A model generated the notes under the pieces. The model searched no databases. It was not told the DNA's origin and saw nothing but the letters and a program-made list of their open reading frames with translations. From positions 77,281 to 141,280 of the forward strand of contig BBCS01000004.1 in the NCBI GenBank assembly GCA_001316125.1: a stretch of 64,000 nt of DNA, given 5' to 3'. The first letter of the stretch is position 1; each line of letters starts with the position of its first letter. Made by a program: the position numbers and the translations under genes. The stretch is from Vulcanisaeta distributa JCM 11213 (GTDB lineage: Archaea > Thermoproteota > Thermoprotei > Thermoproteales > Thermocladiaceae). Positions 1-64,000 of the stretch are shown piece by piece.

Positions 1-577
1 ATCTAACGGTTGTTTCGAAGCTCCTTGAGTTATTGTTAATTGCCGAGATTGCCTCATCAATCATCTTCATTATCTTAGCTAATTCATCAGCTGTTAAGCC
101 AGCAATACCGTTTAAGATACTTGGTATCTCGGTTGATTCCTTAATATTAGGTAAGTGCAGTATTGATGTATCCGACATATCAGGTAATGAATAACCTATT
201 ACCACATCTATTGACGTGTTATCTATCATAATTACATACTCATCGCTTATGCCGAGTTTCTCGGTGAATTCCATAGCCTGCTTAATGGACATGAGTACAT
301 TTGTATAGTAATTGATTGCATCTCTAATCGCCTCCTTATAGCCGCCGGCCGTTAGTGCGTATATTACCTCGATATCATCAGCCTTAGTCGTTATGTTCAT
401 GCTGCCCTTAATGAACGTGGTCGAGGACTTACTTCTTAATTCCTTGATTAGTTTATTCACGGACTCATTATCTGGATTGTAAGCATATATTTCATTGATG
501 ACTTGCATTATCTCATTAAGTTTATTACCAAGATCTAGAGCTATATCCCTTAACCTATCACTTCTTAGTACTATCAA
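1..577 (-). CDS. Hypothetical helical protein, C-terminal part beyond the window
   Basis: Open frame on the minus strand running off the left edge, so its C-terminus is missing. It probably starts at the TTG at 577, inside the last codons of the upstream gene (overlap about 20 nt, different frame), which suggests translational coupling. The visible ~190 residues are mostly charged and helical, with a stretch resembling strand-helix (EYVIMIDNTSIDVVIGY) in the second half. I do not recognise the family. It is the last visible member of a minus-strand operon of small helical proteins behind a ribbon-helix-helix protein. The neighbour upstream ends in a similar hydrophobic-strand plus IN/ID motif, so they may be distant relatives or partners. 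Confidence 0.6.
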   Translation of the reverse strand, partial: MIVLRSDRLRDIALDLGNKLNEIMQVINEIYAYNPDNESVNKLIKELRSKSSTTFIKGSMNITTKADDIEVIYALTAGGYKEAIRDAINYYTNVLMSIKQAMEFTEKLGISDEYVIMIDNTSIDVVIGYSLPDMSDTSILHLPNIKESTEIPSILNGIAGLTADELAKIMKMIDEAISAINNNSRSFETTVR

Positions 578-947
578 GGTTAATCACCACCAGTGATGGT
601 ACATCGCTAAAGTACCTGACCATGGCTTTAAACCCATAATCCTTAAGCTTGCCTAACCTGGTCTCGAGGGTCTCATAAATTGCGTATTCTAGCTTAAGAA
701 ATTGAAGAGCCCTCAAAAACAATTCCCTATAGGCCTCCTTTGATGGTTCTCTATATAGGATTATCGATATTGAGTTAGGTATATCAATGACAATTCTCTC
801 ACTTTTATCGGGTAAGTTGTTTTCACTGATTATCTTCTTGTAAATTTCGTATAGGTTCTTCACATACTCAGAGACCCTTTTCTTATTCTCAAGAACCCTC
901 CTATGTAATTCCTTCACATCAATGCTCATGTCAAGGTTTGCGCTCAT
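558..947 (-). CDS. Hypothetical helical protein (129 aa)
   Basis: Intact 129-codon frame, ATG start overlapping the stop of the upstream gene by 4 nt (ATGA), the usual sign of an operon. The first ~90 residues are charged and helix-prone with coiled-coil character. The end (SLVVINLDSTKK) looks like a single hydrophobic strand followed by a basic tail, much like the C-terminus of the upstream gene (VMVMIDYANKKTRLVIMP). No known domain recognised. The similar ends suggest that the two proteins are related or form a common assembly; that is inference. Confidence 0.7.
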   Translation of the reverse strand: MSANLDMSIDVKELHRRVLENKKRVSEYVKNLYEIYKKIISENNLPDKSERIVIDIPNSISIILYREPSKEAYRELFLRALQFLKLEYAIYETLETRLGKLKDYGFKAMVRYFSDVPSLVVINLDSTKK

Positions 948-1339
948 GGCATTATCACCAGCCTCGTCTTCTTATTGGCATAATCTATCATAACCATTAC
1001 GGATGCATTTCTATCCTTAATTCCACTTAGGTACTTACTCACCTTCTCAATTTGGCCTATTACATAATTAATATTGTCGTCTATTGCGTTCAATTTATTT
1101 AATAGCCACGTTGAGTGAGGCACAATATGTATATTTAATGCATGTGGTATGGCCTGCACAGTTATTACCTGATGGGACGGTTGAAAACCAAGTTTCATGA
1201 GTTTCTCCTCCACGTCAGCGTTTATTTTCAGTTTCTCCCTAATTACACCATAATGTTCCCTTAGAGTTGATAGTTGTTCTTTAATTATATTCAATTTGTT
1301 TATTGCATCCTCAACCGTGCTAAATAATAGCACTAACAT
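944..1339 (-). CDS. Hypothetical helical protein (131 aa)
   Basis: Intact frame with an ATG start. Starts with a hydrophobic VLLF segment, followed by charged helices (about residues 12-50 and 85-110) and a terminal strand. It overlaps the next gene by 4 nt, so both are co-transcribed. The gap to the ribbon-helix-helix gene upstream is 78 nt. Family unknown. No catalytic motif or metal-binding pattern is visible, so a structural or scaffold role is more likely than an enzyme, but this is a guess. Confidence 0.7.
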   Translation of the reverse strand: MLVLLFSTVEDAINKLNIIKEQLSTLREHYGVIREKLKINADVEEKLMKLGFQPSHQVITVQAIPHALNIHIVPHSTWLLNKLNAIDDNINYVIGQIEKVSKYLSGIKDRNASVMVMIDYANKKTRLVIMP

Positions 1340-1417
1340 TCAGATTCTCATTAATTAGGCTATATTTATTCTTTACTTGTGAAATTGATAGAACGCCCCC
1401 CCTATGTAGAGACGGTA

Positions 1418-1648
1418 TTAAATCCTCTCCTCCCTAATTAACCTAGAGATCTCACTTATAGTCCTGTTTATGTCCCTAATATCATTATGTATAGCCATTA
1501 TTTCCGCCATAATCAATGAATTATCTAAACACTTAATGAGTAGGTCAGCCCAACTCTTTGAGCGATATATTTGCTTGAGCTTTTTCAGCTCTTCATATTG
1601 CTGCTCATCAACCTCAATCACGATTCTCTTCTTGCCATTCTTAGCCAT
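1418..1648 (-). CDS. Ribbon-helix-helix type small protein
   Basis: 76 aa. The N-terminus has a short basic strand (KKRIVIEVDEQQYEELKKL) followed by two helices, the layout of ribbon-helix-helix DNA-binding proteins: KRIVIEV would be the DNA-contacting ribbon. Residues ~45-76 form an extra helix (IMAIHNDIRDINRTISEI) that could be an oligomerisation or partner-binding tail. It is the first gene of the left-edge minus operon, so it may autoregulate the helical-protein genes downstream, in the manner of an antitoxin or plasmid-partition regulator. The RHH assignment rests on pattern only. Confidence 0.55.
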   Translation of the reverse strand: MAKNGKKRIVIEVDEQQYEELKKLKQIYRSKSWADLLIKCLDNSLIMAEIMAIHNDIRDINRTISEISRLIREERI

Positions 1649-1693
1649 GCAGCTAATGGACTATTAACTAATTTTAAAGTTAACCTTCTAGAA

Positions 1694-4116
1694 CTACTTG
1701 CCTCTTTTTTGCGATTTCGTAACACTAATCATAAATTCTGGTATTTCGACATACTTTACATAGTATTGAATGAGGACTTTAATTACCTCTCTAAGCATTA
1801 ACATAAGTGTCGATTTCCTAACACCAAGGACCTTGGCCGCCTCCCTCCAAGGCCTTGCCTGCAGAACCTTGCAAATCAATGCCTCCTCATAAAATTGAGG
1901 TAAGGCAATGCTGTCAAGACTCCTCCTCAGGTAATATGTCTTGACAAGCTCAGTTATTGCATCAGCCGTGTTTTCATACGTCATCGGGCCCCCATGAATA
2001 GGCAATTAAACGCCTAATCTGAGCCTCCGTGAGCCTAGGACTATACTCAGGATCGAGGGCTTGATCCCAATCAGTTAATAACATCCTAACAACGTCTGGC
2101 TCCATGTCATGGAATGGGCCTTGCAACGAATTAAGTAGTCTCAGCCTAAACTCCTTATTCGCGTAGATGGCAGCACTCCTGGCCTTCTCACTCATCGGCT
2201 TAACAAGTAATACACTATATTCACCACTTATTGGATTTCTCTCAGGGCTTATGTGGACCGGCATGTAACCATTCTTGATCCAGAAGTTCAGTAACTTAGC
2301 ATTAACGCCGAAACCAACACCAACCCAGTCAATACCCCCCCTTTCCCTGGCCTCCTCCTCAATCCTCCTAAGCATCTCAGTACCAAGACCCCCCCTGTCC
2401 TGAAGCTCTGGATGTGTCGCAATCCTAATGATCCTCCAACCCCCCCTTAACTTGGCGAAGTCCGTAAGCCCCCCAATACTTAATTAACCTATCCGGTATT
2501 ATGTTCCCAGGCAATTTCAACCCCCTCACAACCATGTCGATTAAGTCATCACTTATGCCACCCTCCTCAGCCAACTCCACAGACACAACGATCTTCCCAT
2601 TACTAAGCGTTAAAGCCCTTATGAAGTGGTGAGGTGCATCCATCATCATGCCCAGGTCGTCGGGTTCATTCCTATAATGGGCCTGAACATAAATACCGAA
2701 GAATTGCCTAAGCCTATCCTCACTTGATAGGAAGAACTCCTTAAGATTGGGTATTAGGTAATTGAATTCTCGCTTACTTATTAATTCATAATCCTCATCA
2801 GTTATTTTCGCAGGTTCGGCATCAAGTAACAAGGTGTCAAATAACCATTGTTCCACCGGATCATTAGGCGCATACCTAATTGGTTCCTTAAGCTCGTACT
2901 CAATGACCTTCGTATTTTTATCCTCACGTAAATACTTAAGGAACCTAAGGCTAAAGCCCCTACCTGCACCCTCATAACCATGTATCGTCGACGCATATAT
3001 AACCCTATTAAACCTCTCGTGTATTCCATATAGCACGGGAAGCGGTATCATCGCTGCCTCATCAACGACCACTATGTCCCTACCCTCCTCGCTAAGCATG
3101 TCGTAGGGCCTTACATAGTCTATGAAGATGGAGATACCAACCTTAACCGAAACAACATCACCACCCCAATAACTCACGTCCACATCATAATTCAGCGCCT
3201 TAAGGCCCTTTATCACGAACTCCATCAGCGTTGAGACATTGCTTGGGTTCATCGCGGTTACGGCAAACCTAGCCCTACCCTTAGCCTTCCTAAGCCTATG
3301 GGCAAGAGCCGCCAATGCCAAGCCAATGATTGCAGACTTACCCCCCCTGCCCCCCCTATCCGCTATCAACACAACATTCACCTTCCTACCCCCCCTCGGA
3401 GGCCTCTCCAGCAGTATTTCCATTGCTCTAAGTGCCTCGACCTGGTCCTGGGTCTTGGCAAGTTCATAAATGGCCTTTGAAAACCTAATCCTCTCAGGCA
3501 TTACCAACTCCCTTTGCTTCCATGGCTGGGAATCGCCAATGACCGGTTCCTTTATTATCTCGTCACCATCGACATTGATTATTAACGCCTTATTCATGCC
3601 CATTAACTTATTCCAAAATCTAATCTTTAAGAAATGCCTAACATCTTCAGGCCTATATTGAGGGACCAACAGGCTTTGTTGAAACTTCGTTAGTTGCCTA
3701 ACCCATTCATTTAATGGCGGCACCATGAATATGTAAATACCACCACCCCCCCTAACAATACCTCCCAGTCTACCCACGTCATTCGGCTTCAAGTCATTCA
3801 CTAGGTCTAGGATTGCGAAGTCTACGGTAATGCCGAGGAGCTTATCCGTATCCTTATACGGCCTATAATCAATACTTGCAGCAGCACCCTCAATAAACTC
3901 CTTGAACTTACTCATCCTCCTCTGCGCATCTGGGTACTCAGGTTGATACATGTATAGTCCATGCGGCTCCTTAACAATTGATGAGAATACCCTGAGGGCA
4001 TCTGCCACGTACTTAGCCAGCCTTTCTTCGTCAGTACCCACGAATACCACGAGCCTCCTGTGATTTGAAGACACGCCCTCCTTAACCAGACCTTGCAACA
4101 GCTCGGTCCAGCCCAT
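1694..4116 (-). CDS. tmcA: tRNA(Met) cytidine acetyltransferase TmcA, frame-broken
   Basis: RNA cytidine acetyltransferase of the Kre33/NAT10/TmcA family: ATP/GTP-dependent helicase module fused to a GNAT acetyltransferase that makes ac4C. In order: N-terminal DUF1726-like region, P-loop helicase (residues ~245-400, including VVVDEAAMIPLPVLYG), GNAT domain (DFAKLRGWRIIRIATHPEL, then DRGLGTEML) and a C-terminal tail (ALICKVLQARPWREAAKVLG). The reading frame is broken near 2470 and near 1990. The first break sits at a G6 run where G5 gives KYWGLTDFAKLRG; the second at C5 (1989-1993) where C4 gives YSWGPMTYEN. The P-loop reads DRGGRGGKS instead of the family DRGRGKS, each extra Gly lying in a G7 run. 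I treat it as one functional gene of ~800 aa. Start ATG at 4116. Confidence 0.9.
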
Positions 4117-4178
4117 ATCCTCAGTACAGCCTTATCAATGCGAATTAGGGCTTATAAACATATGCAATGCAGTAACTA

Positions 4179-4234
4179 CTGATGATTAAGCGCGTTGGTT
4201 CTGAGAAGTGATGAGTGACGGGCGAGAAGGATGA
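4179..4234 (+). ncRNA. Candidate C/D box sRNA
   Basis: Box C CTGATGA (4179-4185), a 15-nt guide, box D' CTGA (4201-4204), spacer GAA, box C' GTGATGA (4208-4214), a second guide beginning GTGACGGGCG, and a weak terminal box D (ATGA at 4231). A TATA-like CTTATAAAC at 4151 is correctly placed for a start near 4179. The second guide is complementary to CGCCCGTCAC, a universal stretch of the 16S rRNA decoding region. The first guide contains GCGCGTTGGT, also found in the sRNA at 55268. The poor last box D is the weak point; it may be a sequence error. Confidence 0.55.
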
Positions 4235-4235
4235 C

Positions 4236-4799
4236 TCACCTCCTTGGAAATATTGACCTGCAAGGCACCTGACCCCTCCTTACCATGCTCATGAATTCTA
4301 CGTATGAATTATAGACATCCTTAATCCACGCATTAATACCCTTAAAGTACACGGGCTCCGTATTCAATAACTCAAGCAACTCATCAGTACTCAGCTTATT
4401 TATATAGTAGCAGGGGGGGTCCTTCAGTAGTAGTACTCTGCGGTATTCCCTAGCCATAACCTCAGTCACAGGGGGGGTCCCAGCGTCATAATCCACATCA
4501 CTGATTAATGGTTCCACATCATCTAATGATATTTTATTCACAAACCCCCTACGCTCCCACTCATCAATAACGGAGTAGAAATACCTAATGAGGTCATCTA
4601 GATATGGACGTCCATTATTAAAATACATGAGAACTATTGGATGATTGAGCCACCCAGTTTTGTCATCTTTGAGTACATTGAGTTTCCTAAGTATTGCAAG
4701 TATAACCTGCTTAGTCTCAACTCTTTGCTTACCAAGCCTTAAGTTATCAAGGAATTTAGCTGATTTCTCATGATTAATATAGGGCCTAAATACCTGCAT
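4236..4799 (-). CDS. Pyrimidine dimer DNA glycosylase (T4 endonuclease V type)
   Basis: 187 aa. The N-terminus MQVFRPYINHEKSAKFLDN then RLGKQRVETKQ is the typical start of the PF03013 family (T4 DenV-like UV-damage glycosylase/AP lyase and its cellular relatives): a conserved Thr/Gln-rich turn and the RLGKQRVE helix. Length fits the cellular branch. It probably removes UV-induced pyrimidine dimers. Two G7 runs (4393-4399 and 4463-4469) insert one Pro each (KDPPCYY, GTPPVTEV). Start ATG at 4799; transcription is divergent from the Nuo-like pair. The family assignment is firm; activity on UV dimers is inferred from relatives. Confidence 0.8.
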   Translation of the reverse strand: MQVFRPYINHEKSAKFLDNLRLGKQRVETKQVILAILRKLNVLKDDKTGWLNHPIVLMYFNNGRPYLDDLIRYFYSVIDEWERRGFVNKISLDDVEPLISDVDYDAGTPPVTEVMAREYRRVLLLKDPPCYYINKLSTDELLELLNTEPVYFKGINAWIKDVYNSYVEFMSMVRRGQVPCRSIFPRR

Positions 4800-4980
4800 T
4801 AACGGTATCTCAAGATACTCCTTATTATTTTCTAACCCTCGGTAAATTAATGAAGGTAGTACTTAAAAATACGGTCTCTCCATAAGGCACGTATGCTAAT
4901 GAATAGCACCGAATTACAAAGGTATTACTTAATGATGTATCAATGTAGAAATGTATCATTAATCAAGAAGGCAATGGCAG

Positions 4981-6472
4981 GTGAGAATGATGCTCATACA
5001 AAGTGATCCAGTACTGTTAGTATCTCTAGCCTTACCTTTCGTGGCTTCAGTAATAGCTGGAATAATAGGTAAGAGGTTCAGTAGGGTTGCAATGATTATT
5101 ACCTCCGTATCCTTTATACCACTATTTATATATTCATCGTACTTACTAGCACTTGGCAAGGTTTACTTAATCCAACTTGGCACCTTACCAAGACCAATAG
5201 GTACGGTTTATTTAATAAGTGATGGCTTAAGTAATGCATTTGGTTTAGCAATAGCACTTGTTGGAATAGCACTAGAAATAGCTTCTTATCCATACATGAA
5301 GCATAGATTCCATGTGCTAGGACTAACTGAACAATTCGACGTATATTACCTGCTCTTTACATTATGTGCGGCAAGTATGGAATTACTGATATATTCATAT
5401 AATTTATTGTTAATGTATATAGCCCTAGAGGTTTCATTAATAACGCCTGTCATATTAATTTATTACTATGGTTATGATACGCAGGGCATGACAAGACGCT
5501 GGATCGCGCTCCTTTATTTCGTATACGGCATGTTAGCAAGTACATTATTCCTAATAGGTGCCGTTATGGTTGGTCTAGAGAATGGGACGATGGATCTCTA
5601 TGCAATAAGGAGCATATCAATTGCGGCGTGGGCTTTAATGTTCATAGGATTATTAATAAAATTACCAAGCTTTGGACGCATGTATGGATACCTTGGGTTC
5701 ACGGGTCTCATCCAACTCCAGTAGCGGCGTTAATATCAGGGCTTGTTGGCTTAATGGCTTATGTATTGGCTAGGATATACCTAGTTTCTCCATATTTCAT
5801 AGACATGTTTAGATTACCAATACTCGTTTATGCAATAGTCGGTGGTATCATAATAAGCCTTGGCGTAATTAGGCATAGTTACCACTATAAGTGGTTACTT
5901 GCATATTCAACAGCGGCTAATTCCACGTACTTATTAATAGGACTTGCACTAGGTCCTTACGGAATACTTGGACTAACAATGCATTATATATCACACTTAT
6001 TCGGCAAAACGATTCTCTTCATGACCGCCGCCTCAATAATTGTTTACTATGAGGAATTTGACATGAGAAAAATGGGTGGTCTTCAGACGTATATGCATCA
6101 GTCGGTGCAGCTGCTGTATTTGGCTGGATGGCACTTTCGGGAATACTAACATTATCAATGCTTGCTGAGTTTTACCTGTTCCTTGGGCTAATAAATGTTA
6201 TACTGCCATCATACCCATTGTGGGTATTTATAGGTTTAGCTAGTGGACTAGCTACCATATTTGTGTTAACGGGATACTATGGCTTCTGGGCTCTTAAGCA
6301 GGTGTTTTATGGGCAATCTAGGGGGGGTAATTACCATAAGGTAAACGTTGATCCCAAACTCGTAATACCATTATACGTACTTGGACTAGCTGCGATAATA
6401 CTTTTATTCCCACCAGCATCCACATACCTCGTGCATTCAGTATTAATGAGTATTAGTATGATAATGAGGTGA
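4981..6472 (+). CDS. NuoM/NuoN/MrpD-like proton-pumping membrane subunit, frame-broken
   Basis: Polytopic membrane protein (about 14 hydrophobic segments) of the complex I antiporter-like family (proton_antipo_M). Seen: the family lysine region after the break (HVWIPWVHGSHPTPVAALISG) and HYISHLFGKTILFMTAASI. Starts with GTG at 4981 (or ATG at 4987). It is split by single missing bases near 5680 (between LIKLPSFG and HVWIPWV) and near 6095 (before YASVGAAAVFGWMALSG), and should be read as one gene. It overlaps the next gene by 4 nt (ATGA). With the NuoL-like partner it would form the membrane pumping arm of a respiratory or hydrogenase-like complex; none of the soluble subunits is in the window. 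Confidence 0.8.
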
Positions 6473-8478
6473 TGAGCGTGTTCGAAACCTTACTTGGTGA
6501 ACTAATGGGATTAATGCTATTATCACCTATAATACTTGCTGCACCCATAGCTATTTACTGGTTATTTAACCAAGATCCAAGAAAGGCTAGGCCATTAGCT
6601 TATTTAGCGGTTATTGGTCTTGGCGTGTCCGCAATCATAGCCACTTATATAGAAATCGCATTTCCATGGATGAGCATAGCCTATAATACGCCTTGGATGA
6701 CCGTACTCACACCCAGCGGTAGCTTCACTATATATGTATCGTTTATTGTTAACTTTCTCAGCAGAAACATGGGATTATTAACTGCTTGGCTGGCCTTCAT
6801 AATAGGGTATATAGCTTGATTATTTAGCCGATGATTACAGACTTGGTTGGTTCTGGTTCTTCTATAATCTCTTTGCTGCATCCATGTTACTCACGGTATA
6901 TGCTAATGACTTATTGTTCATGTTCATTGGATGGGAAGGACTTGGTTTTAGTTCATGGGCATTAATAGGGCATTGGTACAAGGATGATGATGAGCTATCC
7001 TATGTTGGTAGATTTGGTGAGAAGTTAATTCTCGATAAACCAGCTTGGACAACACCATCTTATGCAGCATATAGAGCTATAGCCACTATAAGGTTTGGTG
7101 ACATGCCGATGCTCGGTGCAATAGCCGCAATAGGCATATTAGGCGGCTCCCTAATACTAACTCCAGTAAGTGGTGTTTCAGCCATAAACTGGTCTCATGT
7201 GATTTCAACACTCGGTACTGGCGGTACTATTGCCTTATTACTGGCATTCATGCTTGGTCCATTCACTAAGAGTGCCAGGTACCATTTAATGATTGGTTGC
7301 TTACTGCAATGACAGGTCCAACCTCAGTCTCAGCATTGCTTCACTCAGCAACGATGGTTGCGGCTGGCGTTTACGTATTCATGAGATTAACAGGGTCATT
7401 GTACGCGGCTAATATGATTAATAATTTGGGTGTTGAAATTGTGTATCTGGTTACGGTGTACATAGGGCTCCTAACCGCCCTATTAGGCGCGTTGTTTGCG
7501 ACCATGATTGATGAGAGGAAGGTTATACTGGCAGGTTCTACGATGTCCTCACTAGGCTTTATGATGGGTGTGACCGCATTAACGCCATTCATACCCCCCC
7601 AGGTGGTTCATGTGGGTGGGTACATCGTGCCGCTGGCGGTATTAGTCGCATTCTCATACTTAATAGTCCATGCTCTCTCAAAGGCAACGTTATTCCTAGT
7701 GAGTGGGCACCTGATCCATGTTACGCACACTAGGTTTAACATGGGTAACCTAGAACTAGGTAAGAGGATGAAGCTTGCATTCTATGCCACGTTAGCGGCG
7801 GCCATATCCCTCGGCGGTGTACCGCCGCTGGCTGGTTATTGGATACATGCAGCAATGGATGAAGTGGCTACGGAGACAATATCCGTGGTTGGATACGGCG
7901 CATACACATTAATGCTACTGGCGAGCCTGGCTTACGTGGCCTTCCTCGCCAGATTCACCTCCCTAAACTTCATTAAGGGTGAGGCGCCGCATGTCCATGA
8001 GGAGCATGGTAAGTATCCATTAATGGTTGCTGCCTATACAATAACAGGTACTGCGGCGTTGGCAGCCCTGGCAATACCCTTTGTATTAACGCCCCCCCAC
8101 ATATTCGTTGAGGCAGGTATAGATCCCGTGGTTATTGCCATAGGCATTGTTTTGTGGGTCATATTCGTAATTGCGCTGATAAAGCCTAGGGTTGGTAATC
8201 TAGGGTTAATAACAAGGATCTTTGAGAGGAGGTACTATCTGCAGGCGTTCATGGATGTGGTTTTAGCGGGCTTTGGGTACATATTGACGGTAGTCGCATT
8301 CTACATATATAAGGGTATTGACATATTCTTTGACTTCATAATACCGGATGCCACAATGGCGCTGTCGAGGTACATAAGGTCAATACAGAAGGGCTACCTA
8401 AGAACGTACCTAGAAATGCTACTTCTTGCACTAACAATAGTGATATTAGTAATCCTGATAATAATAGCATTACTTTGA
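6469..8478 (+). CDS. NuoL-like proton-pumping membrane subunit, frame-broken
   Basis: About 670 aa when joined. It contains the NuoL signature LLFMFIGWEGLGFSSWALIG and the quinone/proton channel motif PFNDWLLTAMTGPTSVSALL then HSATMVAAGVY. Breaks are at ~6815 (IGYIA joins LDYLADDYRLGW) and ~7270 (SAQVPFNDW, where one C of CCC seems lost). Two C7 runs at 7594 and 8092 give PP where one Pro is expected. The C-terminal ~120 residues carry the lateral helix region and a last TM segment (LLLALTIVILVILII). Translationally coupled to the NuoM-like gene. Function: proton translocation in a complex I-like or membrane hydrogenase-like assembly. Confidence 0.82.
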
Positions 8479-8499
8479 TGAGAGATGTGGAAAAGCCCA

Positions 8500-9683
8500 C
8501 TACTTCTTCGTTACCTGCCTTAAATACTCACTCTTTACATGGAGTATTAACTTAGGTAAGTCAATACCCATTGGGCAAACCTCCCTACAATTACCAGAGT
8601 GGGTACAGAACATCGCGGCAGGTCCCGCCTCCATTATGCCCCCCCTAGTCACCGCCGTCCATGGGATACCCATAGGCCCCCCGTGTACGGCGGTTTGCCA
8701 AACCTCGGCCCTATAGCCCAGTAGGTTGGGCAATGCATGCTACATCTACCACACCTTATGCAGAGCAGGATCTCCCAAAGTACTGGATCCTTTGCGGCTT
8801 TTTTCCTCCCATTATCTACAAGGACCATGTAAAACTCCCTGGGTCCCTGGGCAGGTGATACCCTGTACATCTCAACATCGGCAGTGCTACTCGGACCAGC
8901 GGTTAGGTTCACGTATGTTGGTGGGTAAAGCCCCGCATATGCTGCCTGCACCAGTGTCTCAATCATTGCGTGATATAGCGTCGGTACTATTTTCTCAATG
9001 CCATCATAGACAATGTGCACTGGGGGGGGTAATACACTGGTCATCCTTATATTGCCCTCATTCTCGACGAGCAGAACTGCGCCCGTGTCCGCAGCAATCG
9101 CGTTTGCACCCGTAATACCCACATTTGCCTTAAGGAATTTCTCCCTGAGGAATTCCCTAGCCCTTTGAGCAATGGCGACTGGGTCTGGTGGAACGTCAAT
9201 GCCAAGTCTCTCCTTCATTACCTGGGAGATCCTCTCCTTAGTCATGTGCAGTGCAGGTGCGAGTATGTGGCTTGGCTCTTCATTTGCTATTTGCACTAAG
9301 AACTCCCCCCCAAGGTCTGTCTCCCAAACCTCATTACCTAACTTTTCCAGGTAGGGTCTAAGCCCCCCCGTTTCCGTGGCGACGTTGTTCTTACTCATGA
9401 CTATAACCTTACCGCTACCCACGATTTTACCCACGATCTCCCTAGCCTCATCAGGTGTCTCGGCTAAGTAGAATTTGCCGCCTATCCTCTCGATGGACTT
9501 ACTCGTTAAATCTATGTAATAATCAAAGTTCCTAATTACCTCCTCCTTAGCCCTCCTAAGCTCCTTGGCCAGGTCCGGTAGGTATGGATGTCTCCTCAGA
9601 ATCTCGAAAACAGCGGGTATATTTGATGCCTTAGCCCTACTTATCGCAACATCCCAATTCGGGGGGGGTGCTAAGGACTCCAT
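8500..9683 (-). CDS. LutB-like iron-sulfur protein (LUD domain plus ferredoxin domain), frame-broken
   Basis: LUD domain (residues ~20-300: [34 protein letters not shown]) followed by two [4Fe-4S] motifs ([12 protein letters not shown] and [14 protein letters not shown]). This is the architecture of LutB/LldF, part of the lactate-oxidising LutABC-type system. A one-base loss near 8720 separates the two Cys clusters (CPTY joins [10 protein letters not shown]). I place the start at ATG 9683 (MESLAPP), because a TATA-like element (TATATATTTAAATAT) lies about 26 nt upstream; a longer frame opens at 9734. Two C8 runs each give PPP where two Pro are expected (LPPVH, APPNW). No lutA or lutC neighbour, so its electron partner is unknown. 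Confidence 0.82.
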
Positions 9684-9702
9684 ATGAGTAATTGCGTCAT
9701 TT

Positions 9703-9717
9703 ATTATATATTTAAAT
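9703..9717 (-). promoter_or_regulatory. TATA box of the LutB-like gene
   Basis: AT-rich TATA element (minus strand, core ATATTTAAATATATA) about 26 nt before the ATG at 9683, so the transcript would be leaderless. It lies in the 56-nt gap after the PurM-like gene, showing that the two minus-strand genes may not be strictly co-transcribed. Confidence 0.55.
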
Positions 9718-9739
9718 ATGAAATCTAACAGCAATGCAC

Positions 9740-10747
9740 TTACTTACTGTACTTTAAATGCCACAATCTCATGACATCATCCTCAATAAAACCATGAACC
9801 TCCTCAAGCACCCTACCATTACTAATTAATTCAATACCTGGTTCACCATTCACGACCTCGCCAATCACCGAGTAATTAATACCTAGTTTCTCTAACTTAT
9901 TCATTGCAACCTCCACTTGATTCCTTGGAACTGTGGCTATTAGCATGCCTGAGCTTAGGGATTTAAGTGGGTCGATGCCCAACGCATTAAATATGAGCCT
10001 CGTTTCCGGCAGAATTGGTATCTTATCTATATTAATTCTTAACCGTACATTACTGGCCTCGGCAACTTCAAGCAAACCCTGAAGTAAGCCACCCTCCGTT
10101 GGGTCATGCATTGAATTGGCAATATCGGCAATCTCAAGTGCCTCTTTAACAACGCTTATTTCCCTGAGAAATGCCCTCGCCCTATTAATAATCTCCTTAG
10201 AGACCCCCCCTTTACCCATTAATTCTTCCCCCCCAAAATCATTAGCCAGTACTGCCGTTCCTTCTAAGGCCACGTACTTAGTAACGAGAACTAAATCACC
10301 TGGTTTAGCCCCCCCTGAGGTTGTTACATAGCGATTGCCAATGCCTATGGCCGTGGTTGATGCAATGACCCTATCAATACCAGGCGTATATTCCGTATGG
10401 CCACCCACCAATGAGCCTCCTAATTCAATGAGTGCCCTGTTCACATCGCTCATAATCACTCTAATACCATCTTCACCAACGTTGCGTGGTAATAATAAGG
10501 TTAGTAAGAACCACCTTGGTTTTACACCCCTAACTGCAATATCATTAGCCACAATATTTACTGCGAACCAACCAACACCCTCAACCGCACCCGTTATTGG
10601 ATCCGTATGCATCACCAAATACTTATCTCCAACTCTAACCACTGCCGCATCCTCGCCAACCCTAGGTCCAATGATTATGTCGGGATCAGCAACACCTAGG
10701 TTTGTGAATATAATTCTCCTTAACGCCTCATTACTTAACTTAACCAT
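9740..10747 (-). CDS. AIR synthase-related protein (PurM/HypE/ThiL fold)
   Basis: 335 aa, intact. PurM-like ATP-binding fold: [23 protein letters not shown] (metal/ATP loop), [24 protein letters not shown], then the C-terminal half with [14 protein letters not shown] and SGMLIATVP. The DPTEGG motif is shared with HypE and related AIRS proteins. It resembles the archaeal 'AIR synthase-related' group rather than true PurM, HypE or ThiL, whose neighbours are absent. C7/G7 runs insert single Gly residues in [15 protein letters not shown] and MGKGGVSKE. The substrate cannot be deduced from the sequence. Confidence 0.75.
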
Positions 10748-10811
10748 TAATTAGGGCTGTACTTTGGGTCATTTAAGGGTTCAGGCTGGGGGGGAGGTAA
10801 GGTTAATATAG

Positions 10812-12079
10812 ATGATCAACGTATTGGTGAGTATGACAACGCCGCGTGAAATATACGAGAGATCCCTTGAGGCGCTGAAGGTAATTAAGGAGGCGCAGGC
10901 GAGAGGTCTTGTGCATAGGACACCATTAATAAGGTCTGAGACGTTAAGCAATATTGCTGGTGCAAATGTTTGGTTGAAGCTTGAGGCCCTTCAAAAAACT
11001 GGTTCGTTTAAGGTTAGGGGTGCGTACTTCGCAATTAATAATGTCGTTAATAAACTCGGTGTCAAGCACGTGGTTACCGCATCCGCGGGAAACCACGCAC
11101 AGGGTGTTGCGTACTCAGCTAGTCTCGTTGGTATTAAGGCAACCGTGGTTATGCCACAGTATACCCCATGGATCAAGATAGCAAGGACCAAGAGGTACGG
11201 TGCCGACGTAATACTTCATGGCGAATCCTATAGTGAGGCTGAGGATTATGCCGTGAAGTTAGCGAAGGAGATGGGGGGGCCTATTATGTACATGCCTATA
11301 ATGATCCAGACGTCATAGCCGGTCAGGGAACCATAGGCTTTGAGATTCTCGAGGACCTTAACAACGTTGACTACGTAATAGTGCCTGTGGGTGGTGGCGG
11401 TTTGATTTCGGGTATTGCATCCGTAATTAAGACCGTTAATCCCAGGGTTAAGGTAATTGGGGGGGTCCAAAGTGAGGGTGCACCAGGCGCTTATCTAAGC
11501 CTTAAGAGTGGTAGGATAGTTACCATCGAGAAGGTTGACACGATTGCGGATGGCATTGCCGTTAAGAGGATTGGTGACTTAACCTTCAAATTAATGAGTG
11601 AGTTGCTTGATGATATTGTACTCGTCAATGACCTGGAGATTGCCAAGGCCATACTCACGATAGCCGAGAGTGTGAAGGTCATAGCCGAGGGCGCGGGCGC
11701 TGCTAGCGTCGCCGCCTTAATTAGTAATAAGGTTAAGGTTAGTGGTAATGTGGTGGCCATTGTTAGTGGTGGTAATATTGATATGAATATGTTGTTCAGG
11801 GTGATTAGTAAGGCATTGGCCCTTGAGGGTAGGATTGTAAAGATAAGTGGCTTATTACCAGATAGGCCGGGCATGCTTGGCAGGGTTACCTCAATACTGG
11901 GTGAGTTGGGGGGGGTTAATATACTCGATGTTTTCCATGAGAGGTTTGACCCAACAATAACGCCTGGCTATGCCGAGGTATCATTCATCGTGGAATTACC
12001 ACCTGAGGAGGACGCGGCGAAGAAGGTCATTAGCAGGCTTAGGGAGCTCGGCTTTAACTTCAGTATTGAGAAGCCGTAA
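10812..12079 (+). CDS. ilvA: Threonine dehydratase (PLP-dependent) with ACT domain, frame-broken
   Basis: Catabolic-type threonine/serine dehydratase: KTGSFKVRGA (PLP lysine), SAGNHAQGVAYSA, then VVPVGGGGLISGIASV (glycine loop for PLP phosphate), and a C-terminal ACT domain (residues ~335-420, VKISGLLPDRPGMLGRVTSI). Converts threonine to 2-oxobutyrate plus ammonia for isoleucine synthesis. The frame breaks at the G7 run 11274-11280: G5 would give MGAYYVHAYNDPDVIAGQG, the family sequence. Start ATG 10812, or ATG 10833 (MTTPREIYER), which fits the family better. The next gene, RidA, removes the reactive imine this enzyme releases. Confidence 0.9.
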
Positions 12080-12082
12080 TGC

Positions 12083-12089
12083 TTTAAAG
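12083..12089 (+). promoter_or_regulatory. TATA box of ridA
   Basis: TTTAAAG about 26 nt upstream of the ATG at 12112, overlapping the end of the ilvA region. ridA would thus have its own leaderless transcript as well as possible read-through from ilvA. Confidence 0.5.
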
Positions 12090-12111
12090 TACGTGGCTTT
12101 ACTCCTTAGTA

Positions 12112-12495
12112 ATGCCGAGGACAACGGTATTCACTGAAAAGGCTCCTAAACCAATAGGCCCATACTCACAGGCTGTGAATGTCGGTAATTTCCTATTCGT
12201 CAGTGGTCAAATACCCATTGACCCATCCACAGGGCAGTTGGTTAAGGGTGGGATTAAGGAGCAGACTGAGAGGGTTCTTGAGAATATTAAGGCAATCCTT
12301 GAGGCCGCTGGTTATTCATTAAGTAATGTGGCTTGGGTATTCGTGGCGCTTAAGGACTTGAGCAAGTTCTCGGAGTTTAATGAGGTTTATTCGAGGTACT
12401 TTAGGGAGAATCCACCTGCACGCATTACTGTTGAGGTAAGCAACCTACCCGGTGGCGCCTTGGTGGAGATATCCGTTATTGCCGTTAAGGATTAG
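12112..12495 (+). CDS. ridA: RidA-family 2-iminobutanoate/2-iminopropanoate deaminase
   Basis: 127 aa, full length for the YjgF/RidA family. Signature residues: [20 protein letters not shown] at the N-terminus, [19 protein letters not shown], and [20 protein letters not shown] with the catalytic Arg and Glu. Acts as a trimer that hydrolyses the enamine/imine intermediates released by threonine dehydratase, whose gene is immediately upstream, 32 nt away. Intact frame, no anomaly. Confidence 0.95.
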
Positions 12496-12564
12496 GTGCA
12501 CCTTAATTAAACAGTATAGTGTGCATTATTCTTATTAATGACCGAGTAATCAATTAACGCTGCC

Positions 12565-13308
12565 TTGATAAGCAATCCAATAATTAGATTTAATAGGGAT
12601 TATGTAACAGTCTCTGAAATAGCCCAACAACTGTACTGCGAGTACAAGTTGCATTTATCAATAATTGAGGGCAGGATCCAAACGCCAGCCATGGAGATGG
12701 GTATAATAATTCATGACGAGGTGTTTAAGGGACGGAGTGTTAATGAGGAGGAGTTCATGAATGCCGTTAGGAGTAATGAGCTTGTGGTTGCCACATTACC
12801 ATTAATAATTAGTATAAATGGGATTAACATAATTGGTATACCTGATGCCGTAGTATTTATGAAGGGTATTGCCAAGGCAGTCATCGAGCTAAAGACAAGT
12901 AATAGGTGGTTGGATAGATTATTCGACAGCGAGTATGTGCAGGCGCAATTATATGCGTACTTAATTAACAAGCTGGGCCTGGGCGCTGATCCCTATGTCA
13001 TGGTGGTAAAGGTGAAGCGTGATGTAAGTATTACGGAGAGGTTACGCCGGAGCATATTCTCCACAGCAATTAAGTACTTAACGAGTGCTGTGGAGTTACC
13101 TGCCAGGATTAGGTTTAGGGATTTCACGATATACATCAGTGAATTTGATAAGTCAATAGAGGCGCATCTGAGGTGGGCCTTGGATTACTGGTTAATGCGT
13201 AGGGAGCCTAGGGCAATACCATCAGTTGGCAAGTGCGCGGTATGCGAGTTTAATGATAGATGCCCATTTAGGGCCTACGGTTCCAACACCAATGTGGTAA
13301 ATACGTAA
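12565..13308 (+). CDS. Cas4-like PD-(D/E)XK nuclease with Fe-S cluster cysteines
   Basis: 247 aa with TTG start. Pattern of Cas4: N-terminal Cys (IAQQLYCEYK), His (EMGIIIHDEVFKG), the nuclease core GIPDAVV ... AVIELKTS, the Q motif YVQAQLYAYLI, and three C-terminal Cys (KCAVCEFNDRCPF). Cas4 enzymes are Fe-S nucleases that trim prespacers, but no cas gene or CRISPR array lies in the window, so this is a solitary member as found in many archaea and may act in DNA repair. All metal and cluster ligands appear present. Confidence 0.8.
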   Translation: MISNPIIRFNRDYVTVSEIAQQLYCEYKLHLSIIEGRIQTPAMEMGIIIHDEVFKGRSVNEEEFMNAVRSNELVVATLPLIISINGINIIGIPDAVVFMKGIAKAVIELKTSNRWLDRLFDSEYVQAQLYAYLINKLGLGADPYVMVVKVKRDVSITERLRRSIFSTAIKYLTSAVELPARIRFRDFTIYISEFDKSIEAHLRWALDYWLMRREPRAIPSVGKCAVCEFNDRCPFRAYGSNTNVVNT

Positions 13309-13318
13309 TTCATCACGC

Positions 13319-13786
13319 TTACTCCTCAACAACCTCATTGTACTTCTGGGCTCGTTTTAGACTCATACGTCTTAACATGGATAGTACCTGGTCAATGTAC
13401 TTGTTTATCTCATCTTCATTCAATCCTCTATCCCTAATTATCACCTCCATAACCCTAGCATAACTCTTATACTCCTCATTCAACCTCCTCCAGGGTATAC
13501 CCTTCAATGACTGCATCAGCCTCTCGTTAATCGGCAGCAATTTCTTAACCATTAAGAATGAAATTATTGGATAACCAACATAGCCCCCCCTATGCACGGT
13601 CCCATTATCCGTACTATCAACCTCCCTCCTGGAAACATCCACATAGACCTTATACGTCCTCGTACCATCCGAGGACCTAACCAGGGCCTCCTTATCGTTA
13701 ATTACCTCAACCCTACCATCAGCAAGGGCTCCAAGGGCCTCAAGAACCTTAATCCTAGGCGGCACTCTTAAGTATGCGGAGCTCAC
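13319..13786 (-). CDS. Conserved hypothetical protein (155 aa)
   Basis: Intact frame convergent with the Cas4-like gene. The N-terminal half is beta-rich (RVEVINDKEALVRSSDGTRTY, then KVYVDVSRREVDSTDNGTVH) and the C-terminal half is helical and charged (NEDEINKYIDQVLSMLRRM). A C7 run gives HRGGYVGYP. I do not recognise the family. It lacks Cys clusters and signal peptide, so it is probably cytosolic. The DNA/RNA repair neighbours (Cas4-like, NurA) give weak context only. Confidence 0.6.
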   Translation of the reverse strand: MSSAYLRVPPRIKVLEALGALADGRVEVINDKEALVRSSDGTRTYKVYVDVSRREVDSTDNGTVHRGGYVGYPIISFLMVKKLLPINERLMQSLKGIPWRRLNEEYKSYARVMEVIIRDRGLNEDEINKYIDQVLSMLRRMSLKRAQKYNEVVEE

Positions 13787-13869
13787 GTAGTTATTACATT
13801 GCCCTTATTTTTAAGCCATTTTAATAACCTGATTAAAGTTAAAATGGATAACAACACTAGGGCTTTAGC

Positions 13870-15141
13870 ATGGGATTTAAGGAAACAAAGACCGTCGATC
13901 AAGTACTCAGTGAGGCTATTAAGTACATTAAGCACGTACCTAGGATAATCGAGGTAACAATAAGTGAGGCGCTCAATAAGTACATTGCTGAGGATGTAAT
14001 GGCTAGGTTCGACGTACCTGGGTTCAATAGATCCGCAGTTGATGGATATGCTGTGAGGAGTATAGACACGTTTGGTGCCTCACCAACAAACCCAATAACA
14101 CTTAGGGTCGTGGGGTTCATGGCCGTTGGCGACGACCCAGGTAAGTACTCACTAAATCCGGGTGAAGCCATTGAAATAAGTACGGGCGCCCCACTACCCG
14201 TTAATGCCGACGCGTGGTTATGTATGAGGACACGCGAAGGTCTGGTGACTATATCGAGGTATTAAGGCCCGTACCACCCATGGGCAACGTGTCAAGGAGG
14301 GGGGGTGAGGATGTAAGGGCCAATGAGGTTATGTATAGGAGGGGGATGAAGATACTTCCCTGGGACTTGGGCGTGTTGGCTCGATGGGTATTTACAGGGT
14401 TAAGGTGTTTTCACCGAGGGTTGCAATAATAAGTACTGGTAATGAACTTGTGGAGGTGACGGACGTATCGAGTAATGGACCACCACCTGGTAAGGTAATC
14501 AATAGTTCGAGGTTCGTAATTGAGGGATTACTTAAATCCCTTGGCTGTGAACCGAATTACCTGGGTATTGTGGGTGATAATGAAGATGAGATTGCGAAGA
14601 CCGTGAGCAATGCCCTTAAGGATTACGACGCGGTAATTACGACAGGCGGCGTATCCGTGGGCAAGGTCGACTACACCATAAGGGCCGTGTCAAGGTTAAA
14701 CCCTGAGTATCTAAACCATGGACTTTCAATTAGGCCTGGAAGACCAAATAGCATAGCGGTGGTTAATGGTAAGCCTGTCTTCATGCTTAGCGGTTTCCCC
14801 CCCGTGGCTGCAGCGACGGGATTCGATGTATTAGTAAGGCCTATTCTATTGCACATGATGGGCGCTATTGATGATCCCAAGCCAGTGATTAAGGGGGGGG
14901 TCTTAACTAGGAGGGTTTCGACTCCAGTTAATACCAGGTCTTTCGTCAGGGTTAGAGCCTATTTGGGTAGGATGGTAGGGTGTACGTTGAGCCATTGGCA
15001 TTAACGGGTAGTGGCATACTCAGTACTTTGGTGAGGGGGGGTAATGGGATCCTGATTGTTCCAGAGAATAGGGAGGGTTTTGATGAGGGTGATGAGGTTG
15101 AGGTCACATTAATAAGGCCCTTATTCATGGAAAAGCCATAA
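13870..15141 (+). CDS. moeA: Molybdopterin molybdenumtransferase MoeA, frame-broken
   Basis: Inserts molybdate or tungstate into adenylylated molybdopterin. Seen: DVPGFNRSAVDGYAVRS (domain III/I start), GEAIEISTGAPLP, the MoCF_biosynth domain (RVAIISTGNELVE; ITTGGVSVGKVDYT; VFMLSGFPP) and the C-terminal barrel (VEPLALTGSGILSTLVRG). Three single missing bases break it near 14213 (a G of GCGGTGG), 14375 and 14970 (a G of AGGGATGG). About 423 aa when joined, normal for MoeA. G7 at 14289 gives RRGGEDV for the family RRGEDV. Start ATG 13870. Confidence 0.9.
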
Positions 15142-15180
15142 CAAAGATAACTTTTTAACCTACCTATCTAGCCCTTCCTC

Positions 15181-15654
15181 TTGGAGGCGATGTCATCTTC
15201 AATTCCTGAATACCTGAGGCAGTCAGTTAAGGTTAAGGAGACCGTTGATGGTGTGGAGGTTAACTCATTCAAGGTGCCTCCGCATAAGTTCTTCGTTAAT
15301 GAGGAGATAACATACTTAACCCTGCCCCTTAATGTTGATGAGAAGATCCTCATAAATAAAATAAATGAGTTAAAGCTTGGGAGGAAAACAATCGAGAAAT
15401 TATACGCAATAAGGCTGGATACCGAGCCATGGCAGTACAACGAGCTTGAGTTACCGGATCTACTTAACAATGAGGTCGATGGTACGTCAATGGAGGGTAA
15501 GGGTAACGTGGCGTACTCAGCCTACATTCATGTAAATGGCATTAAGAACTTCCTCAAAATAATAGCATTCAAGTACGTGAGCTATGTGGAAGTGGATATA
15601 GTGAGGCTCGCCGGTTACAGGGGGGGTATTGTTAGGTACCTAATACATTTCTAA
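15181..15654 (+). CDS. Conserved hypothetical protein (157 aa)
   Basis: Intact frame. A TTG at 15181 or the ATG at 15190 may be the start; TTTTTAACC ~35 nt upstream is a candidate TATA. Mixed alpha/beta: strand-rich start (KVKETVDGVEVNSFKVPP), a central helix (EKILINKINELKLGRKTIE) and a terminal pair of strands (YVEVDIVRLAGYR). No membrane or catalytic motif recognised. It stands between moeA and the convergent nurA, without clear operon partners. Confidence 0.6.
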   Translation: MEAMSSSIPEYLRQSVKVKETVDGVEVNSFKVPPHKFFVNEEITYLTLPLNVDEKILINKINELKLGRKTIEKLYAIRLDTEPWQYNELELPDLLNNEVDGTSMEGKGNVAYSAYIHVNGIKNFLKIIAFKYVSYVEVDIVRLAGYRGGIVRYLIHF

Positions 15655-15668
15655 GCCAACGTATGAGG

Positions 15669-17084
15669 TTAGCCCTGGGCATCCTCAACCTGTGGATTTA
15701 AATCAATGTTAAATGCCATGCCAAACCTCCTTTTCGTTTGGATCTTCAATTTATTTACCGCAGCCATCGCGTACTCGAGGAATTGATCCTCACCAAAATT
15801 CGCATACTCATGGGCAAGCCAAAGCAATTTATTATAATGTATTGGGTCCCTATACATGCTCATTAGTAAATTTACATGATTATTAACGTCAATTTTATCA
15901 TAAAATAACTTCCAGGGAACCCCCCCTGGTTAAACATTGGCCAATCATAATACGGGATCTCGACTGCGAGTGGTGTATCGCTTTCGTGGAACTTAACATA
16001 CATCATTACTATCCTTGGGAAATTCGCCAATACTTTTCTAACCTTATTCAATTCCTCACGCGGATCTAAGCTTCCATAATCGTCAACGCTCCTTAAGCCC
16101 TCGCTATCCTCAATTCTATCCTTAATAAACCTCAAGAGATTATCTAACTGGGTCAATGATTTATGATTTAGATACGCATCCATGGCCCCAATCAATAACT
16201 TCCTAGTCATACCAACCCTAATACCCTGCATCCTAGCCAATTCCTCCAGGAGCATTACATCGGATATTGACTGGCTAAGGGCGGTCCTAATGCCAACCCT
16301 TATTAAATCCCTATGCGACCCATTGTAGTTCCTGGCTAGTTCTACTAACTTGCTTCTATAGTTCCTAATCCAGACAATGCTGTACCAATCAATACCCCTA
16401 TTAAGTATGTCCAGCAATTCCTTACTGACGTTAATGAATGGAGCATCACTAAGTATTATCTCCTTAAGCGCCTTAAACAGTATGTAATCCTTAAAGATCT
16501 TCAACTTAGAGTCCTTAGCCACAAACACCACGTTAACGCCAAGTTCCCTAGCCCTATCAAGCACGTTATATAGACTCTCCAGGGCCTTATGACCTCGGGT
16601 ACGTAATAAAGGTCTAGGAACCCTTCGTTAATATCAACTCATGAATTAATGCGGTGATCTTGGCGTATAAACTACCATCTAACAATAGGAAGTCGTACTT
16701 ACCCCCCTCTATCGTCCTTAATGCGACCTCACTCTCTATGAATGACAGCAACACCCATTTAATGGATGGTGCAAATACAGGTACCCAATTAACAATGACA
16801 TCCCTTATTGGCTGCTCGCCAGTATTATTAACGGCAATGGCTCTCGCAATGATTATGGCGCTCCCATCCCTAAGCTCAAGCTCCCTTACACCACCATCAA
16901 CGGCTGTCACCCTAATGCCAGTAGACTTACCAAGTATTGGGAGGGGTTTCCAGAGGTCCTTAGCGTCGCTGGCATCAATAATTTTGCTTAATGTACCATG
17001 CATTGCATTGGCTTTACCCAGCCTATGATCATTATTCAATTCCATTAACCGCCTATAGTAAATGTCATAAAATAAGTCGGCCAC
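15669..17084 (-). CDS. nurA: NurA 5'-3' nuclease, frame-broken
   Basis: NurA-type nuclease that works with the HerA helicase in DNA end resection. Catalytic-site signatures: VTAVDGGVRELEL near residue 58 and FLLLDGSLYAKI near 130, both carrying the metal-binding Asp, and the C-terminal HEYANFGEDQFLEYA. Breaks at ~16610 and ~16590 (TKGFLDLYYVPEVIR joins LESLYNVLDRARELG) and ~15895 (FYDKIDVNNHVNLLMSMY). Joined length ~470 aa. herA is not adjacent here, unlike the common herA-mre11-rad50-nurA cluster. Start ATG at 17084. Confidence 0.8.
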
Positions 17085-17214
17085 TGAGCCATTAACGATA
17101 CAACGTTATAATAGTTTTTGCTTACTCAAGTGCTACTGAGTTCAGTGTTAGTTTTAGTGCTGTGTAGGTAAACATTTATTAATAGAGCCTGTGCCTCAAT
17201 GCCGGTAATGAATT

Positions 17215-17967
17215 ATGAATTTAAAGTACGTAATAATTACCGCTGTGATTGTAATAGCCGTAGCAGTAATAGGCGCTATCTTTGCGCTTCGCATACTCTA
17301 CAAGCCAACTGGACCAACCTTTAATGAATTATTTACATACACAAGTAATAATACTTACACGGCTAATTACAATTATTACATTTACTCAAACATAGCCGGG
17401 CAGGTAAGTACTGAGGATTATCTCTTCACGTATAGCCAGAGGGGACTTACGGAGAGGTACATAGTTGTCACCACAACGAGCGCTCCACAAATGAGCCTAT
17501 ACATAGTGACTACGCAGTTGAGTAATGGTACCATGATACAGTGCATAGCAGAGCCATTATACGCGGGTTGCACCTCCACGAATCAAACATTCAATCTAAT
17601 ATACCTAGCACTCCCCATAGTTAATACATCATCATTCACACTAATTGGCGAACAAAAAATACTTGGCTACAACGCTTACTGCTACATGTCAAGAAACACG
17701 ACAATGTTAGGCAATATAATGCCCAGCGCCGTTCAGGCTGGTCTTGGTTCAATCCCCGTGAATGTAACAAGTGAGGTCTGTATGACCCCGGACGGCGTAC
17801 CACTCCTGATAAAGCTGAGCGTATTCACGACATTGAGTATAAGTGGGTATTCGGCGCCAATAAACATAACCCAGTCACTACAAGCCATTAATGTTCAGGA
17901 TGGTATTTACCTGAGTAATAACGCCACAGCCCTGCTCAACTCTCTTGGCGTTAATGAGACAGGATGA
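17215..17967 (+). CDS. Membrane-anchored extracellular protein, paralogue of the 48016 gene
   Basis: 250 aa. One N-terminal TM segment (YVIITAVIVIAVAVIGAIF) followed by an extracellular domain rich in Thr, Asn and Tyr, with several N-glycosylation sites (NNT, NQT, NTS, NVT, NIT). Four Cys are visible. The domain pattern (GYNAYCYM ... VNVTSEVCMTPDGVPLLIKL) matches GKTTYCFTATL ... INITELCILSNGVP in the protein at 48016, so they are paralogues. Family name unknown; the fold resembles a LolA-like open barrel by pattern only. Possibly a cell-envelope or lipid-binding protein. Confidence 0.6.
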   Translation: MNLKYVIITAVIVIAVAVIGAIFALRILYKPTGPTFNELFTYTSNNTYTANYNYYIYSNIAGQVSTEDYLFTYSQRGLTERYIVVTTTSAPQMSLYIVTTQLSNGTMIQCIAEPLYAGCTSTNQTFNLIYLALPIVNTSSFTLIGEQKILGYNAYCYMSRNTTMLGNIMPSAVQAGLGSIPVNVTSEVCMTPDGVPLLIKLSVFTTLSISGYSAPINITQSLQAINVQDGIYLSNNATALLNSLGVNETG

Positions 17968-18024
17968 AAAATTTAATGTGAGTCGCCATTAGTTTAAAAG
18001 TAGGTGCTTGCTAATCGTGATGCC

Positions 18025-18857
18025 GTGAGTACCCCCCCTAATGTAGAGATATTCGTACACCCAACATGTAGCACGTGCCATACGCTAATTAGGTTGCTGA
18101 GGCAGTGGGGTTACCTGGATAGGGTTAGGATAATAGATACGTCTAGGGACCCATACACGGCCATGGAGAGGGGCGTTAGGTCAGTGCCAAGCATCTTCAT
18201 TAATGGCGAGCTAGTATTCGCTGGGATAGTTGATTTCAAGAGACTTAAGGCATTGTTGGATGGTGAGTATTTGGGTAATAGGTTTGAGGGCGACTTAAAG
18301 GAGCTTGAGGAGAGGTTTTTCAGGGGGCGTCCTCGATAGTGTAGCGACGGCATTATGGCTATACGTCAATGAGGATTGCGATGCCTTTCTCAGGGATAAG
18401 GAATTCGTAATGGCGATAACGAACCTATCGGTGTATAGTGATCGTGAGGAGCTATACAATGAGCTACGTAAGTACCTAGGCAATGCCAATACGTGCAGGG
18501 AAGCCATAAGGAGTAGGAGGATAGTTCCTAACTGTGATAACCAAGAACTTCGCTAGGGAGATTTACTGGCTCCATAATAAGTTCCTGAGCTGGGGGGGTG
18601 AGGTGTCGAAACTATACAGCAGGGAAGTTATTGCCCACTGGATGATTATACGAAGCGCCCTTGGTAGGGTCGGCCTTAGGGCTTACCCAATCAGTAATGA
18701 GAGGTTTAGGGAGAAGGTTGAGAGGGTTTATGAATACATAAGCAAGACGTTTGATGATTACATGAGGCAGGTCATTAATGAGCAGACAAAGATATTCAGT
18801 GACTCGGAGTATATCGAGGTCATTGAAGGCTTCATGAAAAGTATAAAGGGTCCTTAG
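18025..18857 (+). CDS. Thioredoxin-fold protein with C-terminal helical domain, frame-broken
   Basis: Residues ~1-85 form a glutaredoxin/thioredoxin-like domain: VEIFVHPTCSTCHTLIRLL carries the redox CSTC motif, with the cis-Pro loop SVPSIFINGELVF. The C-terminal ~190 residues are helical (LNELRKYLGNANTC, FDDYMRQVINEQTKI) and I do not recognise them. Small shifts at ~18325 (ERFFSGGVLDSVATALW) and ~18535 (CDITKNFAREIYW) split the frame. A TATA-like TTTAAAAG (17993-18000) suggests a leaderless GTG start at 18025; another GTG lies at 18004. Probably a cytosolic thiol-disulfide protein; the partner is unknown. Confidence 0.65.
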
Positions 18858-18875
18858 GCAATTATTTGGTGAGGC

Positions 18876-20599
18876 ATGGATAGGGTAGTAATACTTGATG
18901 GGTATACAGATGAGCCGGCGGGGGGGCTTGGTGTACCGCCCTACTTAGACGTCTATCCACGCTATGTCGCTGGTGCCGTGTGGAGTGTGGATAAGTCAAT
19001 TGACGTTAAGTACTTCACGATTGACCAAGTCAGGAGTGATTGGGCGAGCTTTGTCAGGGTTGCCAATGAGGCCAGGTACTCATTGTCATAGCGGGCATCG
19101 TAACGCCAGGTAAGTACCTCGGTGGTGAACCCATAAGGCTTGAGGAAATTGAAAGAATAGCCAACATAATTACTAAGCCCATAAAGATCCTCGGAGGCCC
19201 AGTGGCCAGGTTTGGCTATGGTTCAGCAGGTGGTACAATAGCAATACCAAGGAGTAGGTTTCAAAGGTACTATGATCTGGTGGTCACGGGTGACGTGGAC
19301 CTAGTCACCTATGAGTTACTGAGGAATAATTATCAATCATCAAAGGTCTCACCTGCACTTACGCATATTGACTATGGATTAATTAATAAATTCGCCGTGC
19401 TTGGCGCCCACATAGTCACTCAACACCCTAATTATGGCAGGAACCTGATCATTGAGCTTGAGACATATAAGTCCTGCCCAAGGTACATCAGTGGTGGATG
19501 TTCCTTCTGCGCCACCGTTAGGTACGGCCCAGTTAAATATAGGGATGCTAAGGCGATTGTTGAGGAGGTTAAGGCATTGTACAGCCTTGGTGTTAGGCAT
19601 TTCAGGCTTGGTAGGCAGGCCGACTTCTACGCCTATATGGCCCACGACACCGGCAAACTGGACTTCCCAAGACCCAATCCGGAGGCCATTGAGAGCCTAC
19701 TCGTTGGCATTAGAAATGCGGCGCCAGAGTTAGAAACCTTACACATCGATAATGTTAACCCGGGCACATATACCACTGGCCTAGGGAGAGTGTGGAGGTT
19801 ACGAAAACACTGATGAAGTACCACACGCCGGGTGATGTCGCAGCAATGGGCATAGAGACTGCCGATCCAAGGGTTGTTAAGTTGAATAATCTCAAGGTGA
19901 TGCCTGACGAGGCATACTTCGCGGTTAAGACGATAAGTGAGTTGGGGGGGAGGGTTAGGGGGGGTTGGAACGGTATGCCCGAGTTATTGCCCGGTATAAA
20001 CTTCGTCATTGGTTTGCCTGGTGAGACCAGGGAGACCTTCAGGTTGAATATTGAGTTCCTTAAGAAATTGCTAGATGACGATGTTTGGGTTAGGAGGGTC
20101 AACATCAGGCAGGTCCTCGTACTACCACCAACACCACTATGGAGCCAGGCCGATTACATTAAGCAACTGCTGAGGGAACATAGGAGGTATTTCCTAGCCT
20201 TTAAGTATTGGGTTAGGAGGTACTTCGACCATGAGATGCTTAGGAGGGTTGTGCCGAGGGGGGGTACGGTGTTGAGGAGAGTATTTGCGGAGGTTCATTA
20301 TGGGAATGGGACGTATGCGAGGCAGGCTGGTTCATACCCACTATTGATCTACATACGCTAAGATAGAGCTTGGGAGGTGGATCGACGTTGTGGTGTCGGA
20401 GCATGGCTTTAGGTCCGTGATTGGTGTGCCATACCCGGTTAATGTTAATGAGGCGCCAAAGCGATTACTTAGGTACGTACCGAGCATGAGCAGAGACGTA
20501 CTAAATAGGATAATTGCGGCAAGACCAATAAGAAGTTATGAGCAATTGAGGAGCATAATAGGTGGTAATCAGGAATTGATTAAGTACTTGGCATTATAA
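18876..20599 (+). CDS. COG1031 radical SAM protein with C-terminal helix-hairpin-helix, frame-broken
   Basis: Archaeal radical SAM enzyme of unknown reaction. N-terminal B12-binding-like Rossmann region (VVILDGYTDEPAGGLGVPPY), then the Fe-S motif CPRYISGGCSFC (three Cys, spacing C-x7-C-x2-C), a TIM-barrel core (GMPELLPGINFVIGLPGETRE), and a C-terminal HhH (LRYVPSMSRDVLNRIIAARP). Breaks at ~19085 (VLIVIAGIVTPGKY), ~19790 and ~20355. Joined length ~570 aa, normal for the family. It is followed at once by a HEPN/MNT pair, with a new TATA between, so no operon is implied. Confidence 0.8.
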
Positions 20600-20650
20600 G
20601 TCCTTACTAACAGTTATAAAGGGTCTTTATTGCTAAATAAAATTGAGGAA

Positions 20651-21046
20651 ATGCGTGAGGAGGCAGAGCAGTGGTTCAAGGAGGCTATCAGGGAGCTCGA
20701 GTTAGCACGGCACTTACTTGAAATAGGCTACCTGAACTACGCGGCATTCCATTCACATCAAGCTGCTGAGAAGGCATTGAAGGCGTTGATAATTGTAAGG
20801 CTTAGGATGTTACCACCAAAGACCCATAACTTACTGGAGCTAGCTGAGAAATTGAGGAATGGTAGTATTGCGATTGATGATGTACTTGATGATCTGAGGG
20901 ATTTAAACCCGCATTACCTAGTTGCTCGTTATCCAGATGCGGCTAATGGCGTACCCAGTGAGGTTTATTCAAGGAGGGAAGCTCAGCATTGTGTTGAGTC
21001 CGCATCTAAGGTGGTCGAATGGGCGAGGAGGTTATTCATGAGTTAA
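20651..21046 (+). CDS. HEPN-domain protein of a HEPN/MNT pair
   Basis: Helical HEPN domain: EEAEQWFKEAIRELELARHL, YAAFHSHQAAEKALKALIIV, then the late RYPDAANG motif. In HEPN toxins the catalytic RNase motif is Rx4-6H; here the candidate is around ARYPD and the pattern is not clearly present, as is common in the HEPN/MNT subgroup. TATA TTATAAAG at 20613 favours the ATG at 20651; a TTG at 20630 extends the frame by seven codons. It overlaps the nucleotidyltransferase gene by 28 nt. The pair is a type VII-like toxin-antitoxin module in which MNT adds nucleotides to HEPN. Confidence 0.8.
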   Translation: MREEAEQWFKEAIRELELARHLLEIGYLNYAAFHSHQAAEKALKALIIVRLRMLPPKTHNLLELAEKLRNGSIAIDDVLDDLRDLNPHYLVARYPDAANGVPSEVYSRREAQHCVESASKVVEWARRLFMS

Positions 21047-21446
21047 GGAGGTACATTCGATGCCTAATTGAACACGGCCATAGGATTAACTCAGCCGTAC
21101 TCTTCGGTTCACGCGCAAGGATGATTGGCTGATTAATAGCGACATTGATTTACTAATTATAATCCTGAACTCAGAAAAGAGCTTCCTAGAGAGGGTCCGC
21201 GAATTCACGACTTGCTGGAACTTGGGAATAGCCCTCGAGGTCTTCCCGTACACGATCGATGAGATTAAGAGGTTAATGAATAAGGGATCTATTGCATTAT
21301 ACGATGCGTTGGACTACGGCATCGTGATTTACGATGATGGAACCTTTGAGAAGCTGAGGGAAGTATTCAGGAAAGCCGTTAATGAGGGTATCATTAGGAG
21401 GATTGGTGATTGGTGGACAATACCTGAGAGGCCAATTATTGATTAA
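21019..21446 (+). CDS. MNT-type minimal nucleotidyltransferase, frame-broken
   Basis: Nucleotidyltransferase with the motif GSRAR followed by NSDIDLLII (pattern GSx10DxD), which binds the metal and nucleotide. The ATG at 21019 lies inside the end of the HEPN gene. A break at ~21120 is repaired by restoring one G (AAGG to AAGGG), giving GSRARDDWLINSDIDLL. The C-terminal part (GIALEVFPYTIDEIKRLMNKG) is typical of MNT antitoxins. It would AMPylate or otherwise modify the HEPN partner. ~142 aa, a usual size. Confidence 0.78.
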
Positions 21447-21460
21447 TGATGATTAATGAT
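21441..21460 (+). repeat. Tandem 10-bp repeat
   Basis: GATTAATGAT twice in a row, overlapping the stop codon of the nucleotidyltransferase and lying just before the GTG of the surface protein. It could be a replication slip or part of a regulatory site. Confidence 0.6.
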
Positions 21461-21474
21461 AATGAGTATTTTAA

Positions 21475-21530
21475 GTGAACAGCCGTAGTAGAGTAAAAAC
21501 CGCAATGAAACTTAGTAATGATAGGCATGG
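21475..21530 (+). repeat. Conserved 5' cassette of surface protein genes, copy 1
   Basis: GTGAACAGCCG then AGTA-rich and ATGATAGG blocks, about 55 bp aligning with copies at 23765 and 37274. It codes for the N-terminal MNSRSK peptide and the beginning of the signal. This copy is one base shorter than copy 2 (A5 in place of A6), which breaks the frame. Confidence 0.7.
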
Positions 21531-22480
21531 GCTTAAAATGGAAGAAGATAGGCATTATAACGATACCGGCGGTGCTCGCTATAGTAATGATTACAATACT
21601 GGCGGCATATACTATGAACCCGGTGCAGGTATATAACTCCTTAACACCGGCATATGTACTTAACGTAGTCGCAAACTTCAGCGATGGAGGTATTAACCAG
21701 ACGATGATGCAGGAAATGATTAGGAACACTGTCAATAGCGCACTACGTGGGTTCATTACCTTAAATGAGCCACCCTACCCAGTAGTTAATGTTAAGTTCT
21801 TCAAAAATACGTTGGTCACGTTCCAACTACCCAGCAATTATAGGTATCGATATGCATCAATCGTGGTTCACAACGATACTTTATACGTGTACTTATGGAA
21901 TAATGCGAATAACTATAAGCTATACGCTGTTGTAAGACGCCCAATAGCCAGCGTGAAGATAGAAATTATTTACCCACGTGAGGGAAACTTCACACCCGTT
22001 GGCGTATTAGGGGGGGTTGAGAAGTTCTCCGTCCCATTGCCTGGATTAAACAGTGCTGATGATCCGGAGGTGTATTTTGAATATTATGAGGCCTTATGGT
22101 ACATTGGTAGTCAGCTTGCTGCTAATACTACGGCTGCTGGCTGGTTCTTCATAAACCCAGGAGTTTCCGTTGAGAGCATATTAGATGATGGTAATGCCCA
22201 GCCGGGATTTGGCTATGCACTATGTACGACAAACGCGCCAGGGACTAATTATGGCGTTGGGTCATTCGCCGCACAAACACAAACCGATGCAGGCTATGCA
22301 TTTTATGATTGTGGAGTTACCGTCGTATTAAGTAACTGGCCTTGGGTTGGCATGGACGCTAACGGCAATGTTTACTACCCAACATCATTCCCAGGCGCTA
22401 AGTCCATAGAGGCAGCATGTATATGTACTGGTGTATCATTTTACTTCCAATTACCACCTCCTTTACCTGGCGAGGGTTAA
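21475..22480 (+). CDS. Secreted surface protein with MNSRSK-type N-terminus (family member 1), frame-broken
   Basis: The GTG at 21475 opens MNSRSRVKTAM, then a one-base shift leads into MIGMGLKWKKIGIITIP and a TM segment (AVLAIVMITILAAYTM). The exported part (~280 aa) is rich in Asn, Tyr and Thr, with GINQT and LAANTTAAGW glycosylation sites and four or more Cys near the end (YALCTTN, FYDCGVT, AACICTG). The C-terminus PPPLPGEG is Pro-rich. Upstream lies a tandem GATTAATGAT repeat. The N-terminus, a basic patch before a hydrophobic helix, resembles archaeal pilin-like signals, but the export route is inferred. The body is not recognised. Confidence 0.6.
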
Positions 22481-22519
22481 TTAGTTAATATTTAATAAAG
22501 CATTAAAAATATTAAAGTT

Positions 22520-23077
22520 TTAAGGGGGGGCCTCAAACGTTATACTCTCGTAATTGCCAACTTTAAGGCCCTTCTTAACCGTTAACCTCAGTATGTTCCC
22601 GCTACCCAGTATGGAGCCCTCCCCCGGCGAATTCATACTCAATGATCCTAAAGCCCGGTGGAAAGAGCCAAACAATCTCATAATCATACTCAGCAACCTC
22701 CTCCTCATAATAATCCTCATACCTATTAACACCACGCCTCAAATTACCCTTGAAGTATATATAAAACTCGAGGTAGGGCCTATCGAAGGAACCCCCCCTG
22801 AAGCCGAGGCTTACATCAATAACCCTAGCCTTAACAACCTCACCGTTAATCTTAATCGTCTCCTCATCCAGAAAACCCTGCATATTCTCCATGATGCCCT
22901 CAACTCATTGAGTAAGCCCTCCCTATCCCTAAGCAGATTCTTGTAATAACGATCCTTATCCAGGTACTCAAAGATTAAACTCTCCCAAACACCACCGTTA
23001 ACCCCCATTGTGAATATTCCCTCAGCATGTATCGGCACCGGCTCACTCATTGAAATTAGGTTCCTCAGCAAGTTCAA
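22520..23077 (-). CDS. Conserved hypothetical protein, frame-broken
   Basis: Three overlapping minus-strand frames join into one ~185-aa protein: SEPVPIHAEGIFTMGVNGGV, then the helical EGLLNELRAIMENMQGFLDEE, then strands (EVVKARVIDVSLGFRG; DYEIVWLFPPGFRIIEYEF), ending in KKGLKVGNYESITFEAPP. Breaks at ~22905 and ~22620. Acidic-aromatic rich centre (VNRYEDYYEEEVAEYDYEIV). Family not recognised; no signal peptide or metal site. C7/G7 runs at 22524 and 22793 each add a residue. Confidence 0.55.
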
Positions 23078-23129
23078 AAGCCTTGTTATGGATTTGACAG
23101 GGCCTAAATAGGATTTATTAATGGCTTGA

Positions 23130-23713
23130 TTGCCAATTACTTCTGTGGATGAGCTTATTTACGTGATTGGCCTATTGATTACGATAATAGCCTACCTGGC
23201 TGCACTCACGTATTGGTTAGGTAGGAGATTTGAGGGTATCGATTGGAGGTTTAGGGATTTAGAGGAGAGGTTAAGTAATAAGATTAGGGAGACGGAGATT
23301 AGATTAGATGGGAGGATTAATGATTTGGAAAATAGAATTAGTAATCTGGAAAATAAAATAAACAGCTTAGAGAGTGGTCTTAAGTCAGCGCTTATTAACG
23401 TCAATTCACTCCTTATTGAGTATATGGGGCTTAAGGGCTTGTTTTCCCAGACGAGGTTAGGGTGTTGACCAATGAGGTGGATAGGGTCGTTGGTATGGTT
23501 AGGACTAACCCAATCAGTAAGGAGGAGCTCGAGTTCATAAAGTCTGTGTTCTCCAAGGACCCTGATCAAATGAGTGTTGAGGAGCTTGAGAGGGTCATTG
23601 AGATTGCAAAGCGTTGGTGGTGGGAGGACAACTCCGAAATAGCCTTCAAGGTCTTTCAAGTGGCGAGTATAGTAAGGGCGTATAAATTATACGGAAAGAA
23701 GAAACAGCAATGA
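23130..23713 (+). CDS. Membrane-anchored coiled-coil protein, frame-broken
   Basis: TTG start, one TM helix (LIYVIGLLITIIAYLAALTYW), then a long coiled coil with heptads (LEERLSNKIRETEIRLDGRI, NDLENRISNLENKINSLE), then a soluble C-terminal helical domain (EELEFIKSVFSKDPDQMSVE; AFKVFQVASIVRAYKLYGK). A shift at ~23455 joins both parts (TRVLTNEVDRVVGMV). The gene stands alone between surface protein genes. The architecture suggests a membrane scaffold; no enzyme motif. Confidence 0.6.
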
Positions 23714-23764
23714 ACGAACTTAAATTAAGTATATTAATACACAGTTTATCACTCGTCAATTTAA

Positions 23765-23820
23765 GTGAACAGCCGAAGTAAAAAATCCGCAATAGATTCA
23801 GCAATGATAGGTATGCCTAG
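23765..23820 (+). repeat. Conserved 5' cassette of surface protein genes, copy 2
   Basis: GTGAACAGCCGAAGTAAAAA start; complete in-frame copy, encoding MNSRSKKSAIDSAMIGM. Used as the reference for copies 1 and 3. Confidence 0.75.
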
Positions 23821-25211
23821 GGTCAGCAATGTGATTGCAACTGTAATAATTGCCGTAATCCTTGCTGCAACGGCAGTAACCCTCATAATGCACGGGATAA
23901 CTCACCATAAGTTATTAAATCAACAATATATGTACTTAACGGAGCTCCTTGAGGGAGTCCCAACACCGAGTGTATGCATTGTTAGTTATGGGGGGGCAAG
24001 CCCATATATAGGCAACTTAACGGCAAATCTCGGTAAGTTAGGAGTGCCATATGTAGTAATGAGTATCATAACCAACGAGTCAGTAAGTAAGTGCAGCATG
24101 CTAATTATGAGTACAGAATGGCTCAATCAGTTCGGCAGTAGCTACAAGCCAGTGATAATATATGCCCTGGAAAGCGGTATTCCGGTCGAGGCTGTGGGGG
24201 GGCCAAATGCCGGTAACGCATTACTTAACGTGATTGGTGATTTCATAAGTAAGAAGGCAACTGTGATTGTCGGTGTACCGACAGGCCATGACAAGCAACT
24301 AAAGCCTGAAGTATCAAGTAGTGTCACCGCACTGGGCATAGTTATGATGCCACTCAAAAACGCTACTAGGTTACCCACCGGCTGGAGTATATACGAGGGT
24401 GTACCAGCGAGTAATGTAACGTACACCGTGTTAAAGACTTGGAGGGAATACAACGAGGCGCTCAGTAAGGTTAAGTCACCATTAGTGCTACCGCTCCCAT
24501 TATTAACCACAGCATTACCTCCCAAGATCCTCTTCCAAGCATCAGGGTATTCATTACAGGTAAATATACAGGGCTTTAATTATGTGGGTTACATAGGGCC
24601 TTATCAAACACAATACTACGATTGGTTTGGAAATCTAGCCGGCGAACAGGAGCTTAGGTTGATTTCTACTATACCACTGCGAACAACTATTATTTCTTCT
24701 TAAATTTAATTATGGTGTAATTGCTTTTAATCCTCCGGACCCATCGACATCGTTTACACCATGCTATGCAGGTGAAGGCGTTAACGCATATTCAACGGAA
24801 TATCCTGGACAGGTATGGTTCCAAGCAGCCCCCCCCACAGGCTCTGCAACAAGCCAAAAAACAATATCTTACTCAATTAGAACTAATACAGCTAGTGTTA
24901 CCGTTACTGAATACATTACGTCAGGCGCAATTGGTTGGAACTACCTCGGTCTATGGACTGAGGGACAGGATACGTGGAGATGGAATTTCCAGAACCCAAG
25001 TACCGAGACCACGTACGAGTTAGTACCCGGGGGGGATATTTGGCAATTGGACCCCCCCTCAAAACCAGGTGGATGGCTGCCTTTATACGAGATTATAAAC
25101 GCCACGGCTGGCGTCACCAATATTAGTTATATATGTAATTACATGTCTCCGATCAGCGTCACGGTTGATGTATACCCAACGACCATCCAAGTGCTTCAGG
25201 TAAACACGTGA
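23765..25211 (+). CDS. Secreted surface protein with MNSRSK-type N-terminus (family member 2), frame-broken
   Basis: The GTG at 23765 gives MNSRSKKSAIDSAMIGMPRV directly in frame with a TM segment (VIATVIIAVILAATAVTLIM). Ectodomain first part (to ~24680) has a Rossmann-like look (PSVCIVSYGGASPYIGN; VVMSIITNESVSKCSMLIM). After shifts at ~24680-24720 the second part continues (FNPPDPSTSFTPCYAGEGVN, QVWFQAAPPTGSATSQ) with many Thr, Asn and Tyr and ends at 25211. Joined length ~480 aa. This copy shows best that the conserved 5' block is coding. Family function unknown; probably exposed on the envelope. Confidence 0.6.
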
Positions 25212-25504
25212 TGATTAGGTGTTAATTAAAATTGAAAATAAAAGCTAGATAAAAATTGAGTGCCATCGCGTTATTTAGGCGCTAAGCTTCTCGATATTTA
25301 CCTCAATGGGTTTAGACGATCTTCATAAGTATATGCCTAGATTAATCTATAAATATTTTAAGGAATGATTAATATTATGCAATATTAATACTTAATTTTT
25401 CCTCAACGTATCATGTATTGCAAGTTCCACGATTTCTTAAGCCGATATATATATATCAGTTAAACCTAAGCTAATTATGCCTCAGATAATGAGGAGGGGG
25501 TGTA
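25212..25504 (+). promoter_or_regulatory. AT-rich intergenic region with palindromic TATA element
   Basis: About 290 bp without a gene. Contains the palindrome GATATATATATATC (25444-25457), a good strong-promoter TATA, followed 24 nt later by a small inverted repeat (CTCA-GATAA-TGAG, 25481-25493) and a purine-rich Shine-Dalgarno GAGGAGGGGG just before the ATG at 25505. So the next gene is expressed from a leadered message, unlike most of its neighbours. Nothing recognisable in 25212-25430. Confidence 0.5.
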
Positions 25505-27207
25505 ATGTACTTAATACCCGTGTTTGCCTTAGTATTTATCACATCCCTGGTAGGTACGTTATTGAGTATAGGCGTACCCGCCGCGCCGCACATCACGATA
25601 ACGGTCTTAACCCCCCCGCAAAATAGTACTGCGGCGAATGCCTATGTGCAGGTCTTTGCGTTATTACCGCCGGGTTATAAGGGGTCATTGGTGGAGGTGT
25701 GGAATGGTACGACTAATTCACTTGGGCAGGCCTACGTACCGTTAAGCAGTATAGCCCCCCCAATAGCCAGGGGGTGGGTTAAGGAGGGCTTCGGTAATTC
25801 CGGCGTTGGCCTTGAGATTATAGTAACCTATGTTAATGGGACAACGCTATACTCACGATTCTACTTCATAACGTACAATCCCAGCGACCTGCTTAGCACG
25901 GCATCTCTATTAATACCATTCCTAAACTATAAATCTGTGAGTATAAGGCTTGAGAGGTTAGGGACTATTAACGTGAATAATGGCGTAACCTTTAATATCC
26001 CAACACCACCAGGACCGCCAGGCTACCCATTCTGTCAATGGAAACTTGTCTGGAATAATCAAACCGGCACGACTTATATACCGCTAATATTTGCCGTGGA
26101 CCAGTATACTAGTAATACAAACTTTGACGGTACTGTTAATGCTGGCGTTGCGCAGTCATCATCAACAACGTTATACTTCTACGCGTCGGTGGGCATAGAA
26201 ACCACAGAATTCATGTATGAAATTGGCGGTGAATCGTTTTATCAATCCTTCAGTTACAGTTATACTGGTGATGGATTTAATTACGAATGGCCTATAGCCG
26301 CTATTTACGTGCAAGGCACACTAGGTACGGCTGAGTTCGTGGATTCATGTAACCCCCAATTATTATGCTTATGAAGCCTATGTTCAAAGTGCAAATTTAA
26401 GTACGCTCTATACGACGCATCAAGTCGGTACGCAGTACATTAGTAATGCGTTGAACTTCCTGAATCAATACGTAGGTATAGTTACGGTACCATTTGATGA
26501 GTTTGACCTATCATCCGCTGGGCAAGAATATGAGTACAGTTATCTCTACATGCAGGAATACTCACAGGACTACCCATTCCTCTATGCAATACCCGTTGGC
26601 GCCATGATACTTGATTTGTTAAGTCCTGAAACCATACCATTTAACCCAGCTATTGAGGCCTCGTTATTCGCTGAGGTGCAGACACAATCAGTAAGTGTTA
26701 CGTATAGCCTTATTGCAATTATTAATCATCAAAATGAGCTAGTTTATGGCGACTTATTGGGGGGGATAGCGCTAATGTTCAGTATGAATACAATGGTCAG
26801 ACCTTCTACCCGGTACTTAGTGGCTTTTATGTTGAACCGCCAGGCAGTTATTCTGCATCGACGAACGTGGTTGCATGGGTCCTAGCACTGTTTCGGCGCC
26901 TGATTGCTTACCTCCACCGACGATTACTTACGACATTAATGTCTATATTGATGATTCCCCCCCACTACTTGTGCCGGGAGGTACGATTACGTACTACGTT
27001 TATAATGAGGTTAATGGGCAATTGGTTGCCTCGGGCACGATTAACGTGCCTTTCCACCAAACAGCTCAGCTAAGTATATCATTACCGCCTGGTCAATATG
27101 AAATTGAGTTTTATTATAACGGCTATACGACGCAGGAGGGTACGATTACGTTCTATTCCTCAGGACCGGCGATTGTATATACTAACGTGCAGGCAACGCC
27201 TTGCTAG
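25505..27207 (+). CDS. Large secreted surface protein, frame-broken
   Basis: Signal peptide (MYLIPVFALVFITSLVGTLL ending GVPAAPH) and a ~540-aa ectodomain rich in Tyr, Ser, Thr and Asn with many glycosylation sites. The C-terminal ~100 aa (TYDINVYIDDSPPLLVPGGT, then SLPPGQYEIEFYYNGYTTQ) looks like a carboxypeptidase-regulatory or Ig-like beta sandwich. Breaks near 26350 (NYYAYEAYVQSANLSTLYTT), ~26790 and ~26880. The strong leadered promoter and size are compatible with an abundant envelope protein. It is not recognised as an S-layer protein or protease. It does not carry the MNSRSK N-terminus of its neighbours. Confidence 0.6.
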
Positions 27208-27247
27208 TAATTAGGTTGGGGGGGAATTGGGTTTGTAGGGTTAAAAA

Positions 27248-27828
27248 TCACGTTATGTGTAGTGATTCTATGTAGTTTGTTACCCCGGTTAGTATCATTC
27301 CTATGGCTAGTGCGGCTATTATTAGGCTCATGAACCTGCCCAGGACCTTAAGCGTGTTACTGCCCAGTCTCTTTAGTAGTGGTTGTGAGAACCTAATTAC
27401 TAGGTACGTGAAGGCTGAGCTCAGTAATGCCGCTATTATGACCTCGTAGATTGGGTATAGTGCCGAGAAGAGTATTAGCTCGGTTATTGTGCCTGGACCA
27501 ACGAGTAGTGGCGTCACTATTGGCACTAGCACGAATTCCTCAGGCTCCTTAACGGTGCCAACAGCCCTGGGTCCACCAGCCATGAGGGTCTCCATGGCTA
27601 TGCCCATGAGCAACACGCCACCCGCTATCCTAAATGCGTCGAGGTTTACGCCGAAGGCTGCAGTATGTACCTACCGCCGACGGCGAATATCACCATTAGT
27701 AGCGGTACGCTGATACCAACCAGTTGGTAAACCCTCCTTAACTGCTCCGGTTCCATATTTATTATGTATATGGATAGTGTTGGTATTGCGCCTATTGGAT
27801 TGAGTATTGCTATTAATTGTCCCGTCAT
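27248..27828 (-). CDS. MarC-family integral membrane protein, frame-broken
   Basis: Polytopic UPF0056/MarC protein: FAILNPIGAIP-type start (QLIAILNPIGAIPTLSIYII), PIVTPLLVGPGTITELILFS and VLGRFMSLIIAALAIGMILTG are family hallmarks. A one-base shift at ~27650 separates the first two helices from the rest. Joined ~200 aa, family size. MarC proteins are of unknown transport function; the older multidrug-resistance assignment has been withdrawn. Start ATG 27828. Confidence 0.8.
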
Positions 27829-28011
27829 GTTTAGAATATCTATTAGGCTTCTGGCACGGATAATTAACGCCTAATCACTATAATAACCTTTCACTGAGTC
27901 ATTTCATCATCACGATGCTCAGTGGGGGGGGCAAGCGGCTCACTGGTCACCAATGCAGTAATTAATGCGTAAAAACCCACTTATAGTCCTTACGGTATTG
28001 AGTAGTTGGTG

Positions 28012-28061
28012 GTGATGATGAATTGGGAACCGACCAATGACGATGGGTATCCTAACTGATT
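28012..28061 (+). ncRNA. C/D box sRNA
   Basis: Box C GTGATGA (28012-28018), 11-nt guide, D' CCGA (28030-28033), 3-nt spacer, C' ATGACGA (28037-28043), 12-nt guide TGGGTATCCTAA, box D CTGA (28056-28059). The spacing is typical of archaeal sRNAs that guide 2'-O-methylation. The second guide matches the complement of the universal 16S segment TTAGATACCC apart from one extra C, perhaps a sequence error. Lies alone in the gap between marC and metE, both on the other strand. Confidence 0.7.
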
Positions 28062-28141
28062 TTGAGTATTCACGGGCTCAGCAAGGATAGCACTCTTCAT
28101 TTTTATCGAGCCGGTCCGTACTCATCACTTAAAGAACTACC

Positions 28142-29299
28142 TTACTTCTCGCCGTACTTCCTCCTTAAAATCTTTGCCGCCTCTGTCATTGAACGTACCT
28201 TGGAGAAGGCTATCCTCCTCTCAAACTTCCTATACATACCAGGTGCAAATCCGCAGTCTGGGTTCATCCATATCCTCCTTGGGTCGAGAACCCTTACAAC
28301 CCTCTCAACCCTCTGTACCACAGTTTGTGGATCCTCAACCTGTGGATTCCTAACGTCGATTACGCCGAGACCAAGCTCCTTATCGCTGGGCAAGTCCTTC
28401 GCAAAGACGGCTGGGTCGCCACTACCTGGACTTGCGTACTCAAGCACGTACTGCTTAACCTTTATGTCGTAGACCTCCGGGGGGGCCAGCCTCTCGAAGC
28501 CGATTCCATAAAATGGCGAGTCTGGGTTTGGCCACCTATCCATGTGCATGCCTATCCTAACACCATCAATTCCCTTTATCGTCTCATTTATTAAGTCCCT
28601 AGCCAGGTAAAGCTCGTTCTTGAACCCTCTATATTTCTGCCCATGTATTGCCTCAATGACCTTCCTATACCTGTCAGGCTCGTTCTCCCTAGCCTCCACT
28701 AGGTCGCCAAGCATTGGTTCATCAAGTTGAATGAAGTCCACACCGGCATCCCTAAGCCTAATTATCTCCTGCCTAAGCACCTTAATGTAGTCTTGGGCGA
28801 GATCCTCGGGCTGTGGGTACACTTGCCTTGAGTACTTGGCATCCCAGGTCTCCCACATGATTAGGTACGGGCTTGGTAATGTGACCTTTATCCTCCTATC
28901 CGTGACAGACCTCGTGAACCTAAACTCATCAAGCGCTATCACCGCATCCCTAATCTGCTCAACAGCCACAGCCCTCCAGTAGGTTAATTGGGCCTTGTAC
29001 TGCTTCATTATTTCTATTGCCTTCGGGTTGATGTCTGTTACGTAGATTAACTTAAACCCAGGTATTTTCTGGCCGACGAATGCCACGAAGCTCGTCCTCC
29101 TCTGCTCCCCCCCATCAGTTATGACGTCTAGGCCTGCAAGCTCCTCCTCCTTAACCGTCAACTTAACCGCATCGTCTAAGTACTCATCAAGCTCCTCCTT
29201 ACTAATCTCGCCCTTATTATACCTATCAAAGGCCTCAATTAACCACTTAGGCCTTGGGAAGCTACCAACTACCGACGTCGTGAAGGTAAGCTCCTGCAT
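28142..29299 (-). CDS. metE: Methionine synthase, archaeal MetE C-terminal type
   Basis: 385 aa, intact. Single-domain MetE: TTSVVGSFPRPKWLIEAF at the N-terminus, FIQLDEPMLGDLVEARE, GIDGVRIGMHMDRWPN, and the zinc-ligand C-terminal motif IWMNPDCGFAPGMYRKFER with Cys. Archaeal short MetE proteins transfer a methyl group to homocysteine, probably from methylcobalamin or a corrinoid protein rather than methyltetrahydrofolate triglutamate; corrinoid genes are present in the window. G7 at 28480 adds Pro in APPEVYDI; C7 at 29107 adds Gly in TDGGEQRR. A TTTATAAAG TATA lies ~25-30 nt upstream. Confidence 0.88.
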   Translation of the reverse strand: MQELTFTTSVVGSFPRPKWLIEAFDRYNKGEISKEELDEYLDDAVKLTVKEEELAGLDVITDGGEQRRTSFVAFVGQKIPGFKLIYVTDINPKAIEIMKQYKAQLTYWRAVAVEQIRDAVIALDEFRFTRSVTDRRIKVTLPSPYLIMWETWDAKYSRQVYPQPEDLAQDYIKVLRQEIIRLRDAGVDFIQLDEPMLGDLVEARENEPDRYRKVIEAIHGQKYRGFKNELYLARDLINETIKGIDGVRIGMHMDRWPNPDSPFYGIGFERLAPPEVYDIKVKQYVLEYASPGSGDPAVFAKDLPSDKELGLGVIDVRNPQVEDPQTVVQRVERVVRVLDPRRIWMNPDCGFAPGMYRKFERRIAFSKVRSMTEAAKILRRKYGEK

Positions 29300-29400
29300 T
29301 ACCCAATACGGATTACTTAGTTTATAAAGTATTACGCTAAAACCAACGCAGGGGGGGAGAGGTGATTATTTATAATCTATAAATTAACGTCGGACAACGC

Positions 29401-30481
29401 TTAAGGCGCCGGTCCAACACCAGCAACCTTTGGATACGGCCTAGCCTCCCAAACAGCCCTTAAACCGCACACGTACCTTGTTAGCCTCTCCACACCAATG
29501 CCAAAGCCCGCGGTCTTCAGTGGGTATAATTCCCTAAGCATTTCCAGGTACCACCTATACTTATTTGGGTCCTCACCACCCTCCCTCATCCTGGCAATGA
29601 CCCTTATGTTCATACTCACGTTCAGCGCCACTAATGGCTTCGCCAAAGCTCCGGGTATAGCATGTCGAAGTCCCTGAGTATGCCGGGCCTCTGTGGTCCT
29701 CCCTGTCGTAGAATCCCCCCCTGGCGCCCTTCGGGTAATCGATTATGAAGAGTGGGTTCTCATGATAAGCAGAAAGAAGCTTCTCACACTCCCATCTGAT
29801 CTCGGTGTTTGGCGGGTTCTTACAACCGAGCTCATTGACTAGCTCTACGGCCTCCTTATGTGTGTACCTCCTAAACGGCTTCTTAAAGTCTGGGAGTTGC
29901 CTATTGAGTTTTGTCTCGAGCTCCTTACCGTAGTTATCCTTAACCCTCTTAATCACGTATATTATCATGTCCTCAGCAAGGTCAATTACCTGGTCGTAGG
30001 TTACATCATAAACCTCGAGGTCAAGTTGGTAAAACTCAACGAGGTGCCTGCCTGTGAAGACGCTGTCATTTGGTTCAAACCTAATGTTTGGGCTTAGGAA
30101 GTATATCTTACCAAGCGACGCTGCCATGTACTGTTTATAGAGTATGGCGCTGGACATGACCTTATACTCCATGCCGTAGAAATCCACCGTGGCCTGCTTC
30201 GCACCTCTAATCCCTGGGTCAGTCACTGGGCCAATTATTGGCGCCAGGACCTCGGTAAAGCCCCCCCTTGAATTGAGGAATTCCCTTAATGCATCTATTA
30301 TCTCGGCTTGAACCTTAAAGACGAGTTTATACTTATCCTCCCTAGCCCACCTCCATGAATGAGCAAGCCACTCCTTAATGAATTCCAGGTACTTACCCTG
30401 GTCACTCACCATTTTTTCGAACTCCAGAACAGCGGGATGAAAGTAGGGTTCCTTCCTCTCTGGCCACTTATCCATATGCAA
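29401..30481 (-). CDS. Archaeal asparagine synthetase A-like (class II aaRS core), frame-broken
   Basis: Class II aminoacyl-tRNA synthetase catalytic core without an anticodon-binding domain, like the archaeal AsnA relative of AspRS/AsnRS. Motif 2 region: YFLSPNIRFEPNDSVFTGRH followed by LVEFYQLDLEVYD; motif 3 at the end: TAGFGIGVERLTRYVCG. Breaks around 29690 and 29640 (PGILRDFDMLYPEAFGEAIS joins REYEHKVIARMREGG). Joined length ~360 aa. Expected to make asparagine from aspartate, ATP and ammonia in a tRNA-independent way. Start ATG 30481. Confidence 0.8.
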
Positions 30482-30552
30482 ACCCTAAGCCGTATCTACC
30501 TTTTAAGTATGCCTTAAAAAATAACAATAAGAATCGTATTATAATCAGCGTA

Positions 30553-32069
30553 TTATCCATCATTAATCATGAAATCTATATCCAGTCTTTCCTTAACTAT
30601 TGATGAGAACTTGTCAATATGACTCATTAATAAGTCAATACTCGTCAAACCCTGTGGATTACGCTTAGGTAATCCGGCGACTTCCCTTGCGATGTTGAGC
30701 ACGAAATTCCTAAAGTTCGGGTCACCCAGTGAGTCGTGAAGTGTTATTCCAATCACTAAGTCCTTCTCCCTAAATACGCCATCTACCTGCTCCGTAGGCT
30801 TGCCATTCCTCTCCTTAATCATTACCAGTGGTTCATCACCAATGTACTGAGGAATACCCCTATGTATTTCATAACCCCCCCTAACCTCAACACCCTCCAG
30901 CCCACCCCCCCTTAACCCAACAGCCTTTGATAGCGACACAATCTTTTCAACACCATACACGGTATTAACATTAACGAGACCAAGCCCATCATAATTACCT
31001 GGAACACCAGCCTCAAGACCATGCGGGTCACTCAATACCTTACTCATTGCCTGGAAGCCACCGCATATACCCAATATGACGGTTGATCCCTTAATCCTCA
31101 CCAATGCCCTGTCCAGCCCAACCCTCCTCATCCACTCAAGCTCGCAACCACGTTCTTAGAGCCAGGTAATATAACAAGGTGTGGCTCACCTAATTCCTTT
31201 GGGCTCCTAACTATCCTGACCGTGACATCATCCTCAAGGATTAACGGATATACATCATTAAAGTTTGAAATGTATGGATACGCAATTAACGCAATATCTA
31301 GCGGCCCATTACCGATTGGCTTCAGGTCCATGGAGTCCTCAGGCCATAGCCATAAATCATCAACGTAGGGCAAAACGCCGAGGACGGGCTTACCCGTCCT
31401 CTCCTCAAGCCATTTTACGGCAGTATTGAGTAATTTCTCATCACCCCCCCTAAACTTATTTATAATAAAGCCCCCCCTAACCAGCCTTCTCCATCTCGGT
31501 GGTAAGGACCTCATTAGACCAAGCCCCCCCTGAATAAATGAACCACCCCCCCTATCAATATCAAGAATCACAAAGACATTGGCGTTAAGCCACTCAGCAG
31601 GTCTAAAATTAGCTAAGTCCCTACTGGCGAGGTTTGTTCATACGCAGATCCCGCTCCCTCACCAACTACTACGTCATACTCCATGGTTAATTTACGTATA
31701 CTGGCCTTAACGGCATTTACCGCAAGTCGTCGGATTAAGTTCTTGTTTAAGTAATCATTAAAGGATAATTGGGCCCTTGGCTTGCCAAGTATTATGTATT
31801 CGGCCTTGTCACTTAGCATGGGTTTTATTAGGATTGGATTATGGTAAATACTGGGCGTTAAACCCGCCACGTATGCCTGCATTGCCTGCGCCAGCGCTAT
31901 TTCGCCACCCTCAATGGACGGGTAGCTATTGAGCGACATGTTCTGCGCCTTGAATGGCGTTACGTGAAAGCCCCCTGGTGCTAAGGATTCTCAGTAATGC
32001 GCTGACTATCGCTGTTTTCCCTGAATCACTCATTGTTGATACTATGTATATGTTCACTAAATGCTTCAT
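30553..32069 (-). CDS. cobQ: Cobyric acid synthase CobQ, frame-broken
   Basis: Glutamine-dependent amidation of the corrin ring in cobalamin synthesis. N-terminal dethiobiotin synthetase-like P-loop (IVSTMSDSGKTAIVSALLRI), FKAQNMSLNSYPSIEGGEIA, VFVILDIDRGG, and a C-terminal class I amidotransferase domain with the nucleophile in ILGICGGFQAMS. Breaks at ~31970 (C5 where C4 gives RGFHVTPFKAQN), ~31600 and ~31130. Joined length ~505 aa as usual. Start ATG 32069. Other corrinoid genes are at 44.9-46.5 and 62.1 kb, so the pathway is scattered. Confidence 0.9.
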
Positions 32070-32153
32070 AAAGATTGAGGGCAATAAGCCTTACCTCGCC
32101 TAAGAAAGAAAATTTAAGTACCTTAATGTAAAAGATTACCAAGTGATGTTTGT

Positions 32154-32743
32154 ATGACCGAGTGGACTACGATGAGGAATTACAGGTTGTGGGTTGGCAT
32201 GGCTCTCATGTCACTGTCAATATACTTAATCATTAAGCTTTATGATAACCTATTCCTAAGCCTTAGGGTACCTATAGTCGCTGTCGGCCCTGACGGTGTG
32301 TTAAAGGTCATAGGTCAATAAGGCCGTTTACAAGCCCTGTCCTTGCCTACGATATTGTACTCAGCATGGTATTAACAGCAATCCTATCATCACTAGCCTC
32401 AGTACTCATTTATTCCTCAATAATGAGTGGTAGGTATAGAAGTAACCCTGCTTATCAGGGTGGTTTGATCGTGGGTATGGATGATCATGACAAGGCCATA
32501 ACCGCTCTTGCACTTTCAAACCTGGAGAAAAGGGCTTTACAGGTAATACGTAAGAGGGGCGGTATGATAACACAGGCTGAGCTGGGGCGTGAGCTAGGGT
32601 TGAGTAAGTACCAAGTGTCAAGGCTCGTAAAGAGGCTTGAGGCGAAGGGAATTATTGAGAGGAGGAGGGCTGGTGTTACGAATATTTTGATTCTACGTAA
32701 CGGTCTTAACACTCCGGGAAATCTCAGTAAGAATAAGGACTAG
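32154..32743 (+). CDS. Membrane-anchored winged-helix regulator, frame-broken
   Basis: Two TM helices (residues ~13-32 WVGMALMSLSIYLIIKL; ~70-90 VLSMVLTAILSSLASVLIYS) around a short external loop (VAVGPDGVLKVIG), then a cytoplasmic MarR-like HTH: KRALQVIRKRGGMITQAELG, LGLSKYQVSRLVKRLEAKGI. A shift at ~32320 joins IGQ to IRPFTSPVLAYD. The loop plus two TMs plus wHTH layout is common in crenarchaeal membrane-bound regulators. It overlaps the convergent wHTH gene by 51 nt, so the two could regulate each other at the RNA level. Confidence 0.7.
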
Positions 32744-33019
32744 GTTATCTCTATTACTTTGGGCATTGATTAAAGTCTCTAAGCCCTTCCTCGTAAGGTA
32801 AACCCCCCCTGAATATGGCTCCCACCTAATTAGGCCTAGATTCTTTAATTCGTTTAGGTAGCGTATCAACCTATCATATGGTACACCAACCATCATTGCG
32901 AGCCTACTTAATTTATCGCAACTCCCCCCCATTTTATCCAGGGAGAGCAGTATGTCCGCGTATATCTCAACCCTAGTCCTTGGCTTTTTCCTGTACATCA
33001 AGAGGTATAGGCTCTGCAA
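32693..33019 (-). CDS. Winged-helix DNA-binding protein
   Basis: 108 aa, intact. Single wHTH domain: RVEIYADILLSLDKMG, LAMMVGVPYDRLIRYLNELK, NLGLIRWEPYSGGVYLTRKG, the pattern of the archaeal HTH_45-like family. G7/C7 runs at 32801 and 32925 add single Gly residues. Its 3' end overlaps the convergent membrane-anchored regulator by 51 nt. Target genes are not deducible. Confidence 0.75.
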   Translation of the reverse strand: MQSLYLLMYRKKPRTRVEIYADILLSLDKMGGSCDKLSRLAMMVGVPYDRLIRYLNELKNLGLIRWEPYSGGVYLTRKGLETLINAQSNRDNLVLILTEISRSVKTVT

Positions 33020-33309
33020 CAGTCTTTAACCATATCGTAAAGGCGCACAGGCAACTAAACGGCAACCTTATTGCAACCAGTTCTTACATCATGACCCAGT
33101 AGCTCTTTGTTCGTTTTAGCGCCCCCCCAGACTTAATACGCTATGTCTTTCTATTCATAGCGGACATTCATACACCTAGTTATCTTTATTTCAATCCTTA
33201 GAAGGCATGAAAATCACGATGCAGAGAGTAGGTCGGTAATATCTTAAGGGATGTATTTCAAAATTTAATTATGATTTTAAGTCATTTTATTTTGAATTAA
33301 GTAGATACT
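33020..33309. other. Intergenic region with no recognised feature
   Basis: About 290 bp between two minus-strand genes. It holds a C7 run at 33122 and AT-rich patches near 33260-33300, but I find no reading frame, tRNA, C/D sRNA or clear terminator here. Confidence 0.4.
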
Positions 33310-33882
33310 TTACGAGTGCCTCTTAACTGATGCATGTATTACTGGTATTACCACACACTTCCCATTACCTGTAATGATGACATTATTCACGGCACCGAAG
33401 TCCACATTAACGTCATAATTAGTACCATTAACAACTATGGGGGGGCTCTGTCCAAGGGGTATTTCAAACTTACCACTTGGTAATGTGCAGTTATAGGTCT
33501 GTCCATTAACAACTGCCTGAACGTTAGAGACGTATAGCCTTATTATGTTGTACGTGCCATTGGTTAAGGAGCACTGGGCAGCGAGTTGACTAGTATTAAC
33601 TAGTTGTGCCAGGTCAAAGGTGGTTTGTGTTAAGCTGCAGGTTACCCAGGTGTTATTGCCGCCGCCCTCCCTATGGAAAGCAATCTCACTTATTGTTACG
33701 TATAGGTGATCAACCTTTACGGGCTTATCGCTTAGGTACACGTACACCTGACTTGTTGGTACTTGGCTCGTCAGCCCGCTCGTTATGCCTATACCATGCC
33801 CACTAAGCATTAGGTAAGCTATTACCCCCCCTATTACTATTACCACAGCCACTGCAGCACCTATGACCCAACCCCCCCTCAC
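33310..33882 (-). CDS. DUF4382 domain membrane-anchored protein
   Basis: 190 aa. N-terminal TM anchor (WVIGAAVAVVIVIGGVIAYL), then a DUF4382 beta domain: QVYVYLSDKPVKVDHLYVTI, SEIAFHREGG, DLAQLVN, GTYNIIRLYVSNVQAVVNG. Extracellular, with several Asn-glycosylation sites (NTS, NGT, NCT). DUF4382 proteins occur in archaeal and bacterial envelopes; the role is unknown. C7/G7 runs at 33834, 33873 and 33440 add Gly or Pro. Intact frame. Confidence 0.75.
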   Translation of the reverse strand: MRGGWVIGAAVAVVIVIGGVIAYLMLSGHGIGITSGLTSQVPTSQVYVYLSDKPVKVDHLYVTISEIAFHREGGGNNTWVTCSLTQTTFDLAQLVNTSQLAAQCSLTNGTYNIIRLYVSNVQAVVNGQTYNCTLPSGKFEIPLGQSPPIVVNGTNYDVNVDFGAVNNVIITGNGKCVVIPVIHASVKRHS

Positions 33883-33939
33883 CTAAATCACCGATGCCTT
33901 ATAACCTCATTATTTAAAAGGTATGTCGAAGAAACTACC

Positions 33940-35347
33940 GTGGAATTACCGTGGAAAGACCCATTTATTACTTTTAAACCATTGAAACCTGTTAAATCAG
34001 CAGCCCTAATGACTGAGAAAATTACCTGGCTGAAGAGGGACTTGAGTACATTGGAGTTATTTGCTCTCGGCTACTCAGACGTATCATCAACCTACTACTT
34101 CACACTTGGCATAGTTGCACTCAACTCAGGACCCCCCCTATTACCAATAACAATGCTCCTGGGATCCCTATCCCTATGGCTAGTTGGGCTGGCATACGCT
34201 GAGTTCGGGAGTGCAATACCGAGGACCGGCGGTGCGTATTATTACATCCGCCGTGAATTGGGCAACACCTGGGGGGGCTTCATAGCAGGGTGGCTACTGA
34301 GTTTCGACCAAATACTAATGATAGCCTATGGCGCCCTCGGCACCGTTAACTACCTTAACGTGGTAATTCCTCCAGCATCACGATGGCCCATAAACTCAAT
34401 ACTCTCAATCTTAATAATAATGATTATAATGACCATAAACATACTCGGAATAAAGGCCTCTGCACGTTTCAACCTAACCCTACTAACCATTGACCTACTT
34501 GGAATACTAATATTACTAGCGTTCGGTTACTACTTGGTGATTAATCATGGAGTGCTAATGCCAAGATTACCATTTAACTATGATAATCTAATTCATGGAT
34601 TAACATACTCATTTAGAGGCTATACAGGTATTGACGTAATAGCACAGTCAACGGGGGAGGCCCTGACACCCTATATATCGGTCCCAAGGGCCATAATCGG
34701 CGTATCCTCACTATCAACGGCCGTGGCACTACTATTATCGTTACTGACCATATTATCAGGCGCCTTAACGGTTGTTTCCAGCAACGTCGGCGACCCCCAT
34801 AGGTGCCCTGGCCAGGTACTTATTCCATAACATGTATTTATCCATTTACATCTCAGTATCAATAGCAATAGTGCTCCTTATATCCGTCAACGCGGGCATT
34901 GTGGATTTCTCAAGGAGTATCTACGTAATGAGCGAGGATGGTTTGTTACCGGGTAGGTTAAGTAGTGTTCATGGTAGGTATAGGACGCCCCCCCATTTAG
35001 CAATAATAATCTCATCACTAATAGCAATACTATTTGTGATTCCCGGCAGTGTTGAGCTCATTGCAGACTCCTACGCAATAGCATCAACGATTGTGTATCT
35101 AATGACTATGATCGCACTGATAATATTTAGGAATAAGGAGTCCCACTTAGTGCGTTATTTCAGGATACCCGGCATAACAATAAAGCGAGTGGAGGTGCCT
35201 ATTGTGTCGATTATTGGCATTATTATATATACATTTTCGATTATGCTCATAATCCTAATTAAGGCAATGTACATGTTGGTGGTGCTGTCATGGCTACTTA
35301 CAGGCATGTTGCTGTACCTATTTAATAGATCTTCTCGACGCACTTAA
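33940..35347 (+). CDS. APC-family amino acid permease, frame-broken
   Basis: About 12 TM segments. Family marks: LFALGYSDVSSTYYFTLGIV (TM1 substrate loop), GLAYAEFGSAIPRTGGAYYY, LSFRGYTGIDVIAQ-type TM6 region and IYVMSEDGLLPGRLSSVHGR before TM9. GTG start at 33940. The frame breaks at the C5 run 34794-34798; four C give NVGDPIGALARYLF. Joined ~468 aa. It probably imports amino acids or amines; the substrate is not predictable. It converges with, and overlaps by 26 nt, the RCK-type gene. Confidence 0.85.
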
Positions 35348-35978
35348 CCACGGAATCCGAGGCACCAACAATGAATAATTTATCCCCCAGCCTCAATCCT
35401 AAGCTCCTCATCACTGATTATAATATCCTCACCCCCTAATGATCAGTGGTATTGCCACACCACACCTCCTGGCAACATCCCTAACCTCCTGGTTTATGTA
35501 TGGCGACTCCGAGCTAATCACGACGTAGTACGCCTGCACCTTATCGTCAGAATAAAGCAGTTGCTTAAATGGTAGCTTTAGGTAATGGGCTATCTTCGAC
35601 AATACGGCATCCACAATGGGTATTGCATAGACACCAAGCTCGATGAATGCATCGAGGTACCTCTCCTTATTACTAATTAATGCTATTATCGTTGGCACAC
35701 CCCCCCTCGACTTAGCTATCCTGGCAACCTCCAGGTTGGTCTCGTCATCCATTGATAAGACCACGACCTCACTCTCATCGATTCCACCACCCCCTAAGTA
35801 TTGATTCATTCTTTGGGTCACCGACATAGACATAGGCAGGAACGCCCCCCCTACCCAGCCTCGCCTCATTTTCATTACTCGCTATCATGCTCACATCATA
35901 ACCATTACTAACCAATAACCTGGTAATCACCACGCTAATATCGTTTATCCCAACAATCAACGCCTTACGCACACGCAT
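35322..35978 (-). CDS. TrkA/RCK-type NAD-binding regulatory protein, frame-broken
   Basis: TrkA-N Rossmann domain (ALIVGINDISVVITRLLVSN, then SEVVVLSMDDETNLEVARIA) and a TrkA-C domain (ISDEELRIEAGDKLFIVG). The C-terminus is visible only if the C5 runs at 35432-35436 and 35384-35388 are read as four, giving IIRGEDIIISDEEL and AGDKLFIVGAS. Another shift near 35850. Joined ~215 aa. RCK proteins gate K+ channels or transporters. It faces a permease rather than a Trk channel, so it may regulate transport by the adjacent APC protein; this is inference. Confidence 0.75.
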
Positions 35979-36005
35979 TAAGTAGGGCTGTATTTAAAAA
36001 CCGAT

Positions 36006-36979
36006 TTATCTAAGGTCAACCTGCCTACCATAACCCTCAAGAAACCTCCTCAAATCATCCTCCCTGGGCAGGTTCTCCTCATCACCCTAACCATCACGAC
36101 CATGGCAGCCGCCGCTGAGGCCCTCCTCATCGCGCTCTCCACATCATGACCCCCCCTAAGTATTGATGCCAGGAAGACCCCCCCAGCATAGGCATCACCA
36201 GCGCCAATTGGATCCTTCACAGGAACCCTAAAGGCATCAACCTTAACGACCCTACCCTCCCAATACGCCATTGAACCCTTAACACCGAGCTTAAGCACAA
36301 TCTTATCAATCCCAAATCTAGAACGTAACTCCCTAAACACATCGTCAACCATGGACACACCAAGTAATAGACTGGCTTCATCCTCATCAAGGAACACTAT
36401 ATCCACGAAATTAAGCGCCCTAGACAGTACATTAACGGCATCCTCCACCCGCGTCCATAGCTTCTTCCTATAATTAACATCAAATGATGTGGTGACGCCT
36501 CTACCGCGGGCAATTTCCAAGCCCTTAAATGCCGCTGACCTGGCTGTATCGCTGATTGCCATGGTTATACCCGTCGTATGGAAAACCCTGCGCCGCCAAT
36601 GTAGTCTGGGTCAACGTCGTCAGGACTTAATGCCGAGGCCGCGGAACCCCTCCTATAGTAGAGCACATCACTGACACCTGGTATTGGGTAGTTCCTCTGC
36701 ACGAAATAGATGCCCGTGGGCCTCTCAGGGTCAAACTTAATGTGACTAACGTCAACACCCTCACCCCCCCTAAGCCAATTATAGATGAATAAACCAAACT
36801 CATCAGCACCAAGCCTAGTTATCAACCCACAACTAACACCAAGCCTAACCAAGGCAACACAGACATTAGCCTCAGTACCCGTAGCATGCTTCTCAAAGTA
36901 TGTAACATGCCTAAGCGGTCCATCAGTAACCGCATTAAACTGAACCAGGGGGCTCGCCCAAAGCCACAACCTCAGGCAT
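36006..36979 (-). CDS. PfkB-family sugar kinase, probably 2-keto-3-deoxygluconate kinase, frame-broken
   Basis: Ribokinase-like fold. N-terminal ALGEPLVQFNAVTDGPLRHV, central HATGTEANVCVALVRLG (sugar-binding glycines), VSDVLYYRRGSAASALSP, and the catalytic PIGAGDAYAGGVF (Asp base). The N-terminus resembles KDG kinases of the archaeal Entner-Doudoroff pathway. Breaks: G5 at 36948-36952 should be four (GEPLVQF), a shift at ~36563, and a missing G at ~36085 near the end (MVVMVRGDEENLPRED). Joined ~320 aa; start ATG 36979, stop 36006. KDG specificity is likely but not certain. Confidence 0.8.
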
Positions 36980-37042
36980 TAAGGCGCATATAACCACGGC
37001 ATTATTAAGGAATTACTCTAACAAATTCAAGGAAACTAAAAC

Positions 37043-37050
37043 CTTAAAAG
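37043..37050 (+). promoter_or_regulatory. TATA box of the tRNA gene
   Basis: CTTAAAAG, preceded by AAAAC resembling a BRE, 23-30 nt before the first base of tRNA-Val at 37073. Confidence 0.55.
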
Positions 37051-37072
37051 GCAACACAATTAATGAATCAAC

Positions 37073-37170
37073 GGGCCCGTAGTCTAGCCTGGTAGGATGC
37101 CCAGGGGGGGCCGACGCCCCGTACAAGCCTGACGCGCGGGAGATCCCGGGTTCAAGTCCCGGCGGGCCCA
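37073..37170 (+). tRNA. tRNA-Val (anticodon GAC) with intron at 29/30
   Basis: Acceptor stem GGGCCCG/CGGGCCC pairs perfectly; D arm GTCT/GGAT; anticodon stem CCCGC/GCGGG only forms after removing an intron (37103-37126) between positions 29 and 30; the loop CTGACGC holds anticodon GAC at 37131-37133. Variable loop AGATC, T arm CCGGG-TTCAAGT-CCCGG, discriminator A at 37170 and an encoded CCA at 37171-37173. The intron contains G7 followed by CCGACGCCCC. Four G would form a perfect GGGGC-CGAC-GCCCC hairpin. Non-canonical intron positions are typical of Thermoproteales tRNAs. A TATA-like CCTTAAAAGG lies ~26 nt upstream. Confidence 0.93.
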
Positions 37171-37271
37171 CCAAAGCATCTTAAACATTAGATATTCTAT
37201 GACTGCATTGACGTCACTCCTTACTCAGGATACATGTCAGTAAACAAATTTAAACTCACTCGAATCACTTT

Positions 37272-37325
37272 TACTGAACAGCCGGAGTAAAAAAATACGT
37301 TGTGCGATGCCTAATTGATGATTAT
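37272..37325 (+). repeat. Conserved 5' cassette of surface protein genes, copy 3
   Basis: ACTGAACAGCCGGAGTAAAA; 5' half conserved with copies 1 and 2, 3' half divergent (ATACGTTGTGCGATG). Codes for NSRSKKIRCAM. The start codon is CTG where the others have GTG. Confidence 0.65.
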
Positions 37326-38880
37326 GGGGGGGATTAGGTTCAATAAATTGCTATTCACCGTACTGATCCTAGCAATCATAGCCGCGGCATCAATAATAGT
37401 CTTACCAACTTATAAGGCGTTCATTGGAATAAATCATGTAGGGAGCCTTACACGTGGTTACCCAGGGATGTTGCAGATAATCGAGCCCATACCCATACCT
37501 AAAGGTGTTGAAGTTTTTGCTGTTGGTCCTCCAAGGTTCATCCAGGGTATTGCCAACGCCGGCATTCCACAAGGCATCATAACCCTCATAAACACTTCCA
37601 ACATAATCAATGCGCCGTCTCAGTCGGTCATAGCCATTGACTGGACATACTTGCTTAATTACACGGGCAATAACATGACGATTACCACTGGGATATTGAA
37701 GCACCTACTCATTAATAGGGATATCATAGTGATCGGCGTAAGTAATGTTAGCCAATTAATCACTGCGGAATTAATACTGGCCAAGCATGGGCCAAGGCGT
37801 ATAATGTGAGTGCCGTTGCTGTGCCCATGCGAGGTACGGCATCAATAGTATGAGGTATGTATTAGCCGTGCCAATAGGCAGTAGGGCATTAATGATCGGG
37901 CCTGCTAACACTGCCGGCCTTAATGAGAGACTCATCACAGCATTGGAATTATTATATGGCGTAATTTCCACCATGCAGAATCAGGTAGACCCAGACGATC
38001 CCTGCTACGCAATGGCTAGTTCCCTCTCAGCACCAACCCAACAAACAACCAATGTAAATAATGGCTACTTCTTCTGGTATGGCCAGCAGACTTATAGTGA
38101 TAGTTATGGCTATGAAACCGTTGATTTCTGCGTTGAAATTGGCCAAAACATTAATGAGGAAAATGGATATTACTACATCCCTGGGTATGAGTGGAACTTT
38201 ATCGCGTCAACACCAGCGCCTGGTGCGTATGTTAGTAGCCTATTATCGTTCACTGATCAGTACGCATCATACAAGTGCGCACAAGGTATCATGGAACCTG
38301 ATGTATTTACATGCTCGTATAGAAATACACCGGTTGGTTGGTTCTCCTGGGCTGGCGATGACCCTGGCCCGATAAGTCCATCAACATCGACAAGCGTGAG
38401 CTATCAAGTAAGTATTGCCCTTGGCTTCTCGGCCACCGGACCCACTGGTCAATTCGGTAACGCAATTACGGAAGGTTACACAGTTACTGATCCACCGATT
38501 GAGATAAACTTAACGGCTCCTCAATATACTAGTGCACCCAATGGAGGCCCTGTCCCCAATGAGACCTGGGTATTGGCACCAACAAACCCAACAGCCGCTG
38601 CCCAGCAGAATCAATTGGCCACTGAGATCCTTGGGCCTATGGTTATTTACCCATTCCTAACGACCCAGATCAACGTGCCTGCCGGCGTTCAAGCGTGCTA
38701 TATAGCGGTGGTGGTTCCTTATGTAATTATGAATCAGTCATATATGATATTCAATGGTTCATATTTTACCCATCACCACCCAATACGCAGTTTCAAGCAA
38801 TAAACATTGGAACCTCCGGACCAAGCATGTCATCACCAAGTGGGTTCTATGTAATGGCGTACACGTCTAGTTGTCCCTAG
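37274..38880 (+). CDS. Secreted surface protein with MNSRSK-type N-terminus (family member 3), frame-broken
   Basis: A CTG at 37274 aligns with the GTG starts of the paralogues (xNSRSKKIRCAM), then a shift near 37310 leads to MIMGGIRFNKLLF and a TM segment (LFTVLILAIIAAASIIVLP). Ectodomain ~480 aa with shifts at ~37800-37850 and ~38765. It includes DPDDPCYAMASSLSAPTQQT, ASYKCAQGIMEPDVFTCSYR and a C-terminal beta-rich part (VQACYIAVVVPYVIMNQSYM; SPSGFYVMAYTSSCP). Asn- and Thr-rich, likely glycosylated. Body shares little obvious sequence with members 1 and 2. Function unknown; exposed envelope protein by inference. Confidence 0.55.
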
Positions 38881-39273
38881 TAACGATATACGTAGTGCCA
38901 CGCCGTATTAAATCCACCTCATCCCCCCCTTAAATTCATAGCATTTTCCCATACTTAATTCCATTGTATTTTCTCCTTAAGGTTGTTGCTGGGTAAGTTT
39001 GTCATGGTATGGTATCGTTAATTTAATTTCATCCCTAGCATGATCATATTAATCATGGTATTGGGGGATTTGAAATGCATCGTAGAAGACCCACCTTTCG
39101 CCTTGCTTAAGTCATTATTCTTAAAGTGGCTGGGGGGGAATTCTTGCATATTGATCATACCGTTTTACTTAAATTTAGATATTACTAATTCTTTTATATG
39201 CATAATATTCTATATGTAATATTCCATTTAGGTTCATAGATAAAGCTTATAAATAAGTATGTGCTACAGTATT
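38881..39273 (+). promoter_or_regulatory. AT-rich intergenic region with promoter for acyl-CoA synthetase
   Basis: Almost 400 bp without a gene. Two homopolymer runs (C7 near 38923, G7 near 39131), AT-rich stretches around 39160-39240 and, at the right end, TATA CTTATAAATAAG (39248-39259). That TATA is about 25 nt before the ATG at 39274. No frame, tRNA or sRNA found. Confidence 0.45.
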
Positions 39274-40968
39274 ATGCGTTTTATCAGGGGGGGCTTTCCA
39301 TCAACCATGATGGATGACTACCCACTAAATGTTCATGCAATATTAAGGCATGCTGCGTTGTATTTTGGTGAGGATGAGGTTGTGTCTAGGGATGTTGATG
39401 GTAGTATTGTAAGGCTAACGTATCGAGATGTCTATGATAGGGTTCAGAGGATGGCCTCGATGCTTGAGAGCGAATTGGGTGTGGGACCCGGTGATAGGGT
39501 TGGCGCACTCGGTGTTAATACCCATAGGTATTACGAACTTTACTTCGCCGTATCAGGCATTGGCGCTGTTTTTGTTGAGATGAACTTTAGGTTATCGCCA
39601 GTCGAGATAACACATGTGGCCAATCATTCAAAGATTAAGGTTCTCTTCATAGATGCACCACTCTTAACCCAATTTGGAAATGTAATTCCGCAATTTAAGC
39701 ATGTTGAGAAGGTGGTGGTAATGGGTAAAGTAAATGAACCTGCTGAATTAGGTGGATTAAGGATCTATGACTATGAGGACTTGGTAAGGAGTGGTGGTAA
39801 GTACGATTTTCCCTTCATTGATGAGAGGTCAGCATGTTGTGCTTGCTATACGTCTGGCACTACTGGCATGCCCAAGGGTGTCTATTATTCCCATAGATCC
39901 TTCGTATTACACGCAATGGCGATTCACCAAGTATTTCCCATGGGCCAAGCGATGCACTTTTACAACTTGTTCCGCTATACCACGTGAATGGTTGGGGAAT
40001 GCCGTTCGCAGCCACCATGATCGGCGCAAAACTTGTTTTTCCAGGTATATGGAGTATAAACGACTTGAAACCCATAATTGATTTAATGATAAACGAGAAG
40101 ATAACGCGATCAAATGGCGTGCCTAGTGTATGGATATCCATACTCAATTACCTAAGATCAATGAGCCCTAAGCCACACTTTAACATGAAGGTTGTAAGTG
40201 GTGGTTCAGAGCCGCCGGTGGCTATGATGCGGGGGGGCTTAAGCGAATTTGGTATTGAGGTAATACATGCGTATGGATCCACTGAGACATCGCCGTTAAG
40301 TCATGTCTACGTACTTAAGCCTAAGGTGATTGAGAAATTAAGGACTGAGGATGAGTATTGGGAGCATAAGGCTCGACAGGGCTTACCCATGTTTCCCATG
40401 GAACGCAAAGTCATTGATGAGTATGGGTACGACATACCTTGGGATGGAAAGACACCCGGCGAGTTACTTGAGAGAGGTCCCTGGGTAATTAAGGAGTACT
40501 TCAACGATCAAAGGACATTTGGTTCCTTCTATGGGGAGGGTATTGATATCTGGTGGAGGAGTGGCAATGCAGTTGTTATTGATGGAGATGGGTATATGAA
40601 GATCGTGGATAGACTAAAGGATTTGATAAAGAGTGGTGGCGAGTGGATATCAAGCGTTGACATGGAAAACTACCTAATGGCGCATCCCGCGGTTTATGAG
40701 GCCACCGTGGTTGGAGTACCGCACCCAAAGTGGGGGGGTGAGAGACCGTTAGCGTTCGTGGTCCTAAAGCCTGAGTATAACTGAGTATAAGAATAAAGAT
40801 AAGGAGGAATTAAAGAAAGAATTACTAAATCATTTATCGAGTAGGTTTGCGAAGTGGCAGTTACCGGAGATATTATTTGTTGATTCGATACCAAAGACGA
40901 GCACCGGAAAGTTCGATAAGAAGGTATTGAGGGAGCAGTATAAGGATTATTTTACCAAGGAAAAGTAG
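39274..40968 (+). CDS. Fatty acyl-CoA synthetase (AMP-binding), frame-broken
   Basis: ANL-superfamily ligase activating a carboxylic acid as acyl-AMP then acyl-CoA. Motifs: CYTSGTTGMPKGVYYSHRS (P-loop A3), VIHAYGSTETSPLSH (A5), GDGYMKIVDRLKDLIKSGGE (A8 hinge) and the A10 lysine in IPKTSTGKFDKKVLRE. Breaks near 39955 (active-site region, before VNGWGMPFAATMIG) and at 40771-40790, where an exact 10-bp duplication CTGAGTATAA shifts the frame; deleting one copy gives KPEYKNKDKEELKKELLNHL. TATA favours the ATG at 39274 over that at 39259. Joined ~555 aa. Similar to medium/long-chain fatty acid ligases of Thermoproteales; substrate inferred. Confidence 0.88.
40771..40790 (+). repeat. Exact 10-bp tandem duplication inside the acyl-CoA synthetase gene
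   Basis: CTGAGTATAA occurs twice head to tail. Removing one unit restores the reading frame of the C-terminal domain precisely, so it is either a recent slip mutation or an assembly artefact. Confidence 0.9.
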
Positions 40969-41028
40969 CATCACAGCGCTAAAAAGATAGTTTAATAAAT
41001 CCAAGACCTTGTATAGTGCTGATCCATA

Positions 41029-42046
41029 ATGATCATTCCAATTACATTTTTAAAATTTTTAAGGAAAATTCGCAAAATCGCTCGAAGTACAATACTTTAC
41101 TCACTAATTCTATTTTTAATTATTTTATTCGTTGGTGCCCTTGCGATGTACTTAATCGAGCATGGTAAGAACCCTGGGTTCAATAATTACTTCAATGCTG
41201 TTTGGTTTGTGATGGAGACCATAACGACTGTTGGTTACGGCGACGTCGTGCCAATACATACCTTGGCAAGTTGGTTGATATGATTATTATGCCTGTGGGT
41301 ATTGCCACCATTAGTCTATTGACTGCATCGATAGCCACTGAATTAACTAATGTTGCAATAATGAGGAGTATGGGTCATCACACAACCTCAAAGGGTAGGC
41401 ACATCATTGTCATTGGGGATTCTGATAAGGCGCTGAAGGTTATTAGTATAATTGAGGAGTTAATGAATAGGAGGGGCAAGGTCATGGATATTCTCTATAT
41501 AAGCAATGGTGATAAGCCACCGTCGTTACCTGCAGATATTGAGTTTATTCGTGGCGATCCATTCAATACCAATGACTTACTGAGGGCTGGTGCAGATAGG
41601 GCTTCTACCGTGGTCATACTTCCGTTTAATGATGCTGATGTTAAGGCTGCGGATGCTAAGGTTATTCTATTAATCATGAGTATCAGGAAGCTGAACCTAA
41701 CGCCTACATTATTGCTGAGGTTCTTAATGAGGCTGATAGGGACTATGCCCTGAGGGCTGGTGCTAATTCCGTGGTTTCCCTGGGTTCCTTCACGACGGTT
41801 ATGATAGCCAATGAGGTCTTTGATCGTGGTTTATCCTCAGTATTGATAAACATAATCAATAGGGGGTAACCTGGCTTAATGGATGCTGATGAGTATGTTG
41901 GGAGGCAGTTCATAGAGGTTATGCAATTGGTTAAGTCGAGACTGAATTATTTAGTTATTGGTGTGGTTAGGGATGGTGAGGTCATTCTTAACCCAGGTAA
42001 TGACTTGGTGATTCAGTCAGGTGATTCGTTGCTCGTCATTAAGTGA
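41029..42046 (+). CDS. MthK-like potassium channel with RCK domain, frame-broken
   Basis: Two TM helices flanking the selectivity filter TITTVGYGDVVP (residues ~62-73), then an RCK/TrkA-N domain (HIIVIGDSDKALKVISIIEE; ADRASTVVILPFNDADVKA) and a TrkA-C domain (FIEVMQLVKSRLNYLVIGVV, NPGNDLVIQSGDSLLVIK). Breaks at ~41275, ~41700 (NPNAYIIAEVLNEADRDYAL) and ~41870. Joined ~335 aa, close to MthK. Expected: K+ channel gated by a cytosolic ligand. Ends 34 nt inside the convergent hemD gene. Confidence 0.88.
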
Positions 42047-42723
42047 TTCATTAATAGCCTTAAAATGCCGTTTAGTGTGTACTCGCTTGGAGTTAGGGGG
42101 GGATTTATACCATCATTTCTCATGTGGCTTTCTGTAACCTTACCAATGGCTATCACGGGCTTACTCCTAAGCGCATCCCTGGCGCAATTTCTTACTGCTT
42201 CATAGGTCATTGGGCTCATAAAGACGACGTAGTCAACGTAATTAATGAGCCTACATGCGATCTCAACGCCTGCAGGATTCGGTCTCACGTCATAGAGCCT
42301 GTACTCAATTACATCATAATTTAATTTTTTAAGTTCGTTAATGATATAATCATTACCCCCCCTTAATGACCTTAACACTACGACCTTACCACGTGGTAAA
42401 TCGCGCATCATATCTATTATACCGTAGCTCGAGAACTCCTTAGGCATTATACATGTAACATTCAGTTTTTCCACCTCATTGCATGTCTGTGGACCGACAC
42501 CAATGACCTTCACATCATTACTTAATTGCCGTAGTTTCTCGCCAACGTACTTCACCACGGTGGTGCTCATTATAATCACGTAATTAACACCGTTAAGTGA
42601 GACCCTACTAATCGCATCCTCATTGGGCGCAACATCAATAACGGGTACCTGAATTATGTCAGCACCATTGAGGTGAATAGGCCTAATCTTTCCCGAGGCC
42701 CTAAGAATGAGCACTTTCGCCAT
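42013..42723 (-). CDS. hemD: Uroporphyrinogen-III synthase
   Basis: ~237 aa two-domain HemD: residues VNYVIIMSTTVVKYVGEKL and VDYVVFMSPMTYEAVRNCA mark the two Rossmann-like lobes, PVIAIGKVTESHMRNDGINP is the typical C-terminal stretch (family A-I-G-x-x-T-A). It closes hydroxymethylbilane to uroporphyrinogen III, the branch point to haem, sirohaem and cobalamin. ATG 42723 preferred over a TTG at 42735. The gene overlaps the end of the upstream epimerase gene by about 23 nt, so it is the next cistron of that operon, and overlaps the K+ channel gene at its 3' end. Confidence 0.82.
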   Translation of the reverse strand: MAKVLILRASGKIRPIHLNGADIIQVPVIDVAPNEDAISRVSLNGVNYVIIMSTTVVKYVGEKLRQLSNDVKVIGVGPQTCNEVEKLNVTCIMPKEFSSYGIIDMMRDLPRGKVVVLRSLRGGNDYIINELKKLNYDVIEYRLYDVRPNPAGVEIACRLINYVDYVVFMSPMTYEAVRNCARDALRSKPVIAIGKVTESHMRNDGINPPLTPSEYTLNGILRLLMNHLMTSNESPD

Positions 42724-43676
42724 TACCAACACCAAGTTCCTCAGCTAGCAACTTTGCTGTGAGTTCAATAGCCTCCCTACTGCTCATGCTTGGTCTCCAG
42801 CCAACCTCCTTAACAATCCTCTCAATCGATAATAACATCCTCTTTACATCACCAGGCCAGCCCCCTACCATCCGGTGTTGCTGGTTTATAGGTTACCCTT
42901 GGGTTCATGCCGGATACCTTAATCACTATATTCACTATGTCCCTAACACTTATTGAGTCCCAGTTCCCAACGTTGTACGTGTAAGTACCACCGTTCTTCA
43001 TGGCGTATTCCCAGCTTTAATGTGGCATCTATAGTATCGGTTATGTATAGGTATGATTTTTCCTGTGTACCATCACCGAGGACCTCAAGCTCGCTTGGAT
43101 TCCTCTTTAGCTTCATTAGTAAGTCGTAGATCACGCCATGCCTAAGCCTAGGCCCAACAATATTAGCGTACCTAAGAGTTACGCAGTTAATTCCATAAAG
43201 TCTAGCGTAGGTTCCGCACATAATCTCGCCAGCCGCCTTAGCAGCGCCATAGACGCTTATTGGCTGTATTGGGTGGTCCTCAGGTGTTGGTATGGTCTTA
43301 GCATCACCGTACACGGTGCTCGACGATGCGTATACCACGGTTTTAACACCATATTTACGGGATAACTCAAGCACATTAAATGTGGCCAGTACATTCTCGT
43401 CAAAGTGAATCTTAGGTTCGGTCACTGATATCCTGACCTCGGGATTCGCCGCCAGGTGAAACACTGTATCAACGCCCTGAAACACGCCGGGATTACCTAA
43501 GCTCTTTAGGTCATCTCTAACGAACTTAACCCTATCAATTACCCCCCCCTTAAGTCTATTTAAATCCCCCCCTGAACTTAAATTATCAATGACGATTACG
43601 TCAAAACCTCTCTCCACAAGCTTCTCCGTTAGGATGAACCTATGAAGCCAGCACCGCCAGTTATCAATACTCTCAT
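42701..43676 (-). CDS. NAD-dependent nucleotide-sugar epimerase (GalE-like), frame-broken
   Basis: Extended SDR: VLITGGAGFIGS (NAD glycine motif, seen in the frame starting at ATG 43676), FHLAANPEVRISVTEP, VYASSSTVYGD and the catalytic SVYGAAKAAGE (YxxxK). Breaks at ~43640, ~43015 (KAGYAMKNGGTYTYNVGN) and at C5 42861-42865, where four C give GRGWPGDVKRMLLS. Stop at 42701. Joined ~325 aa. Likely interconverts UDP-sugars for glycosylation; exact substrate unknown. C7 runs near 43543 and 43567 add Gly residues. Confidence 0.85.
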
Positions 43677-43682
43677 CATTAA

Positions 43683-44090
43683 TCACCTCATCAATGCTAT
43701 ACTGACTAAGCCAATTATTAACCCGAGGAGGAGACCCGTATTTCCCAGGGCTATCTGTATTAAGAGCAGGACTAGCAATACTATTTTCATTAACCTACTT
43801 ATCCCACGGGCTTGACTATATAATGCATTGGTTATTAGGTATGTCATTATTAATATTAGTATTATAGATATGGTACCAATTATTCCGATATAACCCATCT
43901 GTAGGACATTATTTATCTGCGATGTGTATATTGATGGGAATGCCGACATAATAGACTCTACAAAGCTTGAGTCTGTATAATACTCAAATTGAAGGTAAAT
44001 GAGTATTCCAGCATTAATTAAGTACAATAGTATGCTTATCCCATAGAGTATGTGCCATGCCCTAATCCCCCCCTGCGCCTTACTCATCAT
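43683..44090 (-). CDS. Small polytopic membrane protein
   Basis: 135 aa, intact, with four predicted TM helices: WHILYGISILLYLINAGILI, MGYIGIIGTISIILILIM, LMKIVLLVLLLIQIAL, LLLGLIIGLVSIALM. The stop is a few bases before the epimerase start and the gene sits 15 nt after the rhomboid-like gene, so it is part of one minus-strand transcript. No recognised family. Confidence 0.65.
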   Translation of the reverse strand: MMSKAQGGIRAWHILYGISILLYLINAGILIYLQFEYYTDSSFVESIMSAFPSIYTSQINNVLQMGYIGIIGTISIILILIMTYLITNALYSQARGISRLMKIVLLVLLLIQIALGNTGLLLGLIIGLVSIALMR

Positions 44091-44105
44091 GTAAAGCCAC
44101 TACCC

Positions 44106-44858
44106 TTAGGTTATAAATATTGCAATAATGACCCCAGCAAACATGCTTATGAAGTGACCAAGCCTATTAATGCCGATGCCGTCTATCACGAGAACCGGTG
44201 GTATTGGTATTAATAGCCACAATGATTCATAAACCGTGTACAGTATTACTAGGAAGTTGAGCAAATGCACGGGTCTAACAGGCCCCTTCACAGTATTTAT
44301 CAACGAGGCCGCTAGGACCACCCCCCCCATTAATCCCATGGTCATCGCCGATAAACCGTAAGTTGTGATAATCCTGTTATACATTAGGGATAGAATTACG
44401 GTAGAAACCCCCCCAATACCAATTATACCCGTTAGAACACCTGCCAGTAAGTAATACCTTAGTCTAAGCTCTAGCACGGCGATAGCCGTCACGAAAATGA
44501 AGATGGGCAATGTACCAACTAGGTCAGTGACACTGTCCGGTAATAATGATATGAATAGGTAAATGATAACGTAGAGGAAGCCCCCCCTAATTATACTCTG
44601 TCTCATCTCAGTAAGCGCCTTATTCAAAATTAATTCTGGTTTTATTAGAAAAATTGACGCGTAACTAATCAACACTATTAGCGTTATCACAGTTATATAG
44701 GAATAACCAATACCTAAGCCCTTACGTAACCTACTCAATATGTAAATAAACAGTATGAACAGTATGAACTCAGGAAGCAACGCGTAGTAACTCGGTATTA
44801 GTACTGCGACTAACGTACTTATTGCCGCGATTATTAATACAGCTGGGTAATAAAGCAC
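44106..44858 (-). CDS. Rhomboid-like membrane protein
   Basis: 250 aa with about seven TM segments. Candidate rhomboid catalytic residues: Ser in TTYGLSAMTMGLMGG (GxSx motif) and His in GINRLGHFISMFAGVIIA (H-x3-x-G pattern in the last TM). If both are right it is an intramembrane serine protease. The loop-1 tryptophan-arginine motif is not clear, so an inactive relative is possible. Heads the minus-strand run rhomboid, small TM protein, epimerase, HemD. C7 runs at 44321, 44410 and 44581 add Gly residues within helices. Confidence 0.65.
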   Translation of the reverse strand: MLYYPAVLIIAAISTLVAVLIPSYYALLPEFILFILFIYILSRLRKGLGIGYSYITVITLIVLISYASIFLIKPELILNKALTEMRQSIIRGGFLYVIIYLFISLLPDSVTDLVGTLPIFIFVTAIAVLELRLRYYLLAGVLTGIIGIGGVSTVILSLMYNRIITTYGLSAMTMGLMGGVVLAASLINTVKGPVRPVHLLNFLVILYTVYESLWLLIPIPPVLVIDGIGINRLGHFISMFAGVIIAIFIT

Positions 44859-44945
44859 AAGCTGATGCCTTAATCCTCATGGCTATTCCTGACTCATAGT
44901 ATTAGGTTTTTAATATGCATTACATTATGTGATCAACGATATCTT

Positions 44946-45518
44946 GTGAGGATCGTTATCGTACTTCACGGATCGAGGGATCCCGATTATCTAAGTAGTG
45001 TGGAGAGCTTCGCAAAAAATGTTGGTGTTAGTTATGCATTTACTTCATACTCTAAACCATCAATAAATGATGTTACTGGCGACATATACATACCACTATT
45101 CATTGGGTATGGTAAGGACTATGAGAGGGCGGTAGCCATAACGGGCTTTGAGGCGCCACCAATGCTTGAGTGGCCGCATGTGAGGGACTTCCTTCTAAGC
45201 CTCGGTCCTGGCCTATACGTATTTCATGGGGAGAATGACCCGAGGTTCATTGATAGTGTAAGTAAATTGAGTATTCAGGGCATTGCCTTCCTCAAAATTA
45301 AACCTACGTTAGAGGGCTACTTAATTAATCATTGCCCAAGTAAGGTGATTCCTGTGGTTTTTACCCAAGGCGTGATCTATAAGGAGATTTTAACGGTGGT
45401 TAGGAAATCATGCTCTAACACCGAAGTTCTAAAACCCCTCTTTGAGCTTCAGGAGTTCATAGCGTATTTTAGGGATTTACTACCATGGCTATTACAAAAT
45501 ACCAGGCGGGTTAGATAA
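44946..45518 (+). CDS. cbiX: CbiX/SirB-like chelatase
   Basis: 190 aa, GTG start. N-terminal VIVLHGSRDPDYLSSVESFA is the CbiX metal-binding His motif; IYIPLFIGYGKDYERAV aligns with the second motif, but the second His is replaced by Asp or Tyr. Expected to insert Co2+ into sirohydrochlorin; only one of the two family His is present, so activity is uncertain. Followed 1 nt later by cbiB, a co-transcribed corrinoid gene. Larger than CbiXS (~125 aa) and shorter than CbiXL. Confidence 0.7.
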   Translation: MRIVIVLHGSRDPDYLSSVESFAKNVGVSYAFTSYSKPSINDVTGDIYIPLFIGYGKDYERAVAITGFEAPPMLEWPHVRDFLLSLGPGLYVFHGENDPRFIDSVSKLSIQGIAFLKIKPTLEGYLINHCPSKVIPVVFTQGVIYKEILTVVRKSCSNTEVLKPLFELQEFIAYFRDLLPWLLQNTRRVR

Positions 45519-45519
45519 T

Positions 45520-46500
45520 ATGAAGGCTATTTTTGAGACGGTAATGCTATATTACATCACGATTTTAATGACCTCAGTAATACTTGACTTAGTACTTGGT
45601 GAGCCTAAGGGTGTATTTGTAAAAATGCATCCCGTGGTTGTCACCGGCAGTATTGCGTTTAAATTATTTAGACCGAGCAATAAGCTTTTTGGAATATTTA
45701 TATGGTTTATTTCCGTGATTCCAATAATAATTATTTACTACTTAATACCACGTGTTTTAATGGTCATTAATACCATAATTGGGATCATTGTCTATGCCTA
45801 TTTCCTAAAATTAACGTTCTCAATAAAGCTAATGAGGGATTACACCAGGAGAATAATGAGAAGTATTGAGGTTGGGGATTTAGGTAGTGCCCGTATGCTG
45901 ACTCAGCAGATCGTTAGAAGGAATGTGTGGGAGTTAGACACGACTCACTTAATATCTGCAGTTATAGAGAGTCTCGCCGAGTCCTTTGTTGATGGTTTTT
46001 TATCACCATTGTTTTACTTCGCATTACTCGGATTACCTGGAGCCCTTCTTCAGAGGCTTTCCAACACCATGGACTCAATGGTTGGCTATAGAGGGTGGCC
46101 ATATGAGGATGTTGGCTGGTTTTCGGCTAAGGTCGATACAGCACTGAACTATATACCTGCAAGGTTATCCTCAATAATCATTCTAATGGCATCCGGATTA
46201 ATAGGATTAAACTGGAGGGGAAGTATTACGGCAGCTTTTCATTATCATCGTAGTGTGAGGAGTGTTAATTCCGGTTGGCCTATGGCATCCTTTGCGGGCG
46301 CATTGGGTGTTATGCTTGAGAAGGTTGGTGCCTATAGGATAAACGATGGCATGCCCGGTCCCGACATAACTAGGTTAAGATTAGCACTTAGGTTATTCGA
46401 TGTTTCTGTTGCCATTGCATTAGTAATTATCTCAGTTCTCCTAATCTTTAGAGTATTTTTTTATACCATTATTTATTTAGGAAGATTATCAATAGAATGA
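45520..46500 (+). CDS. cbiB: Adenosylcobinamide-phosphate synthase CbiB
   Basis: 326 aa, intact. Family motifs: ILDLVLGEPKGVFVKMHPVV (cf. DxxxGDPxxxxHPV), MRDYTRRIMRSIEVGDLGSA, the conserved ESLAESFVDGFLSPLFYFAL, RLSNTMDSMVGYRGWPYEDV and YHRSVRSVNSGWPMASFAGAL. Membrane enzyme attaching the aminopropanol arm to the corrin ring. Coupled to cbiX upstream. No frameshift and no G7 run, one of the cleanest genes in the window. Confidence 0.92.
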   Translation: MKAIFETVMLYYITILMTSVILDLVLGEPKGVFVKMHPVVVTGSIAFKLFRPSNKLFGIFIWFISVIPIIIIYYLIPRVLMVINTIIGIIVYAYFLKLTFSIKLMRDYTRRIMRSIEVGDLGSARMLTQQIVRRNVWELDTTHLISAVIESLAESFVDGFLSPLFYFALLGLPGALLQRLSNTMDSMVGYRGWPYEDVGWFSAKVDTALNYIPARLSSIIILMASGLIGLNWRGSITAAFHYHRSVRSVNSGWPMASFAGALGVMLEKVGAYRINDGMPGPDITRLRLALRLFDVSVAIALVIISVLLIFRVFFYTIIYLGRLSIE

Positions 46501-46632
46501 AATAATTAAATTATTACCCATATGTAATCAATGATCTTTATTTTTTACGGCGGATTATATGACGGGTCATATATAATATTTAGGAATAACCTTTTTATAC
46601 TAGTGCTATCAGGTATATTTTGGTAGATTACT

Positions 46633-47141
46633 ATGTCTTCCATAACCATATCAAGTGGAGAGTCAACACCAGCTGAAATTGAGAGACAGTTAACGGAGAG
46701 ACAACTCCAGGTTCTTCAATACCTGCTTAAAAAGGCTGTCCCACTTAAGGTATACACGGTATATGCTGACCAGGATGAACTCGCTAGAGAACTTGGTATG
46801 ACTAGGCAGGCACTTAGTGTGCATCTTAAGAAGCTTAAGGACTTTGGGCTGATAAGGACGGGTCGTGAGTTTGTTGATGTCACTGATAAGGCTCTCAAGG
46901 TATTAAGGATGAGTTCGAATGAGGCGATAATCCTCGTTAAGGTGCAGCTAGGTATAGGTCAATAATTTACGAGAAGGTTAAGGAGTTACCCATTGAGAAG
47001 GCTTACAGGGTATCCGGTGATTACGACTTAATACTAATAACAAGGGAGGTCAACGTTAATGACATACTACGCGTACTCAGCATGATGGAGGGTATTGAGG
47101 ATACTAAGACCTTCATATCCCTAGAAACACTCAGGGAGTGA
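46633..47141 (+). CDS. HTH transcriptional regulator with Lrp-like ligand domain, frame-broken
   Basis: N-terminal wHTH: LTERQLQVLQYLLKKAVPL, DQDELARELGMTRQALSVHL with the recognition helix TRQALSVHLKKLKDFG. After a shift at ~46945 the frame continues as ARYRSIIYEKVKELPIEKAY, then GDYDLILITREVNVNDILRV, a RAM-like alpha/beta ligand-binding fold. Joined ~168 aa. It follows the cobalamin genes by 130 bp with its own AT-rich promoter (TATATAATATT). The regulated genes are unknown. Confidence 0.72.
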
Positions 47142-47248
47142 GCACATAGTGAGAAAAAGGCATTGGTTAAATATTACGGTATTAATCTCATTATTACCGC
47201 GCTGGAAGGTTTATTAACCATATAGGGATTATGCATTCACGTAGTATC

Positions 47249-47971
47249 ATGGAGACCGTAAATCCTGAGGTAAGGATTGACGCATACATAAGGAATGTCG
47301 CAAACGCGCTTGAACAGGTGGAAAGGGAGGGCGTTAAAAATGAGGTGATCGAGATAGCAAGGGCGTATTTAAAAGATTCGATTTACTACTTATCAAGGGG
47401 GTGATCAATTTAATGCATTGGCAACAATAGCCTATGCCGAGGGCTTGCTCGACGCATTGAGATTCCTTGGAATAGCCCATTTTAATTGGAGTAGGACTGA
47501 TGACCTAATCAGGAGGGCTCAGAATAAGGTGTTTGTTGCGGGAACATTTGAGATAATCCACCCAGGGCACATAGCCTACCTAAGGCATGCTTGGACCCTT
47601 GGACGTGTAGTTGCGGTGATCGCCCGCGATTCAACAGTTAAGAGAATCAAGGTAGGGATGTGATAATACCCGAAAATCAGAGGTTAGAGGTTGTTAGTAA
47701 TATTGTCTATGTTCATAAGGCTAGGCTTGGCTATGAGGGTGATATGTTTAGGGTTGTTGAGGAGGAGAGACCTAACATAATACTGCTTGGGCCTAACCAA
47801 CCATTTAATGAGGATTCATTAAGGGAGGAACTGAAGAAGAGAGGGTTGGGTAATATTGAAGTAATTAGATTCAATGATTACGTGGACTGCCCACTCTGCA
47901 GCACAACGAAAATACTCAAGGCCATAGGTAGTAGGTTTAGTCAGGGTAATCAATCACTCAATAATTATTAA
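47249..47971 (+). CDS. ribL: DUF357-FAD synthetase fusion (RibL-like), frame-broken
   Basis: N-terminal DUF357 (YIRNVANALEQVEREGVKNE, then KDSIYYLSRGDQFNALATIA with YAEGLLDAL) and a C-terminal nucleotidyltransferase: FVAGTFEIIHPGHIAYLRHA contains the HxGH site, NIILLGPNQPFNEDSL follows, and the Cys pair CPLCSTTKIL is as in archaeal RibL. Breaks: G5 at 47397-47401 should be four (SRGDQFN), and a missing G at ~47652 (IKGRDVIIPENQR). Joined ~240 aa. Makes FAD from FMN and CTP/ATP. Start 47249; an in-frame ATG lies at 47231. Confidence 0.85.
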
Positions 47972-48015
47972 GCACCAATACTTAAGGTCTCGTCATAAGG
48001 CGCTGTGTTGTGGTT

Positions 48016-48773
48016 TTATGGTATGAGTCCTCTCGTTATTTGCGAGAATTCATACTGATTGAAGGTGAATGAGTAGCTTATGAGCGTCATGTTTATGTTC
48101 ATGAACATGCCGCCAAACTCACCTTGATACGCGGGATATAGGTATATCGTTATGTTCGTTGGTACGCCATTACTTAATATGCATAATTCCGTTATATTTA
48201 TAATCATCGGTAACTCCTGCAGCTCACCCTGGGTTGGTGTTAGTGTTAATGTTGCGGTGAAGCAGTAGGTTGTTTTTCCGTTCCAGGTACCCTTCCCTAC
48301 GTACTTACTTTCATTTAATGCAAGTATTACATACCTGGTAAGGTTTACATAGGGTGTGCAGTGGGTCGTGGTTTGTGGTCCCATGAAGTTGAATTCCACG
48401 GCATAGCAAAGTTCATCATCATACTTCCAAAGCGCCACATTAAAGCTAATGCCTGACCCAATGAAATGCCTAAATGAGAATGTGCCGTTTATCACGGTTG
48501 CGTCATTTATTGGCGTCCTGGATATGGTGATGATGCCCATCAACGGGCCCATTTGAAATGGAACACTGGGTATTCCTGGAAACTCGTTATTATTTATTAC
48601 AAGTGTGGAACTAATCACGAACTTGTAAGTCGCCGTAACATTCCTCATAAATAACTCCTTAGCATTCATGAGTGCTGACCCAGGTCCTCCATTTACTGAA
48701 ATTGCTAGGTAAGTAACTGCACCAGCTATTACAATAATTACGAGTATGGCCGTAATTAATAACGGAGTTTCAT
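48016..48773 (-). CDS. Membrane-anchored extracellular protein, paralogue of the 17215 gene
   Basis: The ectodomain frame opens at 48669 (MNAKELFMRN), but a TM segment in the same frame upstream (PLLITAILVIIVIAGAVTYL) shows that the real start is near 48773, with a small ambiguity at the ATG. ~250 aa; glycosylation sites NVT, NGT, NLT, NES, NIT, NMT. The Cys spacing and the stretch GKTTYCFTATLTLTPT ... INITELCILSNGVPTNITIY parallel the protein at 17215. Family function unknown. Confidence 0.6.
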
Positions 48774-48813
48774 CAATTCCATTTAAACATACAAATTATT
48801 AAAAGGTTTCGAC

Positions 48814-50265
48814 TTAATACCTCCTCGCAATCCTCAACCAGTAATTTGCCTGCTTATCACTGCACGCCAAGTCCCTCAAACCACTAATATCCTTACTCGC
48901 ATCCTCATCCATAGGCACGCCTAACGCGTCGGCATCGAGTAATTGCTGTATTGACATTCCGCAGTCATTATCACCGCTCCAGGGAACCTCAACAATACCA
49001 CCGTTATCAAGGTGTTTCCTGGCCTCGTCCACCGTGGTGACCTTGGTGGTCATTGTCCTGAGGAACTCCCATGCCATGCTCCTCATGTTATCGTTTATTG
49101 CATTTAGTAACTCCTTCACGGTGTCAGCAATGCCTTCACGTGGCGCAACGAGCTTCTCCATGGTATCCCTCCTGGCTAAGACAACTTGCTTATTTTCAAC
49201 GTCCTTAGGGCCAATCTCTATCCTGAGCGGCACACCCATCATCTCCCAATAATTGTACTTCCAGCCTGGCGTCCTATCAGTCCTATCATCAACCTTAACC
49301 CTAATGCCAGCGTTAGTTAGTTCCTCCGTTATTGACTTAACCTCCTTCATTATAGTTTCCTCCGTGCCCTTATACATTATTGGGACTATCACTACCTGTA
49401 TGGGTGCCACATTAGGCGGTAGCGCAAGGCCCTTATCATCCCATGCACAGCAATCATAGCCGCAATAACCCTTTCCGAGATTCCATAACTCGTGGTATGC
49501 ACGTACTCCCAATCACCACTTGGTGTTAGGTACTTAACATCAAAGACTCTTGAGAAGTTCGTGCCTAGGTAATGAACGGTGCCAATTTGCATTGTTTTTC
49601 CATCAGGCATTACCGTGTCGAAGGCTATCGTGTAGACAGCACCCGCGAACTTATCCCACTCAGTCTTTGACTTATTAAATAGGGTACGCCAAGATAATCA
49701 AATATTTTCTTATAAATCTCCACGGCCTCCTTAATCTGCCTCTCAGCATCCTCCTATTTGCATGTGCTGTGTGAGCCTCCTTAAACATCGATATCTCCCT
49801 AAGCCTAATCATGGGTCTCGTGGCCTTCGTCTCAGCCCTAAACACACTCACTATTTGGTAAACCTTGAAGGGTAGGTCCGTATGGTCCTTAATCCATAGC
49901 TTGAACATGGGCATTATCGCCGTCTCGCTGGTCGGCCTTAGCACAAGCCTCTCCTCACCAGTACCACCCTTACTTACCCAGAAGACCTCATTCTCAAACC
50001 CTCTAATGTGTTCGCTTTCCTTTGAGAAGAATTCATAGGGTATGAAAACGGGAAATAGTACCTCCTGGTGCCCCCCCGTCTCGTCATGAACGAGCCTGAC
50101 GTAGGACTCAACAAGTCTCCTAATCCTCATGCCATACGGCCTCCAGACATATGCACCCTTCACTGGGTACCTAAAGTCATAAACCTCAGTCTCCATTATA
50201 ACCCAGTTAAACCAGTCAGTGAAGTTCCTCCACTTCTCCCTAGGTCTCTTCTCCCCCCCAGGTTT
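48814..50265 (-). CDS. proS: Prolyl-tRNA synthetase (archaeal/eukaryal type), frame-broken
   Basis: Class II aaRS. Seen: [20 protein letters not shown], motif 2 ([37 protein letters not shown]), [20 protein letters not shown] and the anticodon-binding domain ([14 protein letters not shown]), ending [10 protein letters not shown], the typical archaeal C-terminal Tyr. Breaks at ~49750, ~49690 and ~49460. The clean frame starts at ATG 50196, but upstream codons [20 protein letters not shown] belong to the family N-terminus, so the true start is near 50265-50290; I cannot fix it. Joined ~485 aa. C7/G7 at 50070 adds one Gly (ETGGHQE). Confidence 0.9.
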
Positions 50266-50350
50266 GATGAGTTGTAGCTTGGCAATAAAGGTCCCTCGAT
50301 TGTGCTTAAGTAAGGCCTTAAAAGCATTGTGCCCGCAACCAGGCAGTAAC

Positions 50351-50359
50351 TATTTAAGC
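50351..50359 (+). promoter_or_regulatory. TATA box of the ferredoxin gene
   Basis: TATTTAAGC about 27 nt before the ATG at 50382. It picks this ATG over the upstream in-frame ATG at 50364 and predicts a leaderless message. Confidence 0.55.
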
Positions 50360-50381
50360 GAAATTGAGTACTGCAAAATCA

Positions 50382-50582
50382 ATGAATTTCAGATTAAGGA
50401 TTGAGGTATTAAGTAACTGTGTTGGTTGTGGGATATGCTGGACCGTATGCCCAAAGGGCGTATTAGCAGGTAGATTGAGGGGTAAGGCCTATGTGCTGAA
50501 TGAATCTTTATGCTCAGGGTGCTTCTCCTGCCAGAATAACTGTCCATACTCAGCGATCAAGGTAACACTAATTCAGTACTAA
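50382..50582 (+). CDS. 2[4Fe-4S] ferredoxin
   Basis: 66 aa from the ATG at 50382. Two Cys motifs: NCVGCGICWTVCPKG and LCSGCFSCQNNCPYSAIKV (CxxCxxCxxxCP and CxxCxxCxxxCP), giving two [4Fe-4S] clusters. It could serve many oxidoreductases of the cell as soluble electron carrier. Ends 4 nt inside the convergent gene. Confidence 0.9.
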   Translation: MNFRLRIEVLSNCVGCGICWTVCPKGVLAGRLRGKAYVLNESLCSGCFSCQNNCPYSAIKVTLIQY

Positions 50583-51290
50583 GTAATTACTGGGAGTCCT
50601 GTTGATCTAATGAAGCTTACATACCCACGGTTATTAATGAGTCGTGTAAATGCCTCTGTTAAGTCCCTACTCATGACCACGTAATCCCCCTATGTAGGTA
50701 ATTACATAATTAACAGCTTCAATTAGGTAATTAGTGCTTAATTCACCACTTGAAATAAGTACCATTAAGTCAAAGGGCGTTGGCATTAACGGGCCTAATA
50801 AAATGAGGTTGCCATATCTGGTGGCGTTCTTTATGAATTGAACGTAATCATCAACTACAACGGCGGGCTGGTCAGGCAGGATTAAAGAAACAACCCCCAC
50901 TTCCTTCTTGAAAAGCCTTAACCAATCATCATAATCAACCCTACCACCAAGCCTATACCTAATTATCAACCTGGCAATATCGACGCTTAAATCCACGGAT
51001 CTCCTAAGCCTGTCAATACTATCATAGCAGTCAATCGTTGCTGAAGGTTCCATAGCCATGACATTTCTTAAAAACTCCGGCACCCAACCCCCCCAAAGCC
51101 TAACAAATGAACTCCCAAACCCCCCCATGAGCAATTTCACGGCCTCCCTAGGATTTAGTACGGCTAACCTACAGAACTCCTGCGGTAGTGGTAACGACAG
51201 TGATTTATAACGCTTAATAATAACCGTGAGAATATTCCTTAATATAGGCATTGAGACCTCGATCCTTGGTGAGTAAATTAGCAGGCCCAT
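50579..51290 (-). CDS. Conserved hypothetical protein, frame-broken
   Basis: First part (FRNVMAMEPSATIDCYDSID, then WLRLFKKEVGVVSLILPD and YGNLILLGPLMPTPFDLMV) stops after ITYIGG unless the C5 run 50686-50690 is read as four; then it continues YIGDYVVMSRDLTEAFTRLI and ends at 50579. Joined ~236 aa. Mostly helical with a Rossmann-like strand (VVVDDYVQFIKN). Family not recognised. Gly-rich sites GGFGSSFVRLWGG derive from C7 runs at 51089 and 51122. Confidence 0.6.
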
Positions 51291-51332
51291 ATGCCAACTA
51301 ATAATGCTTTACCTGCCTATTAAAGAGGGATT

Positions 51333-51392
51333 CGTCAGATAAACCCGAGTTCCTCATCATTATAGCTCTCAGAGGCCTGTTTCCTCATCAAT
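51333..51392 (-). ncRNA. C/D box sRNA
   Basis: Minus strand: box C TTGATGA (51391-51385), 12-nt guide GGAAACAGGCCT, D' CTGA (51372-51369), 8-nt spacer, C' ATGATGA (51360-51354), 15-nt guide GGAACTCGGGTTTAT, box D CTGA (51338-51335). An AT-rich TATA-like element (AATATTAAAC) lies ~25 nt upstream. Located in the gap between two genes. Box sequences are canonical; the targets were not identified. Confidence 0.75.
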
Positions 51393-51434
51393 TGGGTTTG
51401 TTTAATATTAATGCATTAATTAAGTTATTTCTCG

Positions 51435-52168
51435 ATGAATAATTACGAAGTCCTCACCGGAATTTGTGAACGCATTAATTGCCCAAGAGGCTATGTGGGC
51501 TTAATACTGAGTGAATTATCGGACTTAGGCGTTACCGAGATTCTTAATGATGGCGCTGTTGAGTTCATGGGATTTAGGTTGTTGGGTAAAGGTCAAAATA
51601 GTTTTGTATTTAAGTGTCGTGTCGGTAATGAGTATTACGCCTGTAAGATTAGGCGTTTTGATTCATCAAGGCCGAACTTAGTGAATGAGGGTAATTATCT
51701 GAGGCTTGCGAATTCCGTGGGTGTGGGGGGGCCGAGGTTAGTTAAGTATGCAAGCAACGTATTAATTATGGAATTAATAAGCGGTGTACCCATACAGAGG
51801 TACGTAATTACGGCAAGCCTAATGGAATTAAGGATGATTCTTAAGGACTTACTTTGCAATGCCGTAGGTTAGACTCCATAGGCCTAGCCCATAATGAGTT
51901 GAGTAGGCCTGAGGATCACGTAATCGTTAGTAATGGTAGGGCGTTCATAATAGACTTCGAAAGCGCCAGCTTAAATAGTAGGGTTAGTAATGTTGCCCAA
52001 GTACTGAATGCGTTGATAATGGGTAGGGGTTTTATTCAGGATCGTGTTAAGGCGATTATGGGTGTGAATATCGATCTCAATTATTTACGCAGAGTCATTA
52101 AGAGGTATAAGGTTACGAGGAGTGATGATGACTTTACACAAATACTAAGGTTACTTGGCCTTGAGTAA
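51435..52168 (+). CDS. RIO-like serine/threonine kinase (COG2112), frame-broken
   Basis: Kinase-fold protein. ATP-loop RLLGKGQNSFVFKCRVG, catalytic Lys in YYACKIRRF, the catalytic loop IGLAHNELSRPEDHVIV and the metal loop AFIIDFESAS. Compact ~245 aa without the C-terminal lobe elaborations of eukaryotic kinases, like the archaeal COG2112 predicted kinases. A shift at ~51860 splits it before the catalytic loop (LLLQCRRLDSIGLAHNEL). Substrate unknown. Confidence 0.8.
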
Positions 52169-52672
52169 TTCCTGGGCTAGGTTCCATATTTTATCTCCAA
52201 GGTGATGAATAACCTTTATGACCTTACCCTTACTCGTACTCCTCATCTCATCAGCGGTCATGAGGGATACCCCAATGGCTATGTACCTACCCTTAAGATC
52301 CTTAATTAGTAATACATCCCCTACGCCAAAGTTACCACTTATCTCCTTAATGCCTGGTCTCATCACGTCGGCTCCATTGACTATGTGCGGTACTGCACCA
52401 TCATCAACAGTCACGGTAGGGTAACTTGGTATGTATGGTGGATTTAGGTAGAAGTATGTTAATAATGGTATTACGTACTCCCTTTGTCCTGAGTCAACCT
52501 TTACTGTTAGCTTCGCCACCAATGGCTTATCATCGATTAGGTATACTGTCGTCGTCTCATTAAGCTCATAAACCTCAACCTTCTTGGCATTCCTGAATAC
52601 TGGTCCCAATTCGCCAACTGCATTACTCAATTCCTTAATGTCCTTATTGCTAAGGAAGTATCTCTTAACCAC
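52151..52672 (-). CDS. PUA-domain RNA-binding protein
   Basis: 173 aa, intact. N-terminal pre-PUA region (RYFLSNKDIKELSNAVGELG; VYLIDDKPLVAKLTV) and a C-terminal PUA domain (TVTVDDGAVPHIVNGADVMR, then FGVGDVLLIKDLKGRYIAIG), the arrangement of MCT-1/Tma20-like archaeal proteins (COG2016). Probably binds tRNA or the ribosome. Convergent with the RIO-like kinase gene (18-nt overlap). Confidence 0.85.
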   Translation of the reverse strand: MVKRYFLSNKDIKELSNAVGELGPVFRNAKKVEVYELNETTTVYLIDDKPLVAKLTVKVDSGQREYVIPLLTYFYLNPPYIPSYPTVTVDDGAVPHIVNGADVMRPGIKEISGNFGVGDVLLIKDLKGRYIAIGVSLMTADEMRSTSKGKVIKVIHHLGDKIWNLAQELLKAK

Positions 52673-52752
52673 AGTAATTATTTACAGGGCTCATTAATAA
52701 GTATTTAGTACGTAACTCAATATTTAATAGCAGGCAATTAGCACTTATTATT

Positions 52753-53091
52753 GTGTCCACTGAGACAATAACAAGGGCTGAGTTTGAAAAGGTGGTACTT
52801 AAGGTTGGTAAGGTAATACATGCAGAGAGGGTTCAGGGCTCGAGGAAGTTATTAAGGCTTATTGTTGATATTGGTGACGAGAGGAGACAAATAATCACAG
52901 GACTCGCCGAGTTTTACAAGCCCGAGGACTTAATTAATAAGTACGTGGTCGTTGTCGCGAATTTAGAGAGTAGGAAGATCTTTGGTTATGAGAGTCAGGG
53001 AATGATATTGGCGTCGTGCGATGAGAAGAACCCGACAATAATAACGATTGATAAACCGCAGGATGAGCAGATAGGTAAGAGAGTTTGCTAA
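52753..53091 (+). CDS. tRNA-binding domain protein (MetG C-terminal/CsaA-like)
   Basis: 112 aa, GTG start. OB-fold EMAP/tRNA_bind domain: VVLKVGKVIHAERVQGSRKL, LRLIVDIGDERRQIITGLAE, VVVANLESRKIFGYESQGMI, LASCD. In archaea this stand-alone domain acts as the beta-subunit of methionyl-tRNA synthetase, stimulating tRNA binding. The active MetRS is not in the window. Intact. Confidence 0.85.
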   Translation: MSTETITRAEFEKVVLKVGKVIHAERVQGSRKLLRLIVDIGDERRQIITGLAEFYKPEDLINKYVVVVANLESRKIFGYESQGMILASCDEKNPTIITIDKPQDEQIGKRVC

Positions 53092-53101
53092 AGGTGTATT
53101 G

Positions 53102-53109
53102 CTTTAAAT
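53102..53109 (+). promoter_or_regulatory. TATA box of the M16 peptidase gene
   Basis: CTTTAAAT about 28 nt before the GTG at 53133, supporting this start instead of the TTG at 53085 that would overlap the upstream gene. Confidence 0.45.
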
Positions 53110-53132
53110 TCCCTGTTTTAAAACCGATAACG

Positions 53133-54285
53133 GTGAACATAGAGTATTACGTATTAGATAACGGACTTAGGCTATTGGTAAATAGAATTGAGTCGCCAAC
53201 GGTCGGCGTGGCAATAGGCATCGGCATAGGCTCCATATATGAGAGGGAGGATTTACGAGGCATAAGCCACTTCGCTGAGCACTTAATCTACAGGGCGTAC
53301 CCAAACATTGACCTTGAAATAGAGGGGGGGTTGGGCGGCGTTTCGGATGCGTACACCGAGAGGACGCTCACGATGTACCTATTCGAGGTAATACCAAGTG
53401 AGCTCAGGAACCTACTGAGGCTCATTCATAAAATGTTTAGTAACAGGAGGATTGATGGTGAGGATTTCGAGAGGGAGAGGAGGGTCATACTTTCCGAGAT
53501 AAGGATGAGGAATGACGACCCAGGCACGCTAATATACGACTTAGGGCCCAGGGCATTATTTGGGATAGTGACTATGGCGCGCCAATCATTGGTTATGAAG
53601 AGAGCATTTCCTTAATTACTATGAAGGATCTCGAGAACTTCCTGGAATCCTATTATACGCCGGATAATATGGTGGTAAGCATCGTTGGTCCTCTAAGCAT
53701 GGCAATAAATGAAATAATTGAACTATTCAGCAAGTGGATGGTAGGTCAAGCAGTAAAAAGAATCCAACAATGGGTAAGGGAGGACCAATAATCATTAGAA
53801 AGCCTATTGAATCGGCTTACCTATCGTATTCCTGGCAATACAAAGTAATTAATGAGGATCCATTCCTACTCTCAATTAAATCATCATTACTGGAATTTCA
53901 CTTAGTGAATGGTCTTAGTTCGTACTTAATGTCTAGGTTCAGGAATAAGGGCCTGACATACACAATTGATATGGATAGGGATTACCTACCAGGTACCTAC
54001 TACTATCAACTAGTGATATCTGCTATTAATGAGGAGAGTATTGATACTGTTAAGGAGGAATTAATTAATGCATTATTAAATGTTAATGATTTATTTAAGG
54101 ATGAGTACTATTTAAGTAAGCGATTAAATTACCTTAAATACCTAATAAGTGATTATCTACGTAGACCACTACAGATAGCAGAGTCCATGAGTTATATGGA
54201 GCTGAAGCTCGGTAATCACGACGTTGAGGGATTCAATAGGGGGGACTTGAGGAGCATTTTAGGGATTCCCCCCCGAGCAACTTAA
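53133..54285 (+). CDS. M16-family zinc metallopeptidase, frame-broken
   Basis: Single-unit M16 peptidase (~385-390 aa joined). Active site ISHFAEHLIYRAYPN contains the inverted zinc motif HxxEH, with the distal Glu in RERRVILSEIRMR. Expected fold: two M16 domains (second from IIIRKPIESAYLSYSWQYKV to the end). Breaks at ~53565 (GNSDYGAPIIGYEESISLIT) and ~53735. The last residues at C7 54271 are uncertain. Start GTG 53133 from a TATA ~28 nt upstream. Function: processing of peptides, possibly of envelope proteins, unknown. Confidence 0.8.
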
Positions 54286-54389
54286 TAACTAATGGTGTAT
54301 GGTCCGCGATAATTCCATCGTAATATTAGTGTATTACGTATATGTAAACATTACGTATGCGCGTCAATAAATAAAGTATTATTAGTGTA

Positions 54390-55172
54390 TTATTGTTGCA
54401 TTCCCAGCCTCTCCTTAATCTCCTTAAGTAATAATGTCATCGCATCACCAGCCTTGCATTGTATGATTACATCGGCGATGTAATCAAGCTCCGTGGGTTC
54501 TATATTTATAATTATGACCTTACCACCCATCTCCTTAACAAATATTGGTATGTAAGCCGCTGGATAAACAGAGAGTGAGGAGCCAATGACTAAGACCGCA
54601 TCACTCATTAGTGCTAATTCCCTAGCCTTATCGAAATCCTTAACTGGCTCTCCAAATAATACGGTATCAGGCTTAAGAATACCACCACACTCATCGCAGA
54701 GTGGTGGTATTTGACCATTATCAATCTTCTTAATAACGACCTCCATTGGATATGCACGGCCACATGCAATACATACAGCCCTCTTCATTGTGCCGTGAAG
54801 CTCGATCACGCTCTTAGAGCCAGCGGCTTGATGGAGTCCATCAACGTTTTGGGTAATTACCGCCTTTATGATGCCCAACTTTTCGAGTTCGGCCACGGCA
54901 TAATGCGCCCTGTTGGGCTTAGCCACGAACAACGTGCTCATCCTCATCCTATAAAACAACCAGAAATCCTTTGGATGCTGCAGAAAGTAATCTATTGTCG
55001 CTATTTCGGGACTATACTGCCTCCATAATCCTTGGGGGGGACCTCTAAAGTCGGGGGGGATTCCTGACTCCGTGGATATGCCGGCACCCGTGAAGGCTAT
55101 TGCGTGCTTCGCATTGATCAGTATGTCGGCAGCCCTCTTAATATCCTCCATGTTGCATTGTTTTTCACTCAT
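54390..55172 (-). CDS. NAD-dependent protein deacylase (sirtuin)
   Basis: 260 aa, intact. AIAFTGAGISTESGIP (NAD pocket), DFRGP motif, ITQNVDGLHQAAGS, VIELHGTMKRAVC (catalytic His), zinc Cys4 (CIACGRAY and LCDECGG), VLFGEPVKDFDKA and VIGSSLSVYPA. Deacetylates proteins such as Alba with NAD. The invariant GIPDFRGPQG reads GIPPDFRGPPQG: two extra Pro, each in a G7 run (55034-55040, 55053-55059 on the plus strand). As written these would disrupt the NAD site; I read them as sequence error. Confidence 0.93.
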   Translation of the reverse strand: MSEKQCNMEDIKRAADILINAKHAIAFTGAGISTESGIPPDFRGPPQGLWRQYSPEIATIDYFLQHPKDFWLFYRMRMSTLFVAKPNRAHYAVAELEKLGIIKAVITQNVDGLHQAAGSKSVIELHGTMKRAVCIACGRAYPMEVVIKKIDNGQIPPLCDECGGILKPDTVLFGEPVKDFDKARELALMSDAVLVIGSSLSVYPAAYIPIFVKEMGGKVIIINIEPTELDYIADVIIQCKAGDAMTLLLKEIKERLGMQQ

Positions 55173-55267
55173 AGTTAATTATTATATTGAGTAATTACCA
55201 GCGTTATAAGTATTAATCCTGTTAGTGACGGAGAATTTAAATTATTGTGCATAGACTTTATGTTGTT

Positions 55268-55320
55268 GTGATGAGCTGACGACGGACTGAACTCACTGAT
55301 GAGCGCGTTGGTGGCTGACC
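55268..55320 (+). ncRNA. C/D box sRNA
   Basis: Box C GTGATGA (55268-55274), 12-nt guide GCTGACGACGGA, D' CTGA (55287-55290), spacer ACTCA, C' CTGATGA (55296-55302), 12-nt guide GCGCGTTGGTGG, box D CTGA (55315-55318). All four boxes and both spacings are canonical. The first guide is complementary to GTCGTCAGC, a universal 16S segment. A TATA-like GAATTTAAATTA lies at 55231. Its 3' half overlaps the end of the glycosyltransferase gene on the opposite strand. Confidence 0.85.
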
Positions 55321-55876
55321 TCATCATATATTGCCTCAATATCGTCAATAGACCTCACCTCCACGGCATTGATCCCGTAGTGATTCCTGAGGGATTCATA
55401 CGTAGGCCTATTATGCGCAATAACGTATAATGCCGAGGAGAAGGCGTATTTCTCCCAATCCCTTATTGTTAAGCTCAGTAGGCTTACACCATTACCTGAT
55501 CTAATGGGTTCCGTGGAATAAGCACTGACTATGTATGGCACCTTAAGCCTTTGTGAAATCACCTTGCAATAACCGCCGCAATCCAATCATGCGCATGCAC
55601 AAAGTCTATGTCCCTGGGTATTACATAGGGTACCCTGGAGAGGATCTCCACAAGTAGGAAGTGCATGTACGCGACGACGTCGCTGAACCACCTATCGCTC
55701 ACGGTGAATATGCGCACATTGCCATCCATATAACTACCATCAAAATTAGCTGGGTGTACTAGGTATACCTCGTACTTACTGGATAATCTGATAACCAAGT
55801 CCCTAACCTGGAATGCCAGTGACCCAACCACCCTATGCGGTGGGTACTCTGTCGATATGTGCAGAACCTTAACCAC
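55293..55876 (-). CDS. GT4/GT5-like glycosyltransferase N-terminal domain protein, frame-broken
   Basis: Start ATG 55876. First Rossmann lobe of glycogen-synthase-type transferases: VLHISTEYPPHRVVGSLAFQ (donor/acceptor loop), FVHAHDWIAAVIA. After a shift at ~55565 it continues VISQRLKVPYIVSAYSTEPI and ends at SHQRAHQ. Joined ~195 aa: only the N-terminal lobe, no C-terminal donor-binding lobe with its EPFG motif. Either a truncated gene or a stand-alone half-enzyme. It sits next to the divergent GH57 gene, which suggests a role in glycogen/starch metabolism. Its 3' end is antisense to the C/D sRNA. Confidence 0.75.
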
Positions 55877-55881
55877 AGAAT

Positions 55882-56121
55882 TTAACAGTAGATACTGCTT
55901 AATTTAATTATTGCAGTGGATGTTAGGTGTACGGAGTCATTGATTGTGTTAACGTAACCAAGCACCTTAAGCTTATCAACAATGCTCCTAACCTCCTCAA
56001 CCCTCAAACCAACAATCCTCGCCAAATCCTCGAGCTTAACGGCCCGCTCCTTATCAATCGCAGCCAATGAATGCAGGGCCTGCATTACGGTCCTTATTTT
56101 CGACTCGTAACTCACCTCCAC
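55882..56121 (-). CDS. Small helix-turn-helix protein
   Basis: 79 aa, intact. wHTH/MarR-like: AVKLEDLARIVGLRVEEVRS, IVDKLKVLGYVNTINDSVHL. Five bases upstream of the glycosyltransferase start, so cotranscribed with it. Divergent from the GH57 gene; it may control that gene pair. Confidence 0.7.
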   Translation of the reverse strand: MEVSYESKIRTVMQALHSLAAIDKERAVKLEDLARIVGLRVEEVRSIVDKLKVLGYVNTINDSVHLTSTAIIKLSSIYC

Positions 56122-56222
56122 AAAGTATTATAAATCAATTTCCTTCTTAATAAATTTCTCTATCATTAATCGTGAATTGGTAATTGAAATAACAAAAAGC
56201 ACTTATATAATTATTATCCGTA

Positions 56223-58002
56223 ATGAAGGCAGTGTCTATAGAATTAACAACGAATAAGGCGCTCTACGAACCAGGCGAGGACATAACAGTCAATGTAGTG
56301 GTTAGGGGATTAATGAGTAGGGAGGATATTGAATTAACGGTGATTAAGGATTCCCAGGAAATAACTAAGCGAGTCCTGCAGGCAATACCTCCGGAATCGG
56401 AGATCATGGATTACGTTAGGATAAATGACGTGGGTACCTACGAAATAAGCGCCAGGTGCTGTGGTTCAGAGGTTAGGACTCCAATAATGATCATTAATAG
56501 GCCGGAGACACCATTAAGGTTCGTACTGGTTTTTCACAATCACCAGCCAATCCATAAGTACCCAAGCGGTATTTATCACGGACCCTGGGCATTCCAACAC
56601 ACCTGGTCCCCTGAATTCTACCCAATATACGACGTAGGCCCCCTACTTACTACATGCCAGATTAGTGAATAAGTATAGGGTTTCCGTAACGTATAACCTA
56701 AGTCCAAGCCTGCTGTGGCAATGGGATGACCTACTACGTAATGGCGTATTCATCGAGGGTGTGGATCACGTTGACTACATAGGTCCCTGGGATTCGCGGG
56801 TGGAATTAATTAAGGAGGCGATTAATACGTATTCAAGATTAGCTAATGAGGGTGTTATAGAGGTGCTAACGAGTTTCCTAGCTCATCCAATAGCCGGTTA
56901 TTTAATTGAGAAGTTTGAGGTTTATGACCTATTACGGTGGGAGTTGAGTAGGGGGGGGAAGGAGGTTACTAGGAGGGTTTTGGGTGTGAGCGCCGTTGGT
57001 ATGTGGCTTCCTGAGTTGTACTTTTCCGAGAAGTTGAGGAATATTCTCTGTGATGAGGGTATTAGGTTCATAGTCCTTGATGGTGTTTATCACCTCGGTG
57101 AGGCCATTAAGGATAGGAGTTCCATCTACAGGGTTTATAGGCACGACTGCTTAACAATACTATTTAGGGATACAGCACTTAGTGACTTACTGAGCTTTCA
57201 ACTTAACAAGGCCAGTAATGCCCAGGAGACTGATGCCAATGCCAGGAAATTAATTATAGAGTTAATGATGAGGATTAACTACGCCAGGGATGGCGTGGTT
57301 ACAATGGCCTTAGACGGGGGGGAGAATTGGATGATATTACCAACACCAAACCCATACGCTGCCCTACTCCTTGAGAAAATAATGATGTACTTATCGCAGG
57401 CTAAGTCTGATGGTTATGTGATGCCCATTAGGCCGTCAATAATTAAGGAGTTTCACGATGAAATTAAGGAAATACCAACCACCTCATGGCTGGGCTCACC
57501 GGCTAAGTGGATTAGTGAGAGGGCAGATATACAGTCGAGGCTTTGGTCCATGGCTCAAGCCGCAATTAATAAGTGGAGGTTGTATGAGGAGGTTTTTGGG
57601 GGGGAGGATGAGGAATTAAGGATGTCCCTTGCAATGACGCTGGATAGCGATTATTATTGGGCTGAATTCGTAAACGTAAACCACGTGGGTGAATGGGCGC
57701 ACTCCGTAATAAGTAGGGCTGAGGATGCACTCAACTCATTGGGGGGGATTAGGTTTAGCCTAGGGAATGATCACTTGGAAATTACCGTCAGTAATAACTG
57801 GGTTAAGGATGCAAACCTAGTGCTTGGTATTGAAACCCCAGAAACATATCTTGAGTATAGTATCAAGGTTCAATCAGGTTCGTCAGAGCCCATAAGAATT
57901 AATGGTTTCAATAACGTAGTAATATCATTACTATCACCAAAAACGAGGATGCAGATTAGGAAGCCCATTAAAATAGTGCGTGGGGGGGTTACGAAACACT
58001 AA
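56223..58002 (+). CDS. GH57 family glycoside hydrolase, frame-broken
   Basis: About 590 aa joined. N-terminal beta domain (SIELTTNKALYEPGEDITVN) then GH57 motifs: FHNHQP (motif 1), AVGMWLPELYFS (nucleophile Glu region), MALDGENW (read as DGGENW through G7 at 57316-57322) and AEFVNVNHVGEWAH. A shift at ~56660 splits the first quarter. GH57 enzymes include alpha-amylase, 4-alpha-glucanotransferase, branching enzyme and amylopullulanase. The neighbouring glycogen-synthase-like half suggests alpha-glucan remodelling. Specificity not resolved. Confidence 0.88.
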
Positions 58003-59152
58003 TGATGCTTGATCCATTAATTATGTACGTGACGTCCCTGTCGGATATGCGCATCGTTATATAGTCATAAACGTAGTCCATACTTAATCCCTCATAATCA
58101 ATACGTAGGGCAATCCCCCTCATGGGCTCTCCCTCCCTTATTACGTAGCCAAAGCCCCATGACCAAGCCCAGGAGGTGGCCATCTTAAGTATCGTCTGTG
58201 AACTTAATTCATTACCCATCAATAGTCTCATCACCTTAATCTCATCCCAGGGATTAGGCTCTATCAATGCAACATTATCAGTACCAACTAGTGGTCTCAA
58301 TCCCCTCCTCACCATGGCGCTCACCCTCGCAACTTACCAACGAATTCAATATTTGACCTCGGACAGGTGACCATAGGTAATGTGGGTATTCTCGAAAAAT
58401 CCTCATCGCCCAATTGCGTTAAGTGCACAAACACAGTATTGCCAGTCACAAGAGTATTTAATGCCCTGTCTAGGTCATTATCGAGGTAGGTATCCTCAGT
58501 TTCGGACACGTGCGTACTAATGGGCAACCCACGTGAGCCACCTAGCCTAGAGGCAAGCCTTAACTCAGCCATTGTGTAGTTAAGTGGTGATATTAATGAT
58601 ATGCCGAATCCCCCCCTATCAACGAAGTACTTTACCTCATCCTCAAATACCTCATCAACATCCTCCTCCTCCTCAGGCTTAACGTGGATCCTAAACGTAC
58701 TCGGCTCAGCAAGCGGCACGATACATAGACCTGCCTCCCAGCTTCCTCAATGACCACGTCCGCGAATACCCTACCGTACTCAATAATCGTCAGTAAACAA
58801 CCAACACCGTAATTCCTAATCCTACGAAACACGGTAGCCAACCCGCCCCCTTAATGACTCAGGCTTTGCTCTACGCAGGTAATAATACTTAAGGCCGTAT
58901 GGCGCACCAACCACATCATCGATATAGTACTTATTGAATAAGCCCATTAGGAAGTAATCAAGCACGTGAATATGGGCATTGGTTAATTGGGGGCATTAGT
59001 AACGTGTTTCCTAAATCAACAACATTATTACTACCTGGTACCCGTCCAATACCGGTCACCTCACCATCAGATACATCAATAACAGCATCCTTAATCGGCT
59101 GTAACTCCTCACCCACCAGCGCCATTGAGGACTTAATGCTCAATCTACGCAT
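57989..59152 (-). CDS. Amidohydrolase (SsnA/chlorohydrolase type), frame-broken
   Basis: TIM-barrel metal hydrolase. N-terminal beta domain (MRRLSIKSSMALVGEELQPI), metal site LTNAHIHVLDYF, ISTHVSETEDTYL, MVTCPRSNIEFVG and the metal Asp in LVGTDNVALIEPN. At least four breaks: C5 58989-58993 (true four gives LTNAHIH), C5 58846-58850, ~58710 and ~58325. Joined ~390 aa. Likely a deaminase/amidohydrolase of nucleosides or similar; substrate unknown. It converges with, and overlaps by 14 nt, GH57. Start ATG 59152. Confidence 0.78.
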
Positions 59153-59192
59153 TCGAGGATGAGTTTAAGTAGTTAAATTAATGCTTTGTTTG

Positions 59193-60286
59193 ATGAAGAT
59201 AGCAATTATAGGCTTGAATCCAGGCACTGCGATTTATGCACAATACATGGCTAAGGACGGGCATGACATCACTATATTCACAGAAAGCCAGGGTGACGTA
59301 ATAATCATGGATTTACTACCGCATTCCCTCCTAAACATTGTGAATAAAGGATCAATTAAATTATTCACTAGGAAGTATTTAGAGGACGTACTTGGGATTA
59401 ATGTAATAAATGTGAGGTTAAGTTCGATAATCATCAATGAGAATAAGGTATTGATTATGAATGAAAATTATGGACGGGGGGGAGTTGAGGGTAAATACGA
59501 CAGGGTTATAATTGGTTCTGAGGCGTTACCGAGGGAGTCAGGTGATTGCGTGAGTATTTATAAGGCTGCTTTATCACCAAGTAACTACATAATTAATGGT
59601 AATGATGCAGGTAAGAACACCGAGTCGTTAATGCTCGTGACGGATCTCGGTGGTCGCGCTGTTACGAATTCATCGACGGCTATTGACGATGATATTCTCA
59701 AGTCACTACCAATCAATAAGAATGTAGGGGCTGGGGAATGCGTATCCACTGATTATGACGTGGTTAAGCCATCAATAGGCATGGTTAGTGGGGGGGGTGA
59801 TTGGTTTATCGGTAGGGGGATTTACATTTAGGGACTCATTAAGTGGTATTGAGTATGTGGTTAATAGGGATTATCAATTAATCATGATGGGGGAAGTTAC
59901 TGGCAATGAGGGATTTGGGGATCATTAATTCATTGCCATTAATGCCACGCCTAGAGGTTGGTCTTTCCCGTAACTGGTCGTTTCTATCCGTGGGGCTTAC
60001 ACGGAATGAGTTAGGTACTGTTTTCAGGGATTTATCATCGTCTAGAGTGGCTTATCACTCGGATGGGGTTGACATAGTGGCTAAGGTTATTCATAGGGGT
60101 AATAAGTTATTGAGTCTTCAGGTGTTGGCTAGGGGCGTTAAGTTGTTCAATTGGTTCTCCTTGATTTATTCCCTAATCATGCTTAACAATACGGCTTACC
60201 TATTACTTGATATGGGTTATGAAGCCGTGTTTAATACTGTTCGTGGATTACTCGAACAATTAATGCTAAACTTATACAATATATAG
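59193..60286 (+). CDS. Rossmann-fold FAD/NAD-dependent oxidoreductase-like protein, frame-broken
   Basis: ATG 59193 opens MKIAIIGLNPGTAIYAQYMA with a GxNxGxAxxA dinucleotide site typical of FAD pyridine-nucleotide oxidoreductases. KYDRVIIGSEAL marks the second half of the fold. Breaks at G5 59815-59819 (true four gives GRGFTFRDSLSG) and G5 59889-59893 (four gives MMGKLLAMRDLGIINSL). Joined ~365 aa. The C-terminal half (LEVGLSRNWSFLSVGLTRNE) is unlike standard oxidoreductases. Substrate unknown; the binding site for NAD has three Gly missing from the classical GxGxxG. Confidence 0.6.
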
Positions 60287-60347
60287 GTTGTTATGGCTAA
60301 TAAGTTAATAAATAAGCTTTATTAATGACCCAACCGAGTAATAGTCA

Positions 60348-60767
60348 GTGCCTGGAATCCTGGCTAACGTCGATTATGAGGAACCACTCACTAGGTATAG
60401 AATAAGGGAGGTGCTCATTGAGGCTCGTAGGCGGTCAATAAGTTATATAGATAAGATGAAGCAGGAGGTTCTTGCAGACTCATTCTACGTACACTATAGG
60501 CAACCAATACTCAAGATGCCCACGGAGAACGAGGACATGGAAACCTCACTATGGAGATTTGTGGTCTCCACATACATAAGGAGTGAGGCCTATAATGACG
60601 TGTCCAGGATAACTAGGTTAAATGGTAGGTTGTCCAGGGTAATGGCGATTAAGTTACTCAAGGTGTATAATAGCATCCTGAGTAAGATGGATAGGAACGA
60701 AGCTTTAGACAAATGGTTGAGTCGGCAATGGATCAGAAGAGCGCATCCTCAAGGGAGAGTAGGATGA
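60348..60767 (+). CDS. Helical protein coupled to the VWA gene
   Basis: 139 aa, GTG start. Charged helical protein (YRIREVLIEARRRSISYIDK; SAYNDVSRITRLNGRLSRV). Its 3' end overlaps the VWA gene by 55 nt in another frame, so both are coupled, or the two form a single gene split by one indel. Similar to the N-terminal helical region preceding CoxE-type VWA domains. No other motif. Confidence 0.6.
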   Translation: MPGILANVDYEEPLTRYRIREVLIEARRRSISYIDKMKQEVLADSFYVHYRQPILKMPTENEDMETSLWRFVVSTYIRSEAYNDVSRITRLNGRLSRVMAIKLLKVYNSILSKMDRNEALDKWLSRQWIRRAHPQGRVG

Positions 60768-61675
60768 ACCTAGAACGGGAGGTTCGCTCATTGATTAATT
60801 TCTACGTCGGAAGCATGAAGAAGGTCAGCGAGACTGTTAACAAGGTTAAGATGCTCTTTGGGGATTCCGTGGGCCATGAAATAGCGGATATACTACTGAG
60901 CACGGACATCGACCCATACAGACTCAGGTTAATCTCAATGCTCAACTCACTGATTAAGTTGATTGTGGATACCAGGTACACGGTAGACGTTGTTGAGGAC
61001 GTAGATGCTGAGCGGGTTGGCACCGTGGGTGGGGGGGTTAAGCGCATGACGAGGGCCTCGGAGCTTAGGGACATGATACCGAGTGAGAGGATGCTCATGA
61101 AATTCGCCAAGCCAGTATTCGCGTATAAACTGGCCATGGGTAATGTACTGGTTAGGGAGAGGAGGGCCATTAAGAAACCTAAGATATACATGCTCATTGA
61201 CAAGAGCGGTTCAATGTTTTACACAGTAAACATAAACATATTTGAGGTGGGCGCCATTAGTAAGATTACCTGGGCCACGGCCCTAGCCGTGATACTGGCT
61301 ATGAAGGGTGGTAACCTAGCCGTGAGATTCTTCGACCAGCAGGTATACCCAATGCTGACTAATAAGAATGATATCATAAAGATGCTGCTCTCCCTAATAC
61401 CGCTGGGTGGCACGGACATAACGAATGCCGTTAGGGCTGCAGTACAGGATGCCGTGGATAAACCATCATTGAGGGATTACAAATTAGTCGTTATAACCGA
61501 CGGTGAGGACGATAATGTTGACCCGACGGTATTTAATAAGGCGAAGTCCATATTCAGGTCAGTCAAGGTATTACTAATTGGTGGTGAGAATAGTGTTATC
61601 GAGGAGAATGCGGAAACGATAAAGATCCAGGAATTAACAAGCGAGAGCCTATCCTACACAATTAAGAAGATCTAG
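60713..61675 (+). CDS. VWA (von Willebrand factor A) domain protein, CoxE-like
   Basis: 320 aa, intact from ATG 60713. VWA MIDAS: IYMLIDKSGSMFY (DxSxS), LGGTDITNAVRAA (Thr) and VVITDGEDDN (Asp). N-terminal helical region (LEREVRSLINFYVGSMKKVS). CoxE-like VWA proteins act with MoxR ATPases as chaperones for metal-centre or complex assembly; a MoxR gene is not in the window. G7 at 61030 adds one Gly (TVGGGVKR). Confidence 0.85.
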   Translation: MVESAMDQKSASSRESRMNLEREVRSLINFYVGSMKKVSETVNKVKMLFGDSVGHEIADILLSTDIDPYRLRLISMLNSLIKLIVDTRYTVDVVEDVDAERVGTVGGGVKRMTRASELRDMIPSERMLMKFAKPVFAYKLAMGNVLVRERRAIKKPKIYMLIDKSGSMFYTVNINIFEVGAISKITWATALAVILAMKGGNLAVRFFDQQVYPMLTNKNDIIKMLLSLIPLGGTDITNAVRAAVQDAVDKPSLRDYKLVVITDGEDDNVDPTVFNKAKSIFRSVKVLLIGGENSVIEENAETIKIQELTSESLSYTIKKI

Positions 61676-62087
61676 CCTCAAAACAATTCATTGGTGAGTC
61701 ACAGACAAGCACCTGAACCTCAACAACATCATTAATTCCTAACCTACTCAGTATGCCCATCACACTGTCAATGAAGTACCAAGCAACACACTCACCAGTG
61801 GCCCCCTCCGGTATACAGGGTATCTCAACAAACTCACCTGGCATTAATCCCTGGGCACTCTCCATGCTCGACTTTATGTACTTGCCATCGAAGGTATTAA
61901 CGATACCCTGGACCTCACGCCTAATTTTATCAATATCAGTCACGAGCATCCTCCTACCCCCCCTAACACAGAGCCTTATTGTCACGTCATAATTATGCCC
62001 ATGAACATTACCATAGACATCACTAAACCTGACCCTATGGGCTCCGGAGAACATGAACTTCATGGACAGGCAGGTAATCTCAACCAC
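61662..62087 (-). CDS. 6-pyruvoyltetrahydropterin synthase / QueD family protein
   Basis: ~142 aa. T-fold enzyme: FMFSGAHRVRF and VHGHNYDVTI supply the three zinc His (H, HxH); GECVAWYFIDSVMG and NCFEARS complete the substrate pocket. QueD homologues make 6-carboxytetrahydropterin for queuosine/archaeosine, PTPS makes tetrahydropterins; the sequence does not separate them. GTG 62087 fits a leaderless message with TTTTTATGC ~26 nt upstream; a longer frame begins at 62126. It is divergent from cobA. Confidence 0.82.
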   Translation of the reverse strand: MVEITCLSMKFMFSGAHRVRFSDVYGNVHGHNYDVTIRLCVRGGRRMLVTDIDKIRREVQGIVNTFDGKYIKSSMESAQGLMPGEFVEIPCIPEGATGECVAWYFIDSVMGILSRLGINDVVEVQVLVCDSPMNCFEARSS

Positions 62088-62132
62088 GGATATTCGTAAT
62101 AATACGCATAAAAATGCATTTCCCACAGATTA

Positions 62133-62908
62133 ATGGGGGGGATGGTTGGTAAGGTCATCATCGCAGGGGGGGAGGACCTGGTGATGAGGGATTACTAACG
62201 CTTAAGTGCATCGAGGCTTTGAGGAGCGCCGATGTGGTGATTTATGACAGGTTAATACCTAGGTCGGCCCTGAACTACGTGCGCCAGAGGCCCAATTAAT
62301 CTATGCCGGTAAGGAGCCAGGTAGGCACACGATGGAGGAGGACGAGATAATAAGGATTATGATAAGTGAGGCAGGTAATGGCAAGACCGTGGTTAGGCTC
62401 CATGGTGGTGACGCATTCCTGTTTGGCAGGGGGGGTTTTGAGGAGTGCGTGGCTGTGCTTAGTGCTGGCATACCCTGTGAGGTCATTCCAGGCGTAACCT
62501 CGCTATAGCTGCGCCAGAGGCTTACCTAATACCGCCAGTACTACGTGGTGTCTCTAGCTCGGTGGCTATAGTGACCGGCACAGAGGACCCGAGGAAGGGT
62601 AGGTCATTCGTGAACTTCAGAGAATTGGCTAAGGCCGTCAACACGATCATAATACTGATGGGCGCGTCGAGGATAGCGAGATAGCCAGGGAATTAATTGA
62701 GGGCGGTCTTGACCCAGGTACTTATGTTGCTGTAATAACGAGGGCGTATATGGAGAATAGTAAGGTCGTGATAACCACGGTGGGTAAGTTATCCTCTGGG
62801 GGGGAGGTAGGTGTGGAAAATCCCTCAGTTATTGTGGTTGGAGATGTCGTACGTGAGGGATTGAAGGCGATGAGGATTGCGGGAATAAGCTTCGAAATGA
62901 ATGTTTAA
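62133..62908 (+). CDS. cobA: Uroporphyrinogen-III C-methyltransferase (SUMT, CobA), frame-broken
   Basis: Recognised by translation of broken frames. VGKVIIAGGGPGDEGLLTLK (SAM-binding glycines, needs G5 at 62166), ALRSADVVIYDRLI, YAGKEPGRHTMEEDE, VVRLHGGDAFLFGRG, IPCEVIPGVTSA, AAPEAYLIPPVLRGVSSSVA, IVTGTEDPRKGRSF and MGASRIAEIARELI are all CobA/SUMT motifs. Breaks at ~62285, ~62505, ~62670 (missing G). Joined ~255 aa. Dimethylates uroporphyrinogen III to precorrin-2, the entry to sirohaem and cobalamin. ATG at 62133 or 62142. Completes the HemD-CbiX-CbiB-CobQ set in this window. Confidence 0.9.
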
Positions 62909-62929
62909 TAAAAGGTGCTGCGGATAAGT

Positions 62930-62990
62930 CACTGTGATGAGGCACGAGCGTGGCGGATAACGTGACGAGCTTGCGCCCATACTGACCCGG
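62930..62990 (+). ncRNA. C/D box sRNA
   Basis: Box C GTGATGA (62934-62940), 13-nt guide GGCACGAGCGTGG, D' CGGA (62954-62957), 4-nt spacer, C' GTGACGA (62962-62968), 13-nt guide GCTTGCGCCCATA, box D CTGA (62982-62985). The guides have equal lengths and the D'-C' spacer is the normal one. First guide is complementary to GCTCGTGCC (universal 16S helix 34-35 region); the second to TATGGGCGCAAGC, like the conserved 16S stretch TGGGCGCAAGC. TATA-like GTTTAATAAAAG (62904) sits ~25 nt before. Placed between cobA and amzA. Confidence 0.85.
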
Positions 62991-63033
62991 AGGTTAATGC
63001 ATTAAAGCATTGATTAAGGCTGTTGGTTGGGTC

Positions 63034-63561
63034 ATGAAGAAGATCCTCGTGTTGACGGAGGTAGAGCTCCCAAGTGATTTCCCTAGGCAGGTTGAGCGTT
63101 ACCTGGGTAATTTGGTTCAGGTTGAGATGAGGAGGACGGATTTTGAGGGGTTGAAGTCCCAGTTCAGAGACGTCAGGAGGGGGGTCAGGTAAGGGCTGAT
63201 GTGCTCCTTGATTACCTGGAGCCAGGGTCAGGGGGTTATGAGGGTTTTGATAAGATTGTGCTCGTGATTGACGATGATGGCTATGTGGAGGGGGGGCTGA
63301 ACTTCGTATTCGGGGGGGTTGCGAAGATGAGCGGATCATTAGCTAGTATTCACAAAGAGACTACGTGGGGAGCAATCACTCTACCAACTGAGAATACTTA
63401 AGGAGGTACTTCATGAGTTGGGTCACTCCTTCGGGCTAGACCACTGCACAGACCCCCCCAGGTGCGTCATGTACTTCAGCAACACGATAGAGGATACGGA
63501 TAGGAAGGGTCCAGGGTACTGCCAAAGATGCATGGCTAAATTACGCTCATTACTTCGTTAA
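63034..63561 (+). CDS. amzA: Archaemetzincin zinc protease, frame-broken
   Basis: ATG 63034 (KKILVLTEVELPSDFPRQVE). Metzincin site HELGHSFGLDHC (HExxHxxGxxHC) and downstream zinc-finger Cys (CTDPPRCVMY ... YCQRCMAK), characteristic of archaemetzincin with CX4CX14CX2C-like metal binding. Breaks at ~63190 and ~63340 (IKFTKRLRGEQSLYQLRIL region). Joined ~175 aa, usual size. A peptidase of unknown physiological substrate. C7 at 63454 adds one Pro. TATA-like ATTAAAG (63001) lies ~30 nt before the start. Confidence 0.88.
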
Positions 63562-63590
63562 TTCAATGACGGTTATATCCTGGGGGGGAA

Positions 63591-64000
63591 TTAACCATCC
63601 CAACTCTCAGGATTAGGCAACCCCAAGTAATCGCTTATCGCGTGGTTAATGTCATCTATACTCCGTAAGTTTACACTCATAATTTTCGATGGAATGGGGG
63701 GGATGGCTAAGTAATCATCCTCAAGAAACCTGGTCCAACTCTCCGATATTTTCCTACCGAATATCATCAATACCTCCCTGAATATTACTGAGTTGTACCA
63801 AGCGGCAATCATTGGGTTGTTGGTCCTTATTACGTAGAAGTTCTTCGAGGCGCACAACGGCTTATCGCTGTAATTAGCAATAACCTTATGCCTGGTAAGG
63901 TCCACCTTATCATGGATGAACACATGGCCAAAGGGCACCTTAGACCTTAACTGTATCCATACATGTCGATACCACTTATCGCCAAATTTTAGGGCTGGTA
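63591..64000 (-). CDS. C-terminal part of a DNA methyltransferase/type IIG-like protein
   Basis: Minus-strand frame entering from beyond the right edge; only ~135 C-terminal residues are seen: KFGDKWYRHVWIQLRSKVPF, NYSDKPLCASKNFYVIRTNN, then WYNSVIFREVLMIFGRKISE and DDYLAIPPIPSK. This order (strand, SKNFYVI, WYNS helix, FLEDDYLAIP) is the pattern of the target-recognition C-terminus of N6-adenine methyltransferases of Eco57I/TaqI type. The catalytic NPPY motif would lie outside the window. A methylase would interest given the G-run anomaly, but no link is shown. Confidence 0.6.
   Translation of the reverse strand, partial: PALKFGDKWYRHVWIQLRSKVPFGHVFIHDKVDLTRHKVIANYSDKPLCASKNFYVIRTNNPMIAAWYNSVIFREVLMIFGRKISESWTRFLEDDYLAIPPIPSKIMSVNLRSIDDINHAISDYLGLPNPESWDG

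Follow-up and report, generated by a model that had tools for sequence, protein, structure and literature searches.

Runs of seven G or C in a 64,000-nt stretch of a Vulcanisaeta distributa draft are most likely runs of four over-called by short reads

The window analysed here, the whole 64,000-nt stretch of DNA from Vulcanisaeta distributa JCM 11213, encodes among others TmcA, a PurM-like protein, a MoeA region, a tRNA with an intron, a sirtuin and a GH57 protein (Table 1), and many of its open reading frames look split. Exact runs of seven G or C (hereafter 7-runs, with other lengths named likewise) number 110 (50 of G and 60 of C) and are spread over the whole window, against only five 6-runs; the full series for G/C runs of 3, 4, 5, 6, 7 and 8 is 1149, 59, 31, 5, 110 and 10, while A/T runs look ordinary (198, 51, 12 and 2 for lengths of 4, 5, 6 and 7). 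The first 63 kb of the matching stretch of a related genome, G001, holds 196, 26, 2 and 0 G/C runs of 4, 5, 6 and 7, and exact G/C 7-runs occur twice in the entire 2.37 Mb of that genome, a rate at which ~0.05 would be expected per 64 kb. The 110 found therefore bear out the original prediction that such runs lie far above chance.

Table 1. G/C 7-runs across the window and at named motifs, with their state in the related genome G001.
Feature	Position in window	Strand	Observation
Whole window, 110 G/C 7-runs and 10 8-runs among 59 4-runs and 31 5-runs	1..64000		Run count
TmcA P-loop DRGGRGGKS, 7-runs 3341-3347 and 3350-3356	3334..3360	-	Both four in G001, motif there DRGRGKS
PurM-like GKGGVSKE, 7-run 10204-10210	10193..10216	-	Four in G001, motif there GKGVSKE
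PurM-like TSGGAKPGD, 7-run 10309-10315	10295..10321	-	Four in G001, motif there TSGAKPGD
MoeA-region RRGGED, 7-run 14299-14305	14295..14312	+	Four in G001, compared at DNA level
tRNA intron stem G arm, 7-run	37104..37110	+	Four in G001; C arm 37117-37120 four in both
Sirtuin GIPPDFRGPPQG, 7-runs 55034-55040 and 55053-55059	55029..55064	-	Both four in G001, reads GIPDFRGPQG there
GH57 DGGENW, 7-run 57316-57322	57313..57330	+	Four in G001, motif there DGENW

The window matches one stretch of G001:C1 nearly end to end, and the four matches of at least 5 kb were used to build an alignment. Identity of G001 to the window is 94.3%, and 95.16% when ungapped columns are counted (58515 of 61489). This alignment covers 105 of the 110 7-runs, five lying outside it, and 21 of the 105 were left unscored (16 with other interior differences and 5 with a flank mismatch); the same two grounds removed 2 of the 10 8-runs and 44 of the 192 G/C 4-runs of G001. 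At the 84 scoreable 7-runs the length in G001 was four in 79 cases, five in three, three in one and two in one, and at the eight scoreable 8-runs it was five in seven cases and six in one. The proposals that a 7-run stands for four plus three bases, and an 8-run for a true five, thus both agree with the relative. Viewed from G001, 148 scoreable G/C 4-runs were represented in the window by 79 runs of seven, 49 of four, 15 of five, one of six and four of three. Scoreable G/C 3-runs (939) were mostly of the same length (914), with 24 shorter and one of seven. A/T runs were nearly unaffected: none of 841 A/T 3-runs was shorter in the window than in G001, and 141 of 145 scoreable A/T 4-runs kept their length.

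Three-base insertions in the window relative to G001 fell inside G/C homopolymers in 105 of 111 cases. The coding DNA contains 141 scoreable G/C 4-runs, 73 of which are seven or more bases long in the window, and the effect of an expanded coding run is mostly one surplus residue, added in frame. G/C homopolymers also differ by single bases (46 deletions and 23 insertions), which breaks reading frames; together, the shortened 3-runs (24 of 939) and the 4-runs read as five (15 of 148) indicate that frame-breaking errors are present alongside the in-frame ones. The 7-runs of the window are most likely not biology but true fours miscalled as seven by short reads.

The nine runs behind the examples first singled out (two each in TmcA, the sirtuin and the PurM-like protein, and one each in the MoeA region, GH57 and the tRNA intron) are four bases long in G001 in nine of nine cases. 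The surplus Gly or Pro residues claimed for the TmcA, sirtuin, GH57 and PurM-like motifs are absent from the G001 proteins and also from those of G003, the outcome of the alignment to relatives that had been proposed for TmcA, sirtuin and GH57. At the sirtuin and GH57 motifs, the two that aligned, they are absent from G005 and G006 as well. For the MoeA region the claim of a surplus residue holds as far as the DNA goes, since the run itself is four in G001. Sirtuin homologues carry a single Pro at the first site in 118, and at the second in 116, of the 120 listed out of 7276, and no double Pro was seen among these 120, the remainder lying outside the search pattern. A further 7-run beside the GKGG motif (10228-10234, protein FGGEELM) is likewise four in G001.

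The tRNA intron stem had been described as symmetrical only with four G, which fits the state of both arms in G001; in another draft, G009, the stem is the reverse of that in the window, with seven bases in the C-arm run and four in the G-arm run. ARAGORN calls the gene (37073-37173) as Gly(gcc), at odds with the tRNA-Val of the original prediction, but our own reading of the exons favours a putative tRNA-Val(GAC) whose non-canonical intron would lie near position 29/30. The same tRNA gene seems to carry a further 19-base insert in the draft G004.

Among the 21 relatives scanned, exact G/C 7-runs were abundant in two assemblies, G004 (4803) and G009 (3857), where 6-runs numbered 293 and 272 respectively, and the ten other genomes of the genus held 0 to 5. 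A phylum sample of 398 genomes, drawn evenly from a larger group, contained no further genome with more than 340 7-runs, and in the eleven G-rich genomes of that sample that were checked, sixes outnumbered sevens in all. The excess is thus private to certain assemblies and not common to close kin (two 7-runs in G001 and three in G003). G003 and G004 are 94.2% identical over the stretch compared, and 4-runs of G003 are read as seven at 96 of 167 scoreable sites in G004 and at 47 of 82 in G009. Both affected assemblies have a completeness of 67% at sizes of 2.4 and 2.1 Mb respectively, which such errors would produce. A same-strain match from a second technology was not obtained when P0001 (Vulcanisaeta sp. 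JCM 16161) was compared with eight stretches, the best match being 97.6% over 246 residues, in G009. The P0001 contig comprises 2,291,514 bases, which suggests that a near-complete assembly of this strain exists and might act as a second-technology control for the older draft.

The drafts G003 and G006 resemble the affected ones in being full-size genomes of low completeness (63% and 81%), and resemble the window in that G/C 3-runs fall short of their G001 length at 21 of 711 and 5 of 342 sites (for G011 the count is 2 of 315, for G005 1 of 254). Unlike the window, they are not enriched in G/C 7-runs (three in each genome), and their A/T 7-runs outnumber their A/T 6-runs, with A6/A7 counts on both strands of 70/223 and 118/206 against 285/8 in G001. 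This A6/A7 shift (stretches L118-L123) looks like a different run-length fault.

Real growth of the G/C tracts of these strains from four bases to seven, in frame and across the genome, offered earlier as the alternative, would account for lengths that sit sharply at seven, for size changes in G/C runs that are mostly multiples of three and for the presence of the pattern in three assemblies of the genus. We nevertheless regard it as extremely improbable. Kin at ~94% identity lack the expansion, it would have altered motifs that are conserved in TmcA, sirtuin, GH57 and PurM-like proteins, and it is accompanied by frame-breaking one-base differences in G/C runs. Slippage, moreover, would be expected to yield a spread of tract lengths. 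The mirror-image behaviour of neighbouring G- and C-runs set out below also counts strongly against real expansion.

A cause tied to sequence context found little in its favour. None of ten flank positions tested separated 4-runs from 7-runs (lowest p 0.053). No dependence on codon phase was seen (expanded versus not expanded, 19/18, 36/36 and 18/14 for the three phases), nor did coding status show an effect (73 of 141 runs expanded in coding DNA versus 6 of 7 in intergenic DNA, p 0.12). Across the three assemblies, no consistent agreement of affected sites was seen: of the sites with seven in the window, 12 of 21 also have seven in G009, against 18 of 26 of the other sites, and for G004 the counts are 13 of 24 against 15 of 18; between G004 and G009 the site states (23 of 38 versus 12 of 24) lean slightly towards agreement, on small counts. 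A modified motif, one of the causes originally suggested, would be expected to recur at shared sites across related assemblies and to favour certain flanks, and as neither was seen it is not supported; a modified base or other context motif was rejected on the same two observations. The other suggested cause, a two-colour or poly-G effect, was judged to leave a gain of exactly three bases unexplained.

The states of runs are mildly clustered along the window (runs test, z -2.2), as local read orientation would also produce, and their arrangement depends on which base is repeated. In pairs of sites within 150 bp of each other in the three assemblies, runs of the same base agreed in state rather than disagreed (207 versus 88), whereas runs of opposite base disagreed rather than agreed (83 versus 40); the window alone contributes 31 pairs to the opposite-base result below 150 bp. 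For a larger set, 200 kb were added from each of G004 and G009, giving 2211 sites in total; in both sets 6-runs were omitted, fives coded as not expanded and eights as expanded. Correlation between same-base sites, in 25-bp steps to 200 bp, was 0.45, 0.35, 0.36, 0.29, 0.19, 0.17, 0.06 and 0.03, and between opposite-base sites -0.49, -0.55, -0.19, -0.24, -0.25, -0.08, -0.09 and -0.18, both series being near zero past 200 bp. The signed mean within 150 bp was 0.293 (n=1356 pairs; permutation sd 0.026, maximum 0.083 in 500 shuffles), falling to 0.025 at 150-300 bp. In the pooled table of the first, three-assembly set, pairs 1000-3000 bp apart lean slightly in the reverse direction (p 0.004), most clearly in G009. 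A simple orientation model fitted a read length of 230, with a bootstrap range of 160-300.

Agreement between like bases and disagreement between opposite ones, both gone near 200 bp, indicate that the orientation of ~200-nt reads decides the call at each run. The limited range is evidence against biology and against long reads alike, and no biological process known to us would set G- and C-runs of one strand oppositely over only ~200 bp. It likewise bears on artefacts of another kind, namely a consensus biased by long reads or by run-length encoding, or base calling upset by a modified base within G4/C4. Either would also produce errors confined to G/C and dependent on run length, which is what was observed. 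Long reads, however, would extend the neighbour correlation beyond the point near 200 bp at which it vanishes, which argues specifically against a run-length-encoded long-read consensus, and neither the lack of flank preference at the ten positions nor the inconsistency of affected sites between assemblies fits such artefacts, which we therefore consider unlikely, though less so than real expansion.

We are instead highly confident that the runs represent a consensus error from flow-type short reads, most likely those of the Ion Torrent PGM with a ~200-nt kit, in one of the JCM/RIKEN drafts. Within this batch, G/C homopolymers of at least four bases would be over-called by about three in one read orientation (either as G or as C) and called correctly in the other, and the consensus at each site would be that of whichever orientation dominates the reads there. 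A consensus that follows the dominant orientation would make nearby G-runs flip together, and nearby C-runs take the opposite state, across one read length. The principal earlier interpretation, that base calling or consensus building erred systematically at 4-runs, is thus supported by both the comparison with kin and the orientation correlation.

Homopolymer errors combined with a read length of ~200 nt suggest the Ion Torrent PGM, and published accounts of JCM drafts name this instrument. The V. souniana JCM draft BBBK01000000 is described as made by Ion Torrent PGM (PMC9872577), and three JCM Bacillus strains as sequenced with the PGM and assembled with Newbler 2.8 at 16-17x (PMC3961732); JCM drafts listed for the genus include V. 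distributa JCM 11215 (BBCT) and JCM 11217 (BBBJ) (PMC5069417). For the window's own assembly we infer the platform, and likewise the assembler and a fault of calibration that would turn fours into sevens. According to the error-profile passages of Bragg et al. (2013; PMC3623719), PGM 200-bp kits gave strand-asymmetric, high-frequency indels that were mostly unreplicated between sequencing runs, although only 7.4% of testable indel sites were strand-asymmetric. Homopolymer indels, dependence on orientation at some sites, reads of ~200 nt and high-frequency errors that mostly fail to replicate are all features that the window's fault shares with the miscalls in those passages.

The same passages also set the two apart. 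They describe under-calls as dominant at longer homopolymers, with the most error-prone flows tending to be A or T, whereas in the window G/C runs of at least four gain about three bases and A/T runs are nearly untouched; the published errors are mostly of one base and include A and T flows, and the main error here is of three and confined to G/C. An exact gain of three restricted to G/C is absent from the profile passages of PMC3623719, and a batch-specific calibration fault may accordingly be supposed. G003, which we take to be a JCM draft of a neighbouring accession series, lacks the G/C fault, so that this fault would be specific to some sequencing runs of that series.

No earlier report of such a pattern was recognized by title or abstract start in our literature search. 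On balance we favour the view that a one-orientation over-call by three of G/C runs of at least four constitutes a distinct failure mode of sequencing or assembly, one that writes in-frame Gly and Pro into conserved motifs in deposited archaeal genomes. The mirror-image correlation between G- and C-runs reveals the fault from a finished assembly, no reads being needed, and the same test also estimates the read length behind a homopolymer anomaly in old drafts. Because the residues are added whole and in frame they evade frameshift checks, and surplus Gly and Pro in P-loops and active-site loops could pass as real variation and enter alignments and training sets. As biology, the 7-runs have no significance.
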